From: Saprospiraceae bacterium
GTDB taxonomy: Bacteria; Bacteroidota; Bacteroidia; Chitinophagales; Saprospiraceae
Direction of reading: 5' to 3'
DNA length: 49,799 bases
NCBI GenBank assembly: GCA_024103195.1
Contig: JAGFIW010000027.1
Location: 1 to 49,799 of the forward strand
Shown here one piece after another: positions 1-49,799 of this stretch. The first letter of the stretch is position 1; each line of letters starts with the position of its first letter. Below the pieces are notes generated by a model. That model had not been told where the DNA came from. It was given only the letters and a program-made list of their open reading frames with translations, and searched no databases. Both the position numbers and the translations under genes were made by a program.

Positions 1-24
1 AGAGGAGGGGTGGCCCCGGATTCG

Positions 25-32
25 TATTTTTG
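25..32 (+). promoter_or_regulatory. sigma-ABfr -7 box for the Ddl fusion gene
   Basis: TATTTTTG matches the Bacteroidota -7 consensus TAnnTTTG and lies 16 bases before the ATG at 49. It decides the start: a GTG at 10 would put the promoter inside the coding region. No clear -33 TTG was seen. Confidence 0.55.
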
Positions 33-48
33 CCGCCAATCTCGCTCT

Positions 49-2727
49 ATGGCCCAGGATGCAATCAGGGTAGGTATTTTTTTCGGAGGTCCATCCCGAG
101 AACGGGAGATCAGTTTTGCCGGCGGGCGAACGGTTTTTGACAATCTCGACAAAAGCCTCTTTGCGCCAGTACTTTTTTTTATTGATGCTCGCAGGACATT
201 GATCGAGCTGGAATGGCCCTACATCTACCGGGGTACGATCCGGGATTTTTACCCTCCCGCGGATTACCTTCCGGCACGAACGGGAGGGATCCAGATCTAT
301 GCCGACTCTCTGGAGAATTTAACCCCTGCCGAATGGAACGAAATGGCGGGACGGGTGGGCAAAGTCAGGGCCTGGACCGAATTGCCCGGCCTGATTGATA
401 CGGCATTTCTGGCTCTTCACGGAGAATTTGGGGAGGATGGCCAGATCCAGGGTCTGCTGGAAAGCCTGGAGATCCCCTATACGGGCAGTGGCATTCGCGC
501 CTCCTCCATTGGCATCGACAAGCATTTTCAGAAGCGCATGATGCACGCCGGCGGATTTGCCGGCCCTGCCTATTCGGTCATTACCCGCCAACAATGGTTG
601 ACCGGAGATCCTCTCTCCCATTATCGCGAAGCTTGTCGGCTGTTTGGGGACAAAGTGGTCATACGCCCGGCCAATCAGGGCTCCTCCATCGGCGTTACCA
701 TTCTCCCTCTTGAAAATCCCCATGCTTTCATTCAGGCCGTTGACAAAGCCTTCTTCCGGGAAACGGTGAGCCACACATGGTGGGACCAACTGACTCCGGA
801 TGACCGGATAGCCCGTATCCGGACGCTGTCGGATATCCGCGAAGGACTGGGATTTCCGCTGATGGCCAATGGTGTCCGCGTCTGCCTGCCCGGCGAATTG
901 CTGGATATGATGAACCGGCAAACAGGGGTTGACTGGCTGCTGGAAGCCATCCATCAGGAAAAAGAGGTGTTGCTGGAGGGTTTCATTGCGGGCAAGGAAT
1001 TTTCATGTATCGTCATCCGCACCGGTGAGGGAAAAGCTGTTGCATTACCCCCGACGGAAATCATCAAAGGCGGAGAGGTATTCGACTACCGGAGCAAATA
1101 TCTGCCGGGGTTGTCCAGGAAAGAAACCCCCATACGACTCCCGGATGCGGAGATTGAAGCCATTCGCAAGGAATGTGAACGGCTTTTCGATTTTCTGGAT
1201 TTCCAGGTCTATGCCCGCATCGATGGATTTCATCTGCCTGACGGAACGATTTGCCTGAACGATCCGAACACGACTTCGGGCATGATGCCGTCGTCCTTCT
1301 TTTTTCACCAGGCCGCTGAAATCGGCCTCGACCCCAGTCGTTTTTTGACGTATATCGTACGCTGTTCATTGACTGAGCGCGCGCTGATGGCCGGTCCTCA
1401 TGCCCGGTGGGAAGATATTCCCGAGCGGCTCGATCGTGGGCTGGAGCGAGCAAGAACAGGAGCCACGGACCGGATCCGGGTCGCCATCATTCTGGGAGGA
1501 TACAGCAGCGAGCGGCACATCAGTGTGGAAAGCGGACGCAATATCTACGAGAAGCTGGCCAGTTCTGAAAAATACGAACCCGTTCCTGTTTTTTTGACCG
1601 GCGGACCGGATGCACACCGGCTGTTTTTATTGCCGATTCCACTGCTTCTCAAGGACAATGCCGATGACATCCGTGACCGGGTCTTCCATCCGGTCCATCA
1701 TCCTGTAATTGAGGCCATACGGGCCGAATGCGCTTCCGTCACCCGAAAATTTGCACGGGCAGGCCATTTGACCGACCCGGTTGAAATCCGGTATGAAGAT
1801 CTTCCCTCCCTGTGTCAGGCTGTTTTCATCGCCCTGCATGGACGGCCCGGAGAGGATGGTGAGGTGCAACGGCGGCTGGATGGCCTGGGATTGCCTTTCA
1901 ACGGATCGGATGCGGCGTCTTCCCGGTTGACCATTGACAAATACGAAACGCTGCAAACCCTTCGCAAGCACGGGTTCCTGGTCGCCCAGCAGTTTCTCGG
2001 TCAGGCGTCGGAATGGAAAAAGGATGAGAAGGCCTGGTACGCCGATATCGAATCCCGTTTCGGCTACCCGTTCATTGCCAAGCCGGTCGATGACGGGTGC
2101 AGTTCCGCCGTCAAAATCATCCGAAACCCATCCCAACTGGAGGCATATGCAAAGGCCATCTTTCGCGAAGAGGATGTTTTGACGCCTGCTTTGGAGAAGA
2201 CTTTGGGTCTCAAGCCCAGGGAGGAATTTCCGCGCAAAGGGCAGATCCTTTTTGAAACCCTGATTACCCGTGGGGAGGCCTCGCATTTTCTCGAAATTAC
2301 CGGCGGGTTGGTCACCAAATGGGAAGATGGCCAAATCAGATACGAAGTTTTCGAGCCTTCCGAGGCATTAGCGGGTAAGGAAGTATTGAGTCTGGAAGAA
2401 AAATTTCTGGCCGGGGAAGGGCAAAACATCACCCCAGCCAGATTTTCTCCGGACCCAGCAGAAGCCCGGCGTATTTCCGGGAAGGTCCGTGCGGATCTGG
2501 AGAGGGCTGCCCGCATCCTGGGCGTCACCGGATATGCACGCATTGATGCCTTTGTACGCATCTTCGCGGATGGACGTGTGGAAACCTGGATCATCGAAGT
2601 CAATTCCCTGCCTGGCATGACACCGGCTACCTGCATTTTCCATCAGGCTTCCATAAGCGGATATACGCCGTTCCAATTCATCGACCAAATCCTTTCGTTC
2701 CCCTTCCATGAGCGCGCCCCTGTCTGA
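49..2727 (+). CDS. tandem D-alanine-D-alanine ligase fusion (two ATP-grasp Ddl units)
   Basis: The 892-residue protein is two complete Ddl-like units end to end, against about 300-370 residues for ordinary Ddl, which joins two D-alanines for peptidoglycan in the cytosol. Unit 1 (about 1-470) starts with GGPSREREIS and carries HGEFGEDGQIQG and IPYTGSG; unit 2 (about 476-892) starts with GGYSSERHIS and carries HGRPGEDGEVQ and LPFNGSDA. The units differ at catalytic places. Unit 1 has Arg where the ATP-binding Lys is expected (VIRPANQGSS) and DPN where the metal-binding E-x-N is expected. Unit 2 keeps Lys (IAKPVDDG) and EVN but has a changed Gly/Ser loop (DGCSSAV). Unit 2 is the likelier catalyst (inference). 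The ATG at 49 was chosen because a promoter box overlaps the GTG at 10. The gene overlaps the PASTA gene by 20 bases. Another ATP-grasp ligase activity is possible. Confidence 0.85.
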   Translation: MAQDAIRVGIFFGGPSREREISFAGGRTVFDNLDKSLFAPVLFFIDARRTLIELEWPYIYRGTIRDFYPPADYLPARTGGIQIYADSLENLTPAEWNEMAGRVGKVRAWTELPGLIDTAFLALHGEFGEDGQIQGLLESLEIPYTGSGIRASSIGIDKHFQKRMMHAGGFAGPAYSVITRQQWLTGDPLSHYREACRLFGDKVVIRPANQGSSIGVTILPLENPHAFIQAVDKAFFRETVSHTWWDQLTPDDRIARIRTLSDIREGLGFPLMANGVRVCLPGELLDMMNRQTGVDWLLEAIHQEKEVLLEGFIAGKEFSCIVIRTGEGKAVALPPTEIIKGGEVFDYRSKYLPGLSRKETPIRLPDAEIEAIRKECERLFDFLDFQVYARIDGFHLPDGTICLNDPNTTSGMMPSSFFFHQAAEIGLDPSRFLTYIVRCSLTERALMAGPHARWEDIPERLDRGLERARTGATDRIRVAIILGGYSSERHISVESGRNIYEKLASSEKYEPVPVFLTGGPDAHRLFLLPIPLLLKDNADDIRDRVFHPVHHPVIEAIRAECASVTRKFARAGHLTDPVEIRYEDLPSLCQAVFIALHGRPGEDGEVQRRLDGLGLPFNGSDAASSRLTIDKYETLQTLRKHGFLVAQQFLGQASEWKKDEKAWYADIESRFGYPFIAKPVDDGCSSAVKIIRNPSQLEAYAKAIFREEDVLTPALEKTLGLKPREEFPRKGQILFETLITRGEASHFLEITGGLVTKWEDGQIRYEVFEPSEALAGKEVLSLEEKFLAGEGQNITPARFSPDPAEARRISGKVRADLERAARILGVTGYARIDAFVRIFADGRVETWIIEVNSLPGMTPATCIFHQASISGYTPFQFIDQILSFPFHERAPV

Positions 2728-3580
2728 CCGGTTAAAGAGGATTGCCAGGTCATTGGTCCATTTCCTCACTTCTGCCTTGTTTCTCAACAACCTGATAGCG
2801 TTGGCGGGTACATCGGCTTTTCTCCTTCTTTTTGTGATGTGGTGGCTGCGCTGTTATACCCATCACGGGGAAAAGATTCCGGTCGACAATTACGTGAATG
2901 CGGAATTTGTAGAGGCGCAAAAGGATGCCCGGCGCAAAGAATTCGAACTGGTGGCTGAGGACAGCGTATTCATGGTGGGGAGGCCTGGAGGCATGATCAT
3001 CACCCAAAATCCGGAAGCGGGGTTTGCTGTCAAGGAAGGCAGGAGGATTTACGTTACCATCACCAAGTGGCAGGCCGACCTGATCCCGCTCAACAGCCTG
3101 CCCCCGATGTACGGTCAGGAAGTAGGAGGTGTACAGCGAGCGCTCAAGCAGCGTTTTGCTCTTGAATCGCAGGTTGTACGGGAAGTTTTTGACGAAGGGC
3201 CGCCTGGAATGGTGTTGATGGTACTGTTTGAAGGGGACACCCTGGTTGATGCCAAACGCAAATTGGGCAAGGGTACCATCGCCAAAGGGTCGCGTCTGGA
3301 TCTTGTCATTTCCAAGGATATCAGTGAATCCTCTCCGGTACCTGATCTTGTCTGTCAGACCCTTTCCCAGGCGGAATTTCTGGTCAAGGCCGCCCGTCTG
3401 GAATTGGGTGCCATTCATTTGGATGACAACGTCACCAACCGCGCATCGTCATGGGTATATCGTCAGGACCCTGTCCCGTCCCGGGGACTTGTGTTGGCCA
3501 AAGGGGATTCCATTCAGGTTTGGGTGACCCGAGCCAGACCTTATTCCTGCCCCGATGATGCCGGAACGGAGCTCGAATGA
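2708..3580 (+). CDS. membrane-anchored PASTA-domain protein
   Basis: A 290-residue protein with a short basic N-terminus, one membrane segment (about 24-45) and about three PASTA-like modules behind it (roughly 54-118, 120-205 and 212-280), recognisable from the alternating proline/glycine turns and closing strands such as RIYVTITK, RLDLVISK and SIQVWVTR. PASTA domains bind peptidoglycan stem peptides or muropeptides; here there is no kinase or transpeptidase domain, so it is probably a passive cell-wall sensor or anchor outside the inner membrane. Its ATG lies inside the end of the Ddl gene, implying translational coupling, and Ddl next to a small PASTA protein is a known Bacteroidota pairing. 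A pseudouridine synthase often follows in relatives but is absent here. Confidence 0.85.
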   Translation: MSAPLSDRLKRIARSLVHFLTSALFLNNLIALAGTSAFLLLFVMWWLRCYTHHGEKIPVDNYVNAEFVEAQKDARRKEFELVAEDSVFMVGRPGGMIITQNPEAGFAVKEGRRIYVTITKWQADLIPLNSLPPMYGQEVGGVQRALKQRFALESQVVREVFDEGPPGMVLMVLFEGDTLVDAKRKLGKGTIAKGSRLDLVISKDISESSPVPDLVCQTLSQAEFLVKAARLELGAIHLDDNVTNRASSWVYRQDPVPSRGLVLAKGDSIQVWVTRARPYSCPDDAGTELE

Positions 3581-3644
3581 AACCGGGATTTCCAAGGGGC
3601 AACATATCCCCTGCCCCATCGTTCCAACAAGGAAATATTTCGTC

Positions 3645-6119
3645 ATGGCGCAACGCCTCCTACTAGCGTTATGCGTCCTGGTTTCCACCTATGTGACGTC
3701 CAGGGCGCAACTCGAAGAAGTACCCCTCCCGGTCAACCCTGTTCTGACCAGGATTTCTCCCCTACCCACTCCTGTCAACCATCCTGCCGGGAATCCTGAA
3801 GGTGGATTGCGCCAAACAGCTACCTGCGTGGAAAGTGGCGCATCTGTCTCATTATGTGCCGACACGACCGGCTTGGGCGAAGATGCGATGGTGGCATTGA
3901 TCACCTGTTTTCCCCTCGATTACGGAACCGCCACGCTGGAGGGGATTTGCCTTCGGTATGAAACTTTACCCGGTGTGTTATGGGGTACGGACCGTGTGTG
4001 TTTGTCGGTGTGTACGGCTGGTGGCGAGTGCGATACCCTGGAATGGACGCTGACCATTCACCGTCCCTCCGTGAGGACAACGGAACCAATCACAGAAATG
4101 GGGGGATCTGACGAAATTGTCCTCTGTACCAACCCTGATCCGGGACTCCCGACACCCGTTTTCAGGGTGATCGGGCCTTTGGTGCGTCAGACCGGCGAGG
4201 TCGTCACCCTGGCAGAATGTTTTCGCTACACGACAGGCCGGTTTGGGGGTAAGGACACCGTCCTTTATGAAGCCATGTACGATGTCTGTTTGTCCGATAC
4301 GGTGGCGTTCCCCATCCGGGTAACGGCCGATACCATCGGGTTGCCATTTTTTGACGACTTTTCCTATTCCGGTCCTTATCCCGACCCTGGCAAATGGCTG
4401 GATGACAAGGCCTTTGTCAATGCCCGGATGGCCATCGACCCCCCTTCAACGGGGGTGGCGACGCTGGATGGACTTGACAAGCATGGATATGCCTATACCC
4501 AGGCCGTGACCGAAAGGGATTTGTTGACCTCTGCCTATCTGGACCTTTCGCCTTACACGGCCGGTGAGGAGATTATTTTGTCTTTTTATGCCCAGCCCCG
4601 CGGGCTCGGTTTCAAACCCGATGTGACTGACAGTCTGATCCTGGAATTCAAGGACACTGCCGGCATCTGGCAGGTAGTGCGCGGATTGCCCGGATTGTTG
4701 TTCAATATGGCGCAACCATTTACGTATTATGCCCAAGCCGTCCCAGACGTCTATAGGTACAAAGGATTCCAGTTCCGTTTTCGCAACCGGTCGAATCTCA
4801 CCGGAGCCCAAGACCACTGGCATGTGGATTATGTCCGGCTGGGCGTCGGCCAGCAGGCACAGCCCGGCAACCAGGACATCGCTTTTGCAAGCCTTCCCGG
4901 TTACCTGATCCGGAGGTATACAGCCATGCCCTGGACGCATTTGCGTCCGGACCCCCTACCCTGGATCAATGAGGAAATCGACATCCGGCTTTACAACCAC
5001 TTTCCGGACACGGCCCAGGCAGATCCCAGTGCATTGATCATCAGAGACAAAATTTCCGGTCAGGTCCTCTTGGACCAGATCACCCTTTTGGAGTTGCCAC
5101 CGATTGCGCCCATCAATCAGCGCGACCTTGCTCCGGGTCCCCACAGCTTTTTGAATACGTTGAGTGCCTCGGATTGGGTGGGGGAGCTCGCTTCATTTCC
5201 GGACGGAAAGCCGGGACTTGCCCTGGAACTGGAATATTCCTTCGAACAAGACCAGGAAAAAATCGTCAACGAGCCGGTGGCCCTGGCCAACAACATTGTA
5301 AGGAATACGACCGTATTGTCAACCTGGTATGCTTACGATGACGGTACGGCTGAAAGCGCGATCGTCGCCAAAAAGGCCGGTACCCAGGCTGCCCAGCAAT
5401 TTGAATCGCCTGTTGCAGATACGTTGCGAGCGGTACAGTTCCATTTCCCCCTGTATCAGGTGGATGTCACCAGCCAAAGTTTCAACCTCCGTGTATGGAC
5501 CGAATCGCTCGACAGCGAGCCGGTTTACGAGGAATTTTTCCTCCGCCCGTTTTATGCGGGTACGGTCCTGAATGACAGTCTTCAGGCTTTCACCACCTAT
5601 GTCCTTTTTGATGAAAACGGAGCGCCCGCGGGCGTCCCCATCCCGGCCGGGACCTTCTTCATCGGTTGGCAACAAGGATCCAATGTCGATGATCCCATAC
5701 CCGTAGGTTTTGATAAAAACCATCCGGATGCGTCGGATTATTCCTGGCAAAATCTCGATGGTGTGTGGGAACCGTTCCCGGGAAGCCTTCGGGGTGCCCT
5801 TATGATACGTCCCGTATTCGGACCCGATACACCGACCCATACGCCGGATCTGGCTCACTCGGAAGATGTGGTGGCCATGGCCGGTGATCTCCGTCTGTTC
5901 CCCAATCCTGCCACCTCTTTCCTGCAGTTGACGACCGCTGCCGCGTCCCGGGCGGAATGGCGTATTTTCTGTACGGATGCTACTGGCCGGCCGGTATTCG
6001 ACAGGAACTGGACCGAGTGGATGGATTTGAGTGGGATGGCGGAAGGGTTGTATTTCCTGGGTTTGAAAGATCGGGAAGGACGACTGCTTCAGGTGAGGTC
6101 CTTTTCGGTCATCAGATAA
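3645..6119 (+). CDS. secreted protein with T9SS type A sorting domain
   Basis: An 824-residue exported protein. The ATG at 3645 gives a clean signal peptide (MAQRLLLALCVLVSTYVTSRAQ); an upstream in-frame ATG at 3555 would add a hydrophilic stretch ahead of it and overlap the PASTA gene. The N-terminal 200 residues are Cys-rich and Ig-like, the middle (about 225-400) looks like a jelly-roll or concanavalin-type module introduced by FFDDFSYSGPYPDPGKWLD, and the last 75 residues (from LRLFPNPAT, ending YFLGLKDREGRLLQVRSF) form a type A C-terminal sorting domain, which is removed as the protein is passed to the surface by the type IX system. No catalytic motif was recognised. It is convergent with the SPOR gene, whose stop codon lies two bases away. 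Confidence 0.8.
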   Translation: MAQRLLLALCVLVSTYVTSRAQLEEVPLPVNPVLTRISPLPTPVNHPAGNPEGGLRQTATCVESGASVSLCADTTGLGEDAMVALITCFPLDYGTATLEGICLRYETLPGVLWGTDRVCLSVCTAGGECDTLEWTLTIHRPSVRTTEPITEMGGSDEIVLCTNPDPGLPTPVFRVIGPLVRQTGEVVTLAECFRYTTGRFGGKDTVLYEAMYDVCLSDTVAFPIRVTADTIGLPFFDDFSYSGPYPDPGKWLDDKAFVNARMAIDPPSTGVATLDGLDKHGYAYTQAVTERDLLTSAYLDLSPYTAGEEIILSFYAQPRGLGFKPDVTDSLILEFKDTAGIWQVVRGLPGLLFNMAQPFTYYAQAVPDVYRYKGFQFRFRNRSNLTGAQDHWHVDYVRLGVGQQAQPGNQDIAFASLPGYLIRRYTAMPWTHLRPDPLPWINEEIDIRLYNHFPDTAQADPSALIIRDKISGQVLLDQITLLELPPIAPINQRDLAPGPHSFLNTLSASDWVGELASFPDGKPGLALELEYSFEQDQEKIVNEPVALANNIVRNTTVLSTWYAYDDGTAESAIVAKKAGTQAAQQFESPVADTLRAVQFHFPLYQVDVTSQSFNLRVWTESLDSEPVYEEFFLRPFYAGTVLNDSLQAFTTYVLFDENGAPAGVPIPAGTFFIGWQQGSNVDDPIPVGFDKNHPDASDYSWQNLDGVWEPFPGSLRGALMIRPVFGPDTPTHTPDLAHSEDVVAMAGDLRLFPNPATSFLQLTTAAASRAEWRIFCTDATGRPVFDRNWTEWMDLSGMAEGLYFLGLKDREGRLLQVRSFSVIR

Positions 6120-6121
6120 TT

Positions 6122-6595
6122 TCAGGGGTCCCTACGGATCTTGTGGACATATACATCCACATTGAATTCGTTTTGCAGCATTTTCATTTGCTCCTGGGCT
6201 TTTGTCAGGTCCGCATGGCGTCCCACTCCAACGGCATAGATATCCCTTTCTCCCCTGAAATGAAGAAGTTGGGACTGATGAAGACCCAGCTGACGCAGGT
6301 AAGTCATGTGGTCCCGCGCCCTTTCCTTCCGGAAAAAACTTCCGGCCAAAACCACATAGCGGGTTTCATTTCCTGACCGGGCATCCTGATTGAGCAATTG
6401 GGGCAACAGGGACCCCGAAGTGTCGACCAACCTGAATTGCGGCAGTGCCAGCAAGGCATCTGCTTCCGAAAATCCATGGGCAAGGTCATTTTCCTGTTGC
6501 CAATGCTCCATGGTCCGGTAAGCCAGGAGGGCGGCCACCAGGAAAATCAGCAAAACTGCCAACAAGGTATAACCTGCATAGAACCGGTTGGACAT
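6122..6595 (-). CDS. single-pass SPOR-domain protein
   Basis: A 157-residue protein with an N-terminal membrane segment (about 8-27), a short linker, and a C-terminal SPOR-like fold from about residue 78 (RYVVLAGSFFRKERARDH, then GERDIYAVGVGR and the closing VDVYVHKI). SPOR domains bind glycan strands stripped of stem peptides, usually at the division septum. The domain faces the periplasm in this topology. It is 13 bases downstream of dcd on the same strand and is probably co-transcribed with it, although no functional link between the two is known. Sequence is short and divergent, so the SPOR call rests on pattern rather than a diagnostic motif. Confidence 0.75.
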   Translation of the reverse strand: MSNRFYAGYTLLAVLLIFLVAALLAYRTMEHWQQENDLAHGFSEADALLALPQFRLVDTSGSLLPQLLNQDARSGNETRYVVLAGSFFRKERARDHMTYLRQLGLHQSQLLHFRGERDIYAVGVGRHADLTKAQEQMKMLQNEFNVDVYVHKIRRDP

Positions 6596-6608
6596 GGACC
6601 GTTGACGT

Positions 6609-7145
6609 TTAGAAATGATTTTTCCACATCATGGATTCCACCGGTTTGTCGGTGCGAACCTTGTATTTGGCCGAGGTCTTTCGGTTGTAGGGATTTTCGA
6701 TATCCCCGTCCACCTGGAAGTAGATCAGCTGTCCGATGGGCATCCCTGCATAAATCCGGACGGGCATGGTGCAGGAGATTTCCAGGGTCCAGGTATTGCA
6801 GAATCCCACATCGCCTTTGCCTGCGGTAGCATGGATGTCAATGCCCAATCGGCCTACGCTTGACTTGCCTTCCAGAAATGGGACGGTGCTATGGGTTTCG
6901 GTATATTCTTCCGTGACGCCGAGGTACAAAATCCCGGGCCGGAGGACTAATCCCTCTTCCGGGATCTCGAAGACTTTAATCTGGTTGTGCTTGCGGGCAT
7001 CGAGTTCAGTGTCCAAATAATTGGCGAGCCATTTCCCGAGGTGAACGTCATAGCTGTTGGTGCCAAGGTGCTCCCGGCGGAAGGGGTCGATGATGATTTC
7101 ACCGCTGGCGATCGCCTCCAGGATCCTGGTATCAGACAGAATCAT
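6609..7145 (-). CDS. dcd: dCTP deaminase
   Basis: A 178-residue protein of normal Dcd length, which converts dCTP to dUTP on the route to dTTP. Conserved stretches are LGTNSYDVHLG, the nucleotide-binding EGKSSVGRLGI followed by HATAGKGDVGF, the catalytic-Glu strand TLEIS, and the C-terminal GMPIGQLIYF. The GKGDVGFCNTWTLE form is the one usual in Bacteroidota. A TACCTTTG box 17 bases upstream gives it its own promoter despite the WD40 gene lying just upstream on the same strand, and the SPOR gene follows 13 bases later. Confidence 0.95.
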   Translation of the reverse strand: MILSDTRILEAIASGEIIIDPFRREHLGTNSYDVHLGKWLANYLDTELDARKHNQIKVFEIPEEGLVLRPGILYLGVTEEYTETHSTVPFLEGKSSVGRLGIDIHATAGKGDVGFCNTWTLEISCTMPVRIYAGMPIGQLIYFQVDGDIENPYNRKTSAKYKVRTDKPVESMMWKNHF

Positions 7146-7161
7146 CCGTTAATGTTTGGTG

Positions 7162-7169
7162 CAAAGGTA
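7162..7169 (-). promoter_or_regulatory. sigma-ABfr -7 box for dcd
   Basis: TACCTTTG on the minus strand, 16 bases before the dcd ATG and between the WD40 stop codon and dcd. It implies that dcd and the SPOR gene can be transcribed independently of the WD40 gene. Confidence 0.5.
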
Positions 7170-7183
7170 CGCGCCCGGGAGGA

Positions 7184-8119
7184 TCACCGTACGGCGTCAG
7201 AACCCTTATTGGCCGCTCGCCAGATGATCAGGGACCTGTCATCCGATGCGCTGATAAGGGAGCCGTCGAAATCCGACCAGAGCAGGTTGTTGACCGAGTG
7301 ACGATGCCCCTGGTCCCTGACGGGCTCCAGCGATTGCAGAAGGTCACCGGAAACGGCATTCCAAAGCCGGATGGTTTTGTCCCGGCTGGCTGTGGCAAGG
7401 ATCTCGCCGGAGGGATCGATCGCTAATGCGTTGATGGTGTACCAGTGGGCCGGTGCTTCAAATTTTTTCTCCAGGCCGTTGTTGAGGTCCCAGCACCGAA
7501 GACGGGCATCCCGACCCCCGCTCCAAAGAAGGTGACCTGCCGGTGATTTGCGGAGGCTGAATACGGAAGGAAGGTGTGCATCACGGATCTCGTGCACCGG
7601 CAGCCAACGGACCGTATCGATCAACACAATCCTTCCATCACTGCACCCCGCCGCAAGAATATGGTCATCCAGGGGCTCCAGACAGCGGATGGATCGGGAT
7701 GTGACCCGGAGGCTTTCCATGGGCCTGCCCTCGTCAGGCGACCAACGGGTGATCCGTCCGTCTCCTCCCCCCGAGTACACTTCATCCCCCAGGAGGGCGA
7801 TGGCAAACACTCCTTTGAGGTGATGGTGTATACCGCGGGCTTCCTCCCCGTTATCCGGCCGGATCCGGTACAGACCTCCTCCGAAGGTGCCTGCCAGCAA
7901 AGTCTTCGACTTGTCCAGCCACATGATGGTGAATACCTGATCCGGAATACGGGCCAACAACTTGCCCGGCTCAGGATCCTGCAGATCCCAGGATACTACC
8001 CAGCCGTCTCCTCCACCCGAAAGGATTTGGCTTTGGCCGGATCCCCGGCACAGACCGTACACGGACCCCGGATGTCCGGTCAACTGGTGGATCCGTTGCA
8101 AAGGAGCGAACACGACCAT
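7184..8119 (-). CDS. WD40 seven-bladed propeller protein
   Basis: A 311-residue protein made almost entirely of seven WD40-type repeats, ending for example in GGDGWVVSWDL, GGGDGRITRWSP, GGRDARLRCWDL, SRDKTIRLWNA and SDDRSLIIWRA. Seven blades close one beta-propeller, a protein-protein docking platform. There is no signal peptide or membrane segment, so it is cytosolic, and no extra enzymatic domain. Free-standing WD40 proteins of this size occur in several Bacteroidota; the partner is unknown. It is divergent from the phosphopantetheinyl transferase gene, with repeated ATGCCGGC words in the 67 bases between the two starts. Confidence 0.85.
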   Translation of the reverse strand: MVVFAPLQRIHQLTGHPGSVYGLCRGSGQSQILSGGGDGWVVSWDLQDPEPGKLLARIPDQVFTIMWLDKSKTLLAGTFGGGLYRIRPDNGEEARGIHHHLKGVFAIALLGDEVYSGGGDGRITRWSPDEGRPMESLRVTSRSIRCLEPLDDHILAAGCSDGRIVLIDTVRWLPVHEIRDAHLPSVFSLRKSPAGHLLWSGGRDARLRCWDLNNGLEKKFEAPAHWYTINALAIDPSGEILATASRDKTIRLWNAVSGDLLQSLEPVRDQGHRHSVNNLLWSDFDGSLISASDDRSLIIWRAANKGSDAVR

Positions 8120-8124
8120 ACAAC

Positions 8125-8164
8125 ATGCCGGCCGGGTTTCTGTTGCATGCCGGCAAGCATGCGG
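8125..8164. promoter_or_regulatory. operator-like direct repeats between divergent genes
   Basis: ATGCCGGC occurs at 8125-8132 and again at 8147-8154, exactly 22 bases apart (about two helical turns), with a half copy ATGCGG at 8159-8164. They sit between the WD40 and PPTase start codons and just upstream of the PPTase promoter box. A regulator site is an inference; short GC-rich words can recur by chance. Confidence 0.25.
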
Positions 8165-8174
8165 TGGGGTTGCC

Positions 8175-8182
8175 TACCTTTG
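8175..8182 (+). promoter_or_regulatory. sigma-ABfr -7 box for the PPTase gene
   Basis: TACCTTTG ends only four bases before the ATG at 8187. With transcription starting about 4-7 bases after the box, the mRNA would be leaderless or nearly so. It supports the start at 8187 over an upstream in-frame ATG at 7962 that lies antisense inside the WD40 gene. Confidence 0.5.
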
Positions 8183-8186
8183 CCTC

Positions 8187-8843
8187 ATGCCATTGCGATT
8201 TGCCCGCAAGGAGAAAAACGCTTTCTTCACCGGACTGTGGATAACGGCAGAGACGGAGGAGTGGTTCCTGCAAAGGCTGGGCAACGGCATCGCCGCCGAA
8301 ATGGAGGCGGGGATCCCGCCCTTCCGGCGATTGGAGGCGTTGTCCACCCGATATCTTTTGCATGTCCTGAGTGGCCTGCCCGAACGCGCGCCCTGTGTCA
8401 AGGACCTGTTTGGCAAGCCTTACCTGGAGGGACAGGAGACGCGCATTTCCATCAGTCACTCCGGCCCCCTGGCGGCCATCATCCTGTCGCCCGATGCCGT
8501 GGGGGTGGATGTCCAACAATGGGACCCGCGCATGGAGCGACTTGCTCCGAGATTTTGCCACGAGGAGGAGATCCTGTTCGCTCATGGCAAAGACAGCCTC
8601 CAGATGCAACATGTTTTGTGGGGAGCCAAAGAGGCGATGTACAAAGCCCATGGCCGCAAGAGATTGGATTTCCGTGACCATTTGCTCTGCGACCGCTTTG
8701 ATTGGAATCCGGCTGGAGGAAACTTTGATGCCCGTATCCTGGAGCCCGACACCCCTCCATGGTTGTTTCAAGGGTATTACCGGCCTTTCCCGGAAGGGAT
8801 GCTGGTTTGGGTCGTGGAGAAAGCCCCTATTTTCGTGTCATGA
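8187..8843 (+). CDS. Sfp-type 4'-phosphopantetheinyl transferase
   Basis: A 218-residue enzyme expected to move the phosphopantetheine arm of CoA onto a serine of an acyl carrier protein or a synthase carrier domain. It shows the family blocks FGKPYLEG, ISISHSG, the metal-binding VGVDVQ and the WGAKEAMYKA helix. Length fits the Sfp/EntD group (about 200-240) rather than AcpS (about 120). The metal motif is D-x-Q where Sfp itself has D-x-E, a change found in part of the family. The carrier substrate is not in the window. The lipoprotein gene follows with an ATGA overlap. Confidence 0.88.
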   Translation: MPLRFARKEKNAFFTGLWITAETEEWFLQRLGNGIAAEMEAGIPPFRRLEALSTRYLLHVLSGLPERAPCVKDLFGKPYLEGQETRISISHSGPLAAIILSPDAVGVDVQQWDPRMERLAPRFCHEEEILFAHGKDSLQMQHVLWGAKEAMYKAHGRKRLDFRDHLLCDRFDWNPAGGNFDARILEPDTPPWLFQGYYRPFPEGMLVWVVEKAPIFVS

Positions 8844-9277
8844 TGCGCACACTTATCCTCGTTTTGGCACTGACTTCATTGTATGCCGGATGCCGGAGAT
8901 CCCCGTCCAAAGATCAGGCTGTATTGCCGGTGGATTTCCAGGTCTTTTACGAATTGTTTCATCGTGACAGCAGCTATCAGATGGAACATATTGTCTTTCC
9001 TCTCGAAGGGTTGCCGGATTATGCCGACCCGGCTGCAGCCGGACAAAAGTTTTACTGGGAAGAAACCGCGTGGACACTCCACAAGCCCTGGAACGAGGAG
9101 AAAACCGTTTTCCGGAAAGAAATCCTGATGCCCAGCGACCGGATGATTGTCGAACGGCTCTTCCATATCGACAAGCCCCTGATGGCCGAAAGAAGGTTTG
9201 CGAAGATGGGCGATGAATGGTATCTGATCTACTATGCCGGCCTGAATACCTACCGGATTCCGGGAGATCAGAAATAA
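8840..9277 (+). CDS. small lipoprotein, DUF4348-like
   Basis: A 145-residue protein with a lipoprotein signal peptide: MMRTLILVLALTSLYAGC, lipobox Tyr-Ala-Gly-Cys. The mature part begins with FQVFYELFHRDSSYQ and FPLEG, resembling the Bacteroidota DUF4348 family, whose role is unknown; this assignment is from memory and tentative. It probably sits in the outer or inner membrane facing the periplasm. The ATG overlaps the PPTase stop (ATGA at 8840), so the two are translationally coupled; an in-frame ATG at 8843 is equally usable. Its 3' end overlaps the end of the convergent hldD gene by ten bases. Confidence 0.75.
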   Translation: MMRTLILVLALTSLYAGCRRSPSKDQAVLPVDFQVFYELFHRDSSYQMEHIVFPLEGLPDYADPAAAGQKFYWEETAWTLHKPWNEEKTVFRKEILMPSDRMIVERLFHIDKPLMAERRFAKMGDEWYLIYYAGLNTYRIPGDQK

Positions 9278-10236
9278 GCGCCGCGCTGCAAATACCGACG
9301 GATATAATCCGAAACCCCCTCTTCCAGGGATGTAAACGGGAACGCGTACCCGGCCCCCCTGAGTTTTTGCATCTCGGCCTGGGTAAAATATTGATAGGTG
9401 TCGCGGATGTCTGCCGGCGTATCTATAAACCGGATATCGGCGGGTCGGTCCATGGATGAAAAGGTGGCTTTACAAAGGTCGAGGAAGGTGCGGGCTTGTC
9501 CCGTACCGAGATTGAAAATACCGGATGTTGGTTGTTGTTGCATTAAAAAGTGGAGTACATCCACGACATCCCGGACATAAATGAAATCGCGTTGTTGTTC
9601 TCCGTCGGCGATGTCCTTCCTGTGCGACCGGAATAGCTGCATGTAACCCGTTTCATTGATCTGTCTCCACGTGTGGAAGACCACGGATGCCATCCTTTTT
9701 TTATGGTACTCATTCGGGCCATACACGTTGAAAAATTTGATGCCGACCCAGAAAGGTGGCGTTTCTTTTTGATCCAGGACCCAACTGTCGAAGGTTTGCT
9801 TGCTGTGTCCGTAAGGATTGAGGGGCCGCAATTGCCGGACGAGGGCATGGTCGTCGGAATAGCCCAATGAACCATCCCCGTAGGTTGCTGCACTGGAAGC
9901 ATAAATCAGCGGTATGCGCATCCGGGTGCATCGGTCCCAAACATCCATGGAATACCTCACATTCAAACGATCGAAAATGGCGGCATCCTTTTCGGCGGTA
10001 TCCGTTCTTGCGCCCAGGTGGTAGACCCCCGTTATGCCCGACTGATGGCGATCCCACCATTCGAAAAACCGATCGCGATGCACGCGTTCCCGTACCCTTT
10101 TACCCTCCAGGTTGGGCGCTTTTGCCCCGGAAGAGAAATCATCCACCACGACCAATTCGGCCCCCGGGTCCTCTTTGAGCAATTTGCTCACCATGCAGCT
10201 CCCGATAAACCCGGCCGCTCCCGTTACAACAATCAT
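9268..10236 (-). CDS. hldD: ADP-L-glycero-D-manno-heptose 6-epimerase
   Basis: A 322-residue extended short-chain dehydrogenase that inverts C6 of ADP-heptose for the lipopolysaccharide inner core. It carries the Rossmann motif VTGAAGFIGS at the N-terminus, the SSAATYGDG serine motif, the catalytic NPYGHSK (Y-x3-K), and the family-specific FNVYGPNEYHK-MASV block that separates HldD from GalE-like epimerases. Length is normal. No other heptose gene is next to it. A promoter box lies 19 bases upstream of the start, in the divergent region shared with the M43/T9SS gene. Confidence 0.92.
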   Translation of the reverse strand: MIVVTGAAGFIGSCMVSKLLKEDPGAELVVVDDFSSGAKAPNLEGKRVRERVHRDRFFEWWDRHQSGITGVYHLGARTDTAEKDAAIFDRLNVRYSMDVWDRCTRMRIPLIYASSAATYGDGSLGYSDDHALVRQLRPLNPYGHSKQTFDSWVLDQKETPPFWVGIKFFNVYGPNEYHKKRMASVVFHTWRQINETGYMQLFRSHRKDIADGEQQRDFIYVRDVVDVLHFLMQQQPTSGIFNLGTGQARTFLDLCKATFSSMDRPADIRFIDTPADIRDTYQYFTQAEMQKLRGAGYAFPFTSLEEGVSDYIRRYLQRGAYF

Positions 10237-10255
10237 GCACTTGGCTTTTCAGAGA

Positions 10256-10263
10256 CAAAATTA
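10256..10263 (-). promoter_or_regulatory. sigma-ABfr -7 box for hldD
   Basis: TAATTTTG on the minus strand, 19 bases before the hldD ATG. It is one of two divergent boxes in the 113-base gap. Confidence 0.5.
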
Positions 10264-10305
10264 ACACGGCACTCCGGAGAAGCCTCCCAATACGGGGAAT
10301 CCTGC

Positions 10306-10313
10306 TATTTTTG
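10306..10313 (+). promoter_or_regulatory. sigma-ABfr -7 box for the T9SS type B gene
   Basis: TATTTTTG, 36 bases before the ATG at 10350. It overlaps an upstream in-frame ATG at 10311, which argues for the later start that directly precedes the signal peptide. Confidence 0.5.
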
Positions 10314-10349
10314 GAAGTTGGATTGCCATTCCGACATGCTTACCATTTG

Positions 10350-13300
10350 ATGAACCGTATGTCCCCCTTAAAAATGATCTGGAGAGGATTGTTGCTGGTG
10401 TCGGTCATGTTGACCGCCCATCCTTTCTTTGCCCAAACGCCATCCACTTCGTGTGGAACGGACCTCGTCCACCGACGTCTGCTTGATATTGACCCCGCCT
10501 ACCGGCAGGCCACCGAACGCAACGAATCGGAATATTGGCGATACCTGCACCAGTGGCCGGATGCCGATCCTGCGCGTGGCACCGGATGTGCCGGCGACCA
10601 GCGCCGGGTACCGGTGGTCGTCCACGTCATCCATCTGAATGAACCCGTCGGTACGGGTTCCAATATTTCCGACGCCCAGATCATGGGGGCCATAGACGGG
10701 TTGAACAACCGGTGGCGGGCCATTATCGGCGATGGTGCCGATATGGGATTTGAATTTTGCCTGGCCAAGCGAACACCGGCTGGTGCACCCACCAACGGAA
10801 TTGTCCGGGTAAACGGAAGCGGTGTGCCCGGCTACACGGCGGGAGGGGTATCCCATGATGGAGGGCCCGGAGCGGACGAAACCGAAATCAAGGCCCTGAG
10901 TACCTGGCCCCAAAACCAGTATTACAATATTTGGGTGGTTCATGACATCTCCGGTTCCGTTGCCGGTTATGCCTATTTCCCCAATGGCGGTCCCCTCGAT
11001 GGTACCGTGATTGTGGCCGGCACAATGACGCAGGGCAGTTCGACCCTGACCCACGAATTGGGGAAAGGATTCAACTTGTTTCACACCTTCGAAGGGGACA
11101 ACGACGGTGCTGATTGTCCACCTGACAATGATTGTACCCAGGATGGGGACCGTGTATGTGACACACCCCCCCATAAGGTTGATGATTGCGGCGCCACCAA
11201 TCCGTGTGGGGGCGGGGGCAACTGGGATGATTCCCGCCGCAATTACATGAGCTATTGCGGGGGTACAACCCGTTTTACTACCGGACAAGGTGTCAGGGTT
11301 AATGCCGCCTCCTACGGGGCCGCCCGCGCCCCGTTGTTTGCTTCCGAGGGTTGTATCCCGGCCGACGAAAACCGCGAAGCTGGCATACTGCGGATTGTCT
11401 ATCCTTTTCAGCAACCGCTATGTGACGACACCTTTGAACCGATCATACGGATCAAGAATTACGGCACACAACCCATCTCCTCCATCACCATCGAGACCTG
11501 GGTGGATGGCGCTCTATGGCAAAGCACAATGCGCGCGCCCAACCTGGCCACGGGCAATGAGGCCAATCTCACGCTGGATCCCGTCACGCTTACGCCCGGA
11601 GGACATGATATCGACTATCGGATCGCCGATATCAATGGGGGGGGTGGAGACCCTTATCCCGACAATAACCGGCTGTGCACTTATCTGTACTATGAGCCGG
11701 TACAGACGGCATTCCCCGCTTGCTGGGATTTTGAATCCGGGCAGAAACCCGAAAGTTGGGTGGTGAACGGACCGCTGATCACCGTGGCTGAATACGGACC
11801 GACAGGATGCATGGACCAGGGAGACCACTGTCTTGTATTCGAGGCCTTTCATGCCGGAGCAGGCGGAAATGGTACACAGACCCTTATGGCGATGGTGCCT
11901 TTGGATTTGTCCGGAATGACCGGAGCCGCGCTCAATTTTGATGTGGCCATGCGGCGTAATTTCTATGCGGATCACCTCGGAACCCTGGAAGTACTCGTTT
12001 CCACGGACTGCGGACAGACCCTGACCCCCGTTTATCTCCGACGAGACATCAACGGTGGCAACACAGAGAACCTGCATACTGTTCCTCATCCGGGTGTACT
12101 ACCGACTTCGTCATGGTTTCCCACCGATTGCAGCCATTGGAGACGGGATATCGCCGATCTCTCCGCCTTTGCCGGGCAGGAGGTCCTGGTGGCCTTCCGG
12201 TTTACCATTGACAAGGGTTTCAGTGAAAATCTTTATCTGGACAACATTTGTGTCCAATCCTGTGGCGGTTTTGCCGAGATAACAGCAGAAAACGGACCGG
12301 GGGTATGTTTCCCCGACAGCGCTCATTTTACGCTCAATACCGGACCGGGCTTCGTGTACAAATGGTTCATGAACAAAAAACCGTTACCCGGCGCTCAGGA
12401 TCCGGACCTCTATGTGAAGGATCCGGGATTGTATTTCGGCGTGGTGGAAGCAGACGGATGCCGGTATTCCACCGATACATTGGAAATGCTTTATTTCCCG
12501 CAGGCCAATCCACAGATCATAGGCAACGTGTCCGTTTGCGAAGGGGACACGGCGATCATGGATGCCGGCGAACCTTACGACATTTATCTGTGGTCAACCG
12601 GAGACACCACGCGGTTTTTGCAAGTGACAGAGACAGGCACCTATACAGTTACCGTCACCAATGCCTGGGGATGTACGGGGCAGGACTGGACCCAGGTCAC
12701 CCACAAGATCAAACCCAATGCGAACATCAACGGCAATCCCGATTTTTGCGAAGGGGGCAGCACGACCTTGTCGGTCAGCATTTTCGCCAACGATGTATTG
12801 TGGAGTACAGGGGACACCACTACGAGTATTCAAGTGACGGCGACGGGCACCTACAGTGTCACGGTGACCAACAGCAACGGATGTTCGGATACACAAGAGA
12901 TTTTGGTTACCGAAAGAATTCCCCAGCCACCGCAAATCTCCGGTGTATTGGCGATCTGCTCCGGCACGGCCACCCAACTCGATGCCGGGTCCGGATATGC
13001 CTCCTACAAATGGAGCAACGGACCCATCACGCGCACCAATATCGTCACTGCAGCAGGCAATTACAGTGTTACAGTTACGGACCAGTGGGGCTGTGTTTCT
13101 TCTGCCAGTGTGGACGTCGCCGAACATCCCAAGCCCACACCGACGATTACCGGCAGTACCTCCTTTTGTGAAGGCACCGCGCATCCGCTGGATGTCGGGG
13201 GTGGCTATGCTGAATATCTATGGTCCAATGGGGAAACGACCCCCCAGATCCTGGTGACTGCATCGGGAATTTACCAGGTTACCGTCACGAGTGCCGCCGG

Positions 13301-14921
13301 TTGCACCGGAGCCACGCAGATTACCGTCACCGAACTCCCCTCGCCCCAGCCCCAGATAACCGGGGATACGGACCTCTGTGAGGGTGAGACCTCCACGTTG
13401 AATGCCGGCAACAATTTCTTTTCCTACGAATGGTCAACAGGTGCCTCCGGGCAAACGCTCGTGGTGCAGGCAACCGGTACCTATATCATCACCGTGACCA
13501 ATTCCATCGGATGTCCGGGAACAGACACGATTGATGTAACTGTGCACCCTACACCCGCTCCCGTCATCACAGGCGTGCCTGCCATTTGCGCGGGTGAACA
13601 AACCGTCCTGGATGCCGGCTCTGGATTTGCCTCCTATTTGTGGACCGGAGGACAAAGCAGTCAGACCCTCACTGTGACGGCGGGTGGTATTTACACGGTA
13701 ACGGTCACCCTGGCCGCCGGTTGCTCGGGTTCTGCCTCGGTTACGGTAACGGAAAGTCCCAATCCCCAGCCGCAGATCGCCGGGTTAACCGCATGGTGTG
13801 AAGGAGAAACCAATGTCCTGGACGCCGGCGCGGGTTATGCCACCTATTTATGGACAGACGGTCAAAGTTCACCGACTTTGTCCGTGGCCCAGTCAGGGTC
13901 CTATTCGGTGACGGTCACCAATAACGCAGGTTGTTCGGGGACGGATACCCACACAGTCACCGTTCATCCGTTGCCACAAGTGGAGGTGACGGGTATCCTT
14001 GAATTTTGTGAAGGTGCGTCAACAACCCTGACTGCCGGCGGTCCCGCAGGTTCCTATTTGTGGTCTTCCGGTGAAAGCAGTGCGCAAATTGCGGTGACGC
14101 TACCCGGGAATTACTCGGTGACACTGACCGATGCCAACGGTTGCCGCAATTCCGCTTCCGCGACGGTCACCCAGCAATCATTGGTATCACCCTCCGTGGT
14201 GAGTATCCCGGCCACTGTATGCCCGGGTGCACAGGTCCAATTGGTGGCGTCCGGCGGAACGGATTACCTGTGGTTGGAGGGGGCTGCCATGCTCAATGAC
14301 CCGACCATTGCCAATCCTTCCCTTGTGGTCAATGAAACCGTAACCCTCTCCGTGGAGGTATCCAACAGTTGCAATGCGGAAGTGGTATCCATTACGCTGG
14401 ATGTAAAAACACCCCTGGGCATGGCCGGTCCTGATCTGAATGTGCTCCAGGGAAGGGAAGTGACGCTGTCCGCCACCGGAGGCGTGCAATACCTGTGGGA
14501 TGGTCCTTATGAGCTTTCCTGTACCCAATGCCCCGAGCCTCGGACAACACCCGCAGCCAGCGGTACCTTTTACGTGACCATAACGGACATTCAGGGCTGT
14601 GAGACCACGGATTCCGTCTTTGTGGAGGTATACGATGATCTTGATCTCGTCCTGGATCTGGTCAATACCATCACACCCAACGGGGATGGCTTCAATGACC
14701 TTTTGATCATCAAGGGACTTGAGTCCTTCGATGCCAACAGCCTGACCATTTACAACCGGTGGGGAGAGCAAATTTTCCATCAGGACAATTATCAGAACAC
14801 CTTCGATGGCACCATCAAAGGGAAGCGGTTGCCCCCCGGCACCTATTACTACGTGCTCCGGCTTTGGCCGGGCGACCGAATTGTCAAATCCGTATTAGTT
14901 GTACTCCATGAAGACGATTGA
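10350..14921 (+). CDS. giant T9SS type B secreted protein with M43-like protease domain (HELGK)
   Basis: A 1523-residue secreted protein. After a signal peptide ending in FFAQ comes a pappalysin-like M43 metalloprotease domain (about 85-320) with the Met-turn NYMSYCGG. The zinc motif reads HELGKGFNLFH (235-245): the second zinc His of H-E-x-x-H is Lys239 (codon AAA), while the first and third His and the catalytic Glu remain. Then come a CARDB-like module (about 345-445), a jelly-roll-like module (about 455-650), Ig-like repeats (eight of exactly 70 residues plus degenerate flanks) and a C-terminal CHU_C/gliding-type domain (from ITPNGDGFND, then TIYNRWGEQIFH and PGTYYYVLRL). The last is the type B signal for type IX export. 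Overlap of 14 bases with the PorP/SprF gene matches the usual pairing of such substrates. Role: a large surface or extracellular protein, possibly proteolytically inactive. Confidence 0.9.
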   Translation: MNRMSPLKMIWRGLLLVSVMLTAHPFFAQTPSTSCGTDLVHRRLLDIDPAYRQATERNESEYWRYLHQWPDADPARGTGCAGDQRRVPVVVHVIHLNEPVGTGSNISDAQIMGAIDGLNNRWRAIIGDGADMGFEFCLAKRTPAGAPTNGIVRVNGSGVPGYTAGGVSHDGGPGADETEIKALSTWPQNQYYNIWVVHDISGSVAGYAYFPNGGPLDGTVIVAGTMTQGSSTLTHELGKGFNLFHTFEGDNDGADCPPDNDCTQDGDRVCDTPPHKVDDCGATNPCGGGGNWDDSRRNYMSYCGGTTRFTTGQGVRVNAASYGAARAPLFASEGCIPADENREAGILRIVYPFQQPLCDDTFEPIIRIKNYGTQPISSITIETWVDGALWQSTMRAPNLATGNEANLTLDPVTLTPGGHDIDYRIADINGGGGDPYPDNNRLCTYLYYEPVQTAFPACWDFESGQKPESWVVNGPLITVAEYGPTGCMDQGDHCLVFEAFHAGAGGNGTQTLMAMVPLDLSGMTGAALNFDVAMRRNFYADHLGTLEVLVSTDCGQTLTPVYLRRDINGGNTENLHTVPHPGVLPTSSWFPTDCSHWRRDIADLSAFAGQEVLVAFRFTIDKGFSENLYLDNICVQSCGGFAEITAENGPGVCFPDSAHFTLNTGPGFVYKWFMNKKPLPGAQDPDLYVKDPGLYFGVVEADGCRYSTDTLEMLYFPQANPQIIGNVSVCEGDTAIMDAGEPYDIYLWSTGDTTRFLQVTETGTYTVTVTNAWGCTGQDWTQVTHKIKPNANINGNPDFCEGGSTTLSVSIFANDVLWSTGDTTTSIQVTATGTYSVTVTNSNGCSDTQEILVTERIPQPPQISGVLAICSGTATQLDAGSGYASYKWSNGPITRTNIVTAAGNYSVTVTDQWGCVSSASVDVAEHPKPTPTITGSTSFCEGTAHPLDVGGGYAEYLWSNGETTPQILVTASGIYQVTVTSAAGCTGATQITVTELPSPQPQITGDTDLCEGETSTLNAGNNFFSYEWSTGASGQTLVVQATGTYIITVTNSIGCPGTDTIDVTVHPTPAPVITGVPAICAGEQTVLDAGSGFASYLWTGGQSSQTLTVTAGGIYTVTVTLAAGCSGSASVTVTESPNPQPQIAGLTAWCEGETNVLDAGAGYATYLWTDGQSSPTLSVAQSGSYSVTVTNNAGCSGTDTHTVTVHPLPQVEVTGILEFCEGASTTLTAGGPAGSYLWSSGESSAQIAVTLPGNYSVTLTDANGCRNSASATVTQQSLVSPSVVSIPATVCPGAQVQLVASGGTDYLWLEGAAMLNDPTIANPSLVVNETVTLSVEVSNSCNAEVVSITLDVKTPLGMAGPDLNVLQGREVTLSATGGVQYLWDGPYELSCTQCPEPRTTPAASGTFYVTITDIQGCETTDSVFVEVYDDLDLVLDLVNTITPNGDGFNDLLIIKGLESFDANSLTIYNRWGEQIFHQDNYQNTFDGTIKGKRLPPGTYYYVLRLWPGDRIVKSVLVVLHEDD
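12504..14183 (+). repeat. eight in-frame Ig-like repeats of exactly 210 bp
   Basis: Repeats start at 12504, 12714, 12924, 13134, 13344, 13554, 13764 and 13974 and each encodes 70 residues with no insertion or deletion. Consensus landmarks are PxPxITG, a Cys at position 12, L-D-AGxGYxSYLW at 18-30, G-x-Y-x-VTVT at 45-52 and a second Cys at 57, spaced to form a disulphide. DNA identity is clearly lower than protein similarity, so this is old duplication, not a recent array. One degenerate module lies on each side. Confidence 0.9.
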
Positions 14922-15852
14922 AACCACGTGTTGGATCCGCACAGGACTGATCCTGTCTGCCATTTGGACGGCATGGGGCGTACATGCCCAGCAGATTCCA
15001 CTGCCTGGCGTGATCCGGACCACCGATCACCTGTGGAATCCGGCCCTGACCGGACAGCCCGGCGCCTGGGGGGCACATGCCACCTACAGCCAACAATGGT
15101 TGGGATTTGACGGTGCCCCGCTGACGGGAATTGCCGGTGGGCACCGGAATTTTAGCAAGGACCGAATGGCTTTGGCGGCAGATCTGATGTTCGACGGTAC
15201 GGGCCCGCTGTCCTTTACCGGCTTGTCCATCGCATATAAATACCAGATCAACCCGGGTCTGTTCGATGACGACGACCGGCTTTCCTTCGGTTTGTCGGGT
15301 TTGGCCGGGCAACGGCGATATGATGCGACCAAGGCGAAAGTCAGCGATACGGTTGACCCTTTGCTGAACAGCGAAGCGACCAGTACGTTTGACCTGAATG
15401 CCGGCGCCGGGATTTTGTATCGTTCCGTGCCTGACAACCGGCTCCACAAATCTCATTTTTATGCCGGGTTGGGCGCTTCCCGACTGGTGCCCAACCGGGT
15501 TGAACTGGAGAATGCGCCACTTCGCAACCGGATTCATGCCAATGCCGTCCTGGGGTGGCGCCACGCCCGGTATCTTTATCTCGACCATACGCTGTGGCTC
15601 AATTATGCTCATGAAGAATTGTACAATCTCGGGTACCAGTTTCGCATTGAAAACCCGGATGTATTCTGGGCAGGGTTGAATCTGAACACCAATTTCACCA
15701 TCGGACTGGAAAGCGGAATGATCCTGGAAGGGGATTGGTTGCGTGCCGAACAACTCCGGGTCGGCGCCCTTGCGGCGTATAATGTGGGGAGGTTGGGTTC
15801 CCTCCAGGGATTCAGCTTCGGCATCAACCTCGAGGTCGTCAAGGATTTCTGA
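14908..15852 (+). CDS. PorP/SprF family type IX secretion outer membrane protein
   Basis: A 314-residue protein with a signal peptide (cleavage after VHAQ) followed by an outer-membrane barrel of the PorP/SprF family, recognised by the start LWNPALTGQPGAWGAHATYSQQW, cut here to its landmarks NPA-TG and QW, and by repeated GLS-type strands to the end. These proteins are paired with CHU_C/gliding-type type B substrates and are thought to bind and retain them at the surface. The ATG at 14908 lies inside the end of the substrate gene, so the pair is coupled. An ATG three codons earlier (14899) is possible. Confidence 0.9.
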   Translation: MKTIETTCWIRTGLILSAIWTAWGVHAQQIPLPGVIRTTDHLWNPALTGQPGAWGAHATYSQQWLGFDGAPLTGIAGGHRNFSKDRMALAADLMFDGTGPLSFTGLSIAYKYQINPGLFDDDDRLSFGLSGLAGQRRYDATKAKVSDTVDPLLNSEATSTFDLNAGAGILYRSVPDNRLHKSHFYAGLGASRLVPNRVELENAPLRNRIHANAVLGWRHARYLYLDHTLWLNYAHEELYNLGYQFRIENPDVFWAGLNLNTNFTIGLESGMILEGDWLRAEQLRVGALAAYNVGRLGSLQGFSFGINLEVVKDF

Positions 15853-15894
15853 CATCATTCCCGGGTCTTCAAAAGGTGATTGCCGGCATACCTT

Positions 15895-15902
15895 TACCTT
15901 TG
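15895..15902 (+). promoter_or_regulatory. sigma-ABfr -7 box for ridA-trpS
   Basis: TACCTTTG, 42 bases before the ridA ATG at 15945, in the gap after the PorP/SprF gene. It lies inside the upstream extension of the open frame from 15876, which supports the start at 15945. Confidence 0.5.
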
Positions 15903-15944
15903 GCCCGCCCAAAGTCGTGCCCGCACGCCCTCAAATTACCCATC

Positions 15945-16331
15945 ATGAAACGGATTATCAAAACGGACCTGGCCCCCAAAGCCATAGGCCCCTATCAACA
16001 GGCCGTCATTGCTCATGGATTGTTGTTCACTTCCGGTCAGATTGCCCTGGATCCTGCTACCGGAGAACTCCGGCAGGGCACGATTGAAGAAGAGACGCAC
16101 CAGGTGATGCGCAACCTGGGCGGTCTGCTGGAAGCCGCAGGCGCCACTTTTCACGACGTGGTGAAGTGCACGGTTTATGTCAAGGACATGCATGCCTATG
16201 CGCGAATCAACGCTGTTTATGCCGAATATTTTGACGCCGACCACGCTCCGGCACGGGAATTGGTGGAGGTGTCCAACCTGCCCCGGTTTGTCAATATCGA
16301 GATTTCGCTGATCGCCCGGATCCCGGACTAA
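15945..16331 (+). CDS. ridA: RidA family enamine/imine deaminase
   Basis: A 128-residue protein of standard RidA size, which hydrolyses reactive 2-aminoacrylate and related enamines made by PLP enzymes. Typical blocks are AIGPYQQAV, LFTSGQIALDP, the VKCTVYVKDM strand and the signature PARELVEVSNLPRFVNIEI, keeping the catalytic Arg and the Glu of EIS. It is cytosolic and normally a trimer. It lies ten bases before trpS and shares its promoter; pairing with a tRNA synthetase is probably simple operon convenience. Confidence 0.92.
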   Translation: MKRIIKTDLAPKAIGPYQQAVIAHGLLFTSGQIALDPATGELRQGTIEEETHQVMRNLGGLLEAAGATFHDVVKCTVYVKDMHAYARINAVYAEYFDADHAPARELVEVSNLPRFVNIEISLIARIPD

Positions 16332-16341
16332 ACACTGCGCA

Positions 16342-17352
16342 ATGGCTTCCCAAAAACGCGTTCTTTCCGGTATTCAACCTACCGGAGACATCCATCTCGG
16401 CAACTATTTCGGCGCCGTCAAAGCATGGGTGGACATGCAAAAAGAATTCGACTGTGTCTTTGGCGTGGTGGATTACCATGCGATGACCATGCCGTACAAG
16501 CCGGAACGCCTCAGGGAAGCCACATGGACGATGACTTTTCAACTGCTGGCCTGTGGCGTGGAACCCGATTTTCTGTTTATCCAGTCCCTGGTCCCGGAAC
16601 ATGCTGAACTGGCATGGATACTGGGATGCATGACTTCCTATGGCGAAGTCACCCGGATGACCCAATTCAAGGACAAATCCATGCAAGTCCAGGACAAGGA
16701 CAAAGACGCCTTCATCTCGGCAGGATTATTTTTTTACCCCATACTGCAAGCTGCCGACATCCTGATTTACAAGGCCGATTATGTCCCTGTGGGCAAGGAT
16801 CAGGAACAACATCTGGAGCTGACCCGCAACATTGCCGAACGTTTCAACCGGCAGTTCGGCAAAGACTATTTCCCTCTGCCTGCCCCTTACTTCACGCAAA
16901 CGCCCAAGGTGCTCAGCCCGGCTGATCCCACCCGTAAGATGAGCAAAAGCCTGGGGGAAAAACACGTCATCAACCTGTTTGGGGAGCAAGAGAAAATGCG
17001 CAAACAGATACGCTCGGCGGTCACCGATACCGGAGACACCCCTGCGGGAGAAATGAGCCCGGGGGTCGCCAATCTTTTCACTTTGTTGAAGGCTTCCGGT
17101 GGCGTCGATGCATCTCGTCTACTGATGGACGAGCATGTCCGTGGCACTTTGCGCTACGCGGAACTGAAGGAGGTGGTTGCTGATGCCCTGGGCGTCATGA
17201 TGGCCCCCATTCAGGACAGGTACAGGGATATCCTCGCCGACAAAAGAACTTGGAAAAAAAGGGTGCAGGAGGCCTCGGCACATATCCGCGATCGTGCCCG
17301 GGAAACGCTCCGTGAAGTTCATGAAATCACCGGACTCGGGGCATTGCGCTAA
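16342..17352 (+). CDS. trpS: tryptophan-tRNA ligase
   Basis: A 336-residue class I aminoacyl-tRNA synthetase that charges tRNA-Trp. The N-terminal SGIQPTGDIHLGNYFG holds the HIGH-type motif (His18-Leu-Gly-Asn21), and KMSKS is intact at 199-203. PVGKDQEQHLELTR is the tryptophan-enzyme signature. Length and domain order are those of bacterial TrpRS. The gene follows ridA by ten bases and is convergent with the RNase P RNA gene. Confidence 0.96.
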   Translation: MASQKRVLSGIQPTGDIHLGNYFGAVKAWVDMQKEFDCVFGVVDYHAMTMPYKPERLREATWTMTFQLLACGVEPDFLFIQSLVPEHAELAWILGCMTSYGEVTRMTQFKDKSMQVQDKDKDAFISAGLFFYPILQAADILIYKADYVPVGKDQEQHLELTRNIAERFNRQFGKDYFPLPAPYFTQTPKVLSPADPTRKMSKSLGEKHVINLFGEQEKMRKQIRSAVTDTGDTPAGEMSPGVANLFTLLKASGGVDASRLLMDEHVRGTLRYAELKEVVADALGVMMAPIQDRYRDILADKRTWKKRVQEASAHIRDRARETLREVHEITGLGALR

Positions 17353-17400
17353 ACCTGAATCGGGACCGGTATCAAGGCAAGGCCCCGGAGAACGCGGAAG

Positions 17401-17407
17401 AAAAATT
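17401..17407 (-). terminator. T-run ending RNase P RNA
   Basis: On the minus strand the closing P1 helix of the RNA is followed directly by AATTTTT, so P1 plus the T-run can act as an intrinsic terminator. Confidence 0.5.
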
Positions 17408-17797
17408 GTCGCCGGCCGATAAGCCGGATTCTGTCACCGGACCGAAGTCCGGCGCCCTGTCATTTATCTGCTCCCGTCTTCGCAGACGGGATGTATCTGC
17501 CTACCCCTCCCGGCTCCGCCGGAGCGGAACAGACCGGGCCAATCTGCCTGTTGACCGGGATGTACATGGCATTTCAACCCACAAGGTTTATCCCTTTCCG
17601 TCGTTGCCGACAGAAAGCGTGCGCTCTTACCGCACGATTTCACCCTTACCCCGGAGGGCGGTATGTTTCTGTGACCCTTTCTGTATCCCGCCACCTTCGC
17701 GGCAGGACCCCAGCCGTTAGCTGGTGTGGCGCCCTGCGTTGTCCGGACTTTCCTCCACCGCCCTGAAAGGGCGAAGGCGACAGGGAGGCCGGCGACC
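17407..17797 (-). ncRNA. rnpB: RNase P RNA, class A
   Basis: Catalytic RNA that trims the 5' leader of tRNA precursors. Read on the minus strand, it contains the near-universal GAGGAAAGTCCGGAC (about 17740-17755), the ACAGAAA core, the GGTAAGGGTGAAA segment and the 3' CAGAATCCGGCTTATCGGC. The ends pair as helix P1: GGTCGCCGGCC at 17797-17787 with GGCCGGCGACA at 17417-17407. About 391 nt is usual for class A. A TACCTTTG box lies just upstream of the predicted 5' end. End positions are set from P1 and may be a few bases off. Confidence 0.95.
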
Positions 17798-17799
17798 TT

Positions 17800-17807
17800 C
17801 AAAGGTA
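17800..17807 (-). promoter_or_regulatory. sigma-ABfr -7 box for rnpB
   Basis: TACCTTTG on the minus strand, three bases before the first P1 base. Because the RNA 5' end is independently fixed by P1, this site is a useful check that the box works at about -7 here. Confidence 0.6.
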
Positions 17808-17883
17808 CACCATATGGCCGGCTTTCCATGCCCTCGATGGGGTGACTTCAAGGAATAACGCAAGGGTAAAGGGCCGAAGCGTT

Positions 17884-17891
17884 TAACTTTG
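17884..17891 (+). promoter_or_regulatory. sigma-ABfr -7 box for purH-coaX
   Basis: TAACTTTG, 16 bases before the purH ATG. The leader would be only about 10 bases, so no purine riboswitch or long regulatory leader is present. Confidence 0.5.
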
Positions 17892-17907
17892 CCCTTCAAC
17901 CCGTGCC

Positions 17908-19440
17908 ATGGAACCCCGAACCATTCGCAATGCTCTTGTCTCGGTCTTCGACAAGAACGGACTGGAGCCCATTGTCCGAAAACTCCACCATCTGGGTGTC
18001 ACCCTGTACTCCACCGGAGGAACCATGGATTACCTGGAAGGCCTAGGTCTTCCCGTCAGCAGCTTGGAATCCCTGACAGGATACCCTTCCATTCTCGACG
18101 GAAGGGTCAAGACCCTGCACCCCAAGGTCTTCGGCGGAATCCTCGCCCGTCGGGAAGCAGGACACCTCGAAGAGCTCCGGCAGTTCGAAATCCCTGTATT
18201 CGACCTGGTCATTGTGGATTTGTACCCTTTTGAAGAAACGGTCAGGCAAACCGGCGACGAATCGGCCATTATCGAAAAGATCGACATCGGAGGTGTCTCC
18301 CTTATCCGGGCAGCGGCCAAGAATTACCGGGATGTAGTGATTGTTCCTTGCCGCGAAGCATATTCGGCGCTCGCCACCCTCCTGGACAGTGGCGATGTTT
18401 CCTCCACGCTGCCTCAGCGTAAAGCGTTGGCTATCCAGGCCTTTGGTGTCACTTCCTCCTACGATGCCACCATCCACCGATGGTTTTCCCAGGGCGATTC
18501 CCGGGCCTCTTTCCGGATGGAAGGGACGCCGGAGCGGACGCTTCGATATGGCGAGAATCCACACCAGCGCGGGTGGTACTACGGCTTGCTCGACCATACC
18601 ATCCGGCAACTGCACGGCAAGGAATTATCCTACAACAACCTGGTGGACGCCGAAGCGGCTCTTTTGTTGATGCAGGAATTCAGAGATGCCGATCCCACCA
18701 CGGTAGTCATCAAGCATACGAATGCCTGTGGCGTGGCGACCCGGGACGAGCTCCTGGCCAGCTGGGAGGCTGCTCTGGCTGCTGACCCTGTTTCTGCCTT
18801 CGGTGGTATTATTGCCGTCAACAGGGAGTTGGACATCCATACAGCCCGCGCCATCGATGCGATTTTCTATGAAGTCCTGCTGGCACCCGGATACACCGGG
18901 GAAGCCTTGCAGCTGCTTACCGCCAAAAAAAACAGGATTCTGCTGTCCTACCCGGCTTCCTGGACACCGCCGCCCACCCAGTTCCGCAGTATGTTCGGCG
19001 GCATCCTGGTCCAGGATTACGACCGTATCCGGGAATCCGAAAGCGACCTGAAAACCGTGACCCGCCGAGCCCCCGATCCCAGGCAAACCCGGGATTTGTT
19101 GTTTGCCAACATCTGTGTCAAACATTTGAAATCCAACGGCATTGCCCTCGTACGTGACCAGCAGTTGCTCGGCATGGGTTGTGGACAAACGTCCCGCGTG
19201 GATGCCTTGCGCCAGGCCATTGCCAAAGCCAGGGCATTCGGATTCGGTCTGGAAGGGGCCGTCATGGCTTCTGATGCGTTTTTCCCCTTCCCCGATTGCG
19301 TCGAAATCGCGCACGATGCGGGCATAACGGCCGTCATCCACCCGGGCGGCAGCGTGCGTGATCAGGACAGTATCGATTACTGTGATGCCAAGGATATGGC
19401 CATGGTCATCACAGGCAACCGGCATTTCCGTCACGGATGA
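17908..19440 (+). CDS. purH: bifunctional AICAR formyltransferase / IMP cyclohydrolase
   Basis: A 510-residue enzyme carrying out the last two steps of IMP synthesis. The N-terminal cyclohydrolase (MGS-like) domain shows YSTGGT, RVKTLHPKVFGGIL and KIDIGGVSLIRAAAKN; the C-terminal transformylase domain shows RYGENPHQ, the catalytic KHTNACGVA and the closing SDAFFPFPDCVE with HPGGSVRDQ. Length is normal. No other purine gene is adjacent. The stop codon overlaps the coaX ATG (ATGA at 19437), which couples their translation. Confidence 0.97.
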   Translation: MEPRTIRNALVSVFDKNGLEPIVRKLHHLGVTLYSTGGTMDYLEGLGLPVSSLESLTGYPSILDGRVKTLHPKVFGGILARREAGHLEELRQFEIPVFDLVIVDLYPFEETVRQTGDESAIIEKIDIGGVSLIRAAAKNYRDVVIVPCREAYSALATLLDSGDVSSTLPQRKALAIQAFGVTSSYDATIHRWFSQGDSRASFRMEGTPERTLRYGENPHQRGWYYGLLDHTIRQLHGKELSYNNLVDAEAALLLMQEFRDADPTTVVIKHTNACGVATRDELLASWEAALAADPVSAFGGIIAVNRELDIHTARAIDAIFYEVLLAPGYTGEALQLLTAKKNRILLSYPASWTPPPTQFRSMFGGILVQDYDRIRESESDLKTVTRRAPDPRQTRDLLFANICVKHLKSNGIALVRDQQLLGMGCGQTSRVDALRQAIAKARAFGFGLEGAVMASDAFFPFPDCVEIAHDAGITAVIHPGGSVRDQDSIDYCDAKDMAMVITGNRHFRHG

Positions 19441-20165
19441 ATCTGGTACTGGACATCGGAAACACCCGGATCAAAGCCGGTTTGTTCGATGGCGATGCAC
19501 TGGTCCGCAAATCCCGGTCACACCAACCCAACAGGGAATGGTTGGCTGCCTTTATCGATAATGACCATGTGCGGTCAACCTTGTATTGCGTTTCAGGCCG
19601 GGAGCCGGAATGGTTGCCGGAATTCCTGACCCCAATCTCCCCTTGGCGGGCGCTTGATCACAGGATGGCCCTTCCGTTTGTCAACAAATATGAAACGCCG
19701 GAAACGTTGGGGAGAGATCGCATCGCTGCTGTGGCCGGGGCGTTGAGCATGGGACTGAAGCCTCCGCTTCTCGTCATTGACGCCGGTACCTGCATCACGG
19801 TGAATTTCCTGGACCGGCATTTTGCCTTTGCCGGTGGCAGTATTTCACCCGGCATTGGTATGCGGGCCAAAGCCATGCATGCATTTACCCAGCGGTTGCC
19901 TCAAATTGACTGGAAACCTGAAGCAGTGCTGACGGGAACCAACACCACAGCCTCCCTCAATACGGGCGTTTTCATGGGGGCCGTATGTGAAATCGAAGGC
20001 ATGATAGCCCGGTACAAAAAGAAGGCGTACCGGCTACAGATCTGTATGACGGGCGGCGACGGACCGGATTTGGCCAATGCCCTCAAATACCCCATATTTG
20101 CAGTCCCCGACCTCGTACTTTTGGGGCTCAACCACATATTACGTCAACATGCGGCAGACGATTAG
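19437..20165 (+). CDS. coaX: type III pantothenate kinase
   Basis: A 242-residue kinase of the ASKHA fold that phosphorylates pantothenate in the first step of CoA synthesis. It has the phosphate-binding start LVLDIGNTRIKAG, the GRDRIAAVAGA segment, and the DAGTCITVNF plus GGSISPGIGMR blocks typical of CoaX. Its ATG overlaps purH, and the next gene starts 17 bases before its stop, so purH, coaX, the outer membrane gene and the TPR gene behave as one operon. Confidence 0.94.
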   Translation: MNLVLDIGNTRIKAGLFDGDALVRKSRSHQPNREWLAAFIDNDHVRSTLYCVSGREPEWLPEFLTPISPWRALDHRMALPFVNKYETPETLGRDRIAAVAGALSMGLKPPLLVIDAGTCITVNFLDRHFAFAGGSISPGIGMRAKAMHAFTQRLPQIDWKPEAVLTGTNTTASLNTGVFMGAVCEIEGMIARYKKKAYRLQICMTGGDGPDLANALKYPIFAVPDLVLLGLNHILRQHAADD

Positions 20166-21510
20166 CCGGTTTTGGACGGCAGGGGCCTGCCTGCTCATGG
20201 CCTTAGCAGCCACAGCTCAGCCCAAAGACAATTCACCGGTGTCACGATATGGCGTTGGCGACCTGTATCGCGGTGATTTCAACCAAACAGGTGGATCCGG
20301 GGGCCTGTTTGGCGCCTGGACGGATCCCTACCGGGTCAATCCGGTCAATCCGGCCAGCCTGTCCTTTCTTCAGTCCACCTCGCTGGAAGTAGGATTTTTC
20401 GGCAAGATGAATGACTATCAGAGGAACAGCGCCAAACAAAGAGTATGGTCAGGCAATCTTGATTATCTCTCTCTGGCTTTTCCGCTGAGATCCAGGATCA
20501 ATGAGCTCATGGAGCCGGGCACTTCACCGTGGGAGTACGCCACCGGTGTGCATGTAGCGCCGTACAGTCTTGTCGGTTACGACGTGGAATTTGAACAGTT
20601 CGTCCCCGACGTCGATACCATTCGAAACATTTTTCAGGGGACCGGTGGGCTCACCCAGGCGGCCTGGTCAGCGGGGGTCAAATACCGTGACTTCTCGGCC
20701 GGCGTACAGGTCAGTTATGTTTTTGGATCCCTCAACAACAATTACCAACTCGATCTGCAAACGGTCCAATCGCCGTATTCCACCCGGAGTTTTACCACAA
20801 CCAGTCTGCGGGCATTCCCATGGACGGCCGGGGTGATTTACCGCCTCCCCCTGGATCCGGCTTCCAAAGACAACACGCTGGATCGCCGGCGGCGATGGGT
20901 TCAGTTTGGCCTTTACGGAGGCAGCCAGGTGCGTTACCATTCCCTGACCGATCAATTGATCGAACGCGTCAATGCCGATTATTCCTCCGGTGGTGCTCCC
21001 CTTGCCAGAGATACCATCCGGCACATCACGGAGGACAAAGGGAATGGCTTCTTGCCGGGAAGAATTGGCGCCGGGGTGACTTACCGCAAAGGCGACTTTT
21101 TCCAGGTCGGTATCAATGCCGAATATCGCAACTGGTCGGTATTCCGGCTACCGGATACGGATGTCTCCAACCTTTCCTATCGAAATACCTGGCGATTGAG
21201 TGCCGGGGGTGAATGGACGCCTGACCCGACGGCATTCCGGCAGTATCTGCGCAAAGTGAGTTACCGGGCAGGACTGTTTTACGAGCAGGACGCACGGGTC
21301 ATTGATGGCGAAAACCTCACTGGATACGGCCTGCAGGCCGGTATGGGTTTTCCAGTCATTCTGCCTCGCCAACAGGTTTCGTTCCTGGAACTCGCCGTCG
21401 AGATTGGACGCCGTGGCGTCACACAGGTCCAGCAGGACAATTACATTCGTCTGCGGGTTGCTGCAACATTGAACGACAATTCGTGGTTTTTTCAGAGAAA
21501 GTACCAATAA
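20149..21510 (+). CDS. outer-membrane beta-barrel protein (coaX-linked)
   Basis: A 453-residue protein with a signal peptide (MRQTISRFWTAGACLLMALAATAQ) and then alternating amphipathic strands typical of a barrel, such as AWSAGVKYRDFSAGVQVSYVF and a C-terminal aromatic-rich strand. The early SRYGVGDLYRG and NPVNPASLSF motifs resemble FadL/PorV-like proteins that follow coaX in many Bacteroidota. Function is not established; a transport or T9SS-accessory role is conceivable. The start at 20149 gives the signal peptide; an earlier in-frame ATG at 20077 lies deep inside coaX. Confidence 0.75.
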   Translation: MRQTISRFWTAGACLLMALAATAQPKDNSPVSRYGVGDLYRGDFNQTGGSGGLFGAWTDPYRVNPVNPASLSFLQSTSLEVGFFGKMNDYQRNSAKQRVWSGNLDYLSLAFPLRSRINELMEPGTSPWEYATGVHVAPYSLVGYDVEFEQFVPDVDTIRNIFQGTGGLTQAAWSAGVKYRDFSAGVQVSYVFGSLNNNYQLDLQTVQSPYSTRSFTTTSLRAFPWTAGVIYRLPLDPASKDNTLDRRRRWVQFGLYGGSQVRYHSLTDQLIERVNADYSSGGAPLARDTIRHITEDKGNGFLPGRIGAGVTYRKGDFFQVGINAEYRNWSVFRLPDTDVSNLSYRNTWRLSAGGEWTPDPTAFRQYLRKVSYRAGLFYEQDARVIDGENLTGYGLQAGMGFPVILPRQQVSFLELAVEIGRRGVTQVQQDNYIRLRVAATLNDNSWFFQRKYQ

Positions 21511-21526
21511 CCTACCTGCCCAGCTC

Positions 21527-22888
21527 ATGCTCAGGATTCTTGCCATTTCCTTTTCCTTGTCTCTGCCCATGCCTTCCTCCGCGCAGTGCGACACATGGGT
21601 GGGCAAGCCCAATGAAGAGGACCTGAAACAGGACCATGTCATTTACAAGGGATTTCTCAAAGACGGGAAATTTGAGGAGGCTTTCCCATACTGGGAGAGG
21701 CTGTTTGCCGCCGCTCCCTATGCGGATGGCAAACGCACGGACCACTTCTACGACGGGCAGCAATTCTACATCCGGAAATTCGAGAAAGCGACCACCGAAG
21801 CCGAAAAGGAAACCTATCGCAACAAGGCACTGGCCTTGTTTGATCAGGAAGCGGCCTGTACCGGACGCTCCGGATCTACAATGGCACGTAAGGGGTATTA
21901 CATGTTTTACCATCTGCTCACGCCCTACCCCGACACGTATAAAGTGCTCAAATCCGCCCTCGACACGGATGGTCTCAACACCGAATATGTAGCTCTGACC
22001 CCATTGGCCTATGTCCTTGTCGATCAGTATCAAAACAATCGGATCAGTGAACAGGAGGCACGGGACGTTTTCACCCGGCTGGTGGCGGTGGCCGATCATC
22101 AGGTCACCCAGCAAGGGCCCTACCAGGCTTATTATCAGCAAAGCAGAGATGCGATGATGCCCACGCTGGCCCAAATCGAAGGAATGCTCTTTGATTGCCA
22201 GTGGTTCAAGAGCCGGCTGGAACCGTCCTACCGGGAGAATCCGGATGACGGCGAAAAAATCAAGGAAATTTATCTGAAACTGGCCGCCCAGGGATGCCCG
22301 GACGAGGATCCCCTCATGGTGGAATTGAAGGCCAAATACGAAGCTTACGCGGCTGAAGTCAATGCCAAATTACTGGCCGAATTTCATGAAAAAAACCCGG
22401 GCGCCCATGCCAAGTACCTTTACGATGAAGGCCGCTATGCCGAAGCCATCGATCGGTACAAGGAGGCTCTGGAGCTGGAGACGGACAACGACAAGAAAGC
22501 GGACTATTACCAGGCGCTGGCATCCATTGAATTCCGCCAGATGGAACGCTATTCCACAGCCAGGGACTATGCCCGCAAGGCATTGAAGATTCGTCCCAAT
22601 TGGGGACAGCCTCTTTTGCTGATCGGCGATATGTATGCCCGCTCCTACCGCAGTTGTGGCGCTACGGATTTTGAGCAACGATGCGTCATCCTGGCGGCCA
22701 TCGAGAAGTACCAGGAGGCCAAAGCGGTTGACCCTGATGTCGCTTCCCAGGCCAATGAACGCATTGCCCGCTACTCCGGTTCAAGGCCATCCTATGAGGA
22801 CGGGCACATGCTGGGAAAGGCCGAAGGTGAACCGTACCAGATCGGATGCTGGATCGGTGAAACGGTCACCCTGCGCTTCAACAAATAA
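21527..22888 (+). CDS. secreted TPR-repeat protein
   Basis: A 453-residue protein with a signal peptide (cleavage near SSAQC) and a mainly helical body containing TPR-like units, clearest near the C-terminus (AKYLYDEGRYAEAIDRYKEA, then the partner unit from KKADYYQALASIEFRQ). A Cys follows the predicted cleavage site, but the -3 to -1 residues SAQ do not form a lipobox. It is likely periplasmic, possibly bound to the outer membrane, and acts as a protein-binding scaffold. It lies 16 bases after the outer-membrane gene and closes the purH-coaX operon. No enzyme motif was seen. Confidence 0.75.
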   Translation: MLRILAISFSLSLPMPSSAQCDTWVGKPNEEDLKQDHVIYKGFLKDGKFEEAFPYWERLFAAAPYADGKRTDHFYDGQQFYIRKFEKATTEAEKETYRNKALALFDQEAACTGRSGSTMARKGYYMFYHLLTPYPDTYKVLKSALDTDGLNTEYVALTPLAYVLVDQYQNNRISEQEARDVFTRLVAVADHQVTQQGPYQAYYQQSRDAMMPTLAQIEGMLFDCQWFKSRLEPSYRENPDDGEKIKEIYLKLAAQGCPDEDPLMVELKAKYEAYAAEVNAKLLAEFHEKNPGAHAKYLYDEGRYAEAIDRYKEALELETDNDKKADYYQALASIEFRQMERYSTARDYARKALKIRPNWGQPLLLIGDMYARSYRSCGATDFEQRCVILAAIEKYQEAKAVDPDVASQANERIARYSGSRPSYEDGHMLGKAEGEPYQIGCWIGETVTLRFNK

Positions 22889-22918
22889 CCAACCCTTTTA
22901 CCCAAGGTTGATCCCCGA

Positions 22919-22934
22919 CTTGTCTGTTGACAAG
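22919..22934 (+). terminator. hairpin after the TPR gene
   Basis: CTTGTC-TGTT-GACAAG is a perfect six-base-pair stem with a four-base loop 30 bases beyond the TPR stop codon. It has no T-run, so any terminator role is tentative. Confidence 0.35.
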
Positions 22935-22962
22935 CCAAAGAGATACAGGGTTATTGCGCTGA

Positions 22963-22984
22963 CAGGCCCTGGCATGAAGGCCTG
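22963..22984. terminator. hairpin between convergent TPR and upp genes
   Basis: CAGGCC and GGCCTG (22963-22968 and 22979-22984) form a six-base-pair stem with a ten-base loop, ending two bases beyond the upp stop codon. It may serve as a two-way terminator with the neighbouring hairpin. Confidence 0.4.
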
Positions 22985-22986
22985 AA

Positions 22987-23637
22987 TTATTCCTGTAATT
23001 TGGAACCGTAGGCCAGATCTCCGGCATCGCCAAGTCCCGGCACGATAAAAGCTTTGGCGGTCAATTCTTCGTCGATGGCACCGATCCAGAAACGGGCATC
23101 CGGCAACAAACGCCGGGCATAATCCAGGCCCTCCCGGGCGGCAATAACGGCCGCCACATGAATGGACTCCGGCTGACCAAACTGCAGCAAGGCTTCAACC
23201 GATTTTACCACAGAACTTCCGGTAGCCAGCATGGGGTCGGCGAGGATAAGGGTTTTGCCCTCCAGAGAGGGACAAGAAACATATTCGACTTTGATGTCGA
23301 AGGTGCCATCCTTGTGGTGTTTGCGGTAAGCCGACACGAAGGCATTGGAGGCGCGATCGAGTATGCGCAACATGCCCTGGTGGAATGGCAGACCGGCCCT
23401 GAGAATACAGGCCAGGATAATGCCTGCCTCCGGATCGCGCACTTCTGCAAAGCCAAGCGGTGTTTCGACCTCACGGGCACGGTATGTCAGCGTCTTGCTG
23501 ATCTCGTAGGCCATGAGTTCACCCATCCGCTCCAGATTGGTCCTGAATCGCATGGGGTCCGACTGCTGCCGGACACATCTGAGCTCCCCGATCAGTGAGT
23601 GGATTATGCTGGGCTGGTCTGAAAAAGTGTGCACCAT
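22987..23637 (-). CDS. upp: uracil phosphoribosyltransferase
   Basis: A 216-residue salvage enzyme that makes UMP from uracil and PRPP. The PRPP loop LILADPMLATGSS, the early REVETPLG and GIILACILRAGLPFHQG blocks, and the uracil-binding end FIVPGLGDAGDLAYG are all present. The ATG at 23637 gives a start (MVHTFSDQPSIIHSLI) typical of Bacteroidota Upp; the frame stays open to 23781, but that extension is Cys/Pro-rich and not family-like. The deacetylase-like gene lies 82 bases upstream on the same strand. Confidence 0.93.
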   Translation of the reverse strand: MVHTFSDQPSIIHSLIGELRCVRQQSDPMRFRTNLERMGELMAYEISKTLTYRAREVETPLGFAEVRDPEAGIILACILRAGLPFHQGMLRILDRASNAFVSAYRKHHKDGTFDIKVEYVSCPSLEGKTLILADPMLATGSSVVKSVEALLQFGQPESIHVAAVIAAREGLDYARRLLPDARFWIGAIDEELTAKAFIVPGLGDAGDLAYGSKLQE

Positions 23638-23719
23638 AATGCGACCCGGATTGGCCGGACAAGATACGCCAAACCGCCGTACCGCGCCAGGACAAGAGGG
23701 GTTTGACCCTTCGGAATGT

Positions 23720-24994
23720 TCAACGTTGCCGAAACAGATGCTCCCAGCCTGTCCAAAGGGGGTCTTCCCTGTCATTTGCATGGGTCAGCGTGACCCAGGT
23801 CCCTCCGCCGGGAAGGGCGTGGGTCCAAAGCCGGTCCAGCCATGCCTTCCCGGATTCCGGCGTCAGCTTCATGTAAAGATGCAGGGTAACATCCATGGCC
23901 ACCAGCGGCACGACCCTGAGATTGGTTTGGCAATCCCGTTGCAGATCGAACCACATGAAAGGATGGGCGGTTCCGGCCCGGTAGCCAGCCTGATCGGCAT
24001 AACCCATAGACCAATCCGCTTTGATGCCGGCGGCTTCGAGTTGGCGATATGTTTCCGGTATCCGGAATCTGAGAAAGTGCTGGCGAGATCGCTCCGGCCA
24101 TTCTCCGGTGATCTGTTGGTAGCGATCCATCTCCCGGTGGAGTACCTCCGGATCAAAGGCGGCGGCATAGGAAGGATGCAGGCCTGCCTGGTCGCTTCGG
24201 GCATAGCGCCGGATCAGCTCCCGGTAGGCCGGATGTCGGCTGTCAAACGCCTGATCATGAGGACCCTTGTCCCCCAGGGGGAAAAACAACCGGGCTTTGC
24301 TGTTATTCCATTCCTCCTGGCGGTCAAACGGATCACGCCCATTCATCATGGCATTGGCGGCATTATGCATGGCCCGTACCATCCCTAACCTTCGGATATC
24401 GCCGCCAAAGGCGCGAAGGAAAGCCGGGATAGATCGATGACGATATCGCCAAGGCACATCCACATCCCAGGAGGGTACATGCTGAAGCAAGGGCCGGGCA
24501 TGGATCAGCCCCGGATAGGCGGCTTCGAGCCGATCCCGCAGAAGAATAGTCCACCAGTCGGCTACCGGCTGGTCGAGAAATTTTTCCCGGGCCGCCAAAC
24601 TTGACGTAGCCGGGAAGCGTCCGTGTTGGTCGGAATCGGTCGTTGCGTATTCCTCCGCACGCGACAACATCCAGAATACCGAGGCCGGCAGATCAAAGGG
24701 AATGCCGGAGGAATGCGGAACCGGAAAGAGGCCAGGTCCATCCGTCCCCCGATAAACTTCAGGGGTCCCGATCCGTTTATTCAAAGGATGAATAACTTGG
24801 GCATCCGGCAACCAGACTGCTCCCGGCACCGGGTGGGGTGTATAGGCAATGGCCGGGCCCGGCCAGGCCGCCAGATCGGCGGGATCTGTGGTCCAATGCA
24901 CCTGTTTCCATCCCAGGATGTCGCCCATCCATGAAAAGGTATAGGACACCCATGGGGCGAATCGGGATACGAGTACAAGGATTTCCGCGTTCAT
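23720..24994 (-). CDS. polysaccharide-deacetylase-like protein (DUF7033 type)
   Basis: A 424-residue protein resembling the Bacteroidota NodB-fold proteins with an N-terminal DUF7033-like region. Seen in order: VLVSRFAPWVSYTFSWM at the start, FWMLSRAEEY, a WDVDVPW motif (Asp177 and Asp179, the usual place for the NodB metal Asp pair), HPSYAAAFDPEVLHREM, SRQHFLRFRIPETY and GYADQAGYRAGTAHPFMW. Members are predicted to remove N-acetyl or similar groups from glycans, but substrates are unknown. There is no signal peptide. The start at 24994 follows the family N-terminus rather than the ATG at 25093. Its distance from the glycan locus leaves the link open. Confidence 0.7.
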   Translation of the reverse strand: MNAEILVLVSRFAPWVSYTFSWMGDILGWKQVHWTTDPADLAAWPGPAIAYTPHPVPGAVWLPDAQVIHPLNKRIGTPEVYRGTDGPGLFPVPHSSGIPFDLPASVFWMLSRAEEYATTDSDQHGRFPATSSLAAREKFLDQPVADWWTILLRDRLEAAYPGLIHARPLLQHVPSWDVDVPWRYRHRSIPAFLRAFGGDIRRLGMVRAMHNAANAMMNGRDPFDRQEEWNNSKARLFFPLGDKGPHDQAFDSRHPAYRELIRRYARSDQAGLHPSYAAAFDPEVLHREMDRYQQITGEWPERSRQHFLRFRIPETYRQLEAAGIKADWSMGYADQAGYRAGTAHPFMWFDLQRDCQTNLRVVPLVAMDVTLHLYMKLTPESGKAWLDRLWTHALPGGGTWVTLTHANDREDPLWTGWEHLFRQR

Positions 24995-25011
24995 ACGAGG
25001 ATATGGGCCGT

Positions 25012-25019
25012 CAAAATTG
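25012..25019 (-). promoter_or_regulatory. possible -7 box for the deacetylase-like gene
   Basis: CAATTTTG on the minus strand, 17 bases before the start at 24994. It differs from TAnnTTTG at one position, so it is only a candidate. Confidence 0.25.
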
Positions 25020-25039
25020 GCGAAATGCGGGGAATGTCC

Positions 25040-25047
25040 TACTTTTA
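25040..25047 (+). promoter_or_regulatory. possible -7 box for the barrel protein
   Basis: TACTTTTA ends seven bases before the ATG at 25055. It differs from the consensus only in the last base. If used, the mRNA would be almost leaderless. Confidence 0.3.
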
Positions 25048-25054
25048 TAAAGGA

Positions 25055-25867
25055 ATGATACCTATGGGTCCACCTTTCACCCTGCTTCGGCATCGCATCA
25101 TCATCGGGATCGTAGCTTTCCTACCTGTATCCGGAATGGGGCAGGTGACGCTGGAACCCAAACCTGTCCAGCCTTTTGAAGCCGGGATTGTGTACAACGA
25201 AGAGAGGGCGATGACCATCCGGGCGATGCCTAGGGGGCTTTCTTTGGGGTATTACAAGGCCGACATTAAGACCTATTACCGATCTTCCTTTTACTATGGG
25301 GAACTGGGGTATCTCAAGCATCACAAGGAAGTCCGGCAATCCAACGAGATTGCCGCCATTCTCGGTGGCGAAGAATCACCCCGACCATACATTTACGGCA
25401 AGAGAAACAGCCTGTACACACTTCGCGGCGGATACGGCATCAAACGGTATTACTCTGAGAAAGCCCGCCGCAGAGGTTTGGCCGTTGGCGTTATTTATCA
25501 GGGTGGTGTGACCGTCGGTATTCTCAAACCTTATTATCTGCGTTTGATCAAGAGGCTGGACAATAATGCCTACACGATTTCCACCGAAAAGTACAGTGAC
25601 AGCAACCGGGAATTGTATCTGGATCCCTTCAGCATCTATGGCGGTGGCCCTTTCACTGCCGGTTTTCGAGAGATCGGGTTTATCCCCGGCATCCATGGCA
25701 TGGCGGCCGTTCACTTCGGATTCGGAGCCTTTGACGAATACGTCATGGCGCTGGACGCGGGACTTATGGTGGATGTTTTTCCCCGACGTGTGCCGGTTAT
25801 GGTCGAAGACAATCAGGCCTACTTCCTGAACCTGTTCCTAACTTTGCATATCGGCAAACGGAAATGA
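25055..25867 (+). CDS. outer-membrane barrel-like protein upstream of lipA
   Basis: A 270-residue protein with a signal peptide (cleavage near GMGQ) and a body of short alternating strands rich in Tyr, Gly and Arg (for example SLGYYKADIKTYYRSSFYYG), ending with a hydrophobic strand ALDAGLMVDVFPRR and a further pair. This is the look of a small outer-membrane beta-barrel. No family name is recognised with confidence; similar proteins next to lipA occur in other Bacteroidota as conserved hypotheticals. The ATG at 25055 is chosen for distance from the promoter-like box; 25025 and 25064 are alternatives. It ends three bases before lipA. Confidence 0.6.
   Translation: MIPMGPPFTLLRHRIIIGIVAFLPVSGMGQVTLEPKPVQPFEAGIVYNEERAMTIRAMPRGLSLGYYKADIKTYYRSSFYYGELGYLKHHKEVRQSNEIAAILGGEESPRPYIYGKRNSLYTLRGGYGIKRYYSEKARRRGLAVGVIYQGGVTVGILKPYYLRLIKRLDNNAYTISTEKYSDSNRELYLDPFSIYGGGPFTAGFREIGFIPGIHGMAAVHFGFGAFDEYVMALDAGLMVDVFPRRVPVMVEDNQAYFLNLFLTLHIGKRK
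25839..25846 (+). promoter_or_regulatory. sigma-ABfr -7 box for lipA inside the upstream gene
   Basis: TAACTTTG lies in the last 30 bases of the barrel gene, 24 bases before the lipA ATG. It would allow lipA to be expressed separately from the gene in front of it. Confidence 0.35.
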
Positions 25868-25870
25868 CCC

Positions 25871-26737
25871 ATGCTTGAATTGCCTGTTGTAGAACCTCGC
25901 CGGAAGAAGCCCGACTGGTTGCGCGTCAAATTACCTACTGGCGACAACTACAAGATGGTGCGCGAGATCGTGGACGGGCACAAGCTGCACACGATCTGCC
26001 AGAGTGGCAACTGCCCCAACATGGGCGAGTGTTGGGGAGCCGGCACGGCCACCTTCATGATCCTCGGCAATACCTGTACCCGATCTTGCTCCTTTTGCGC
26101 CGTAAAGACCAGGCGTCCCAGTGAATACGATGAAGATGAGCCCCGGCGGGTGGCTGAAGCCATCCGGTTGATGGGCGTCAGGCATGCCGTCATCACTTCC
26201 GTCAATCGGGACGAACTCAAAGACCGGGGCGCCGAGATCTGGTATCAGACCGTAAGGAGCGTCAAAGAAGAGTCGCCCTCCACGACCATTGAAACCCTGA
26301 TACCCGATGTCAAAGGGACCTGGGATGCCCTGGAACGCATGATCAGTGCCGGCCAGGAGGTGGTCAGCCACAACATGGAAACCGTTCAACGGTTATACCG
26401 GCTGGTGCGGCCACAAGCCCGATACGAACGCAGCCTGGAGCAGATCCGCCGAACCCGTGACTACGGCAAGCGGACCAAATCGGGGATTATGGTCGGCCTG
26501 GGCGAAACGCCCGAGGAAGTTCATGCCATCATGGATGATCTGGTTGACCATGGTTGCGAGATCCTGACCATAGGTCAATATTTGCAACCCACCAAAATGC
26601 ATTTGGACGTGGCGGCATTCATCCATCCCGACCAGTTTGCCGAATACCGGGAGGTCGGCCTTGCCAAAGGTTTTCTGTATGTGGAAAGCGGCCCCCTTGT
26701 CCGGTCCAGCTACCACGCCGAGCGGCATCTCCTCTGA
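25871..26737 (+). CDS. lipA: lipoyl synthase
   Basis: A 288-residue radical SAM enzyme that inserts two sulfurs into protein-bound octanoyl chains. Both clusters can be seen: the auxiliary cluster cysteines C43, C48 and C54 ([12 protein letters not shown]) and the radical SAM triad C69, C73 and C76 (CTRSCSFC). The C-terminal RSSYHAE supplies the serine ligand of the auxiliary cluster. Length is normal. No lipB lies nearby. The preceding barrel gene ends three bases upstream, and an internal promoter box gives possible independent expression. Confidence 0.97.
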
Positions 26738-26780
26738 TCCGGAATCCTTTCTTCTTTTCTTTCCGGATTGAATTCTTTTT
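26737..26780 (+). terminator. terminator-like inverted repeat after lipA
   Basis: ATCCGGAA (26737-26744) and TTCCGGAT (26761-26768) pair perfectly across a pyrimidine-rich 16-base loop, followed by TTTTT at 26776-26780. It begins at the lipA stop codon in the gap shared with the convergent phosphatase gene. Confidence 0.45.
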
Positions 26781-26794
26781 CCGTCTGTGCCCTT

Positions 26795-27913
26795 TCACCA
26801 ACCCATCAGCGCGCGGATTTTGCCGTAAATCGCCGTGTTCTCGTAAATGCCGGAGAACAATTCCGCCCCGGCACCATAGGCGAAAACAGGGATCAACGTG
26901 CCGGTGTGACCGGTGGTGGTGAAACCGAATTTCAGCTCCTCCCAGGTGGATTCCGGTTGAATGGCACACCCCCCTGCTTCGTGGTCGGCTGTTACCAGCA
27001 GCAGCGTACCCGGATTGTGGCGGGTGAATGCCAGGGCGGCCGCAATGGCTTCCTCAAAGTCCTGCATTTCTGTTATCAGGTAAGGACCGTTGTTGGCATG
27101 ACCGCCCCAATCGATCTGGGCACCTTCAATCATGGCAAAAAATCCTTTGGCTGACCTGTTGGCGAGGAATTCCAAACCTCGCGTTGTCGCCATAGCCAGA
27201 TAATCCCGTCCGCTCTCGGCCGTCAAAGGGTCTTCATAGGCCGTAAAAAAACCGAACGGGAAAGCCGTATCCGGATGGACTTGAGCGAAATCTTCGGAAA
27301 AATAGGTGGCGATGATGTGGCCACGGGCCTCCATCTCCGCCAGCAGGTCGCGATCGTCCGAGTCCCGGTTTCTGAAATAACGCAATCCGCCCCCAACGTA
27401 ATAGTCCAACCCGAAGTCGGCGAAATCCACGGCGATGGCTTCGTAATTGGCCCGATGGGCATTGTTGGCCACAAATGCTGCCGGCGTAGCGTGGACCAAG
27501 GTGGAAGTGGTGATCATGCCGGTCGCAAAACCCAAGTCGCGGACGTCCTCCAGCAGGGATTTGCAGGGCAGCGTGTCCCTGTCCACCCCGATGGCGTGAT
27601 TGTAGGTTTTGATACCGCAAGAGAAGGCGGTGGCTCCTGCAGCGGAATCGGTGACCAGGTGACTTTGCGAATATGGTTTGTGCAGGCCTATGGTCTGGAA
27701 TTGTTCCAGGACCGACCGGTTGCCGCCGGCATACATTCCCGCAGTGATTTGGGTGAGGCCCATGCCGTCGCCGATCATAAGGATTACGTTGCGCACGGGT
27801 CCGGAGGCGGGACCTGGGGTCAAAACCTGATGGAGGGAAGGAGGGGCCTGGGCGTGTGCAACCAGTACATGAGCCATCAAGATCCCGATAAATGGGAAGA
27901 AGGACCATTTCAT
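26795..27913 (-). CDS. secreted alkaline phosphatase (PhoA superfamily)
   Basis: A 372-residue exported phosphomonoesterase. A signal peptide (cleavage after AHAQ) is followed by the metal-binding IGDGMG, the nucleophile loop VTDSAAGATAFSCG (Ser of DSA), the EGAQIDWGGHAN metal block, TADHEAGG, and the TGHTGT C-terminal His block. All metal ligands expected for the family appear present. It releases phosphate from organic esters in the periplasm or outside. A promoter box lies four bases upstream of the ATG, so it is transcribed separately from dprA. No Pho-box was recognised. Confidence 0.92.
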   Translation of the reverse strand: MKWSFFPFIGILMAHVLVAHAQAPPSLHQVLTPGPASGPVRNVILMIGDGMGLTQITAGMYAGGNRSVLEQFQTIGLHKPYSQSHLVTDSAAGATAFSCGIKTYNHAIGVDRDTLPCKSLLEDVRDLGFATGMITTSTLVHATPAAFVANNAHRANYEAIAVDFADFGLDYYVGGGLRYFRNRDSDDRDLLAEMEARGHIIATYFSEDFAQVHPDTAFPFGFFTAYEDPLTAESGRDYLAMATTRGLEFLANRSAKGFFAMIEGAQIDWGGHANNGPYLITEMQDFEEAIAAALAFTRHNPGTLLLVTADHEAGGCAIQPESTWEELKFGFTTTGHTGTLIPVFAYGAGAELFSGIYENTAIYGKIRALMGW

Positions 27914-27917
27914 GCCG

Positions 27918-27925
27918 CAAAATTA
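27918..27925 (-). promoter_or_regulatory. sigma-ABfr -7 box for the phosphatase gene
   Basis: TAATTTTG on the minus strand ends four bases before the ATG, so transcription would start at or next to the start codon and yield a leaderless mRNA. Confidence 0.5.
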
Positions 27926-27962
27926 GGAGGTGTTCCGGCACGTGCGAATGCCGGAAAGAATA

Positions 27963-29087
27963 TTAACCCGGAATTGACACACCAGGCGCCAGGGCGTACC
28001 GTTTTCCGGGCAGGGTGTGCACAATGCCTTTGAATTCCATACGAAGAAGAAGAGCGGAGACATTGCCCGGCGTCATCCGGAGCCTGAATCCGAGATCGTC
28101 GATCAACCACTCCGGGTTTTCGCGGAGCAGTTGGACCATTTTCTCCTCGTCCTCTTCCAGATCATGAAAAAGGCGGCCTTGCGCCGTACGTCCGGCGAGG
28201 TCATTGACAGGGTCCCACCGCATGAAAAGGGCGAGGTCTTCCGTGGATTCGATGAGATGGGCCTTGTGGGATTTGATCAGAAGATTGCACCCTCTGGAGC
28301 AAGGATCCTGAATTCTGCCGGGCACGGCAAACACGTCCTTGTTGAAGCGATTGGCGAATTCGGCGGTGATCATGGATCCACCTTTTTCTCTGCTCTCGAC
28401 GACAACCAGGGCATCGCTCATGGCGGCGATGACGCGATTGCGCATTGGAAAATTCTCCTTGTCCGGACGGGTGTTCCAGGAAAATTCGGTCAACAGGCCA
28501 CTGTCTCCCGACATACGGCTGGCGAGATGGCGGTGGGCGGCCGGATAAAGGGTATGAAAGCCGTGTCCCAGGATGCCAATGGTAGGCAAACTTTCCTGCA
28601 GGGCGGCATGATGTGCATAACTGTCCACGCCGTGTGCCATCCCGGAAACCACGAGGACACCATAGGGCTTCAATCCTCTGACCAGCTCCTCGGTAAATAT
28701 TTTGCCCTGGGCCGTGGGTGTACGGGTGCCGATGACACCCACCGTCCTGTCGGCCTGCAAGTTGGGTTGACCACGCACATACAACAGCAAGGGGCTCTCT
28801 TCAAAATGACGCAGGCGAGACGGATAAGCGGGATCGAGATAACTGATGGCCCGGATCCCCTCCTTTTCCAGGGTCCGCCATTCTTGTTCCGCTTCGCGGT
28901 GGACGGAGGGATCCCTGAGATTTCGGGCGATGATTTCCCCGATTTGGGGGATGCGGGAAAGTTGGGGAAGGGATTGGCGGAAGACAGCTTCGGGACTTCC
29001 GCAATAACTGACCAGTATCCGGCCGAGAACCGGTCCAACCATGGGTACCCTACTGAGTGCCATGAGTGAAAGGAGCGCGCCATCCAT
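27963..29087 (-). CDS. dprA: DNA-processing protein A
   Basis: A 374-residue DprA/Smf protein that loads RecA on incoming single-stranded DNA during natural transformation. It has an N-terminal helical region with a helix-hairpin-helix-like start (1-70), then the Rossmann core with GVIGTRTPTAQG, SGMAHGVDSYAH and ENFPMRNRVIAAMSDALVVVE, and a C-terminal winged-helix domain from about 300 (DDLGFRLRMTPGNVSALLLRME). Length is normal. It has its own promoter box four bases upstream. Other competence genes are not in the window. Confidence 0.94.
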   Translation of the reverse strand: MDGALLSLMALSRVPMVGPVLGRILVSYCGSPEAVFRQSLPQLSRIPQIGEIIARNLRDPSVHREAEQEWRTLEKEGIRAISYLDPAYPSRLRHFEESPLLLYVRGQPNLQADRTVGVIGTRTPTAQGKIFTEELVRGLKPYGVLVVSGMAHGVDSYAHHAALQESLPTIGILGHGFHTLYPAAHRHLASRMSGDSGLLTEFSWNTRPDKENFPMRNRVIAAMSDALVVVESREKGGSMITAEFANRFNKDVFAVPGRIQDPCSRGCNLLIKSHKAHLIESTEDLALFMRWDPVNDLAGRTAQGRLFHDLEEDEEKMVQLLRENPEWLIDDLGFRLRMTPGNVSALLLRMEFKGIVHTLPGKRYALAPGVSIPG

Positions 29088-29091
29088 CCCT

Positions 29092-29099
29092 CAAAAATA
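29092..29099 (-). promoter_or_regulatory. sigma-ABfr -7 box for dprA
   Basis: TATTTTTG on the minus strand ends four bases before the dprA ATG, implying a leaderless or near-leaderless mRNA. Confidence 0.5.
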
Positions 29100-29177
29100 C
29101 ACCTTTCAAACAAAATGTTTGAAAGTATTTCCGATCAAGTCGTGCGAGAATGATGAAAAGGAATACCGGGGTCGGTT

Positions 29178-29585
29178 TCAGGGGTTCAGGCGGGCAAATA
29201 CCAGGCCTGCGACCAGGCTCTGACCAAATCCGTAGGCCACCCAGGTAAAAACCATTCCGGGGGGCACATCGATCGCACTGAAGGTGATCCACATGATGGG
29301 AATGATGGCGACGATGAGGTAAATGAAGCCCAGCTCGACGGCCCGCCGTACCCAGTGACCGCTGAAGATGGAGCGGAAGCGATGCCAGAACCACCCCAGG
29401 GCAAAGCTCAGAATGAAGGGGTGTAGATAGAACATCCAATTGCGGTCATCTTCCGCACGGAACACCGGATTGTAGTATTCTTCCGCCAAATGGGGAAAGA
29501 AACTGACCAGCAGATAGAGCATTGCGACACTGACGCCAAGCAGCAGGAAGCCGGAAACCACACTGGACAGGACATACTTGTTCAT
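29178..29585 (-). CDS. small four-helix membrane protein, unknown function
   Basis: A 135-residue protein with four predicted membrane segments (about 7-31, 50-68, 83-104 and 108-131) and short loops. A Trp/His/Arg patch (GWFWHRFRS) follows the second segment, and a Pro-Pro-Gly lies between the last two. No family is recognised with confidence; it recalls small DUF1761-like membrane proteins in layout only. It lies 90 bases upstream of dprA on the same strand; dprA has its own promoter, so a shared role is not implied. It faces a 362-base non-coding gap on its upstream side. Confidence 0.6.
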   Translation of the reverse strand: MNKYVLSSVVSGFLLLGVSVAMLYLLVSFFPHLAEEYYNPVFRAEDDRNWMFYLHPFILSFALGWFWHRFRSIFSGHWVRRAVELGFIYLIVAIIPIMWITFSAIDVPPGMVFTWVAYGFGQSLVAGLVFARLNP

Positions 29586-29947
29586 CGCGCAGGAATTTCA
29601 ACGAATGTACCGGTTTCTCGCGGAATGCCATTCGGGAGGAGGTAAGCATTTCAGGACTTCCATCGTCCTGCTTCCGCCCGGCAGTGCCTACGGCGATGGC
29701 CAGGGAAATTCGTATGAAGAACGAAAATGCGTTATTCTCCTTTTGGCTTGTAAGGCCCGGAGCCAGGCCGGAGAATAAGTAGGCTCATGCCATTGGCTTC
29801 ATGCCCAGTTGCTTGCCAACTGAAGCGACATTCCACCTGGGTCCGGAGAAAGGCTCTTTCCGTAGGAAAATTCCCGGAATGGTGAAGGGCACCATGCCCG
29901 GGGAGGGACTGAATTGCCTATCTTTACGCTCCAACAACTCAGGTATT
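29586..29947. other. 362-base intergenic region with a long hairpin
   Basis: No convincing gene was found; the open frames here lack family patterns. The notable feature is TTATTCTCC (29732-29740) facing GGAGAATAA (29770-29778), a perfect nine-base-pair stem, with an inner GGCT/AGCC pairing that can extend it across a small internal loop. It could be a structured RNA, the end of a small transcript, or a protein-binding palindrome. A promoter-like box for the DUF3127 gene lies at the right edge. Confidence 0.45.
29919..29926 (+). promoter_or_regulatory. possible -7 box for the DUF3127 gene
   Basis: TATCTTTA, 21 bases before the ATG at 29948, differs from TAnnTTTG in the last base only. Confidence 0.3.
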
Positions 29948-30334
29948 ATGGCATTCGAGATCACCGGAAAGCTTCACCGGATATTTCCCATTGAAGAGAA
30001 ATCAAGTTCGTTCCGGACGCGGGACATCGTTCTGGAGGTGCAGGACGGCAATTTCATGCAGTACATCAAATTCCAGTTGACGCAAGACCGCTGTGCCTTG
30101 GCGGACGCTTTTCGTGAAGGGGAGGAAGTACGTGTGTCCTTCAATCTGAGGGGCCGGGAATGGCAGGGCAAATATTTCACGAATCTGGATGCCTGGCGTA
30201 TCGAGGCCGTTCAGACAGGAGCGTCTGCCATGGGAGCGTCCAACGACGATCCTTTTACCGGTGTTCCTTTCCCGGAGTCTGTTCCGGAAACCTCCGGGTC
30301 GGATCAGGGTGTTGACGACGATCTTCCCTTCTGA
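29948..30334 (+). CDS. DUF3127 protein with SSB-like acidic tail
   Basis: A 128-residue Bacteroidota protein of the DUF3127 family, thought to have an OB fold related to single-stranded DNA-binding proteins. Family pattern: an ITGKLHRIFP start, VLEVQDGNFMQYIKFQLTQDR, and a VSFNLRGREW-GKYFTNLDAWRIE core. Residues 1-90 form the domain, then a Gly/Ser/Pro/Asp-rich linker and the C-terminus DDDLPF. That tip is almost the DDDIPF tail by which SSB recruits repair and replication proteins, so a partner-recruiting role is likely (inference). The ATG at 29948 follows the family start. The Trp-repeat gene lies 12 bases downstream. Confidence 0.9.
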   Translation: MAFEITGKLHRIFPIEEKSSSFRTRDIVLEVQDGNFMQYIKFQLTQDRCALADAFREGEEVRVSFNLRGREWQGKYFTNLDAWRIEAVQTGASAMGASNDDPFTGVPFPESVPETSGSDQGVDDDLPF

Positions 30335-30346
30335 ACTTCATCACGC

Positions 30347-30895
30347 ATGCGTCTGCTCCTCCTGATTCTTGGCCTGTTAGCCATCCATGCCTCGCTTGTT
30401 GCCCAGCGGTTCGGTGGGATCTACACGCGATTTGAGGATGACCTGCGGGAGTGGATCATTACTGACCCGGAAGGACAGGAGATCGGTTTTTTGCGGATGC
30501 GGTGGATGCTCAACAACGACATCACCCAATGGGATTACCGGATTGGCGAGCAACAGGGCGAGATCCGCGCCCGCTGGAGGGACAACTTCAGTGAATGGGA
30601 AGTTCACGGTGGCGGACAGATTATCACCCTGCGGCAAATCTGGCGGGATGTACCTACGGAGTGGCGGCTCACCAATGACGAAGGCCTGACTATCCAATGG
30701 GTGACGCGCTGGGCCAACACACCCGAAGAATGGGAACTCAGAGAAAAACGGGAATTCGGCCGCTTTGAACAATTCACAGCGTGGGAGGGGGATCCCAGAG
30801 ATTGGGTCATCATCGATGAATTGCCCGACGACTTTCCGCTTCCAATGCGAATGGGAATGGTCTTCCTGCCGGTCCTGTTGGTCGTATTACCCTGA
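30347..30895 (+). CDS. secreted tryptophan-repeat protein, unknown
   Basis: A 182-residue protein with a signal peptide (cleavage after LVAQ) and a body made of about six units of 22-25 residues. Each has the pattern DxxxEW near its start and RW or similar near its end: DDLREWII, NDITQWDY, DNFSEWEV, DVPTEWRL, NTPEEWEL and GDPRDWVI. The regular Trp, charged and hydrophobic alternation suggests stacked beta-hairpins with exposed aromatic rows. The C-terminus is hydrophobic (MVFLPVLLVVLP) and could sit in a membrane or pack on the repeats. No family was recognised. It follows DUF3127 by 12 bases and is convergent with bcp, six bases away. Confidence 0.6.
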   Translation: MRLLLLILGLLAIHASLVAQRFGGIYTRFEDDLREWIITDPEGQEIGFLRMRWMLNNDITQWDYRIGEQQGEIRARWRDNFSEWEVHGGGQIITLRQIWRDVPTEWRLTNDEGLTIQWVTRWANTPEEWELREKREFGRFEQFTAWEGDPRDWVIIDELPDDFPLPMRMGMVFLPVLLVVLP

Positions 30896-30900
30896 CCGGA

Positions 30901-31350
30901 TCAGGCCGCAAGAATCTGGTCAGCATGTTCCTTGGTATCGACCTTGTCAATGATCCTTTCAATGTGCCCTTTCTCATCGATGATAAAGGTGGTGCGCAAC
31001 ACGCCCATATACTCCCTGCCCATGAATTTTTTGAGGCCCCAAACGCCATAGGCCTTCAGGATATTTGCCTCGGGGTCGGCGAGAAGGGAGAAAGGAAGGT
31101 TGTATTTCTCGATGAATTTCTGGTGCTTTTTTTCGCTGTCCGGTGAAACGCCGAGGATGGCATAGCCCTTCTTAAGAAACCGGGAATAATGATCTCGAAG
31201 ACTACAGGCCTCAGCTGTACAGCCGGGCGTGTCGTCCTTGGGATAGAAATACAGGACCAGTTTTTTCCCTTTGAATTGTTGAAGGGTCAATATTTCTCCG
31301 TTCTCGTTGGGTGCGGAGAAGTCGGGGGCTTTGTCACCTGGTTTCAACAT
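30901..31350 (-). CDS. bcp: thioredoxin-dependent peroxiredoxin (Bcp/PrxQ)
   Basis: A 149-residue peroxidase that reduces hydrogen peroxide and organic peroxides. The peroxidatic Cys44 is in DTPGCTAEAC and the resolving Cys49 lies five residues on, the atypical two-Cys pattern of PrxQ. PDFSAPNENG and the TTFIIDEKG strand complete the fold. It is cytosolic. It lies 53 bases downstream of the M23 gene on the same strand but no clear promoter box was found for it. Confidence 0.95.
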   Translation of the reverse strand: MLKPGDKAPDFSAPNENGEILTLQQFKGKKLVLYFYPKDDTPGCTAEACSLRDHYSRFLKKGYAILGVSPDSEKKHQKFIEKYNLPFSLLADPEANILKAYGVWGLKKFMGREYMGVLRTTFIIDEKGHIERIIDKVDTKEHADQILAA

Positions 31351-31403
31351 GCGTATCCTTCGTTTATGCTCACAACGGGACGGCGAAGGAATGGTTCACG
31401 ACG

Positions 31404-33107
31404 CTACAGGGTATCCCGGAGCATGACATTGTTGCCCCTTTCATCCCTCACGCGCAATTCCAGGAGCCGCCTGCCGACATTTGCTTTTGATGGCGGATAA
31501 AAAGTCAGGACTTTGTCGCCATGGTTCCAGGAACCGGGCACCCATTGGCCATCCACTTGGATATCCCAACGGACATTTCGCCCGCCATGTGCGTCTGACA
31601 GGTCATCCTGGAGAACAAATCGCCAGGGACCGGCACGGACATGACCAGCGGAAGTGACGGACCGGATGACCGGGGCCAGCGTATCGGCATACAACCTGTA
31701 GGTATCCAGCCGATGGGTACGAAAGGAAAGACGGCCATCCTGATACCTGCCGCCACATGACATCCAACGGTCGCCATCCTTGTAGGCTCCCACCCAGATT
31801 TCTGGATTTGAACGGGCATATTCAGGAAGGAGCAGGGTTACATCCATGTCCTTGTGCAGGGGAAGCCCCGGATGGTGAAGTTTGTATTCCACCTGGCCCG
31901 ATGCCGATTCCAGACGTGCATATTCAAAATAGGTGGTCTCATAGAGAGCACCTGCCGGAATGCGCCATGAAATATCGCTTTCCTCATGGGAAAAATCCTC
32001 TCCGAACGGGATCCGGAATTGGTATAGACGGGGAAGCGGCTCGTCCATTTTCTCATCACGCCGGATCCAGAACCGGAGTTGTGACGACCGCCCCGCCTGA
32101 TCGGTAACGGATATGGTCACCTCTCTTTTTTCCCATTGGCTGAGCGTGATCACACCTGCTTTTTTCAAAACCGGGTACATCGGCAACCGATTACCCTGCA
32201 GCGGATAGCAACGGTACACCTTACGCCTGTTGAATACCCATTCGGCATGGTCCCAATGGGCGTTGTTATACCTCGTCAAGCGGAGGTCCAGGCTGTCGGA
32301 GCGCCATTCAAACACGTTTTCCCGATCGACATCCACGCGAAGCATGCGGATACCGGTCCGAAACCGGTTGCCGGCTACCGGGTCATGGGCGGCGACGCCC
32401 AGCCCTACCCGCCAGGCGCCGATCCGGAGGGTATCACCCTTGACTTTGTACACCAATCCTTTTTTCAACAGGGGGACATTGACGTCGAAAAGAGGCAGCA
32501 GTTTGTCGTCGAGGCCATAGACTTTCAATCCCGTCAATACCGGAGGCTGATTGTCCGGAAACCGGATGCCCGCCCGGGCCGGATCCAGGGCATGAAAACC
32601 ATCCCTTTCCCGGAGTTCAAAATGAAGGTGAACACCTGTGGACCGACCGGTAGTGCCCATCAGGCCCAACAACTGGCCCTGGCGCACCGGAAACTGGTTT
32701 CTGTCCAGCACCAGGTCGATTTCCTCCTTTCGCCAGGCAAACCGGATGGTATCCACCCAGGCTTGCAAAGCGGGATTGAACCGTTCGAGATGGGCATATA
32801 CCGAGGTGCGACCATCGGGGTGGCGCACATGGATTGCACGGCCATAACCGTCGTGGGAAATGATAATCCGGCACACAAAACCGGCGGCCACCGATATCAC
32901 CGGATCACCGGCTTTGCCGCCGGAGGACCGGAGATCCACACCGGCGTGAAAATGGTCTTCCCGCAGTTCGCAAAAAGATCCGGTCAGGACCATGGGATGC
33001 CTGACGGGAGGCCGGTATGTCTGGGCCAGGGCCGTCCACCCCGTCAAACATGCCACGACCAACAAAGCCACCCTGGATAACATGCCTGCAAGATACGACC
33101 GGAACAA
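31404..33107 (-). CDS. exported M23-family metallopeptidase with large C-terminal region
   Basis: A 567-residue secreted protein. A signal peptide (cleavage after TALAQ) precedes an M23 (LytM) domain with metal ligands in HAGVD (His54, Asp58) and the catalytic HLHF (His160, His162), plus the GDPVISVAAGFV and YGRAIHVRH strands. The domain should cut peptidoglycan cross-links or other glycine-rich peptides. The remaining 380 residues are beta-rich and not recognised; this long tail is common in Bacteroidota M23 proteins. An internal ATG at 33083 would also leave a signal peptide. It is the last gene of a closely packed minus-strand train, 22 bases after a GT4 gene. Confidence 0.88.
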   Translation of the reverse strand: MFRSYLAGMLSRVALLVVACLTGWTALAQTYRPPVRHPMVLTGSFCELREDHFHAGVDLRSSGGKAGDPVISVAAGFVCRIIISHDGYGRAIHVRHPDGRTSVYAHLERFNPALQAWVDTIRFAWRKEEIDLVLDRNQFPVRQGQLLGLMGTTGRSTGVHLHFELRERDGFHALDPARAGIRFPDNQPPVLTGLKVYGLDDKLLPLFDVNVPLLKKGLVYKVKGDTLRIGAWRVGLGVAAHDPVAGNRFRTGIRMLRVDVDRENVFEWRSDSLDLRLTRYNNAHWDHAEWVFNRRKVYRCYPLQGNRLPMYPVLKKAGVITLSQWEKREVTISVTDQAGRSSQLRFWIRRDEKMDEPLPRLYQFRIPFGEDFSHEESDISWRIPAGALYETTYFEYARLESASGQVEYKLHHPGLPLHKDMDVTLLLPEYARSNPEIWVGAYKDGDRWMSCGGRYQDGRLSFRTHRLDTYRLYADTLAPVIRSVTSAGHVRAGPWRFVLQDDLSDAHGGRNVRWDIQVDGQWVPGSWNHGDKVLTFYPPSKANVGRRLLELRVRDERGNNVMLRDTL

Positions 33108-33129
33108 TGGCCTTTTCCCCCGGCGGAAA

Positions 33130-34239
33130 TCAGCCGGCTGATTTTTTTGAACCGGTCACCTCTTCATAAAGGGCCACATATCCCCGGACAGCGTCCTCCA
33201 GTGGAAAACTCCGGGGAGGCGAAACCGTCCAGGCCTCCCGATGAGCGTCCACCAGCGCCTTGTACATGGCTGCTTCCGTCAGGTTGTCTATGGTAATGGT
33301 TTTTCCTCCGGCCACTTCGGCCAGTGCCGCCCGGCCACTGTGGACCACCGGAACACCGATGGCTACAGCTTCGGCTGCTACAAAACAAAACCCTTCACTA
33401 TAGGAGGGGATCACCACGCAGGAGGAATGCGCGACGAGGTGAAACAGCCGGTCGGGATCCAGATCGTGCCAGAGTTCTATGCGGCCGGCATGGACCGAGG
33501 AATGGATCTGGCGAAGGATACGATTGTACAGCGGACGAGGATAAGTGGGAATGATGCAGCAAAACCGCGCATCAGGATGGGCTTCCAAAAAGCGCAGCGC
33601 GGCCGGGACAAGAATATCCAGACCTTTGGAATAACCCAGGCGACCGAAATAAGTGAAGATGAAGGACCCAGGGGGTTGATGACCATACGCGGCCCACGGG
33701 AATTCAGGGAGTCCATTGTAGATCAGCGTAACGGCCTTCGGGCTTTTACCGGCGTGGATCAGCGATTGGGCCGTGGCCCGGGAAACGGCGACGAAGCGGT
33801 GAAAAGGCAACAAGAGGATCCATCGTTCCCAGCACCAATACGCCAGCCTCATGGGCATCGGGATCCATGGCAATTGCCACCAAAGGCGGCCCCAAACCTC
33901 ATGGAAGGTGATGACAGCAGGCATGCGGCGTAAGAAAGCGACGATCCATGCCGGGAGCGCCGCATTGTAGGAGGTGGTTTGTATCAGGTCATAGGCGCCG
34001 GCGACTTTCCAGACCCTGGACAAACTGAAAAAGGAAAAAAGAAACCGGTTATGGCAGGTTACCCGGTGGATGGTGATGCCATCCATCATTTCGACTTCGG
34101 GCAGGTCGGAACGAAAACGTGTCGTCACCACCCCAACCCCATGTCCCTGCGCCACCAGCTCCCGGGCGAGCGAGAGAAAAAGGCTTTCCGCCCCTCCGAT
34201 ATAGGGGTGGAAATGTTCCAGTACAAAAAGAACTTTCAC
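33130..34239 (-). CDS. GT4-family glycosyltransferase
   Basis: A 369-residue GT-B glycosyltransferase. The N-terminus VLFVLEHFHPYIGGAES holds the Gly-Gly acceptor-side loop, YFGRLGYSKGLDIL begins the donor domain, and EGFCFVAAE is the E-x7-E donor-binding motif (about 290-300). It has no membrane segment and works on the cytosolic face, adding one sugar to a growing glycan. The start is a GTG at 34239, inside the DUF2304 stop codon (GTGA overlap); no ATG fits the family start (K-V-L-F-V), and frames extending further upstream run through DUF2304. Donor and linkage cannot be told. Confidence 0.88.
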   Translation of the reverse strand: MKVLFVLEHFHPYIGGAESLFLSLARELVAQGHGVGVVTTRFRSDLPEVEMMDGITIHRVTCHNRFLFSFFSLSRVWKVAGAYDLIQTTSYNAALPAWIVAFLRRMPAVITFHEVWGRLWWQLPWIPMPMRLAYWCWERWILLLPFHRFVAVSRATAQSLIHAGKSPKAVTLIYNGLPEFPWAAYGHQPPGSFIFTYFGRLGYSKGLDILVPAALRFLEAHPDARFCCIIPTYPRPLYNRILRQIHSSVHAGRIELWHDLDPDRLFHLVAHSSCVVIPSYSEGFCFVAAEAVAIGVPVVHSGRAALAEVAGGKTITIDNLTEAAMYKALVDAHREAWTVSPPRSFPLEDAVRGYVALYEEVTGSKKSAG

Positions 34240-34586
34240 TGATTTTCTTCCTTGGCATTTTCTTCCAGCGCCAGTTTTCTGGTCAGACGGGTAAGGGCCG
34301 ACTGTTGCTCCTTGATCATGAAAAAGAGCTTGTACTGGATAAAAAAGATCAACCCCAGACAAAAGAAAATGATGGCGTTGATGTTGCTTTTGATACCGAA
34401 AATGCGGGCAATCAGGTTGGATATGGTGTCCGGGAAAATGGCCACCAGGATGACCCCCAACCAAAAACCGAACCCCAGGAGCGTTTCCTGCCAGCCGGCT
34501 CTTGACAAAGCAAAGCGCCGAAGCATGTTCATGATGAACACCAATCCGATCAGCGGTACAATCAGTTGATAGATTTCGAAATCCAT
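34236..34586 (-). CDS. DUF2304 membrane protein
   Basis: A 116-residue protein with three membrane segments (about 5-21, 34-52 and 66-90) and a charged coiled tail, the layout of DUF2304. These small proteins are usually encoded next to a DPM1-like GT2, as here (4 bases after it), and probably form a membrane partner or flippase-like subunit for the polyprenyl-phosphate sugar (inference from context). Its stop overlaps the next gene's GTG. Confidence 0.85.
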   Translation of the reverse strand: MDFEIYQLIVPLIGLVFIMNMLRRFALSRAGWQETLLGFGFWLGVILVAIFPDTISNLIARIFGIKSNINAIIFFCLGLIFFIQYKLFFMIKEQQSALTRLTRKLALEENAKEENQ

Positions 34587-34590
34587 GGTT

Positions 34591-35295
34591 TTAATTTTTC
34601 GGGGTGAACACCAGTTTCCAAATCAAATTGATGGCCGTGATGACACCGGTGTGGAGGTTTTGGCCTTTGCTCATCGAATAGTCTGTATAGGAAACAGAGA
34701 TCGGGATTTCCGCTACTTTCAGATTAAGCATTTCTGCTTGAATGATCATTTCCGAGCAATACCCGAATCCGTCGATATGCAACTCCAACCGCTCAATGGC
34801 ATGGCGGTTGAGCAACCGGAATCCCGATTGGGTATCCGAGTACCAACGCCGGCAAAACCAGTTGGTGAAAACATTGGAAATCTGATTATACAAAACGCGG
34901 ATCCAGGGTACATCGCCCTTTTTTTCCACGAACCGGCTACCGATGGCGATGTCGCAATCCCCTTTGGCCATGCGGGTCATCATCCTGGCCAGATCTTCCG
35001 GGTGATGCTGGCCGTCGGCATCCATTTGTGCCACAAACCGAATGCCTTTTTTTCGCGCGTAATACAATCCTGTCTGGGCTACGGCTCCTGCGCCCCGGTT
35101 GACTAAATGGCTGATGACCATGGCCCCGCCCAGCTCGGCCTGGGCAGCCGTATCATCCGTACTGCCGTCATCGACCACAAGGATATTCGGATACCCGCAT
35201 TGCCGGATATGCGCCACCACCCCGCGAATGACAGGTCCTTCGTTGAAAGCGGGAATAATGACCCATATGTCCTCCGGTTTTATGATGGCGGGCAT
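34591..35295 (-). CDS. polyprenyl-phosphate glycosyltransferase (GT2, DPM1-like)
   Basis: A 234-residue GT-A glycosyltransferase. It has VIIPAFNEG at the start, VVDDGSTDDT, the metal-binding MDADGQHHPED (D-x-D) and AIGSRF, all as in dolichol/undecaprenyl-phosphate sugar transferases. It has no C-terminal membrane helices, which fits pairing with the DUF2304 protein that follows. Likely product: an undecaprenyl-phosphate sugar used outside the membrane by a GT-C enzyme, for which the 1138-residue protein five bases upstream is the obvious candidate. Confidence 0.9.
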   Translation of the reverse strand: MPAIIKPEDIWVIIPAFNEGPVIRGVVAHIRQCGYPNILVVDDGSTDDTAAQAELGGAMVISHLVNRGAGAVAQTGLYYARKKGIRFVAQMDADGQHHPEDLARMMTRMAKGDCDIAIGSRFVEKKGDVPWIRVLYNQISNVFTNWFCRRWYSDTQSGFRLLNRHAIERLELHIDGFGYCSEMIIQAEMLNLKVAEIPISVSYTDYSMSKGQNLHTGVITAINLIWKLVFTPKN

Positions 35296-35300
35296 TTTTT

Positions 35301-38300
35301 TTACAGCAATTCAAAAAGGATATAAGAACCCTGGAGGGTATTCACCCCCCCGATACCCGGCTTGCCCGGCACACGCACCTTGCCCACCTGGGTGAATGGC
35401 ACGGCGGGATCCTGGATGAAATTGTCCGTCAGGATCGGACGCGCCATAGGCGAGTTGGCCAGCGTAAGAAAGAAATCATTGGCTTTTTTGGTCAGGCTTT
35501 TATCGGGTGTGCGGTCAATCTGGGTTGTATTCAAATCATAGAGGACATATTTGAATCCTTCCTCTTTCAGAAGCCGGACAAAATCGTCCTTGCGCCGAAG
35601 CACGGATACCGTTTGTTCATAGACGCCCAACTGGTTGTCCTCCAGGACACGCCGGTCATTGCGGACAATGTGGTAATTGAAAAAAGTGCCGACCCGGTAG
35701 ACCTTGGCCGTAGGATCTGCATTGAGCAATCGGACCACCTCCTCCATGTAAGGCATCGTAGCGGCATAGGTATCCCTGAGATCGGCCGGTCCCGACGCGA
35801 ACTGCAAAAACGGATGGTTGTACCACATACCGGGCTGCTCCCTGGATTGGGGCTGGCCCGAAACGAAAAACAGGAACAACGACAGCAGTCCAGACACCAC
35901 TACCGCGCCCCGCCACCAGATGCGTGCCATGGAAGCCGGGATTCCCTGACCAAGGGCATCCTGCTTGTCGAAAAACCAGGCAAACGCTACAAAAAGCAGG
36001 GCGAACATCGGGAACCCGTACCAGACTATGGCATTGCCCAACAAGATCCACAACAAGCCGAAGGTGATCCCGAATGCCCCCAAATTCCGCATGTTGTCGG
36101 GCATTTGGCGGCCTTTCTCGCGAAGTAACCACCAGGCTCCGGCACCCAGCAACAGAATCAAACAGAAAACCGCGTAAAACGGAAGGCCGGACAGAAAGGC
36201 ATAGGCGCCATGGATCAGCCGGCCGGCTTCCACAAATCCCGTTTGTACCCTTTCGAAAACCGCGCCCGTGAAAGACCCTTCTTCCGAGGGCATCAAACCC
36301 TGTTGCCATTGCAGTTTTTCCGCTACCAACGCCGGGTCTGGTGGAGCGCCCCCCTCCGAATAAAGGGAATACACCGAGATGGTCCAGATCAACAGGCTCC
36401 CGAGGATGACCAGCGCATTGCGCCAAAGGCCGGTCCCCCAGAAAAGGAAAGGCAGGACAAGGAGCAGGAGGAAGGAAATGTCGAGGTACCTGGAAAAAGG
36501 CACCTGGGTGTTCATGGTCATGTCGTAAGGGAGAGAAAGGAAGAGGGGAAGACCGGGTTCATATCCGATATAGCGTTTGATTTCTTCCTGTTGGACACCG
36601 CCGAACAAAGAGGTGCGATACAGGGCACGGTCCACGCCCCGGCGCACTTCTCCTTTGCGGACACCTTCGAAAAGCGCTTTTTGATCCGGAGAGAGGACCT
36701 GGTCGAAAATCTCCTCACGCAACCCCATGAGTCCCATGCGATCACCCTGGCGGATTTTTCCTTCCGCGTGGTAGGTCCGGAGCAATTGCATCAAATGTTC
36801 CTTTTGCGCATTGTCCAGTTCAAAACCACGCCGGGACATCATTTGATTGAGAATGTCGTAGGTGGTCGAGAGGTCATCCGACAGTTCCCCGGTTTCCGAA
36901 GGAGGATAGGCCATCCTGGCCCGTGCTATCTGGCGTTGCTCATCATCCAGTATCTCGTCTATGGCCTTGTTGCGGGCATCCATGAGTTGGTCCATCCTGC
37001 TGCCTGGTGTTGCCTCCCTATTCAAATCCAATTGAGCTGCCAGGACCGCCAAACGGGATAACTGGTCAGGTCGAAGATCCACCCCCAGGTTTCTGAGACT
37101 TTGCTCCAGGATGAATTCCGGCTGACCCGCCTGTGTTTCTTCCTTCGCCAAGAATGCCTGCACATCCAAATGGGGTGACACCGGTTTGCCCTGCACCAGA
37201 TGCGAGATGGCAAACCGCCCCTGTTCACGGAGATGTTTGGCCATCCAGGGTGAAAAACACAGCAAAGCGGCGACCCCGAAGGTCAGCGCGGTCCTGAACA
37301 TGGGTTTCCAGGCTTCCGGGTGCCTGCGCCATCCCGAAGCAAGCAGAGCCATTCCGGGCAACAGGCAGGTCAGGGCAAAGGCCCACCCGGGCGTGTCCCC
37401 CAATTCCAGATATCCAAATCGATTGATCCCGGCCAGGAAAAGGAGGCCGAGGGCGGACAGCAAGACGCCAGCGGCCCCGGGACCCCGCAGGTAACGGTAA
37501 GCCATCAGGGACAGCATTCCGACGATGACCAGCAATCCGGTGTATTTGATACCAAAAGCAAATCCACTCAGCCATCCGGCCAGGGCCCACAAGACTGTGG
37601 CCGAAGGGACTTGCCACCGGCCTATCTGAATGGTTCCACTGCCGGCCTCTTTCCGACCACCACGGGTGGGATCGTATTCAAGAATGAGGAGCAACATGGC
37701 CAGGGACACGAACAGGAATCCGAGGTCTACTTTCTCATCAAACAGGGCATGAAAAGCGAAGGCGGGATTGAGATACATCAAAGCCATGGCCAGCCAGGAG
37801 CCGCTCCGGGAGAGGACAAGCCGGGCCACCCGGTAAATGGCCCACATGCCAAGGAGCATGGCGCCATGGGACAATTGAATGGAGACAGCCACGCGGCGGA
37901 AGAGAACCTCCCCCAGGCTCATGAACAGTTCCCAGTTGTAGCTCTGCCCTATCCGCGGCAAAAATCCCCTGTCGGCGAGGATATGGGTGGTATTCATGTA
38001 CAACAGGGCTCCGTCGAAGCCCACCGGGAATGCCTTGACCACACCCACCTGCACGATGGCCATGGCGATAGCCACAACAAACAAAGGCAACAAACGCCAG
38101 GAGGACTCACCCTTCAGGGACACGGGAGCCAAAAACAAATCCCGCAGAAAATCCAGGATGGTGCGGTAACGCCAGATGGTCACCAGCGCAACGACCGGCC
38201 AGACGACCCAGGTCTTCAATTGTCCGAAGGCGCCTGCGGCAAAAAGGAACAAAGTCATGACGCTGATTCCGACGGCCAGACTGATCAGGTAATACGTAGA

Positions 38301-38717
38301 AGCCGAATAGCCGGCGCGAAGGGGTTTCATCAACCAGGTCCCCAATCCGATATGAAAGACCAGAATGAAAAGGAATGCGGCATGGATTCCCATGCTGTAG
38401 GCGGCAAAGTAGGAGAGGTGTCCGGCCACGCCGTCCGGAAAAACATGGTATGCCGATGCGTACATCCCGAGCACGATCAAACTGAGGAAGAGGACCCAGG
38501 CATACACCATCCATCCGCGGACTACCGCTTGCGTGCGTGTCAGGAAGTACCAGACACCGCCGGATATCAACATAAGGGCCAGGATCAGTCCTGCATTCGG
38601 CCATTGGGTGAAGGCTACGGCATAATACGGATGAAACGCCCAATAGCCCAGCAGTACGAGGAATGTCCATCCTGCAGCCCATAGGGGCCATATCCTGTGA
38701 TTAATCGGCGTGGGCAT
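35301..38717 (-). CDS. 1138-residue polytopic GT-C-like protein with LTxxQ-type helical insert
   Basis: About twelve hydrophobic segments before residue 495, about six more between 740 and 955, and a soluble C-terminal domain (955-1138). The loop GFDGALLYMNTTH (233-245) and FDEKVDLGFLFVS (326-338) carry acidic residues as in GT-C transferases that use lipid-phosphate sugars; the GT-C call is by layout and context, not by a proven signature. Residues 500-735 form a hydrophilic, helical insert with four evenly spaced motifs resembling LTxxQ of Spy/CpxP: LRPDQ (548), LDDEQ (590), LDNAQ (634) and LSPDQ (675). This insert is not known to me from GT-C proteins. It lies five bases before the GT2 gene. 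It may transfer sugar to a glycan or protein outside the inner membrane. Confidence 0.7.
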   Translation of the reverse strand: MPTPINHRIWPLWAAGWTFLVLLGYWAFHPYYAVAFTQWPNAGLILALMLISGGVWYFLTRTQAVVRGWMVYAWVLFLSLIVLGMYASAYHVFPDGVAGHLSYFAAYSMGIHAAFLFILVFHIGLGTWLMKPLRAGYSASTYYLISLAVGISVMTLFLFAAGAFGQLKTWVVWPVVALVTIWRYRTILDFLRDLFLAPVSLKGESSWRLLPLFVVAIAMAIVQVGVVKAFPVGFDGALLYMNTTHILADRGFLPRIGQSYNWELFMSLGEVLFRRVAVSIQLSHGAMLLGMWAIYRVARLVLSRSGSWLAMALMYLNPAFAFHALFDEKVDLGFLFVSLAMLLLILEYDPTRGGRKEAGSGTIQIGRWQVPSATVLWALAGWLSGFAFGIKYTGLLVIVGMLSLMAYRYLRGPGAAGVLLSALGLLFLAGINRFGYLELGDTPGWAFALTCLLPGMALLASGWRRHPEAWKPMFRTALTFGVAALLCFSPWMAKHLREQGRFAISHLVQGKPVSPHLDVQAFLAKEETQAGQPEFILEQSLRNLGVDLRPDQLSRLAVLAAQLDLNREATPGSRMDQLMDARNKAIDEILDDEQRQIARARMAYPPSETGELSDDLSTTYDILNQMMSRRGFELDNAQKEHLMQLLRTYHAEGKIRQGDRMGLMGLREEIFDQVLSPDQKALFEGVRKGEVRRGVDRALYRTSLFGGVQQEEIKRYIGYEPGLPLFLSLPYDMTMNTQVPFSRYLDISFLLLLVLPFLFWGTGLWRNALVILGSLLIWTISVYSLYSEGGAPPDPALVAEKLQWQQGLMPSEEGSFTGAVFERVQTGFVEAGRLIHGAYAFLSGLPFYAVFCLILLLGAGAWWLLREKGRQMPDNMRNLGAFGITFGLLWILLGNAIVWYGFPMFALLFVAFAWFFDKQDALGQGIPASMARIWWRGAVVVSGLLSLFLFFVSGQPQSREQPGMWYNHPFLQFASGPADLRDTYAATMPYMEEVVRLLNADPTAKVYRVGTFFNYHIVRNDRRVLEDNQLGVYEQTVSVLRRKDDFVRLLKEEGFKYVLYDLNTTQIDRTPDKSLTKKANDFFLTLANSPMARPILTDNFIQDPAVPFTQVGKVRVPGKPGIGGVNTLQGSYILFELL

Positions 38718-38753
38718 AATGCAACGGATTTGGGATGAGAGTGATACGAATAT

Positions 38754-39941
38754 TCATACGGGCATGTTACGGACCTTGTCATGGCCGGAAGGCCGTGCCG
38801 CAGACGGGCTTTCGGGCGTAGGGTCCGGCATCCCCCTGTCGATCCGGCCGACGGCATCCAACCAATCCCGGGCGTGATCGGCCCAGTTGAACAAAGCAGC
38901 CCTTTGTCGCCCTTCCTGTCGGAGGCGTTGGTAGTCGTCTGCCGGTAATTGTCCCATTTGGAGCATGGCCCGGGTCAAAGCCTGGGTGTCCATCGGATCG
39001 ACATACCAGGCCGTATCCCCACCCACTTCTGGAAGACTGGATACCCCCGAGCAAATGACGGGACAACCACAGGACAGGGCCTCGAGGACGGGCAACCCGA
39101 ATCCTTCATATTCGGAAGGGTAAACCAGGGCACGGGCATGGGTGTACAGCGCACTCAGTACGGCATCGGGAACAAAGCCGGCCAAATGGATGTCTGCCCG
39201 GAACGGATGTTCTTCCAGCGCCCGGTAAAAGGATTCGGATTTCCACCCTTTTTGACCCACCACCAGAAGTGGAAGGCCGTCCTTTTCTGTCTTCCGGTAG
39301 GCGGCATAGGCATCCAACAGCCGGATCAGGTTTTTTCTGGGCTCGATGGTACCGACCGACAACCAGTAAGGAGGTCGGATACCGGATTGTTCGAGCCAGG
39401 TCATGTTGGCATTCGGCTGCATGTCCGGGTCGCATCCCAGGGGGATGGTCGTGATCCGGGACGCCACCTCCGGGAAAAAAGTCCGGATATCGGCGGCGGT
39501 ATGCGCGGAATTGGCCAGGATCAGAGATGCCCTCCGCAAAATGCCCCGCAAAAAGATGCGTTGCAGCCATTGGCTGTGAAACCGGTGATATTGGGGAAAC
39601 AGCAAGGGGGTCATGTCGTGGATCATGGTGACCCTTCGGATGCGTGCAGGCAGGTTGAAGGGGCCGAAATGAGCCGGTTCAAACACCACGTCCACTTTGT
39701 GCCACCACAGGACAAGGGGCACCACGAAAAACAACCGCAAGGCCGCCAGGCCAAGTCCTATCCGGACATTGGGGATGACGATCTGCCTGGCACCGGACAA
39801 GGATGGATCTTTTCGTTCGCGAATCAGGATCCACTCGTGCCCTCCACCGGCCTGCAGGAGATGGCGCACCAATTCCCGCGTGTAGACGTGTACCCCGCCT
39901 TTCTGGTTGTCTATCGGGTCGGCGATGATGGCAATCCTCAT
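38754..39941 (-). CDS. GT4-family glycosyltransferase
   Basis: A 395-residue GT-B glycosyltransferase. Seen are GGVHVYTREL near the start, FEPAHFGPF, VTMIHDMTPLLFP (similar to mannosyl- and rhamnosyl-type GT4 enzymes), the SVGTIEPRKNLIRLLDAY donor-domain start and EGFGLPVLEALSCGCPVI with the E-x7-E motif. It is cytosolic. Its ATG overlaps the stop of the sulfotransferase-GT4 fusion (ATGA at 39941), and its sequence is clearly related to the GT4 half of that fusion, for example HDMTPLLFP against HDMTHQLFP, suggesting duplication. The GT-C-like gene follows 36 bases later. Confidence 0.92.
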   Translation of the reverse strand: MRIAIIADPIDNQKGGVHVYTRELVRHLLQAGGGHEWILIRERKDPSLSGARQIVIPNVRIGLGLAALRLFFVVPLVLWWHKVDVVFEPAHFGPFNLPARIRRVTMIHDMTPLLFPQYHRFHSQWLQRIFLRGILRRASLILANSAHTAADIRTFFPEVASRITTIPLGCDPDMQPNANMTWLEQSGIRPPYWLSVGTIEPRKNLIRLLDAYAAYRKTEKDGLPLLVVGQKGWKSESFYRALEEHPFRADIHLAGFVPDAVLSALYTHARALVYPSEYEGFGLPVLEALSCGCPVICSGVSSLPEVGGDTAWYVDPMDTQALTRAMLQMGQLPADDYQRLRQEGRQRAALFNWADHARDWLDAVGRIDRGMPDPTPESPSAARPSGHDKVRNMPV

Positions 39942-42028
39942 GACGGGTGCAATGTTTGGGTCCCGGTATCGGTCACGGGATGCGGTGCCGGGTCTCTTTG
40001 GCGCCGGATGACGGATTCATACACACGGAGCGTATCAAAGGCCGTCCGCAGCCAGGAAAAACGCCGGGATTGCCACACGGCTTTCCGGGCCAGATCGTTT
40101 CTCAAACCGGCATCCTGCCACAACCTTTCCATTTGCTTTTGGATGTCTTCCACATCCCGGGAATCGGCGGCCAGCCCGGCTTCGCCGACGACCTCCGGCA
40201 AGGCGCTGTTGTTGCCGTAAATGACCGGTGTCCCGCACCGCATGGCCTCCAGAGGCGGCAGGCCAAAACCCTCATAATGGGCCACGTAACACATGGCCAG
40301 GGCACGACTATACAGCCAGGGCAGGTCTTCATCCAGCACGTGTCCGGTAAAATGGATTCGCTCCGAACCCGCCTGGCCGGCAGAAAAAACCTCCTCGGTT
40401 CGCCACCCTTTGCGCCCGCAAATCAGCAATAGCGGCCCTTCCCTCTCCTGCCGGCTACTGAAACGAAGGAATGCCTCAACCACATGCCGGAGATTTTTTC
40501 GCGGCTCCAGCGTGGAAAGGCTGATGAAATAAGGCTGGTCGGGGATCTGATACCTTTCGCGCACCAACCTCCAGGTTTCATCTCCTGACATGGGTTTGAA
40601 ACGGTCGCCATTGGCGGCCTCATGGATGACGGTGGTGCGTGCTTCGAGCTCCGGGAATTGGTCCAGCAAATCCCGGCGGGTGGAGGAGGATACCGCAATG
40701 ACGGCAGCGGCATGTTCCCGCAAAAAAGTCATGCCTTTTGCCGCCAGGTGCACATTCCCAGGTTCATGGTACTCCGGAAACAACTGATGCGTCATGTCGT
40801 GAACCGTAAAAACGGAGGGCAATGTCATCTGCTCCACATAGAGGTAATTCTGGGGCAATGGCACGTGGACCAATTCATGGTGAGCACTGGCCTGGCGCCA
40901 GGCCCGCACATAGCGTTCCTGGATCGACTCCCCTCTGATCCAGGCCAGGATTCGCCGAATGGGTAAGGCCCTGTACACCGGACTCAACCGGTCATAAACG
41001 GCCGTCGGGAGGATTTGCCGGATCCTCATTTTGAAACTGAGGAGGTAGTGCTCCCAGTCCTTGTGTATGGGTTGGCGAATGCCGAATTGTTGGCGCTCCA
41101 GTTCCCTTCTTTCCTCGATCCGGTGATAGTATTGGGGCAGGGGTGTGATTTGTCCGTGGGTCAAGACGTCGATCCGCCACTTTTCCGGTTGCCGGCGCTG
41201 AAAAGCTACCAGGCTGTACATCAATTCCTCCACATAGCGGCGGATGCCATCCATGTGGGCATCTTCGGTTTTGTTGCCTTCGATCAGGATGCGGTAAGGT
41301 TCGCCAGATGCCTCCTGGCGCTCTCGCAGCCAGGACTCTCCGATAGGGCCCAACTCGTAACCCAAAGCCAGCATTTGCTCCCCGTGCAACTCCCAAAAGA
41401 GGCGCTCAAGTTCCGGAGGCATTTCATCCTTCCAGGCCCCTGTCTTACCCCGTCTGAAATTCTTCCGGGCCATATCGGCCACTTCCTGATCATCCAGGAT
41501 CTTGCGACCGGCCCCATATTGCGGAGTGCCAAACTTCAGGTCGGCAAACGATGGCAGTTTCTCCTTCCTGGGCGGAGGCAGGTCCATGACCGCCCGCAAC
41601 TTTTCCACCTCCCGGATGGGGTCAGCTATCAGGTCTTCAAACCGGATGATCACATCCGCCGCTTTCGTCCATTGCCGCACATTCTCCGACCAACCGCCGA
41701 AAAAACTGCCGTCCATGGCAAGGATGGCCTCCAGCAAATTGAGATAATAATCGGAACCGGGTTCGATGATGTCTTTCCTGTGATGGGCCATGGAAACCAG
41801 AGCATCCCTGCCTTCCCGTATGATGTACACTTTGGGAATCGAGGGGTCGGAGGGCACCAACTGATCGGGCAGCAAATGCGTTTTGACCACCGGATACCGG
41901 TCGTACGCCGGATCAAGCGGATATTGCGGCTCCCGGTGCCAGGTACTGGATTCCAGGCCGTATACCTCATACAGTACATTCCGGAAGAACGTGTTTCCGG
42001 ACCGGGGGAAAGAGGCAAGCCAGATCAT
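39938..42028 (-). CDS. fusion protein: N-terminal sulfotransferase, C-terminal GT4 glycosyltransferase
   Basis: A 696-residue protein of two enzymes. Residues 1-230 are a PAPS-dependent sulfotransferase: 5'-phosphosulfate loop ASFPRSGNTFFR (5-16), 3'-phosphate site IIREGRDALVS (69-79), IRFEDL (128-133), and FRRGKTGAWKDE (191-202), the usual C-terminal PAPS loop. Residues 245-690 are a GT-B transferase with an N-terminal half that ends in VFTVHDMTHQLFP, a donor half beginning SLSTLEPRKNLRHVVEAF, and the E-x7-E motif EGFGLPPLEAMRCGTP. One chain could thus add a sugar and sulfate the product or its neighbour (inference). No frame break or linker hydrophobicity was seen at the join. It heads the minus-strand train, 4-base overlap with the next GT4 gene. 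Confidence 0.88.
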   Translation of the reverse strand: MIWLASFPRSGNTFFRNVLYEVYGLESSTWHREPQYPLDPAYDRYPVVKTHLLPDQLVPSDPSIPKVYIIREGRDALVSMAHHRKDIIEPGSDYYLNLLEAILAMDGSFFGGWSENVRQWTKAADVIIRFEDLIADPIREVEKLRAVMDLPPPRKEKLPSFADLKFGTPQYGAGRKILDDQEVADMARKNFRRGKTGAWKDEMPPELERLFWELHGEQMLALGYELGPIGESWLRERQEASGEPYRILIEGNKTEDAHMDGIRRYVEELMYSLVAFQRRQPEKWRIDVLTHGQITPLPQYYHRIEERRELERQQFGIRQPIHKDWEHYLLSFKMRIRQILPTAVYDRLSPVYRALPIRRILAWIRGESIQERYVRAWRQASAHHELVHVPLPQNYLYVEQMTLPSVFTVHDMTHQLFPEYHEPGNVHLAAKGMTFLREHAAAVIAVSSSTRRDLLDQFPELEARTTVIHEAANGDRFKPMSGDETWRLVRERYQIPDQPYFISLSTLEPRKNLRHVVEAFLRFSSRQEREGPLLLICGRKGWRTEEVFSAGQAGSERIHFTGHVLDEDLPWLYSRALAMCYVAHYEGFGLPPLEAMRCGTPVIYGNNSALPEVVGEAGLAADSRDVEDIQKQMERLWQDAGLRNDLARKAVWQSRRFSWLRTAFDTLRVYESVIRRQRDPAPHPVTDTGTQTLHPS

Positions 42029-42294
42029 TTACTATTTTTTCCCGGTTTGGGCTCCGACCGGACACCTAAGCACAGGCAACAGCCTTTCAGTCAGCGGCAG
42101 GCGGAGGGAGAACCGGCAAGCCTGGTTGTTGCAAAAAGCCCGCCAATGCCTGTCACATTCTGCAAATATTACGAAATTTTATATGAAAAGGCAATCCCGC
42201 AAGGGATTTTCCCGTATATCGGTTTGGACGGTCCTTCCCTCCACCTTGGAGCGGGGCCGATCCGCACTTTTTTCGTCCATTGACTGTTGATGGT
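42029..42294. other. divergent intergenic region of the glycan locus
   Basis: 266 bases between two divergent gene trains. It holds an AT-rich patch (about 42162-42189) suitable for promoters, but no exact TAnnTTTG box, and a compact hairpin AATCCC-GCAA-GGGATT (42193-42208) with a GNRA-type loop followed by a T pair. It is the natural control point of both trains. An in-frame TTG at 42280 could extend the sulfotransferase but the ATG at 42295 is preferred. Confidence 0.4.
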
Positions 42295-43008
42295 ATGATG
42301 TTCTCCTGGTTTCGCCGGTCCCGGCCCAAGGACGGTCCTCTGCGCCTGATCTCTGTCCATATTCCTAAAACGGCAGGCACTTCCTTCAGGAATACCCTCC
42401 GGCAGGTGTATGGCGCCCGGGAAGTCATCCGTCTGGACATTGGCCTGGTCCGTCAGGAGACGCGGATCAACGAGCACATCTATGAAGACCCCGGTTTGCC
42501 TGTAGGGACTTCGGTCATCCACGGTCACTTTTCCTATCCATTGTTGACCGAACGCTTTGCAATCGACCCGGCCGTACCTGTCATCACATGGTTGAGAGAT
42601 CCGGTAGATCGGGTCATATCCAACTATTTTTATCTGGCCCGCCGACTGGAGGAAGAACTCGATGAGGAAGGCAAGGGTCTGAACATCCTGAAGAAAATGC
42701 AACGGTCATTGATCGAATACGCCCGTTATGAACCCGCCCGCAACCGGATGACCAGATTTTTGGAAGGCCTCCATGTGGAGGACCTTCGGTTCGTTGGCCT
42801 GGTAGAATACTATGACGAGGATCTGAAGAGATTGTCGGGCCTGCTGGCGTGGCCGGAATACCCGGTTTTCAGTCACAACAAAACGGAAAGGGACACCTCC
42901 CATGTTTCGGCGGCGGAAATCGACGAGATACGCCGGCTGAATACGGAGGATATCAAACTCTATGACAGAGCCATGAACCTGAGGGAGAAAGGCCATTGGA
43001 TGCCATGA
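42295..43008 (+). CDS. PAPS-dependent sulfotransferase (family 2 type), first copy
   Basis: A 237-residue protein with the PAPS 5'-phosphosulfate loop HIPKTAGTSF (22-31) and 3'-phosphate site WLRDPVDRVIS (99-109), the form seen in carbohydrate sulfotransferases of the heparan-2-O type. GHFSY (about 78) follows the usual GH-F motif. There is no signal or membrane segment, so it works in the cytosol on a nucleotide- or lipid-linked glycan or cytosolic acceptor. The start is one of two adjacent ATGs (42295 and 42298). Its stop overlaps the ATG of a related sulfotransferase (ATGA), pointing to tandem duplication. Confidence 0.88.
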   Translation: MMFSWFRRSRPKDGPLRLISVHIPKTAGTSFRNTLRQVYGAREVIRLDIGLVRQETRINEHIYEDPGLPVGTSVIHGHFSYPLLTERFAIDPAVPVITWLRDPVDRVISNYFYLARRLEEELDEEGKGLNILKKMQRSLIEYARYEPARNRMTRFLEGLHVEDLRFVGLVEYYDEDLKRLSGLLAWPEYPVFSHNKTERDTSHVSAAEIDEIRRLNTEDIKLYDRAMNLREKGHWMP

Positions 43009-43670
43009 TCGAATTGTTGTCCATCCACATCCCGAAAACGGCGGGAACCTCCTTTCACGATATCCTGGTGCAGGTGTATGGTGAAGCGGTATCCGCATCC
43101 CTGAAGCGACGGGATGTGCTGGCCAATGAAAGGGAGTCCCCCGACGGGCGATTGCGGTTTGAGCATGGTTTGCGGGTGATTCATGGTCATTTCAAGTTCA
43201 GGGAAATTGCCCATTTGCGGATTCCCGGCGAGACGCGGTTGATTTGCTGGTTGCGTCATCCAGTCCTGCGGGTGGTATCCAATTGGCATTTTTTCCAGGA
43301 TGGCCTTCGGCATCCGCAAAGGAATCCAGAACAATCCCGACAGAATGCCCACCGGCAGGGAGAGTCCCTCCTGACCTATGCCCGCGAGCAGGAAAATCGC
43401 AATCGCATCTCGGATTTCCTGGCCGGCGCCACACCGGAAGATTTCTTCTTTATCGGCATTCAGGAGCATTTCGGGGAGGATATACAGCGGCTGGGAGGCA
43501 TGCTCGGCTGGCCGGAGGTACAGGTTCGTGACCTCAACAAAAATAGCCGGGTCTCCGACCCAAGCCCCGAAGAGTGGGCAGAAATCAGCCGCCTGAACAG
43601 CGATGACCTCGTCTGGTACGAACAAGCCCTGCAGTGGCGAACCCGCAAAATCAAACGCGTCGAATCCTGA
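43005..43670 (+). CDS. PAPS-dependent sulfotransferase (family 2 type), second copy
   Basis: A 221-residue paralog of the preceding gene. HIPKTAGTSF (8-17) and CWLRHPVLRVVSNW give the two PAPS-binding sites, and IHGHFKF matches IHGHFSY of the first copy. The two also share a C-terminal EI-RLN-D-YE/YDRA-like stretch. The divergence between the copies suggests different acceptor positions (inference). The ATG at 43005 overlaps the previous stop; an ATG three codons earlier is possible. The next gene begins at the last base of its stop (TGATG). Confidence 0.88.
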   Translation: MIELLSIHIPKTAGTSFHDILVQVYGEAVSASLKRRDVLANERESPDGRLRFEHGLRVIHGHFKFREIAHLRIPGETRLICWLRHPVLRVVSNWHFFQDGLRHPQRNPEQSRQNAHRQGESLLTYAREQENRNRISDFLAGATPEDFFFIGIQEHFGEDIQRLGGMLGWPEVQVRDLNKNSRVSDPSPEEWAEISRLNSDDLVWYEQALQWRTRKIKRVES

Positions 43671-44671
43671 TGGTACACAAACGACGCGTCCTGTTCCACC
43701 GCACCTGGACCAAACCCAACGGAGGCACCAGCGGAGGTCAAATGAAGGTAAGGGATGCCTTCGAGCATTTTCGTCATTCGCCTCATTTTGAACCCTTTGT
43801 TTATTTTCCCAAAGAGACGGTCTGGCATCCCAATCCCGGTAATGTGTGGTGGCCTTACAAGGATCAGGCATTGCCCGAATGGGATATCCGGCCTTCCGAT
43901 GTGTTGTTTCTTGCCGGAACAGACTGGCTGGTCATGCCCCTTTCCGAACGCGAACATCCACCTGTGCCCGTAATGAATATTGTCCATCCCCGACATACCC
44001 GTCCAGAGGACTCAAGACATGCTTTTCTGCATCATCCGGCCATAAGGATCGCCAAAAGTTCGGCCGGCATGCAGATCCTCCAGGAATATGGGGTCAACGG
44101 CCCGCTATTCCTGATCCCGGATGCCATTGACCTCGATCTTTTGCCCGCACCGAATCCTCACCCCGACCTGGACATCCTTATCGCGGGATTGAAAAACGAA
44201 GCACTGGCCCTTTCTCTGTACCAATCCCTAAAAAGACGACTGCCCCACATCCGTATTGAGGTGCAGGTGCGCCCTCACCTACCAACAAGATCCGATTTCC
44301 TCCAATTGCTCAACCGAACCCGCATAGCCGTCTTTCTGCCGCTCCCAGCGGAAAAAGGAGCAGAAGGATTCTATCTGCCTGCCCTCGAAGCCATGGCCCT
44401 GAAAAAGCTGGTTGTTTGCCCTTACGCGGTGGGCAATGCCGATTTTTGTTTGCCCGGGGTCACTTGCCTGCAGCCCGATTACAACGAGGCGTCCTTGTTG
44501 GAGGCCATCGAAGAAGCCTTTGCCATGCCGGAAGATGCACAGTCGTCCATGATCCGTAACGGGTGGGAAGTCAGTCGCCGTCATGGTCTTGAACAGGAAA
44601 GACAGGCGTATTTATCACTCTTAAACCAAACCGATGAGCTTTGGCAGCAACCGGCTCTTTTCCACGCCTAA
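43670..44671 (+). CDS. GT-B glycosyltransferase-like protein
   Basis: A 333-residue protein with a Gly-rich N-terminal loop (TKPNGGTSGGQMKVRDA) and the donor-site E-x7-E motif EGFYLPALE (about 238-246), followed by KLVVCPYAVGNADFC. The overall order fits a divergent GT4-like GT-B transferase, shorter than usual (most are 350-400). It is cytosolic. It sits between two pairs of sulfotransferase genes and is overlapped at both ends (by one base upstream and 38 bases downstream), so its product probably acts on the same glycan. Donor and acceptor are unknown. Confidence 0.75.
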   Translation: MVHKRRVLFHRTWTKPNGGTSGGQMKVRDAFEHFRHSPHFEPFVYFPKETVWHPNPGNVWWPYKDQALPEWDIRPSDVLFLAGTDWLVMPLSEREHPPVPVMNIVHPRHTRPEDSRHAFLHHPAIRIAKSSAGMQILQEYGVNGPLFLIPDAIDLDLLPAPNPHPDLDILIAGLKNEALALSLYQSLKRRLPHIRIEVQVRPHLPTRSDFLQLLNRTRIAVFLPLPAEKGAEGFYLPALEAMALKKLVVCPYAVGNADFCLPGVTCLQPDYNEASLLEAIEEAFAMPEDAQSSMIRNGWEVSRRHGLEQERQAYLSLLNQTDELWQQPALFHA

Positions 44672-45506
44672 TCGTATCCCGGCCGGAGAGGACATTTTCC
44701 TGACCGGTGTGCCCCGCTCCGGAACTACGCTGGCATGTCGGCTGCTCAATCAAGTGGCGCATGTCGTGGCGCTCAATGAGCCATTGGAGCCTGCCGTATT
44801 CGCGGATCGTTCTGCCGCATTGGAAAATCTGGAACGCGCCCTCTCATCCATCAGACAAGAACTTGGCCGGACAGGGGAGGCCCCTTCGAGGCACAGGGAA
44901 GGTCGATTCACCGACAATAATTTCAGTTCCGGACCCGGAACCAGGGAGCTCGTCGTCAAAAGGTCAATGCTTTCATTCGGACCTCCTCGCAAAGGTCCCT
45001 TTACCCTCGTACTCAAGCATAATGCAGAATTTACCCAACTCCTACCAGAGCTCTCCCGGCGGCATTCCGTTTTTGCCCTGATCCGAAATCCCCTGGCGGT
45101 TTGGATTTCCTGGCGTACCGTATCCATAGCCGCATCAAGGGGACAACTCTCCAAATCGGACCGTCTGTCTCCGGACCTTCATGCCGCCCTTGAAAAAATA
45201 CCGGATCTCACGGCCCGGCAACAATTCATTCTTGATTGGTATTTCCGTCAGTTTCAATGCCTGCCTTCCGATCATATTCTGCGTTATGAGGATCTGGTAG
45301 AGACTGGCGGAACCTGTTTGCAACAAGTCGTCGGACAGGCGGTACCCCGAGACCCTGATTTGGCGGTAAACGAACAATTGCCTCCGGGAGGACCTGAAGA
45401 AGCTGCCCGGTTACGTGATGCGTTGCTTCGTCATCCCGGAGCCTGGTCGGAACACTATACCTCCGGTGACGTAGAAACTTATTGGGCCTGCCTCCCCAAA
45501 TCCTGA
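44634..45506 (+). CDS. sulfotransferase, second type, first copy
   Basis: A 290-residue P-loop sulfotransferase-like protein. The 5'-phosphosulfate loop is FLTGVPRSGTTL (22-33), the 3'-phosphate site is ALIRNPLAVWISW (148-160), and the ILRYEDLV strand is in its normal place. KHNAEFTQLLPEL and the end PGAWSEHY are shared with the next gene. It belongs to a different branch from the HIPKTAGTSF pair. No membrane segment is visible. The ATG at 44634 lies 38 bases inside the end of the glycosyltransferase gene; the conserved loop is far enough in that a slightly later start could be used. Confidence 0.85.
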   Translation: MSFGSNRLFSTPNRIPAGEDIFLTGVPRSGTTLACRLLNQVAHVVALNEPLEPAVFADRSAALENLERALSSIRQELGRTGEAPSRHREGRFTDNNFSSGPGTRELVVKRSMLSFGPPRKGPFTLVLKHNAEFTQLLPELSRRHSVFALIRNPLAVWISWRTVSIAASRGQLSKSDRLSPDLHAALEKIPDLTARQQFILDWYFRQFQCLPSDHILRYEDLVETGGTCLQQVVGQAVPRDPDLAVNEQLPPGGPEEAARLRDALLRHPGAWSEHYTSGDVETYWACLPKS

Positions 45507-45509
45507 AAC

Positions 45510-46316
45510 ATGGCCGAAGATATCATTCTGACCGGACCACCACGGTCAGGGACAACCCTGACCTGTCACCTGCTCAACCTGTTGGACAACACGATTGCCC
45601 TTCATGAACCTATGAATCTGGCCATGTTTCCCGACCGGAAAACAGCTCTTGGCAACATTGCCTCATTTTTTGGAGAAATGAGACATTCCCTTCTGAGCGA
45701 AGGGAAAGCGCTATCCAAGGTGGCCGGGGATAAAATTCCCGACAACCCGTTTGCGACGCAAGAAGGCGGTCGCAGGTCCAGCATTGTCGTCAAAAAAACG
45801 GTCACATTTGACAAGCCGCTTTCATCCAATTTCCGACTGATCATTAAACACAACGCCCATTTCAGCCTCCTGCTCCCGGACCTTGTCAAGACATACCGGT
45901 GTTTTTGCATCATTCGCCACCCTTTGTCGGTGATCAGATCCTGGAATACCATACAAGCACCTGTTGCAGAGGGTAAGATCACCGTCTTCAAAACCCTGGC
46001 TCCGGAAAAATACCGGGAAATTGAAGCCATACCCGGTCTCCTCGAGCGTCAGATCCGGCTTCTGGATTACCTGTTCTCTTGTTATGTGGATCTGCCCGGA
46101 TTGACCATCATCAAATACGAGGACCTGATTGCCACCAAGGGATCTGCCCTGAGGAGCATGGTACCGGAGGCAAGCCACCTGAACGAGCCTCTGCAAAATC
46201 GTAATCGAAGTCCCTTGTACGATCCCCGGGAGGTGGAAGTCGTACGGCATGCCATCCTGGATTATCCCGGGGCCTGGCAGTCTTTTTATTCCCGTGATTC
46301 CATCGCTCTACTCTGA
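45510..46316 (+). CDS. sulfotransferase, second type, second copy
   Basis: A 268-residue paralog of the preceding gene, three bases downstream. LTGPPRSGTTL (7-17) and CIIRHPLSVIRSW form the PAPS sites, and TIIKYEDLIA is in register with ILRYEDLVE. Further shared blocks are HEP, KHNAHFSLLLPDL and PGAWQSFY at the end. The first copy has a longer N-terminus. Two tandem pairs of different sulfotransferase types in one train imply several distinct sulfation sites on the product. A carbohydrate acceptor is inferred from context; sulfotransferases also act on proteins and small molecules. Confidence 0.85.
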   Translation: MAEDIILTGPPRSGTTLTCHLLNLLDNTIALHEPMNLAMFPDRKTALGNIASFFGEMRHSLLSEGKALSKVAGDKIPDNPFATQEGGRRSSIVVKKTVTFDKPLSSNFRLIIKHNAHFSLLLPDLVKTYRCFCIIRHPLSVIRSWNTIQAPVAEGKITVFKTLAPEKYREIEAIPGLLERQIRLLDYLFSCYVDLPGLTIIKYEDLIATKGSALRSMVPEASHLNEPLQNRNRSPLYDPREVEVVRHAILDYPGAWQSFYSRDSIALL

Positions 46317-46320
46317 GTCC

Positions 46321-47208
46321 ATGAAGTTTTTCAAGCATAAAACAATTGCACTGGCTACTGTCACCACACCCAGATTCATGCCGGGTACTATGGTCCTGCT
46401 GCATTCCTTTTTGAAAACCAATCCATGGTTCAAGGGTGATATCCTGATCATTCATGACCAGCTGCCTGAGGTTCACCAGGTATTATTGCGCCGACTTTAC
46501 CCGGTCAGGTTTGTCCAGACGGGCGAGGATCTCCTCCAACGGGTGCAAACCCTAATTCCTGACTATGCCGATTTTGAACGAAGAAAGGCGCAGTTCTACT
46601 CGCTGGAAGCATTTCGATTCCGGGAATACAACCAATTGATTTTTATGGACAGCGACATGCTTGTTCTGGGCTCCCTGGAGGAGTTGACGATGCGCCCGGA
46701 ACCCTTGCTGGCTTGTGGCACCGTAAAATATTACCGACCCGGAGAGGATGACGGTGATCCCTTTCAGGTAGAGCAGTTTAATGCCGGGATGATGCGTATC
46801 GACGGAAAGTTGCTGGGAACCGGGGTCCGCCAAGCCCTTTTGGAAAACATTTCATCCAGTTTTTTTGCTCCTTTTCTTGACTGGGCTGCCACACACGAAT
46901 TGCCGCGTGTCGGCACGGATCAGATCATCCTGAATACCCATTTCGGGCATCAGGTCACTTTTATCCCTGCATCGTTCAATTACAGAGACGGCATCGCAGC
47001 AGAGATATCGGAACGAGACGGTTGTCGCCTCGAGGATGCACGCGTCATCCATTATACCGGAGGCAAAAAACCATGGATGGCGGAAAAGGTATTGCAACAC
47101 CTGTTCAAGCAATCCCGTGATCTGACCATTTTCAGACTGTGGACACTGGCATGGGCTGATCTGTTGCGGGATTTTGAACAAGGCCGGACCGATGAGTCAA
47201 ATCATTAA
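46321..47208 (+). CDS. GT8-like glycosyltransferase
   Basis: A 295-residue GT-A transferase. The metal-binding D-x-D is in FMDSDMLVLG (Asp110 and Asp112), preceded by the helix KAQFYSLEAFRF that is usual in glycogenin/LPS GT8 enzymes, and the C-terminal HYTGGKKPW supplies the second metal site. QFNAGMMRID is also typical. It probably transfers glucose or galactose from a UDP sugar with retention. The start at 46321 directly follows the upstream stop (46316); an ATG at 46249 lies inside that gene. It closes the closely packed part of the plus-strand train. Confidence 0.88.
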   Translation: MKFFKHKTIALATVTTPRFMPGTMVLLHSFLKTNPWFKGDILIIHDQLPEVHQVLLRRLYPVRFVQTGEDLLQRVQTLIPDYADFERRKAQFYSLEAFRFREYNQLIFMDSDMLVLGSLEELTMRPEPLLACGTVKYYRPGEDDGDPFQVEQFNAGMMRIDGKLLGTGVRQALLENISSSFFAPFLDWAATHELPRVGTDQIILNTHFGHQVTFIPASFNYRDGIAAEISERDGCRLEDARVIHYTGGKKPWMAEKVLQHLFKQSRDLTIFRLWTLAWADLLRDFEQGRTDESNH

Positions 47209-47277
47209 TCCATATTTAAATTGCTGTCAATCAGCATTGTGTCAGATCAATACCCATGAGTCTTGCTGGCATTGGCA

Positions 47278-47320
47278 TATAATTTGACCCTCACCCGAAG
47301 ATACTGTACCGTTCTAGAAC
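47278..47320 (+). promoter_or_regulatory. promoter-like box and palindrome before the MBOAT gene
   Basis: TATAATTTG (47278-47286) resembles the -7 box with one base missing, and a perfect ten-base palindrome GTTCTAGAAC lies at 47311-47320, between this box and the ATG at 47361. If both are real the palindrome would be an operator downstream of the transcription start. Tentative. Confidence 0.25.
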
Positions 47321-47360
47321 CGGTCAGTCCGCTTTCTTGTCATCCCCCGATTAACCCCGT

Positions 47361-49799
47361 ATGCCAATGACACCCCCGAAGACGCATTTCGCGGAGAGAG
47401 ACATATCAATCCGGGGGCAGATGGTATCATGGGCCTTGCTTGCCGGACAGCTTGCCGCGGCGATCGCTGTGGTCCACATTTACGATCTGGAAACAGACCT
47501 GCATTTGCGGGATGTTCTATTATGGACGGCGCTGGGCCTTGTCTGCCAAACCCTTCTTCCAAGGAAATGGTGGCCTTTCACCCTGGCAATGATCTGTGTG
47601 GCCGGGCTGTTCGGATTTGCAGGACCTGCCAATGCCTCTGTTACTTTGATGTTGGGGACAGCCATTCTCTTTCTGGCCAACCTTAGCATCAAATGGATCC
47701 GATGGACCAGCCTACTCCTGGTATTCGGATCATTGGCAACTGTATATGTAATCCTCCCTGTATGGGCAGAACCTTTCACACCGGCCATGACGACTCTGGG
47801 CGTCATGTTCATGTACAGATTGCTCATTTTCCTCTATGATCGTCACCAGGCTCCGTCAACGCCATTGGATGCGACTGACTTAACCTACTTTTTTCTTTTG
47901 CCGAATATGGCCATGTCGCTGTTTCCGGCAGTAGATTACCGTCATTTTCGTCAACATGTTGATCCTGCCCGACGAATACTGGTGTGGAAAAAGGGAATGT
48001 TTTGGGTGGTCACCGGCGTATTCCATTTGGTCATCTATCGCTGGGTTTACCACCACCTGCTCCTGCCTGCGGGTGAGGTGAGAGACCTGTTGGGACTGGC
48101 ACGTTATACCTTTTTCAATTATGCCCTGATCCTTAGACTGTCCGGGTTATTTCATTTGGCGGTTGGCGTGTTGGGTCTGTTGGGCTTTGACCTTCCAAGA
48201 GTATTTCACCATTATTTTCTCGCGACTGGATTCAGCGACCTGTGGCGCAGAATAAATATTTATTTCAGGGATTTTTTGGTCAAGGTGTTTTATTATCCCA
48301 TTTACTTCCGGCTCAGGTCATGGGGTAATGTCAGAGCCGTTCCTGTCGCCATTTTACTTCTCTTTGTCATCACCTGGTTCCTTCATTCTATCCAATGGTT
48401 CTGGATCAAAGGACAGTTTCCGCTTCGCATCCAGGATGGCATTTTTTGGGGGTTATTTGGTGTTCTGGTGGCCATCAATGCATGGTGGGAGATTAAATAC
48501 AGGACATCCCACTCCCTGACCGGCCATCTGCCGACAAGGGCATTTACCCAGGTGACCCGTATCGCTGGCATGCTGGTCTTCATGAGTCTACTATGGTCCC
48601 TGTGGACGGCCCCGTCCCTGGATGAATGGTGGCTCCGTATCCGCACCGGCCTGATATCACCTGTCAGCCAATACGTAACCCTTTCGTTGACACTGGTCTG
48701 CCTCCTGTTTGCAGGAACAGTGGCCTGGCTGGTCGTGCATCATTTTCGGCTTGCGCGTTGGCTCGACCCGGAACCATCATCTTCTGTGGGCACCTTCTGG
48801 TCTGCCATCCTGTTGATGCTGCTTTTGGCATTTCCATGGGTAGCGCCCGCTCTCCAGCGTTCCACAGATATGTCCATGGCCGGAATACTGACAGAAAAAT
48901 TGAGTGATGCCGATGAAATACGCCGCATAGAAGGCTATTACAATCATATACTCACCGGGCATCAGTTGACGGATCCGCTTGCCGGCCGTAAAAATTTGCT
49001 CCCGGACACCGAAAATGACGCCAGAATATATACCGGAGACTTTCGGCATATCAGTAAAAAACCGGATATGTCCATTTTGCTGAAAGGTCAACCCTTCACG
49101 ACCAATGCATGGGGCATGCGAGACGATCCATTGTCCGAAGAAAAACCGGAAGGCAGTGTCCGTATCCTGCTTATGGGAGGATCATTTGTTGTCGGATCCG
49201 GAGTGGCGGATCATGAAGTATTTGACCGCCGCCTTGAAGCTCTCCTCCAGCCAAACAAAGGCAAGTCGCAGTATGAGTTCATCAATACCGCAACCGCCTC
49301 CTACGACCTGGTGGATTGTATCCTCCAGTTTGAAGTGGAGGAATTTCAAAAGTTTCACCCGGACATTCTGATGTTCTTTACACATGGCATAGACGGTACC
49401 AAGACCATCCGTGACATGGCGCGCCAGTACAAGGCGGGTGTACGGATGCCCTACCTTTTCATGGACGTGTACATAAATCGTGCAGGCCTGCGGCGGGACA
49501 TGAGTGAGGAAGAAATGGTCCTTCTTCTTGAGCCTTTCACCAGTGATATCCTTGAGGATGGGTATCAAAAGTTGCGCGAAGTTTGTGATACCCATCATAT
49601 CAGGCCCGTCTGGGTGTTCTGGCCCCCCATCGCACGGGCCGAAGCCGCATTGGAGGAAAAAGCGTTGAGCAAACAAATCGCCAGGAATCTGGGATTTGAA
49701 CTTATTGACCTGGAGCCGTTGTACAAGGGATTGGACCCGGAATCATTGACGGTCAGTCGGTTTGATATGCATCCCAATGCCCTTGCCCATTCCCTGATG
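47361..49799 (+). CDS. MBOAT-SGNH fusion O-acyltransferase (3' end outside window)
   Basis: At least 813 residues, open to the window edge. Residues 20-510 hold many membrane segments with an MBOAT-like core: FSDLWRRINIYFRDFLVK (about 290-307), then YYPIYFRLRSWGN and WFLHSIQWFW, where the His is in the place of the MBOAT catalytic His. From about 590 a soluble SGNH-like domain follows, with ILLMGGSFVVGSG (nucleophile Ser in GGS) and DMHPN (about 804-808), the D-x-x-H-like end block. MBOAT proteins pass an acyl group across the membrane and SGNH partners (as AlgJ/AlgX or PatB) load it on a glycan; here both are in one chain, so O-acetylation of the locus product is the natural reading. No alternative start gives a better N-terminus than the ATG at 47361. 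Confidence 0.8.
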   Translation, partial: MPMTPPKTHFAERDISIRGQMVSWALLAGQLAAAIAVVHIYDLETDLHLRDVLLWTALGLVCQTLLPRKWWPFTLAMICVAGLFGFAGPANASVTLMLGTAILFLANLSIKWIRWTSLLLVFGSLATVYVILPVWAEPFTPAMTTLGVMFMYRLLIFLYDRHQAPSTPLDATDLTYFFLLPNMAMSLFPAVDYRHFRQHVDPARRILVWKKGMFWVVTGVFHLVIYRWVYHHLLLPAGEVRDLLGLARYTFFNYALILRLSGLFHLAVGVLGLLGFDLPRVFHHYFLATGFSDLWRRINIYFRDFLVKVFYYPIYFRLRSWGNVRAVPVAILLLFVITWFLHSIQWFWIKGQFPLRIQDGIFWGLFGVLVAINAWWEIKYRTSHSLTGHLPTRAFTQVTRIAGMLVFMSLLWSLWTAPSLDEWWLRIRTGLISPVSQYVTLSLTLVCLLFAGTVAWLVVHHFRLARWLDPEPSSSVGTFWSAILLMLLLAFPWVAPALQRSTDMSMAGILTEKLSDADEIRRIEGYYNHILTGHQLTDPLAGRKNLLPDTENDARIYTGDFRHISKKPDMSILLKGQPFTTNAWGMRDDPLSEEKPEGSVRILLMGGSFVVGSGVADHEVFDRRLEALLQPNKGKSQYEFINTATASYDLVDCILQFEVEEFQKFHPDILMFFTHGIDGTKTIRDMARQYKAGVRMPYLFMDVYINRAGLRRDMSEEEMVLLLEPFTSDILEDGYQKLREVCDTHHIRPVWVFWPPIARAEAALEEKALSKQIARNLGFELIDLEPLYKGLDPESLTVSRFDMHPNALAHSLM

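Follow-up and report, generated by a model that had tools for sequence, protein, structure and literature searches.

Gene content, co-conservation, predicted folds, motifs, linkage, and co-occurrence point to a gene block in a Saprospiraceae bacterium that is fairly probably responsible for a sulfated surface glycan bearing pyrrole-2-carboxyl groups, probably halogenated, which would be attached by a Dlt-like relay. The window, that is the whole stretch of DNA analysed (49,799 nucleotides), contains two divergent operons whose ORFs, strands, and short overlaps agree with the two head-to-head gene trains described in an earlier note made from the same sequence (Table 1). The left limit of the block, formerly set at 31404, is moved on the basis of synteny to gene B at 33130, because the M23-peptidase gene lies outside the block in relatives and is probably only a neighbour of the sulfated-glycan system. 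PADLOC gave no match, and an anti-phage defence role was rejected.

Table 1. Features of the window, with the main basis for each assignment.
Gene	Product	Position	Strand	Basis
	Peptidase M23-domain protein	31404..33107	-	PF01551 1e-17; away from gene B in syntenic relatives
B	GT4 glycosyltransferase	33130..34242	-	PF13439 3.8e-24
C	DUF2304 membrane protein	34236..34586	-	PF10066 4e-19
D	GT2, polyprenyl-phosphate-sugar-synthase-like	34591..35295	-	PF00535 6.2e-23
E	GT-C fold glycosyltransferase, 1138 aa	35301..38717	-	AlphaFold2 model and VIA-align
F	GT4 glycosyltransferase	38754..39941	-	PF00534 9.9e-29
G	Sulfotransferase-GT4 fusion, 696 aa	39938..42028	-	PF00685 2.7e-15 and PF00534 9e-29
H	Carbohydrate-type sulfotransferase	42295..43008	+	PF03567
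I	Carbohydrate-type sulfotransferase	43005..43670	+	PF03567
J	GT-B glycosyltransferase	43670..44671	+	PF00534 2.3e-6
K	Sulfotransferase	44634..45506	+	PF13469
L	Divergent sulfotransferase	45510..46316	+	PF00685 17.6 bits, under Pfam cut-off; K homologue; syntenic
M	GT8 glycosyltransferase	46318..47208	+	PF01501 1.3e-14
N	Fused MBOAT-SGNH acyltransferase, 813 of 831 aa in window	47361..49799	+	Model, invariant residues

The five sulfotransferase domains claimed in the earlier note were recovered by Pfam and homology at the N-terminus of G and in H, I, K, and L. Four of them pass the Pfam cut-offs, namely the G N-terminus (57 bits versus 22), H and I (24.3 and 22.9 bits versus 22), and K (30.6 bits versus 27), while L, which stays under its cut-off of 22, is assigned by homology to K and by a counterpart with 51% identity in a syntenic relative; the 5'-PAPS loop is kept in all five. 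The domain of G shares 49–62% identity with ten syntenic relatives, its PAPS-binding motifs are invariant across 11 sequences, and its profile search leads to cytosolic PAPS sulfotransferases; H has a weak phmmer match to heparan sulfate 2-O-sulfotransferase (E 0.03). The earlier statement that genes for PAPS synthesis and export are absent is correct for this contig, but both are present on other contigs of the genome: cysC, cysD, and cysN are located on contig C208, beside UDP-sugar dehydrogenase and epimerase genes, and PAPS-dependent sulfotransferases in the block together with PAPS synthesis in the genome fit, at gene level, the predicted biosynthesis of a sulfated glycan.

Seven glycosyltransferase domains were counted instead of five: three GT4 (B, F, and the C-terminus of G), GT-B (J), GT2 (D), GT8 (M), and GT-C (E). 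The pairing of D with the DUF2304 protein C and with the GT-C enzyme suggests a role of D in polyprenyl-phosphate-sugar synthesis. E and N were assigned on structure because no Pfam model matches them at E 0.01, and structures were predicted for proteins of the window and of related loci. The AlphaFold2 model of E (pLDDT 78.7) is aligned by VIA-align to ArnT (Z 13.1, 433 aligned, 4.8 Å), with further matches to AglB (Z 12.6), OST (12.4), and ALG12 (12.1). In almost every close relative F comes after G, and J shows 45–64% identity in syntenic relatives.

The earlier note had set beforehand, as a result that would refute it, a lack of co-conservation in relatives; the block is instead co-conserved across Saprospiraceae and other Bacteroidota, named genomes included, and a further ten genomes from the order have the full-length G fusion with its neighbours conserved around it, which exceeds a chance arrangement. 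The synteny of gene B is kept in G249, G174, G229, G237, G148, and G243. The nearest relative, the Saprospiraceae MAG Go_SlAct_bin_199 (G249), has the complete locus on one contig (25 kb) in the order PERM ATP N N L K J I H G F E D C B LTXXQ HAL ACAD A PCP, in which the genes for a pyrrole kit, i.e., ligase (A), carrier protein (PCP), prolyl-carrier dehydrogenase (ACAD), halogenase (HAL), and an LTXXQ protein, sit inside the block. By gene content, acylation is accessory to the glycan block, since both N and the kit are missing from G174 and G148, which do carry the block.

In the genome under study these parts are distributed over several contigs. N runs off the end of its contig, and the 18 residues that complete it are encoded on C227. 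An exact overlap of 127 bases joins the two contigs and also leads to two further intact N copies, while a fourth copy, split by an IS, leads on to an ABC-2 permease and ATPase pair on C155. The carrier protein, ligase, dehydrogenase, PltA-like halogenase, and an LTXXQ protein are located on a small contig, C66. A search for end overlaps of C66 with the window, C155, or C227 found none, so C66 was placed by synteny and presumably lies beside C155; its tie to the block comes from binning and analogy with relatives. The idea that the organism is devoid of the exporter or of the kit was rejected, both being found on these contigs.

The ABC-2 pair is the predicted export route of the glycan. Its permease is Wzm-like and its short ATPase TagH/Wzt-like, with scores far below the NCBIfam equivalog cut-offs, and neither Wzx, Wzy, nor another polymerase gene was seen. 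These features would also fit a natural product, either a glycolipid or an oligosaccharide, that is sulfated and pyrrolyl-acylated and leaves the cell through the same pair in place of a long surface polysaccharide, and aminocoumarin antibiotics such as clorobiocin, which carry pyrrolyl groups on sugars, offer a precedent. Such a product is nevertheless quite improbable, as the ABC-dependent route does not need Wzy and envelope polymers are the substrates of those MBOAT-SGNH systems whose function is known (PMC12148441). The number of glycosyltransferases is compatible with either type of product.

The description of N as an O-acyltransferase fusion is sustained as regards its folds, while the gene in the window proved to be incomplete. 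In the model (pLDDT 83.6), residues 45–425 adopt a DltB fold (Z 19.7 with DltB 8jem, over 354 residues) and residues 538–813 an SGNH fold (Z 19.5). The MBOAT catalytic histidine H342 is invariant in 27 sequences. The SGNH residues S608, D802, and H804 are also invariant, and so are the tyrosines Y526/Y527, which form the YY of (G)YYxx(I/L)L beyond the last TM helices. In other MBOATs the shuttle tyrosine is located on two extra TM helices, and a carrier protein is the source of the acyl group for DltB (PMC12148441). Y526/Y527, which follow two extra TM helices, are the candidate shuttle tyrosines of N; they fall in a linker modelled with low confidence (pLDDT under 50 from 524 on), and N has no exact match to the canonical shuttle hexapeptide FXYXXF. 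In place of acetyl-CoA, the acyl donor of N is most likely a pyrrole-2-carboxyl group that the kit outside the window makes from proline and that is bound to the carrier.

The kit enzymes are related to those of proline-derived pyrrole biosynthesis. The best stand-alone PDB match of the ligase is the L-proline carrier ligase 6o6e (1.6e-78), and its code, DLFYLALVCK, which we take to be that of the PltF/RedM proline ligases, is found unchanged or in near variants in all the relatives examined; with the NCBIfam DltA models the ligase scores far below cut-off, and its predicted substrate is proline, not D-alanine. The dehydrogenase matches the prolyl-ACP/PCP dehydrogenases 4irn and 5zw0 and, although the kit dehydrogenases are under the NCBIfam equivalog cut-offs (PigA/RedW), the WE motif with the catalytic Glu of SMxWE is present in 9/9; the carrier protein keeps the DSI phosphopantetheine motif. 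The flavin enzyme has PltA (5dbj) as its best solved match and retains WxWxIP and the catalytic Lys, as do most relatives. In locus L088 WxWxIP is lost and in L107 it is altered, so that some species may use an acyl group that is hydroxylated or lacks halogen. Related flavoproteins include monooxygenases, and a compatible variant of the main explanation would have the flavin enzyme act as a monooxygenase and the carrier deliver L-proline itself or a non-halogenated pyrrole-2-carboxyl group; the motifs and PltA match of the own-genome enzyme and the dehydrogenase present in every complete kit seen inside the block make this variant somewhat unlikely.

The link between N and the kit is also found outside the nearest relative. 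Among 250 genomes the kit dehydrogenase occurs in all 14 with N and in 6 of the 236 without it (14/0/6/230), a count that takes in related genomes, whose kinship inflates its p-value; in a wider sample of the phylum, three of three further N genomes carry it. The carrier gene directly follows or overlaps N in seven loci from several families (L085, L088, L103, L107, L155, L157, and L159), three of which belong to genomes without the G fusion, and G148 and G259, which have no N, possess a plain MBOAT and no kit. These data argue against the view that the pyrrole kit only adjoins the sulfated-glycan genes and works independently of them, producing a small diffusible (halo)pyrrole metabolite, while N O-acetylates the glycan from acetyl-CoA in the manner of PatA or AlgI. 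Pyrrole kits normally feed PKS/NRPS antibiotics, as indicated by the family matches to pyoluteorin and prodigiosin enzymes, PatA uses acetyl-CoA (PMC12148441), and the dehydrogenase is unlinked to N in some genomes (three f9 genomes and G288); however, the complete locus of G249 (25 kb), whose flanking ORFs were partly Pfam-scanned, contains no recognised PKS/NRPS partner, and this arrangement is considered improbable.

In the favoured explanation, a pyrrolyl-decorated sulfated glycan, every chemical step is a prediction. The GT4, GT-B, and GT8 enzymes would build the chain in the cytoplasm, where the five PAPS-dependent sulfotransferases would sulfate it. Export would follow through a Wzm/Wzt-like ABC-2 pair, with the GT2/DUF2304/GT-C trio probably adding a polyprenyl-phosphate-borne sugar on the outer face. 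The PltF-type ligase would load L-proline onto the small carrier protein, the PltE/RedW-type dehydrogenase would oxidise it to pyrrolyl-2-carboxyl-S-carrier, and the PltA-like flavin enzyme would halogenate it. The DltB-like half of N would then pass the carrier's acyl group across the membrane to Y526/Y527, from which the SGNH domain would transfer it to the putative glycan acceptor, so that MBOAT, shuttle tyrosine, and SGNH enzyme of a Dlt-like relay would be combined in one protein. The extended evidence supports the suggestion in the earlier note of a surface glycan that is made, sulfated at several sites, and acylated by this locus; the note's reading was incomplete on export, acyl donor, and resemblance to DltB.

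In the open-access literature no report of pyrrole decoration of any bacterial glycan, or of a comparable system, was found; nothing relevant was returned for the proline code strings, for sulfotransferase with pyrrole and MBOAT, for carrier/MBOAT/pyrrole, for halogenated polysaccharide, for Saprospir* sulfotransferase with exopolysaccharide, or for Lewinella halogenase with sulfotransferase. It is proposed, tentatively, that an MBOAT-SGNH enzyme taking a flavin-halogenated, proline-derived pyrrole-2-carboxyl group from an NRPS-type carrier to a sulfated, ABC-exported surface glycan may define an undescribed class of glycan modification, Dlt-like but with natural-product chemistry. Such a class would be spread over several families of Bacteroidota and would also include free-standing units of N, carrier, and ligase. 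The groups added by the known MBOAT-SGNH and Dlt systems are acetyl or D-alanyl. The locus described here seems to couple a transporter of this kind to a secondary-metabolite kit; if this is true, (halo)pyrrole would be covalently attached to a sulfated glycan of a bacterium, joining envelope acylation with halogenated natural products, and carrier-dependent acylation in a Gram-negative would be directly testable in cultured type strains. Cultured strains that carry the system include Phaeodactylibacter xiamenensis KD52, Neolewinella aurantiaca SSH13, Lewinella cohaerens DSM 23179, and Dokdonia pacifica DSM 25597. The makers of sulfated glycans in granular sludge are described as unclear (PMC7356697), and the block represents a concrete candidate producer in sludge and marine Bacteroidota.

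Among known systems, the putative sulfated glycosaminoglycan-like cluster of Pontiella sulfatireligans is likewise rich in GT2/GT4 and includes a sulfotransferase, a polyprenyl-P-mannosyltransferase, and a YfhO-like membrane protein, but it has one sulfotransferase and the text of the paper mentions no acyltransferase or halogenase (PMC7356697). ABC-dependent polysaccharide export (Wzm/Wzt, TagGH) shares the ABC-2 permease and short ATPase matching TagH/Wzt and Wzm models, and differs in that the scores here are well below the equivalog cut-offs and no C-terminal binding domain was seen in the ATPase. The O-acetylation systems PatA/PatB, AlgI/AlgJ/AlgX, and WssHIFG also combine MBOAT and SGNH with a tyrosine after two extra TM helices, while N is fused, linked to a carrier protein rather than to acetyl-CoA, and deviates from FXYXXF. 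The pyoluteorin and prodigiosin kits (PltF-PltL-PltE-PltA, RedM-RedO-RedW, PigA) have the same proline ligase, carrier, dehydrogenase, and PltA-like halogenase in one operon, but here, in place of a recognised adjoining PKS/NRPS, they are linked to MBOAT-SGNH, sulfotransferases, glycosyltransferases, and an ABC exporter. The Dlt pathway of teichoic acid D-alanylation (DltA, DltB, DltC, DltD, DltX) offers the same logic of ligase, carrier, DltB-fold MBOAT, and SGNH enzyme, by which an acyl group derived from an amino acid passes from its carrier to a polymer of the envelope, and the separate adenylating ligase and carrier of such a set are present here, both on C66, with the carrier beside N in the seven loci. 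In contrast to Dlt, the code is for proline instead of D-Ala, the group on the carrier would be modified by a dehydrogenase and a halogenase, a single protein combines MBOAT and SGNH with a candidate shuttle tyrosine, and the host is Gram-negative, with a sulfated glycan as the likely acceptor.

The window is the whole of contig C119 (49,799 bases), one of 289 contigs of a 3.1 Mb genome that is 96% complete and whose closest named relatives in the reference-genome set are Saprospiraceae MAGs. Two divergent gene trains occupy it from 33130 to the right end. The gene assignments tabulated here agree with Pfam, except that L falls below the cut-off and E and N match no family. The M23 gene at 31404, inside the span given for the locus in the earlier note, does not adjoin B in relatives and is probably outside the block.

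Genes of the two divergent trains (coordinates shown for G, B, H and N)
Gene	Position	Direction	Product	Pfam
G	39938..42028	leftward	sulfotransferase-GT4 fusion	matched
F		leftward	GT4	matched
E		leftward	membrane protein, 1138 aa	no family matched
D		leftward	GT2	matched
C		leftward	DUF2304	matched
B	33130..34242	leftward	GT4	matched
H	from 42295	rightward	PF03567 sulfotransferase	matched
I		rightward	PF03567 sulfotransferase	matched
J		rightward	GT-B	matched
K		rightward	PRSGTTL sulfotransferase	matched
L		rightward	PRSGTTL sulfotransferase	below cut-off
M		rightward	GT8	matched
N	47361..49799	rightward	MBOAT-SGNH	no family matched

The profile of G matches cytosolic PAPS sulfotransferases and its PAPS-binding motifs are invariant in the G alignment. 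Foldseek by itself gave no clear match for E; the fold of its structure model is that of a GT-C enzyme, nearest to ArnT and oligosaccharyltransferases, and, judging from what is known of the families, E together with D and C is probably responsible for adding a sugar from polyprenyl phosphate on the outer side of the membrane.

When 249 genomes of the order were searched with G, relatives, full-length or split, turned up in 13 genomes beyond its own, surrounded by the same neighbour genes in closely similar order and orientation; the earlier note had made its reading depend on such co-conservation, and the recurrence of the block leaves that reading standing. A reference-genome scan with the G sulfotransferase alignment as query returned 80 loci, the block being present in Phaeodactylibacter, Neolewinella, Lewinella and many Saprospiraceae MAGs, and shorter or rearranged in Planktosalinus and Dokdonia. 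Close relatives of the sulfotransferase domain are also found in Planctomycetes, Deltaproteobacteria and Nitrospirae MAGs (L106, L109, L112, L116, L119, L124), suggesting wide spread by horizontal transfer. Several species carry sulfatase genes within the block (L042, 5988-7361 and 16361-17692; L061; L072), perhaps for editing or recycling of the sulfated glycan.

The absence of exporter and PAPS genes reported in the earlier note holds for the window contig and not for the genome, in which cysC-cysD-cysN, for PAPS synthesis, are located on contig C208 (L054, 7083-14238) inside a nucleotide-sugar cluster that also encodes a dehydrogenase of UDP-sugars, an acetyltransferase of sugars, an oxidoreductase and an epimerase; the association of the PAPS genes with the dehydrogenase, acetyltransferase and epimerase suggests acidic sugars in the glycan. 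An ABC-2 ATPase and permease, which sit inside the block in relatives, are on contig C155 (4.3 kb), adjoining another N copy, and extension past 49,799, proposed in search of exporters, leads to them. The final 127 bases of the window exactly match the beginning of contig C227 (on the reverse strand). C227 supplies the end of N, making 831 aa, and carries two further N genes that are intact, plus the opening part of a fourth copy. This fourth copy (C227/L154, C155/L141) is interrupted by an insertion sequence with inverted ends (22/25 matching, counted by hand) and a 7-base duplication, GATCACG, and joining its flanks across the empty site yields a reading frame of 851 codons. C155 opens with the second part of the fourth N; next come ATPase and permease, and the genes are arranged convergently as they are in the nearest relative. 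The insertion element, of which a second end copy lies beyond the permease, accounts for the assembly breaks. The linkage between window and exporter is physical in part. The ATPase is nearest to TagH/Wzt and the permease to Wzm, all below NCBIfam equivalog cut-offs, and a sulfated, ABC-exported glycan is predicted with high confidence.

In relatives, the block includes an operon whose products are a small carrier protein, an enzyme of the adenylation type, a protein resembling acyl-CoA dehydrogenases and a flavoprotein resembling tryptophan halogenases; a methyltransferase and an LTXXQ protein often accompany them. In the window's own genome, contig C66 encodes the carrier, the ligase, the dehydrogenase, the halogenase and the LTXXQ protein, and in the nearest relative the complete set, from exporter to carrier, lies on one contig within 25 kb. 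The best stand-alone solved relative of the ligase is an L-proline carrier ligase, and its ten specificity positions, DLFYLALVCK, are the same or nearly so in every relative examined; we take this string to be the proline code of PltF/RedM, and proline-code strings had no match in open-access papers. The dehydrogenase has its catalytic Glu at the expected position, and three of its four best solved matches are enzymes that oxidise carrier-bound prolyl groups; the flavoprotein, best matched by PltA, retains WxWxIP and the Lys. The predicted acyl group is, with good confidence, a proline-derived pyrrole-2-carboxyl, and its halogenation in this bacterium is fairly likely.

Among 250 genomes the dehydrogenase is present in 14/14 with N and in 6/236 without it (Fisher test; related genomes are not independent), and the counts for G versus dehydrogenase are 10/4/1/235 when the dehydrogenase cut-off is made stricter and 10/4/10/226 with the cut-off used for N; the kit therefore tracks N more closely than it tracks the glycan genes. 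A strong ligase match was found in 11 of 12 named genomes, all 11 with N at the locus, and the remaining one has no N and weak ligase matches. Across the phylum (395 genomes), the dehydrogenase occurs in the three N genomes beyond the window's own (1e-73 to 1e-102), one of which, G611, is perhaps the Planktosalinus record of the reference scan. The carrier gene directly follows N in L085, L088, L103, L107, L155, L157 and L159; since the source genomes of the last three have no G fusion, the N-carrier-ligase unit can stand alone. That the carrier is the source of the acyl group of N is a prediction held with similarly good confidence.

L157 (G142) and L159 (G110) come from a different family in the order. 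There, genes resembling sulfotransferases stand ahead of N, carrier and ligase, the ligase codes being the variants DIFYLAFVCK and DLHYLALVCK; this may be a second type of acylation unit. L155 (G042, contig C95) is a train N-carrier-ligase-dehydrogenase-halogenase-N, in which one N copy is spread over two frames and is possibly broken. The N-less relatives L047, L069, L100, L102 and L113 have a plain MBOAT gene and no pyrrole kit at the locus, possibly an alternative acylation module for the same glycan.

In a structure model of N built from 27 sequences (pLDDT 83.6), residues 45-425 match DltB (Z 19.7, 354 aligned, 3.9 A) and residues 538-813 match SGNH proteins (CgnD, Z 19.5), PatB also being among the Foldseek matches; H342, within W-x-x-H-x-x-Q-(W/F), and S608, D802 and H804 are invariant. 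Two additional helices (435-461 and 475-502) separate the DltB-like core from the SGNH domain; after them come two invariant tyrosines within (G)YYxx(I/L)L, in a linker of low model confidence. The acyl donor of DltB is a carrier protein, and MBOATs apart from DltB bear shuttle motifs on two extra helices (Anderson et al., PMC12148441); in comparison with the known shuttle, N has the helices and invariant Tyr and lacks the exact hexapeptide, and this Tyr could act as acyl shuttle. The sulfated glycan is the likely acceptor. The confidences for glycan, donor, acyl group, halogenation and acceptor are mutually dependent, and the joint statement of a sulfated ABC-exported glycan that receives pyrrole-2-carboxyl from a carrier-fed N, with halogenation as probable only, is made with moderate confidence.

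Each component belongs to a known family; in agreement with the earlier note, which knew of no such Bacteroidota locus, no report of a sulfated glycan block together with N and pyrrole kit was found in the open-access literature. The system does not belong to the Dlt family, because tests showed neither specificity for D-alanine nor the canonical shuttle hexapeptide; it is predicted to work like Dlt and would be a novel form of carrier-dependent MBOAT-SGNH envelope acylation.
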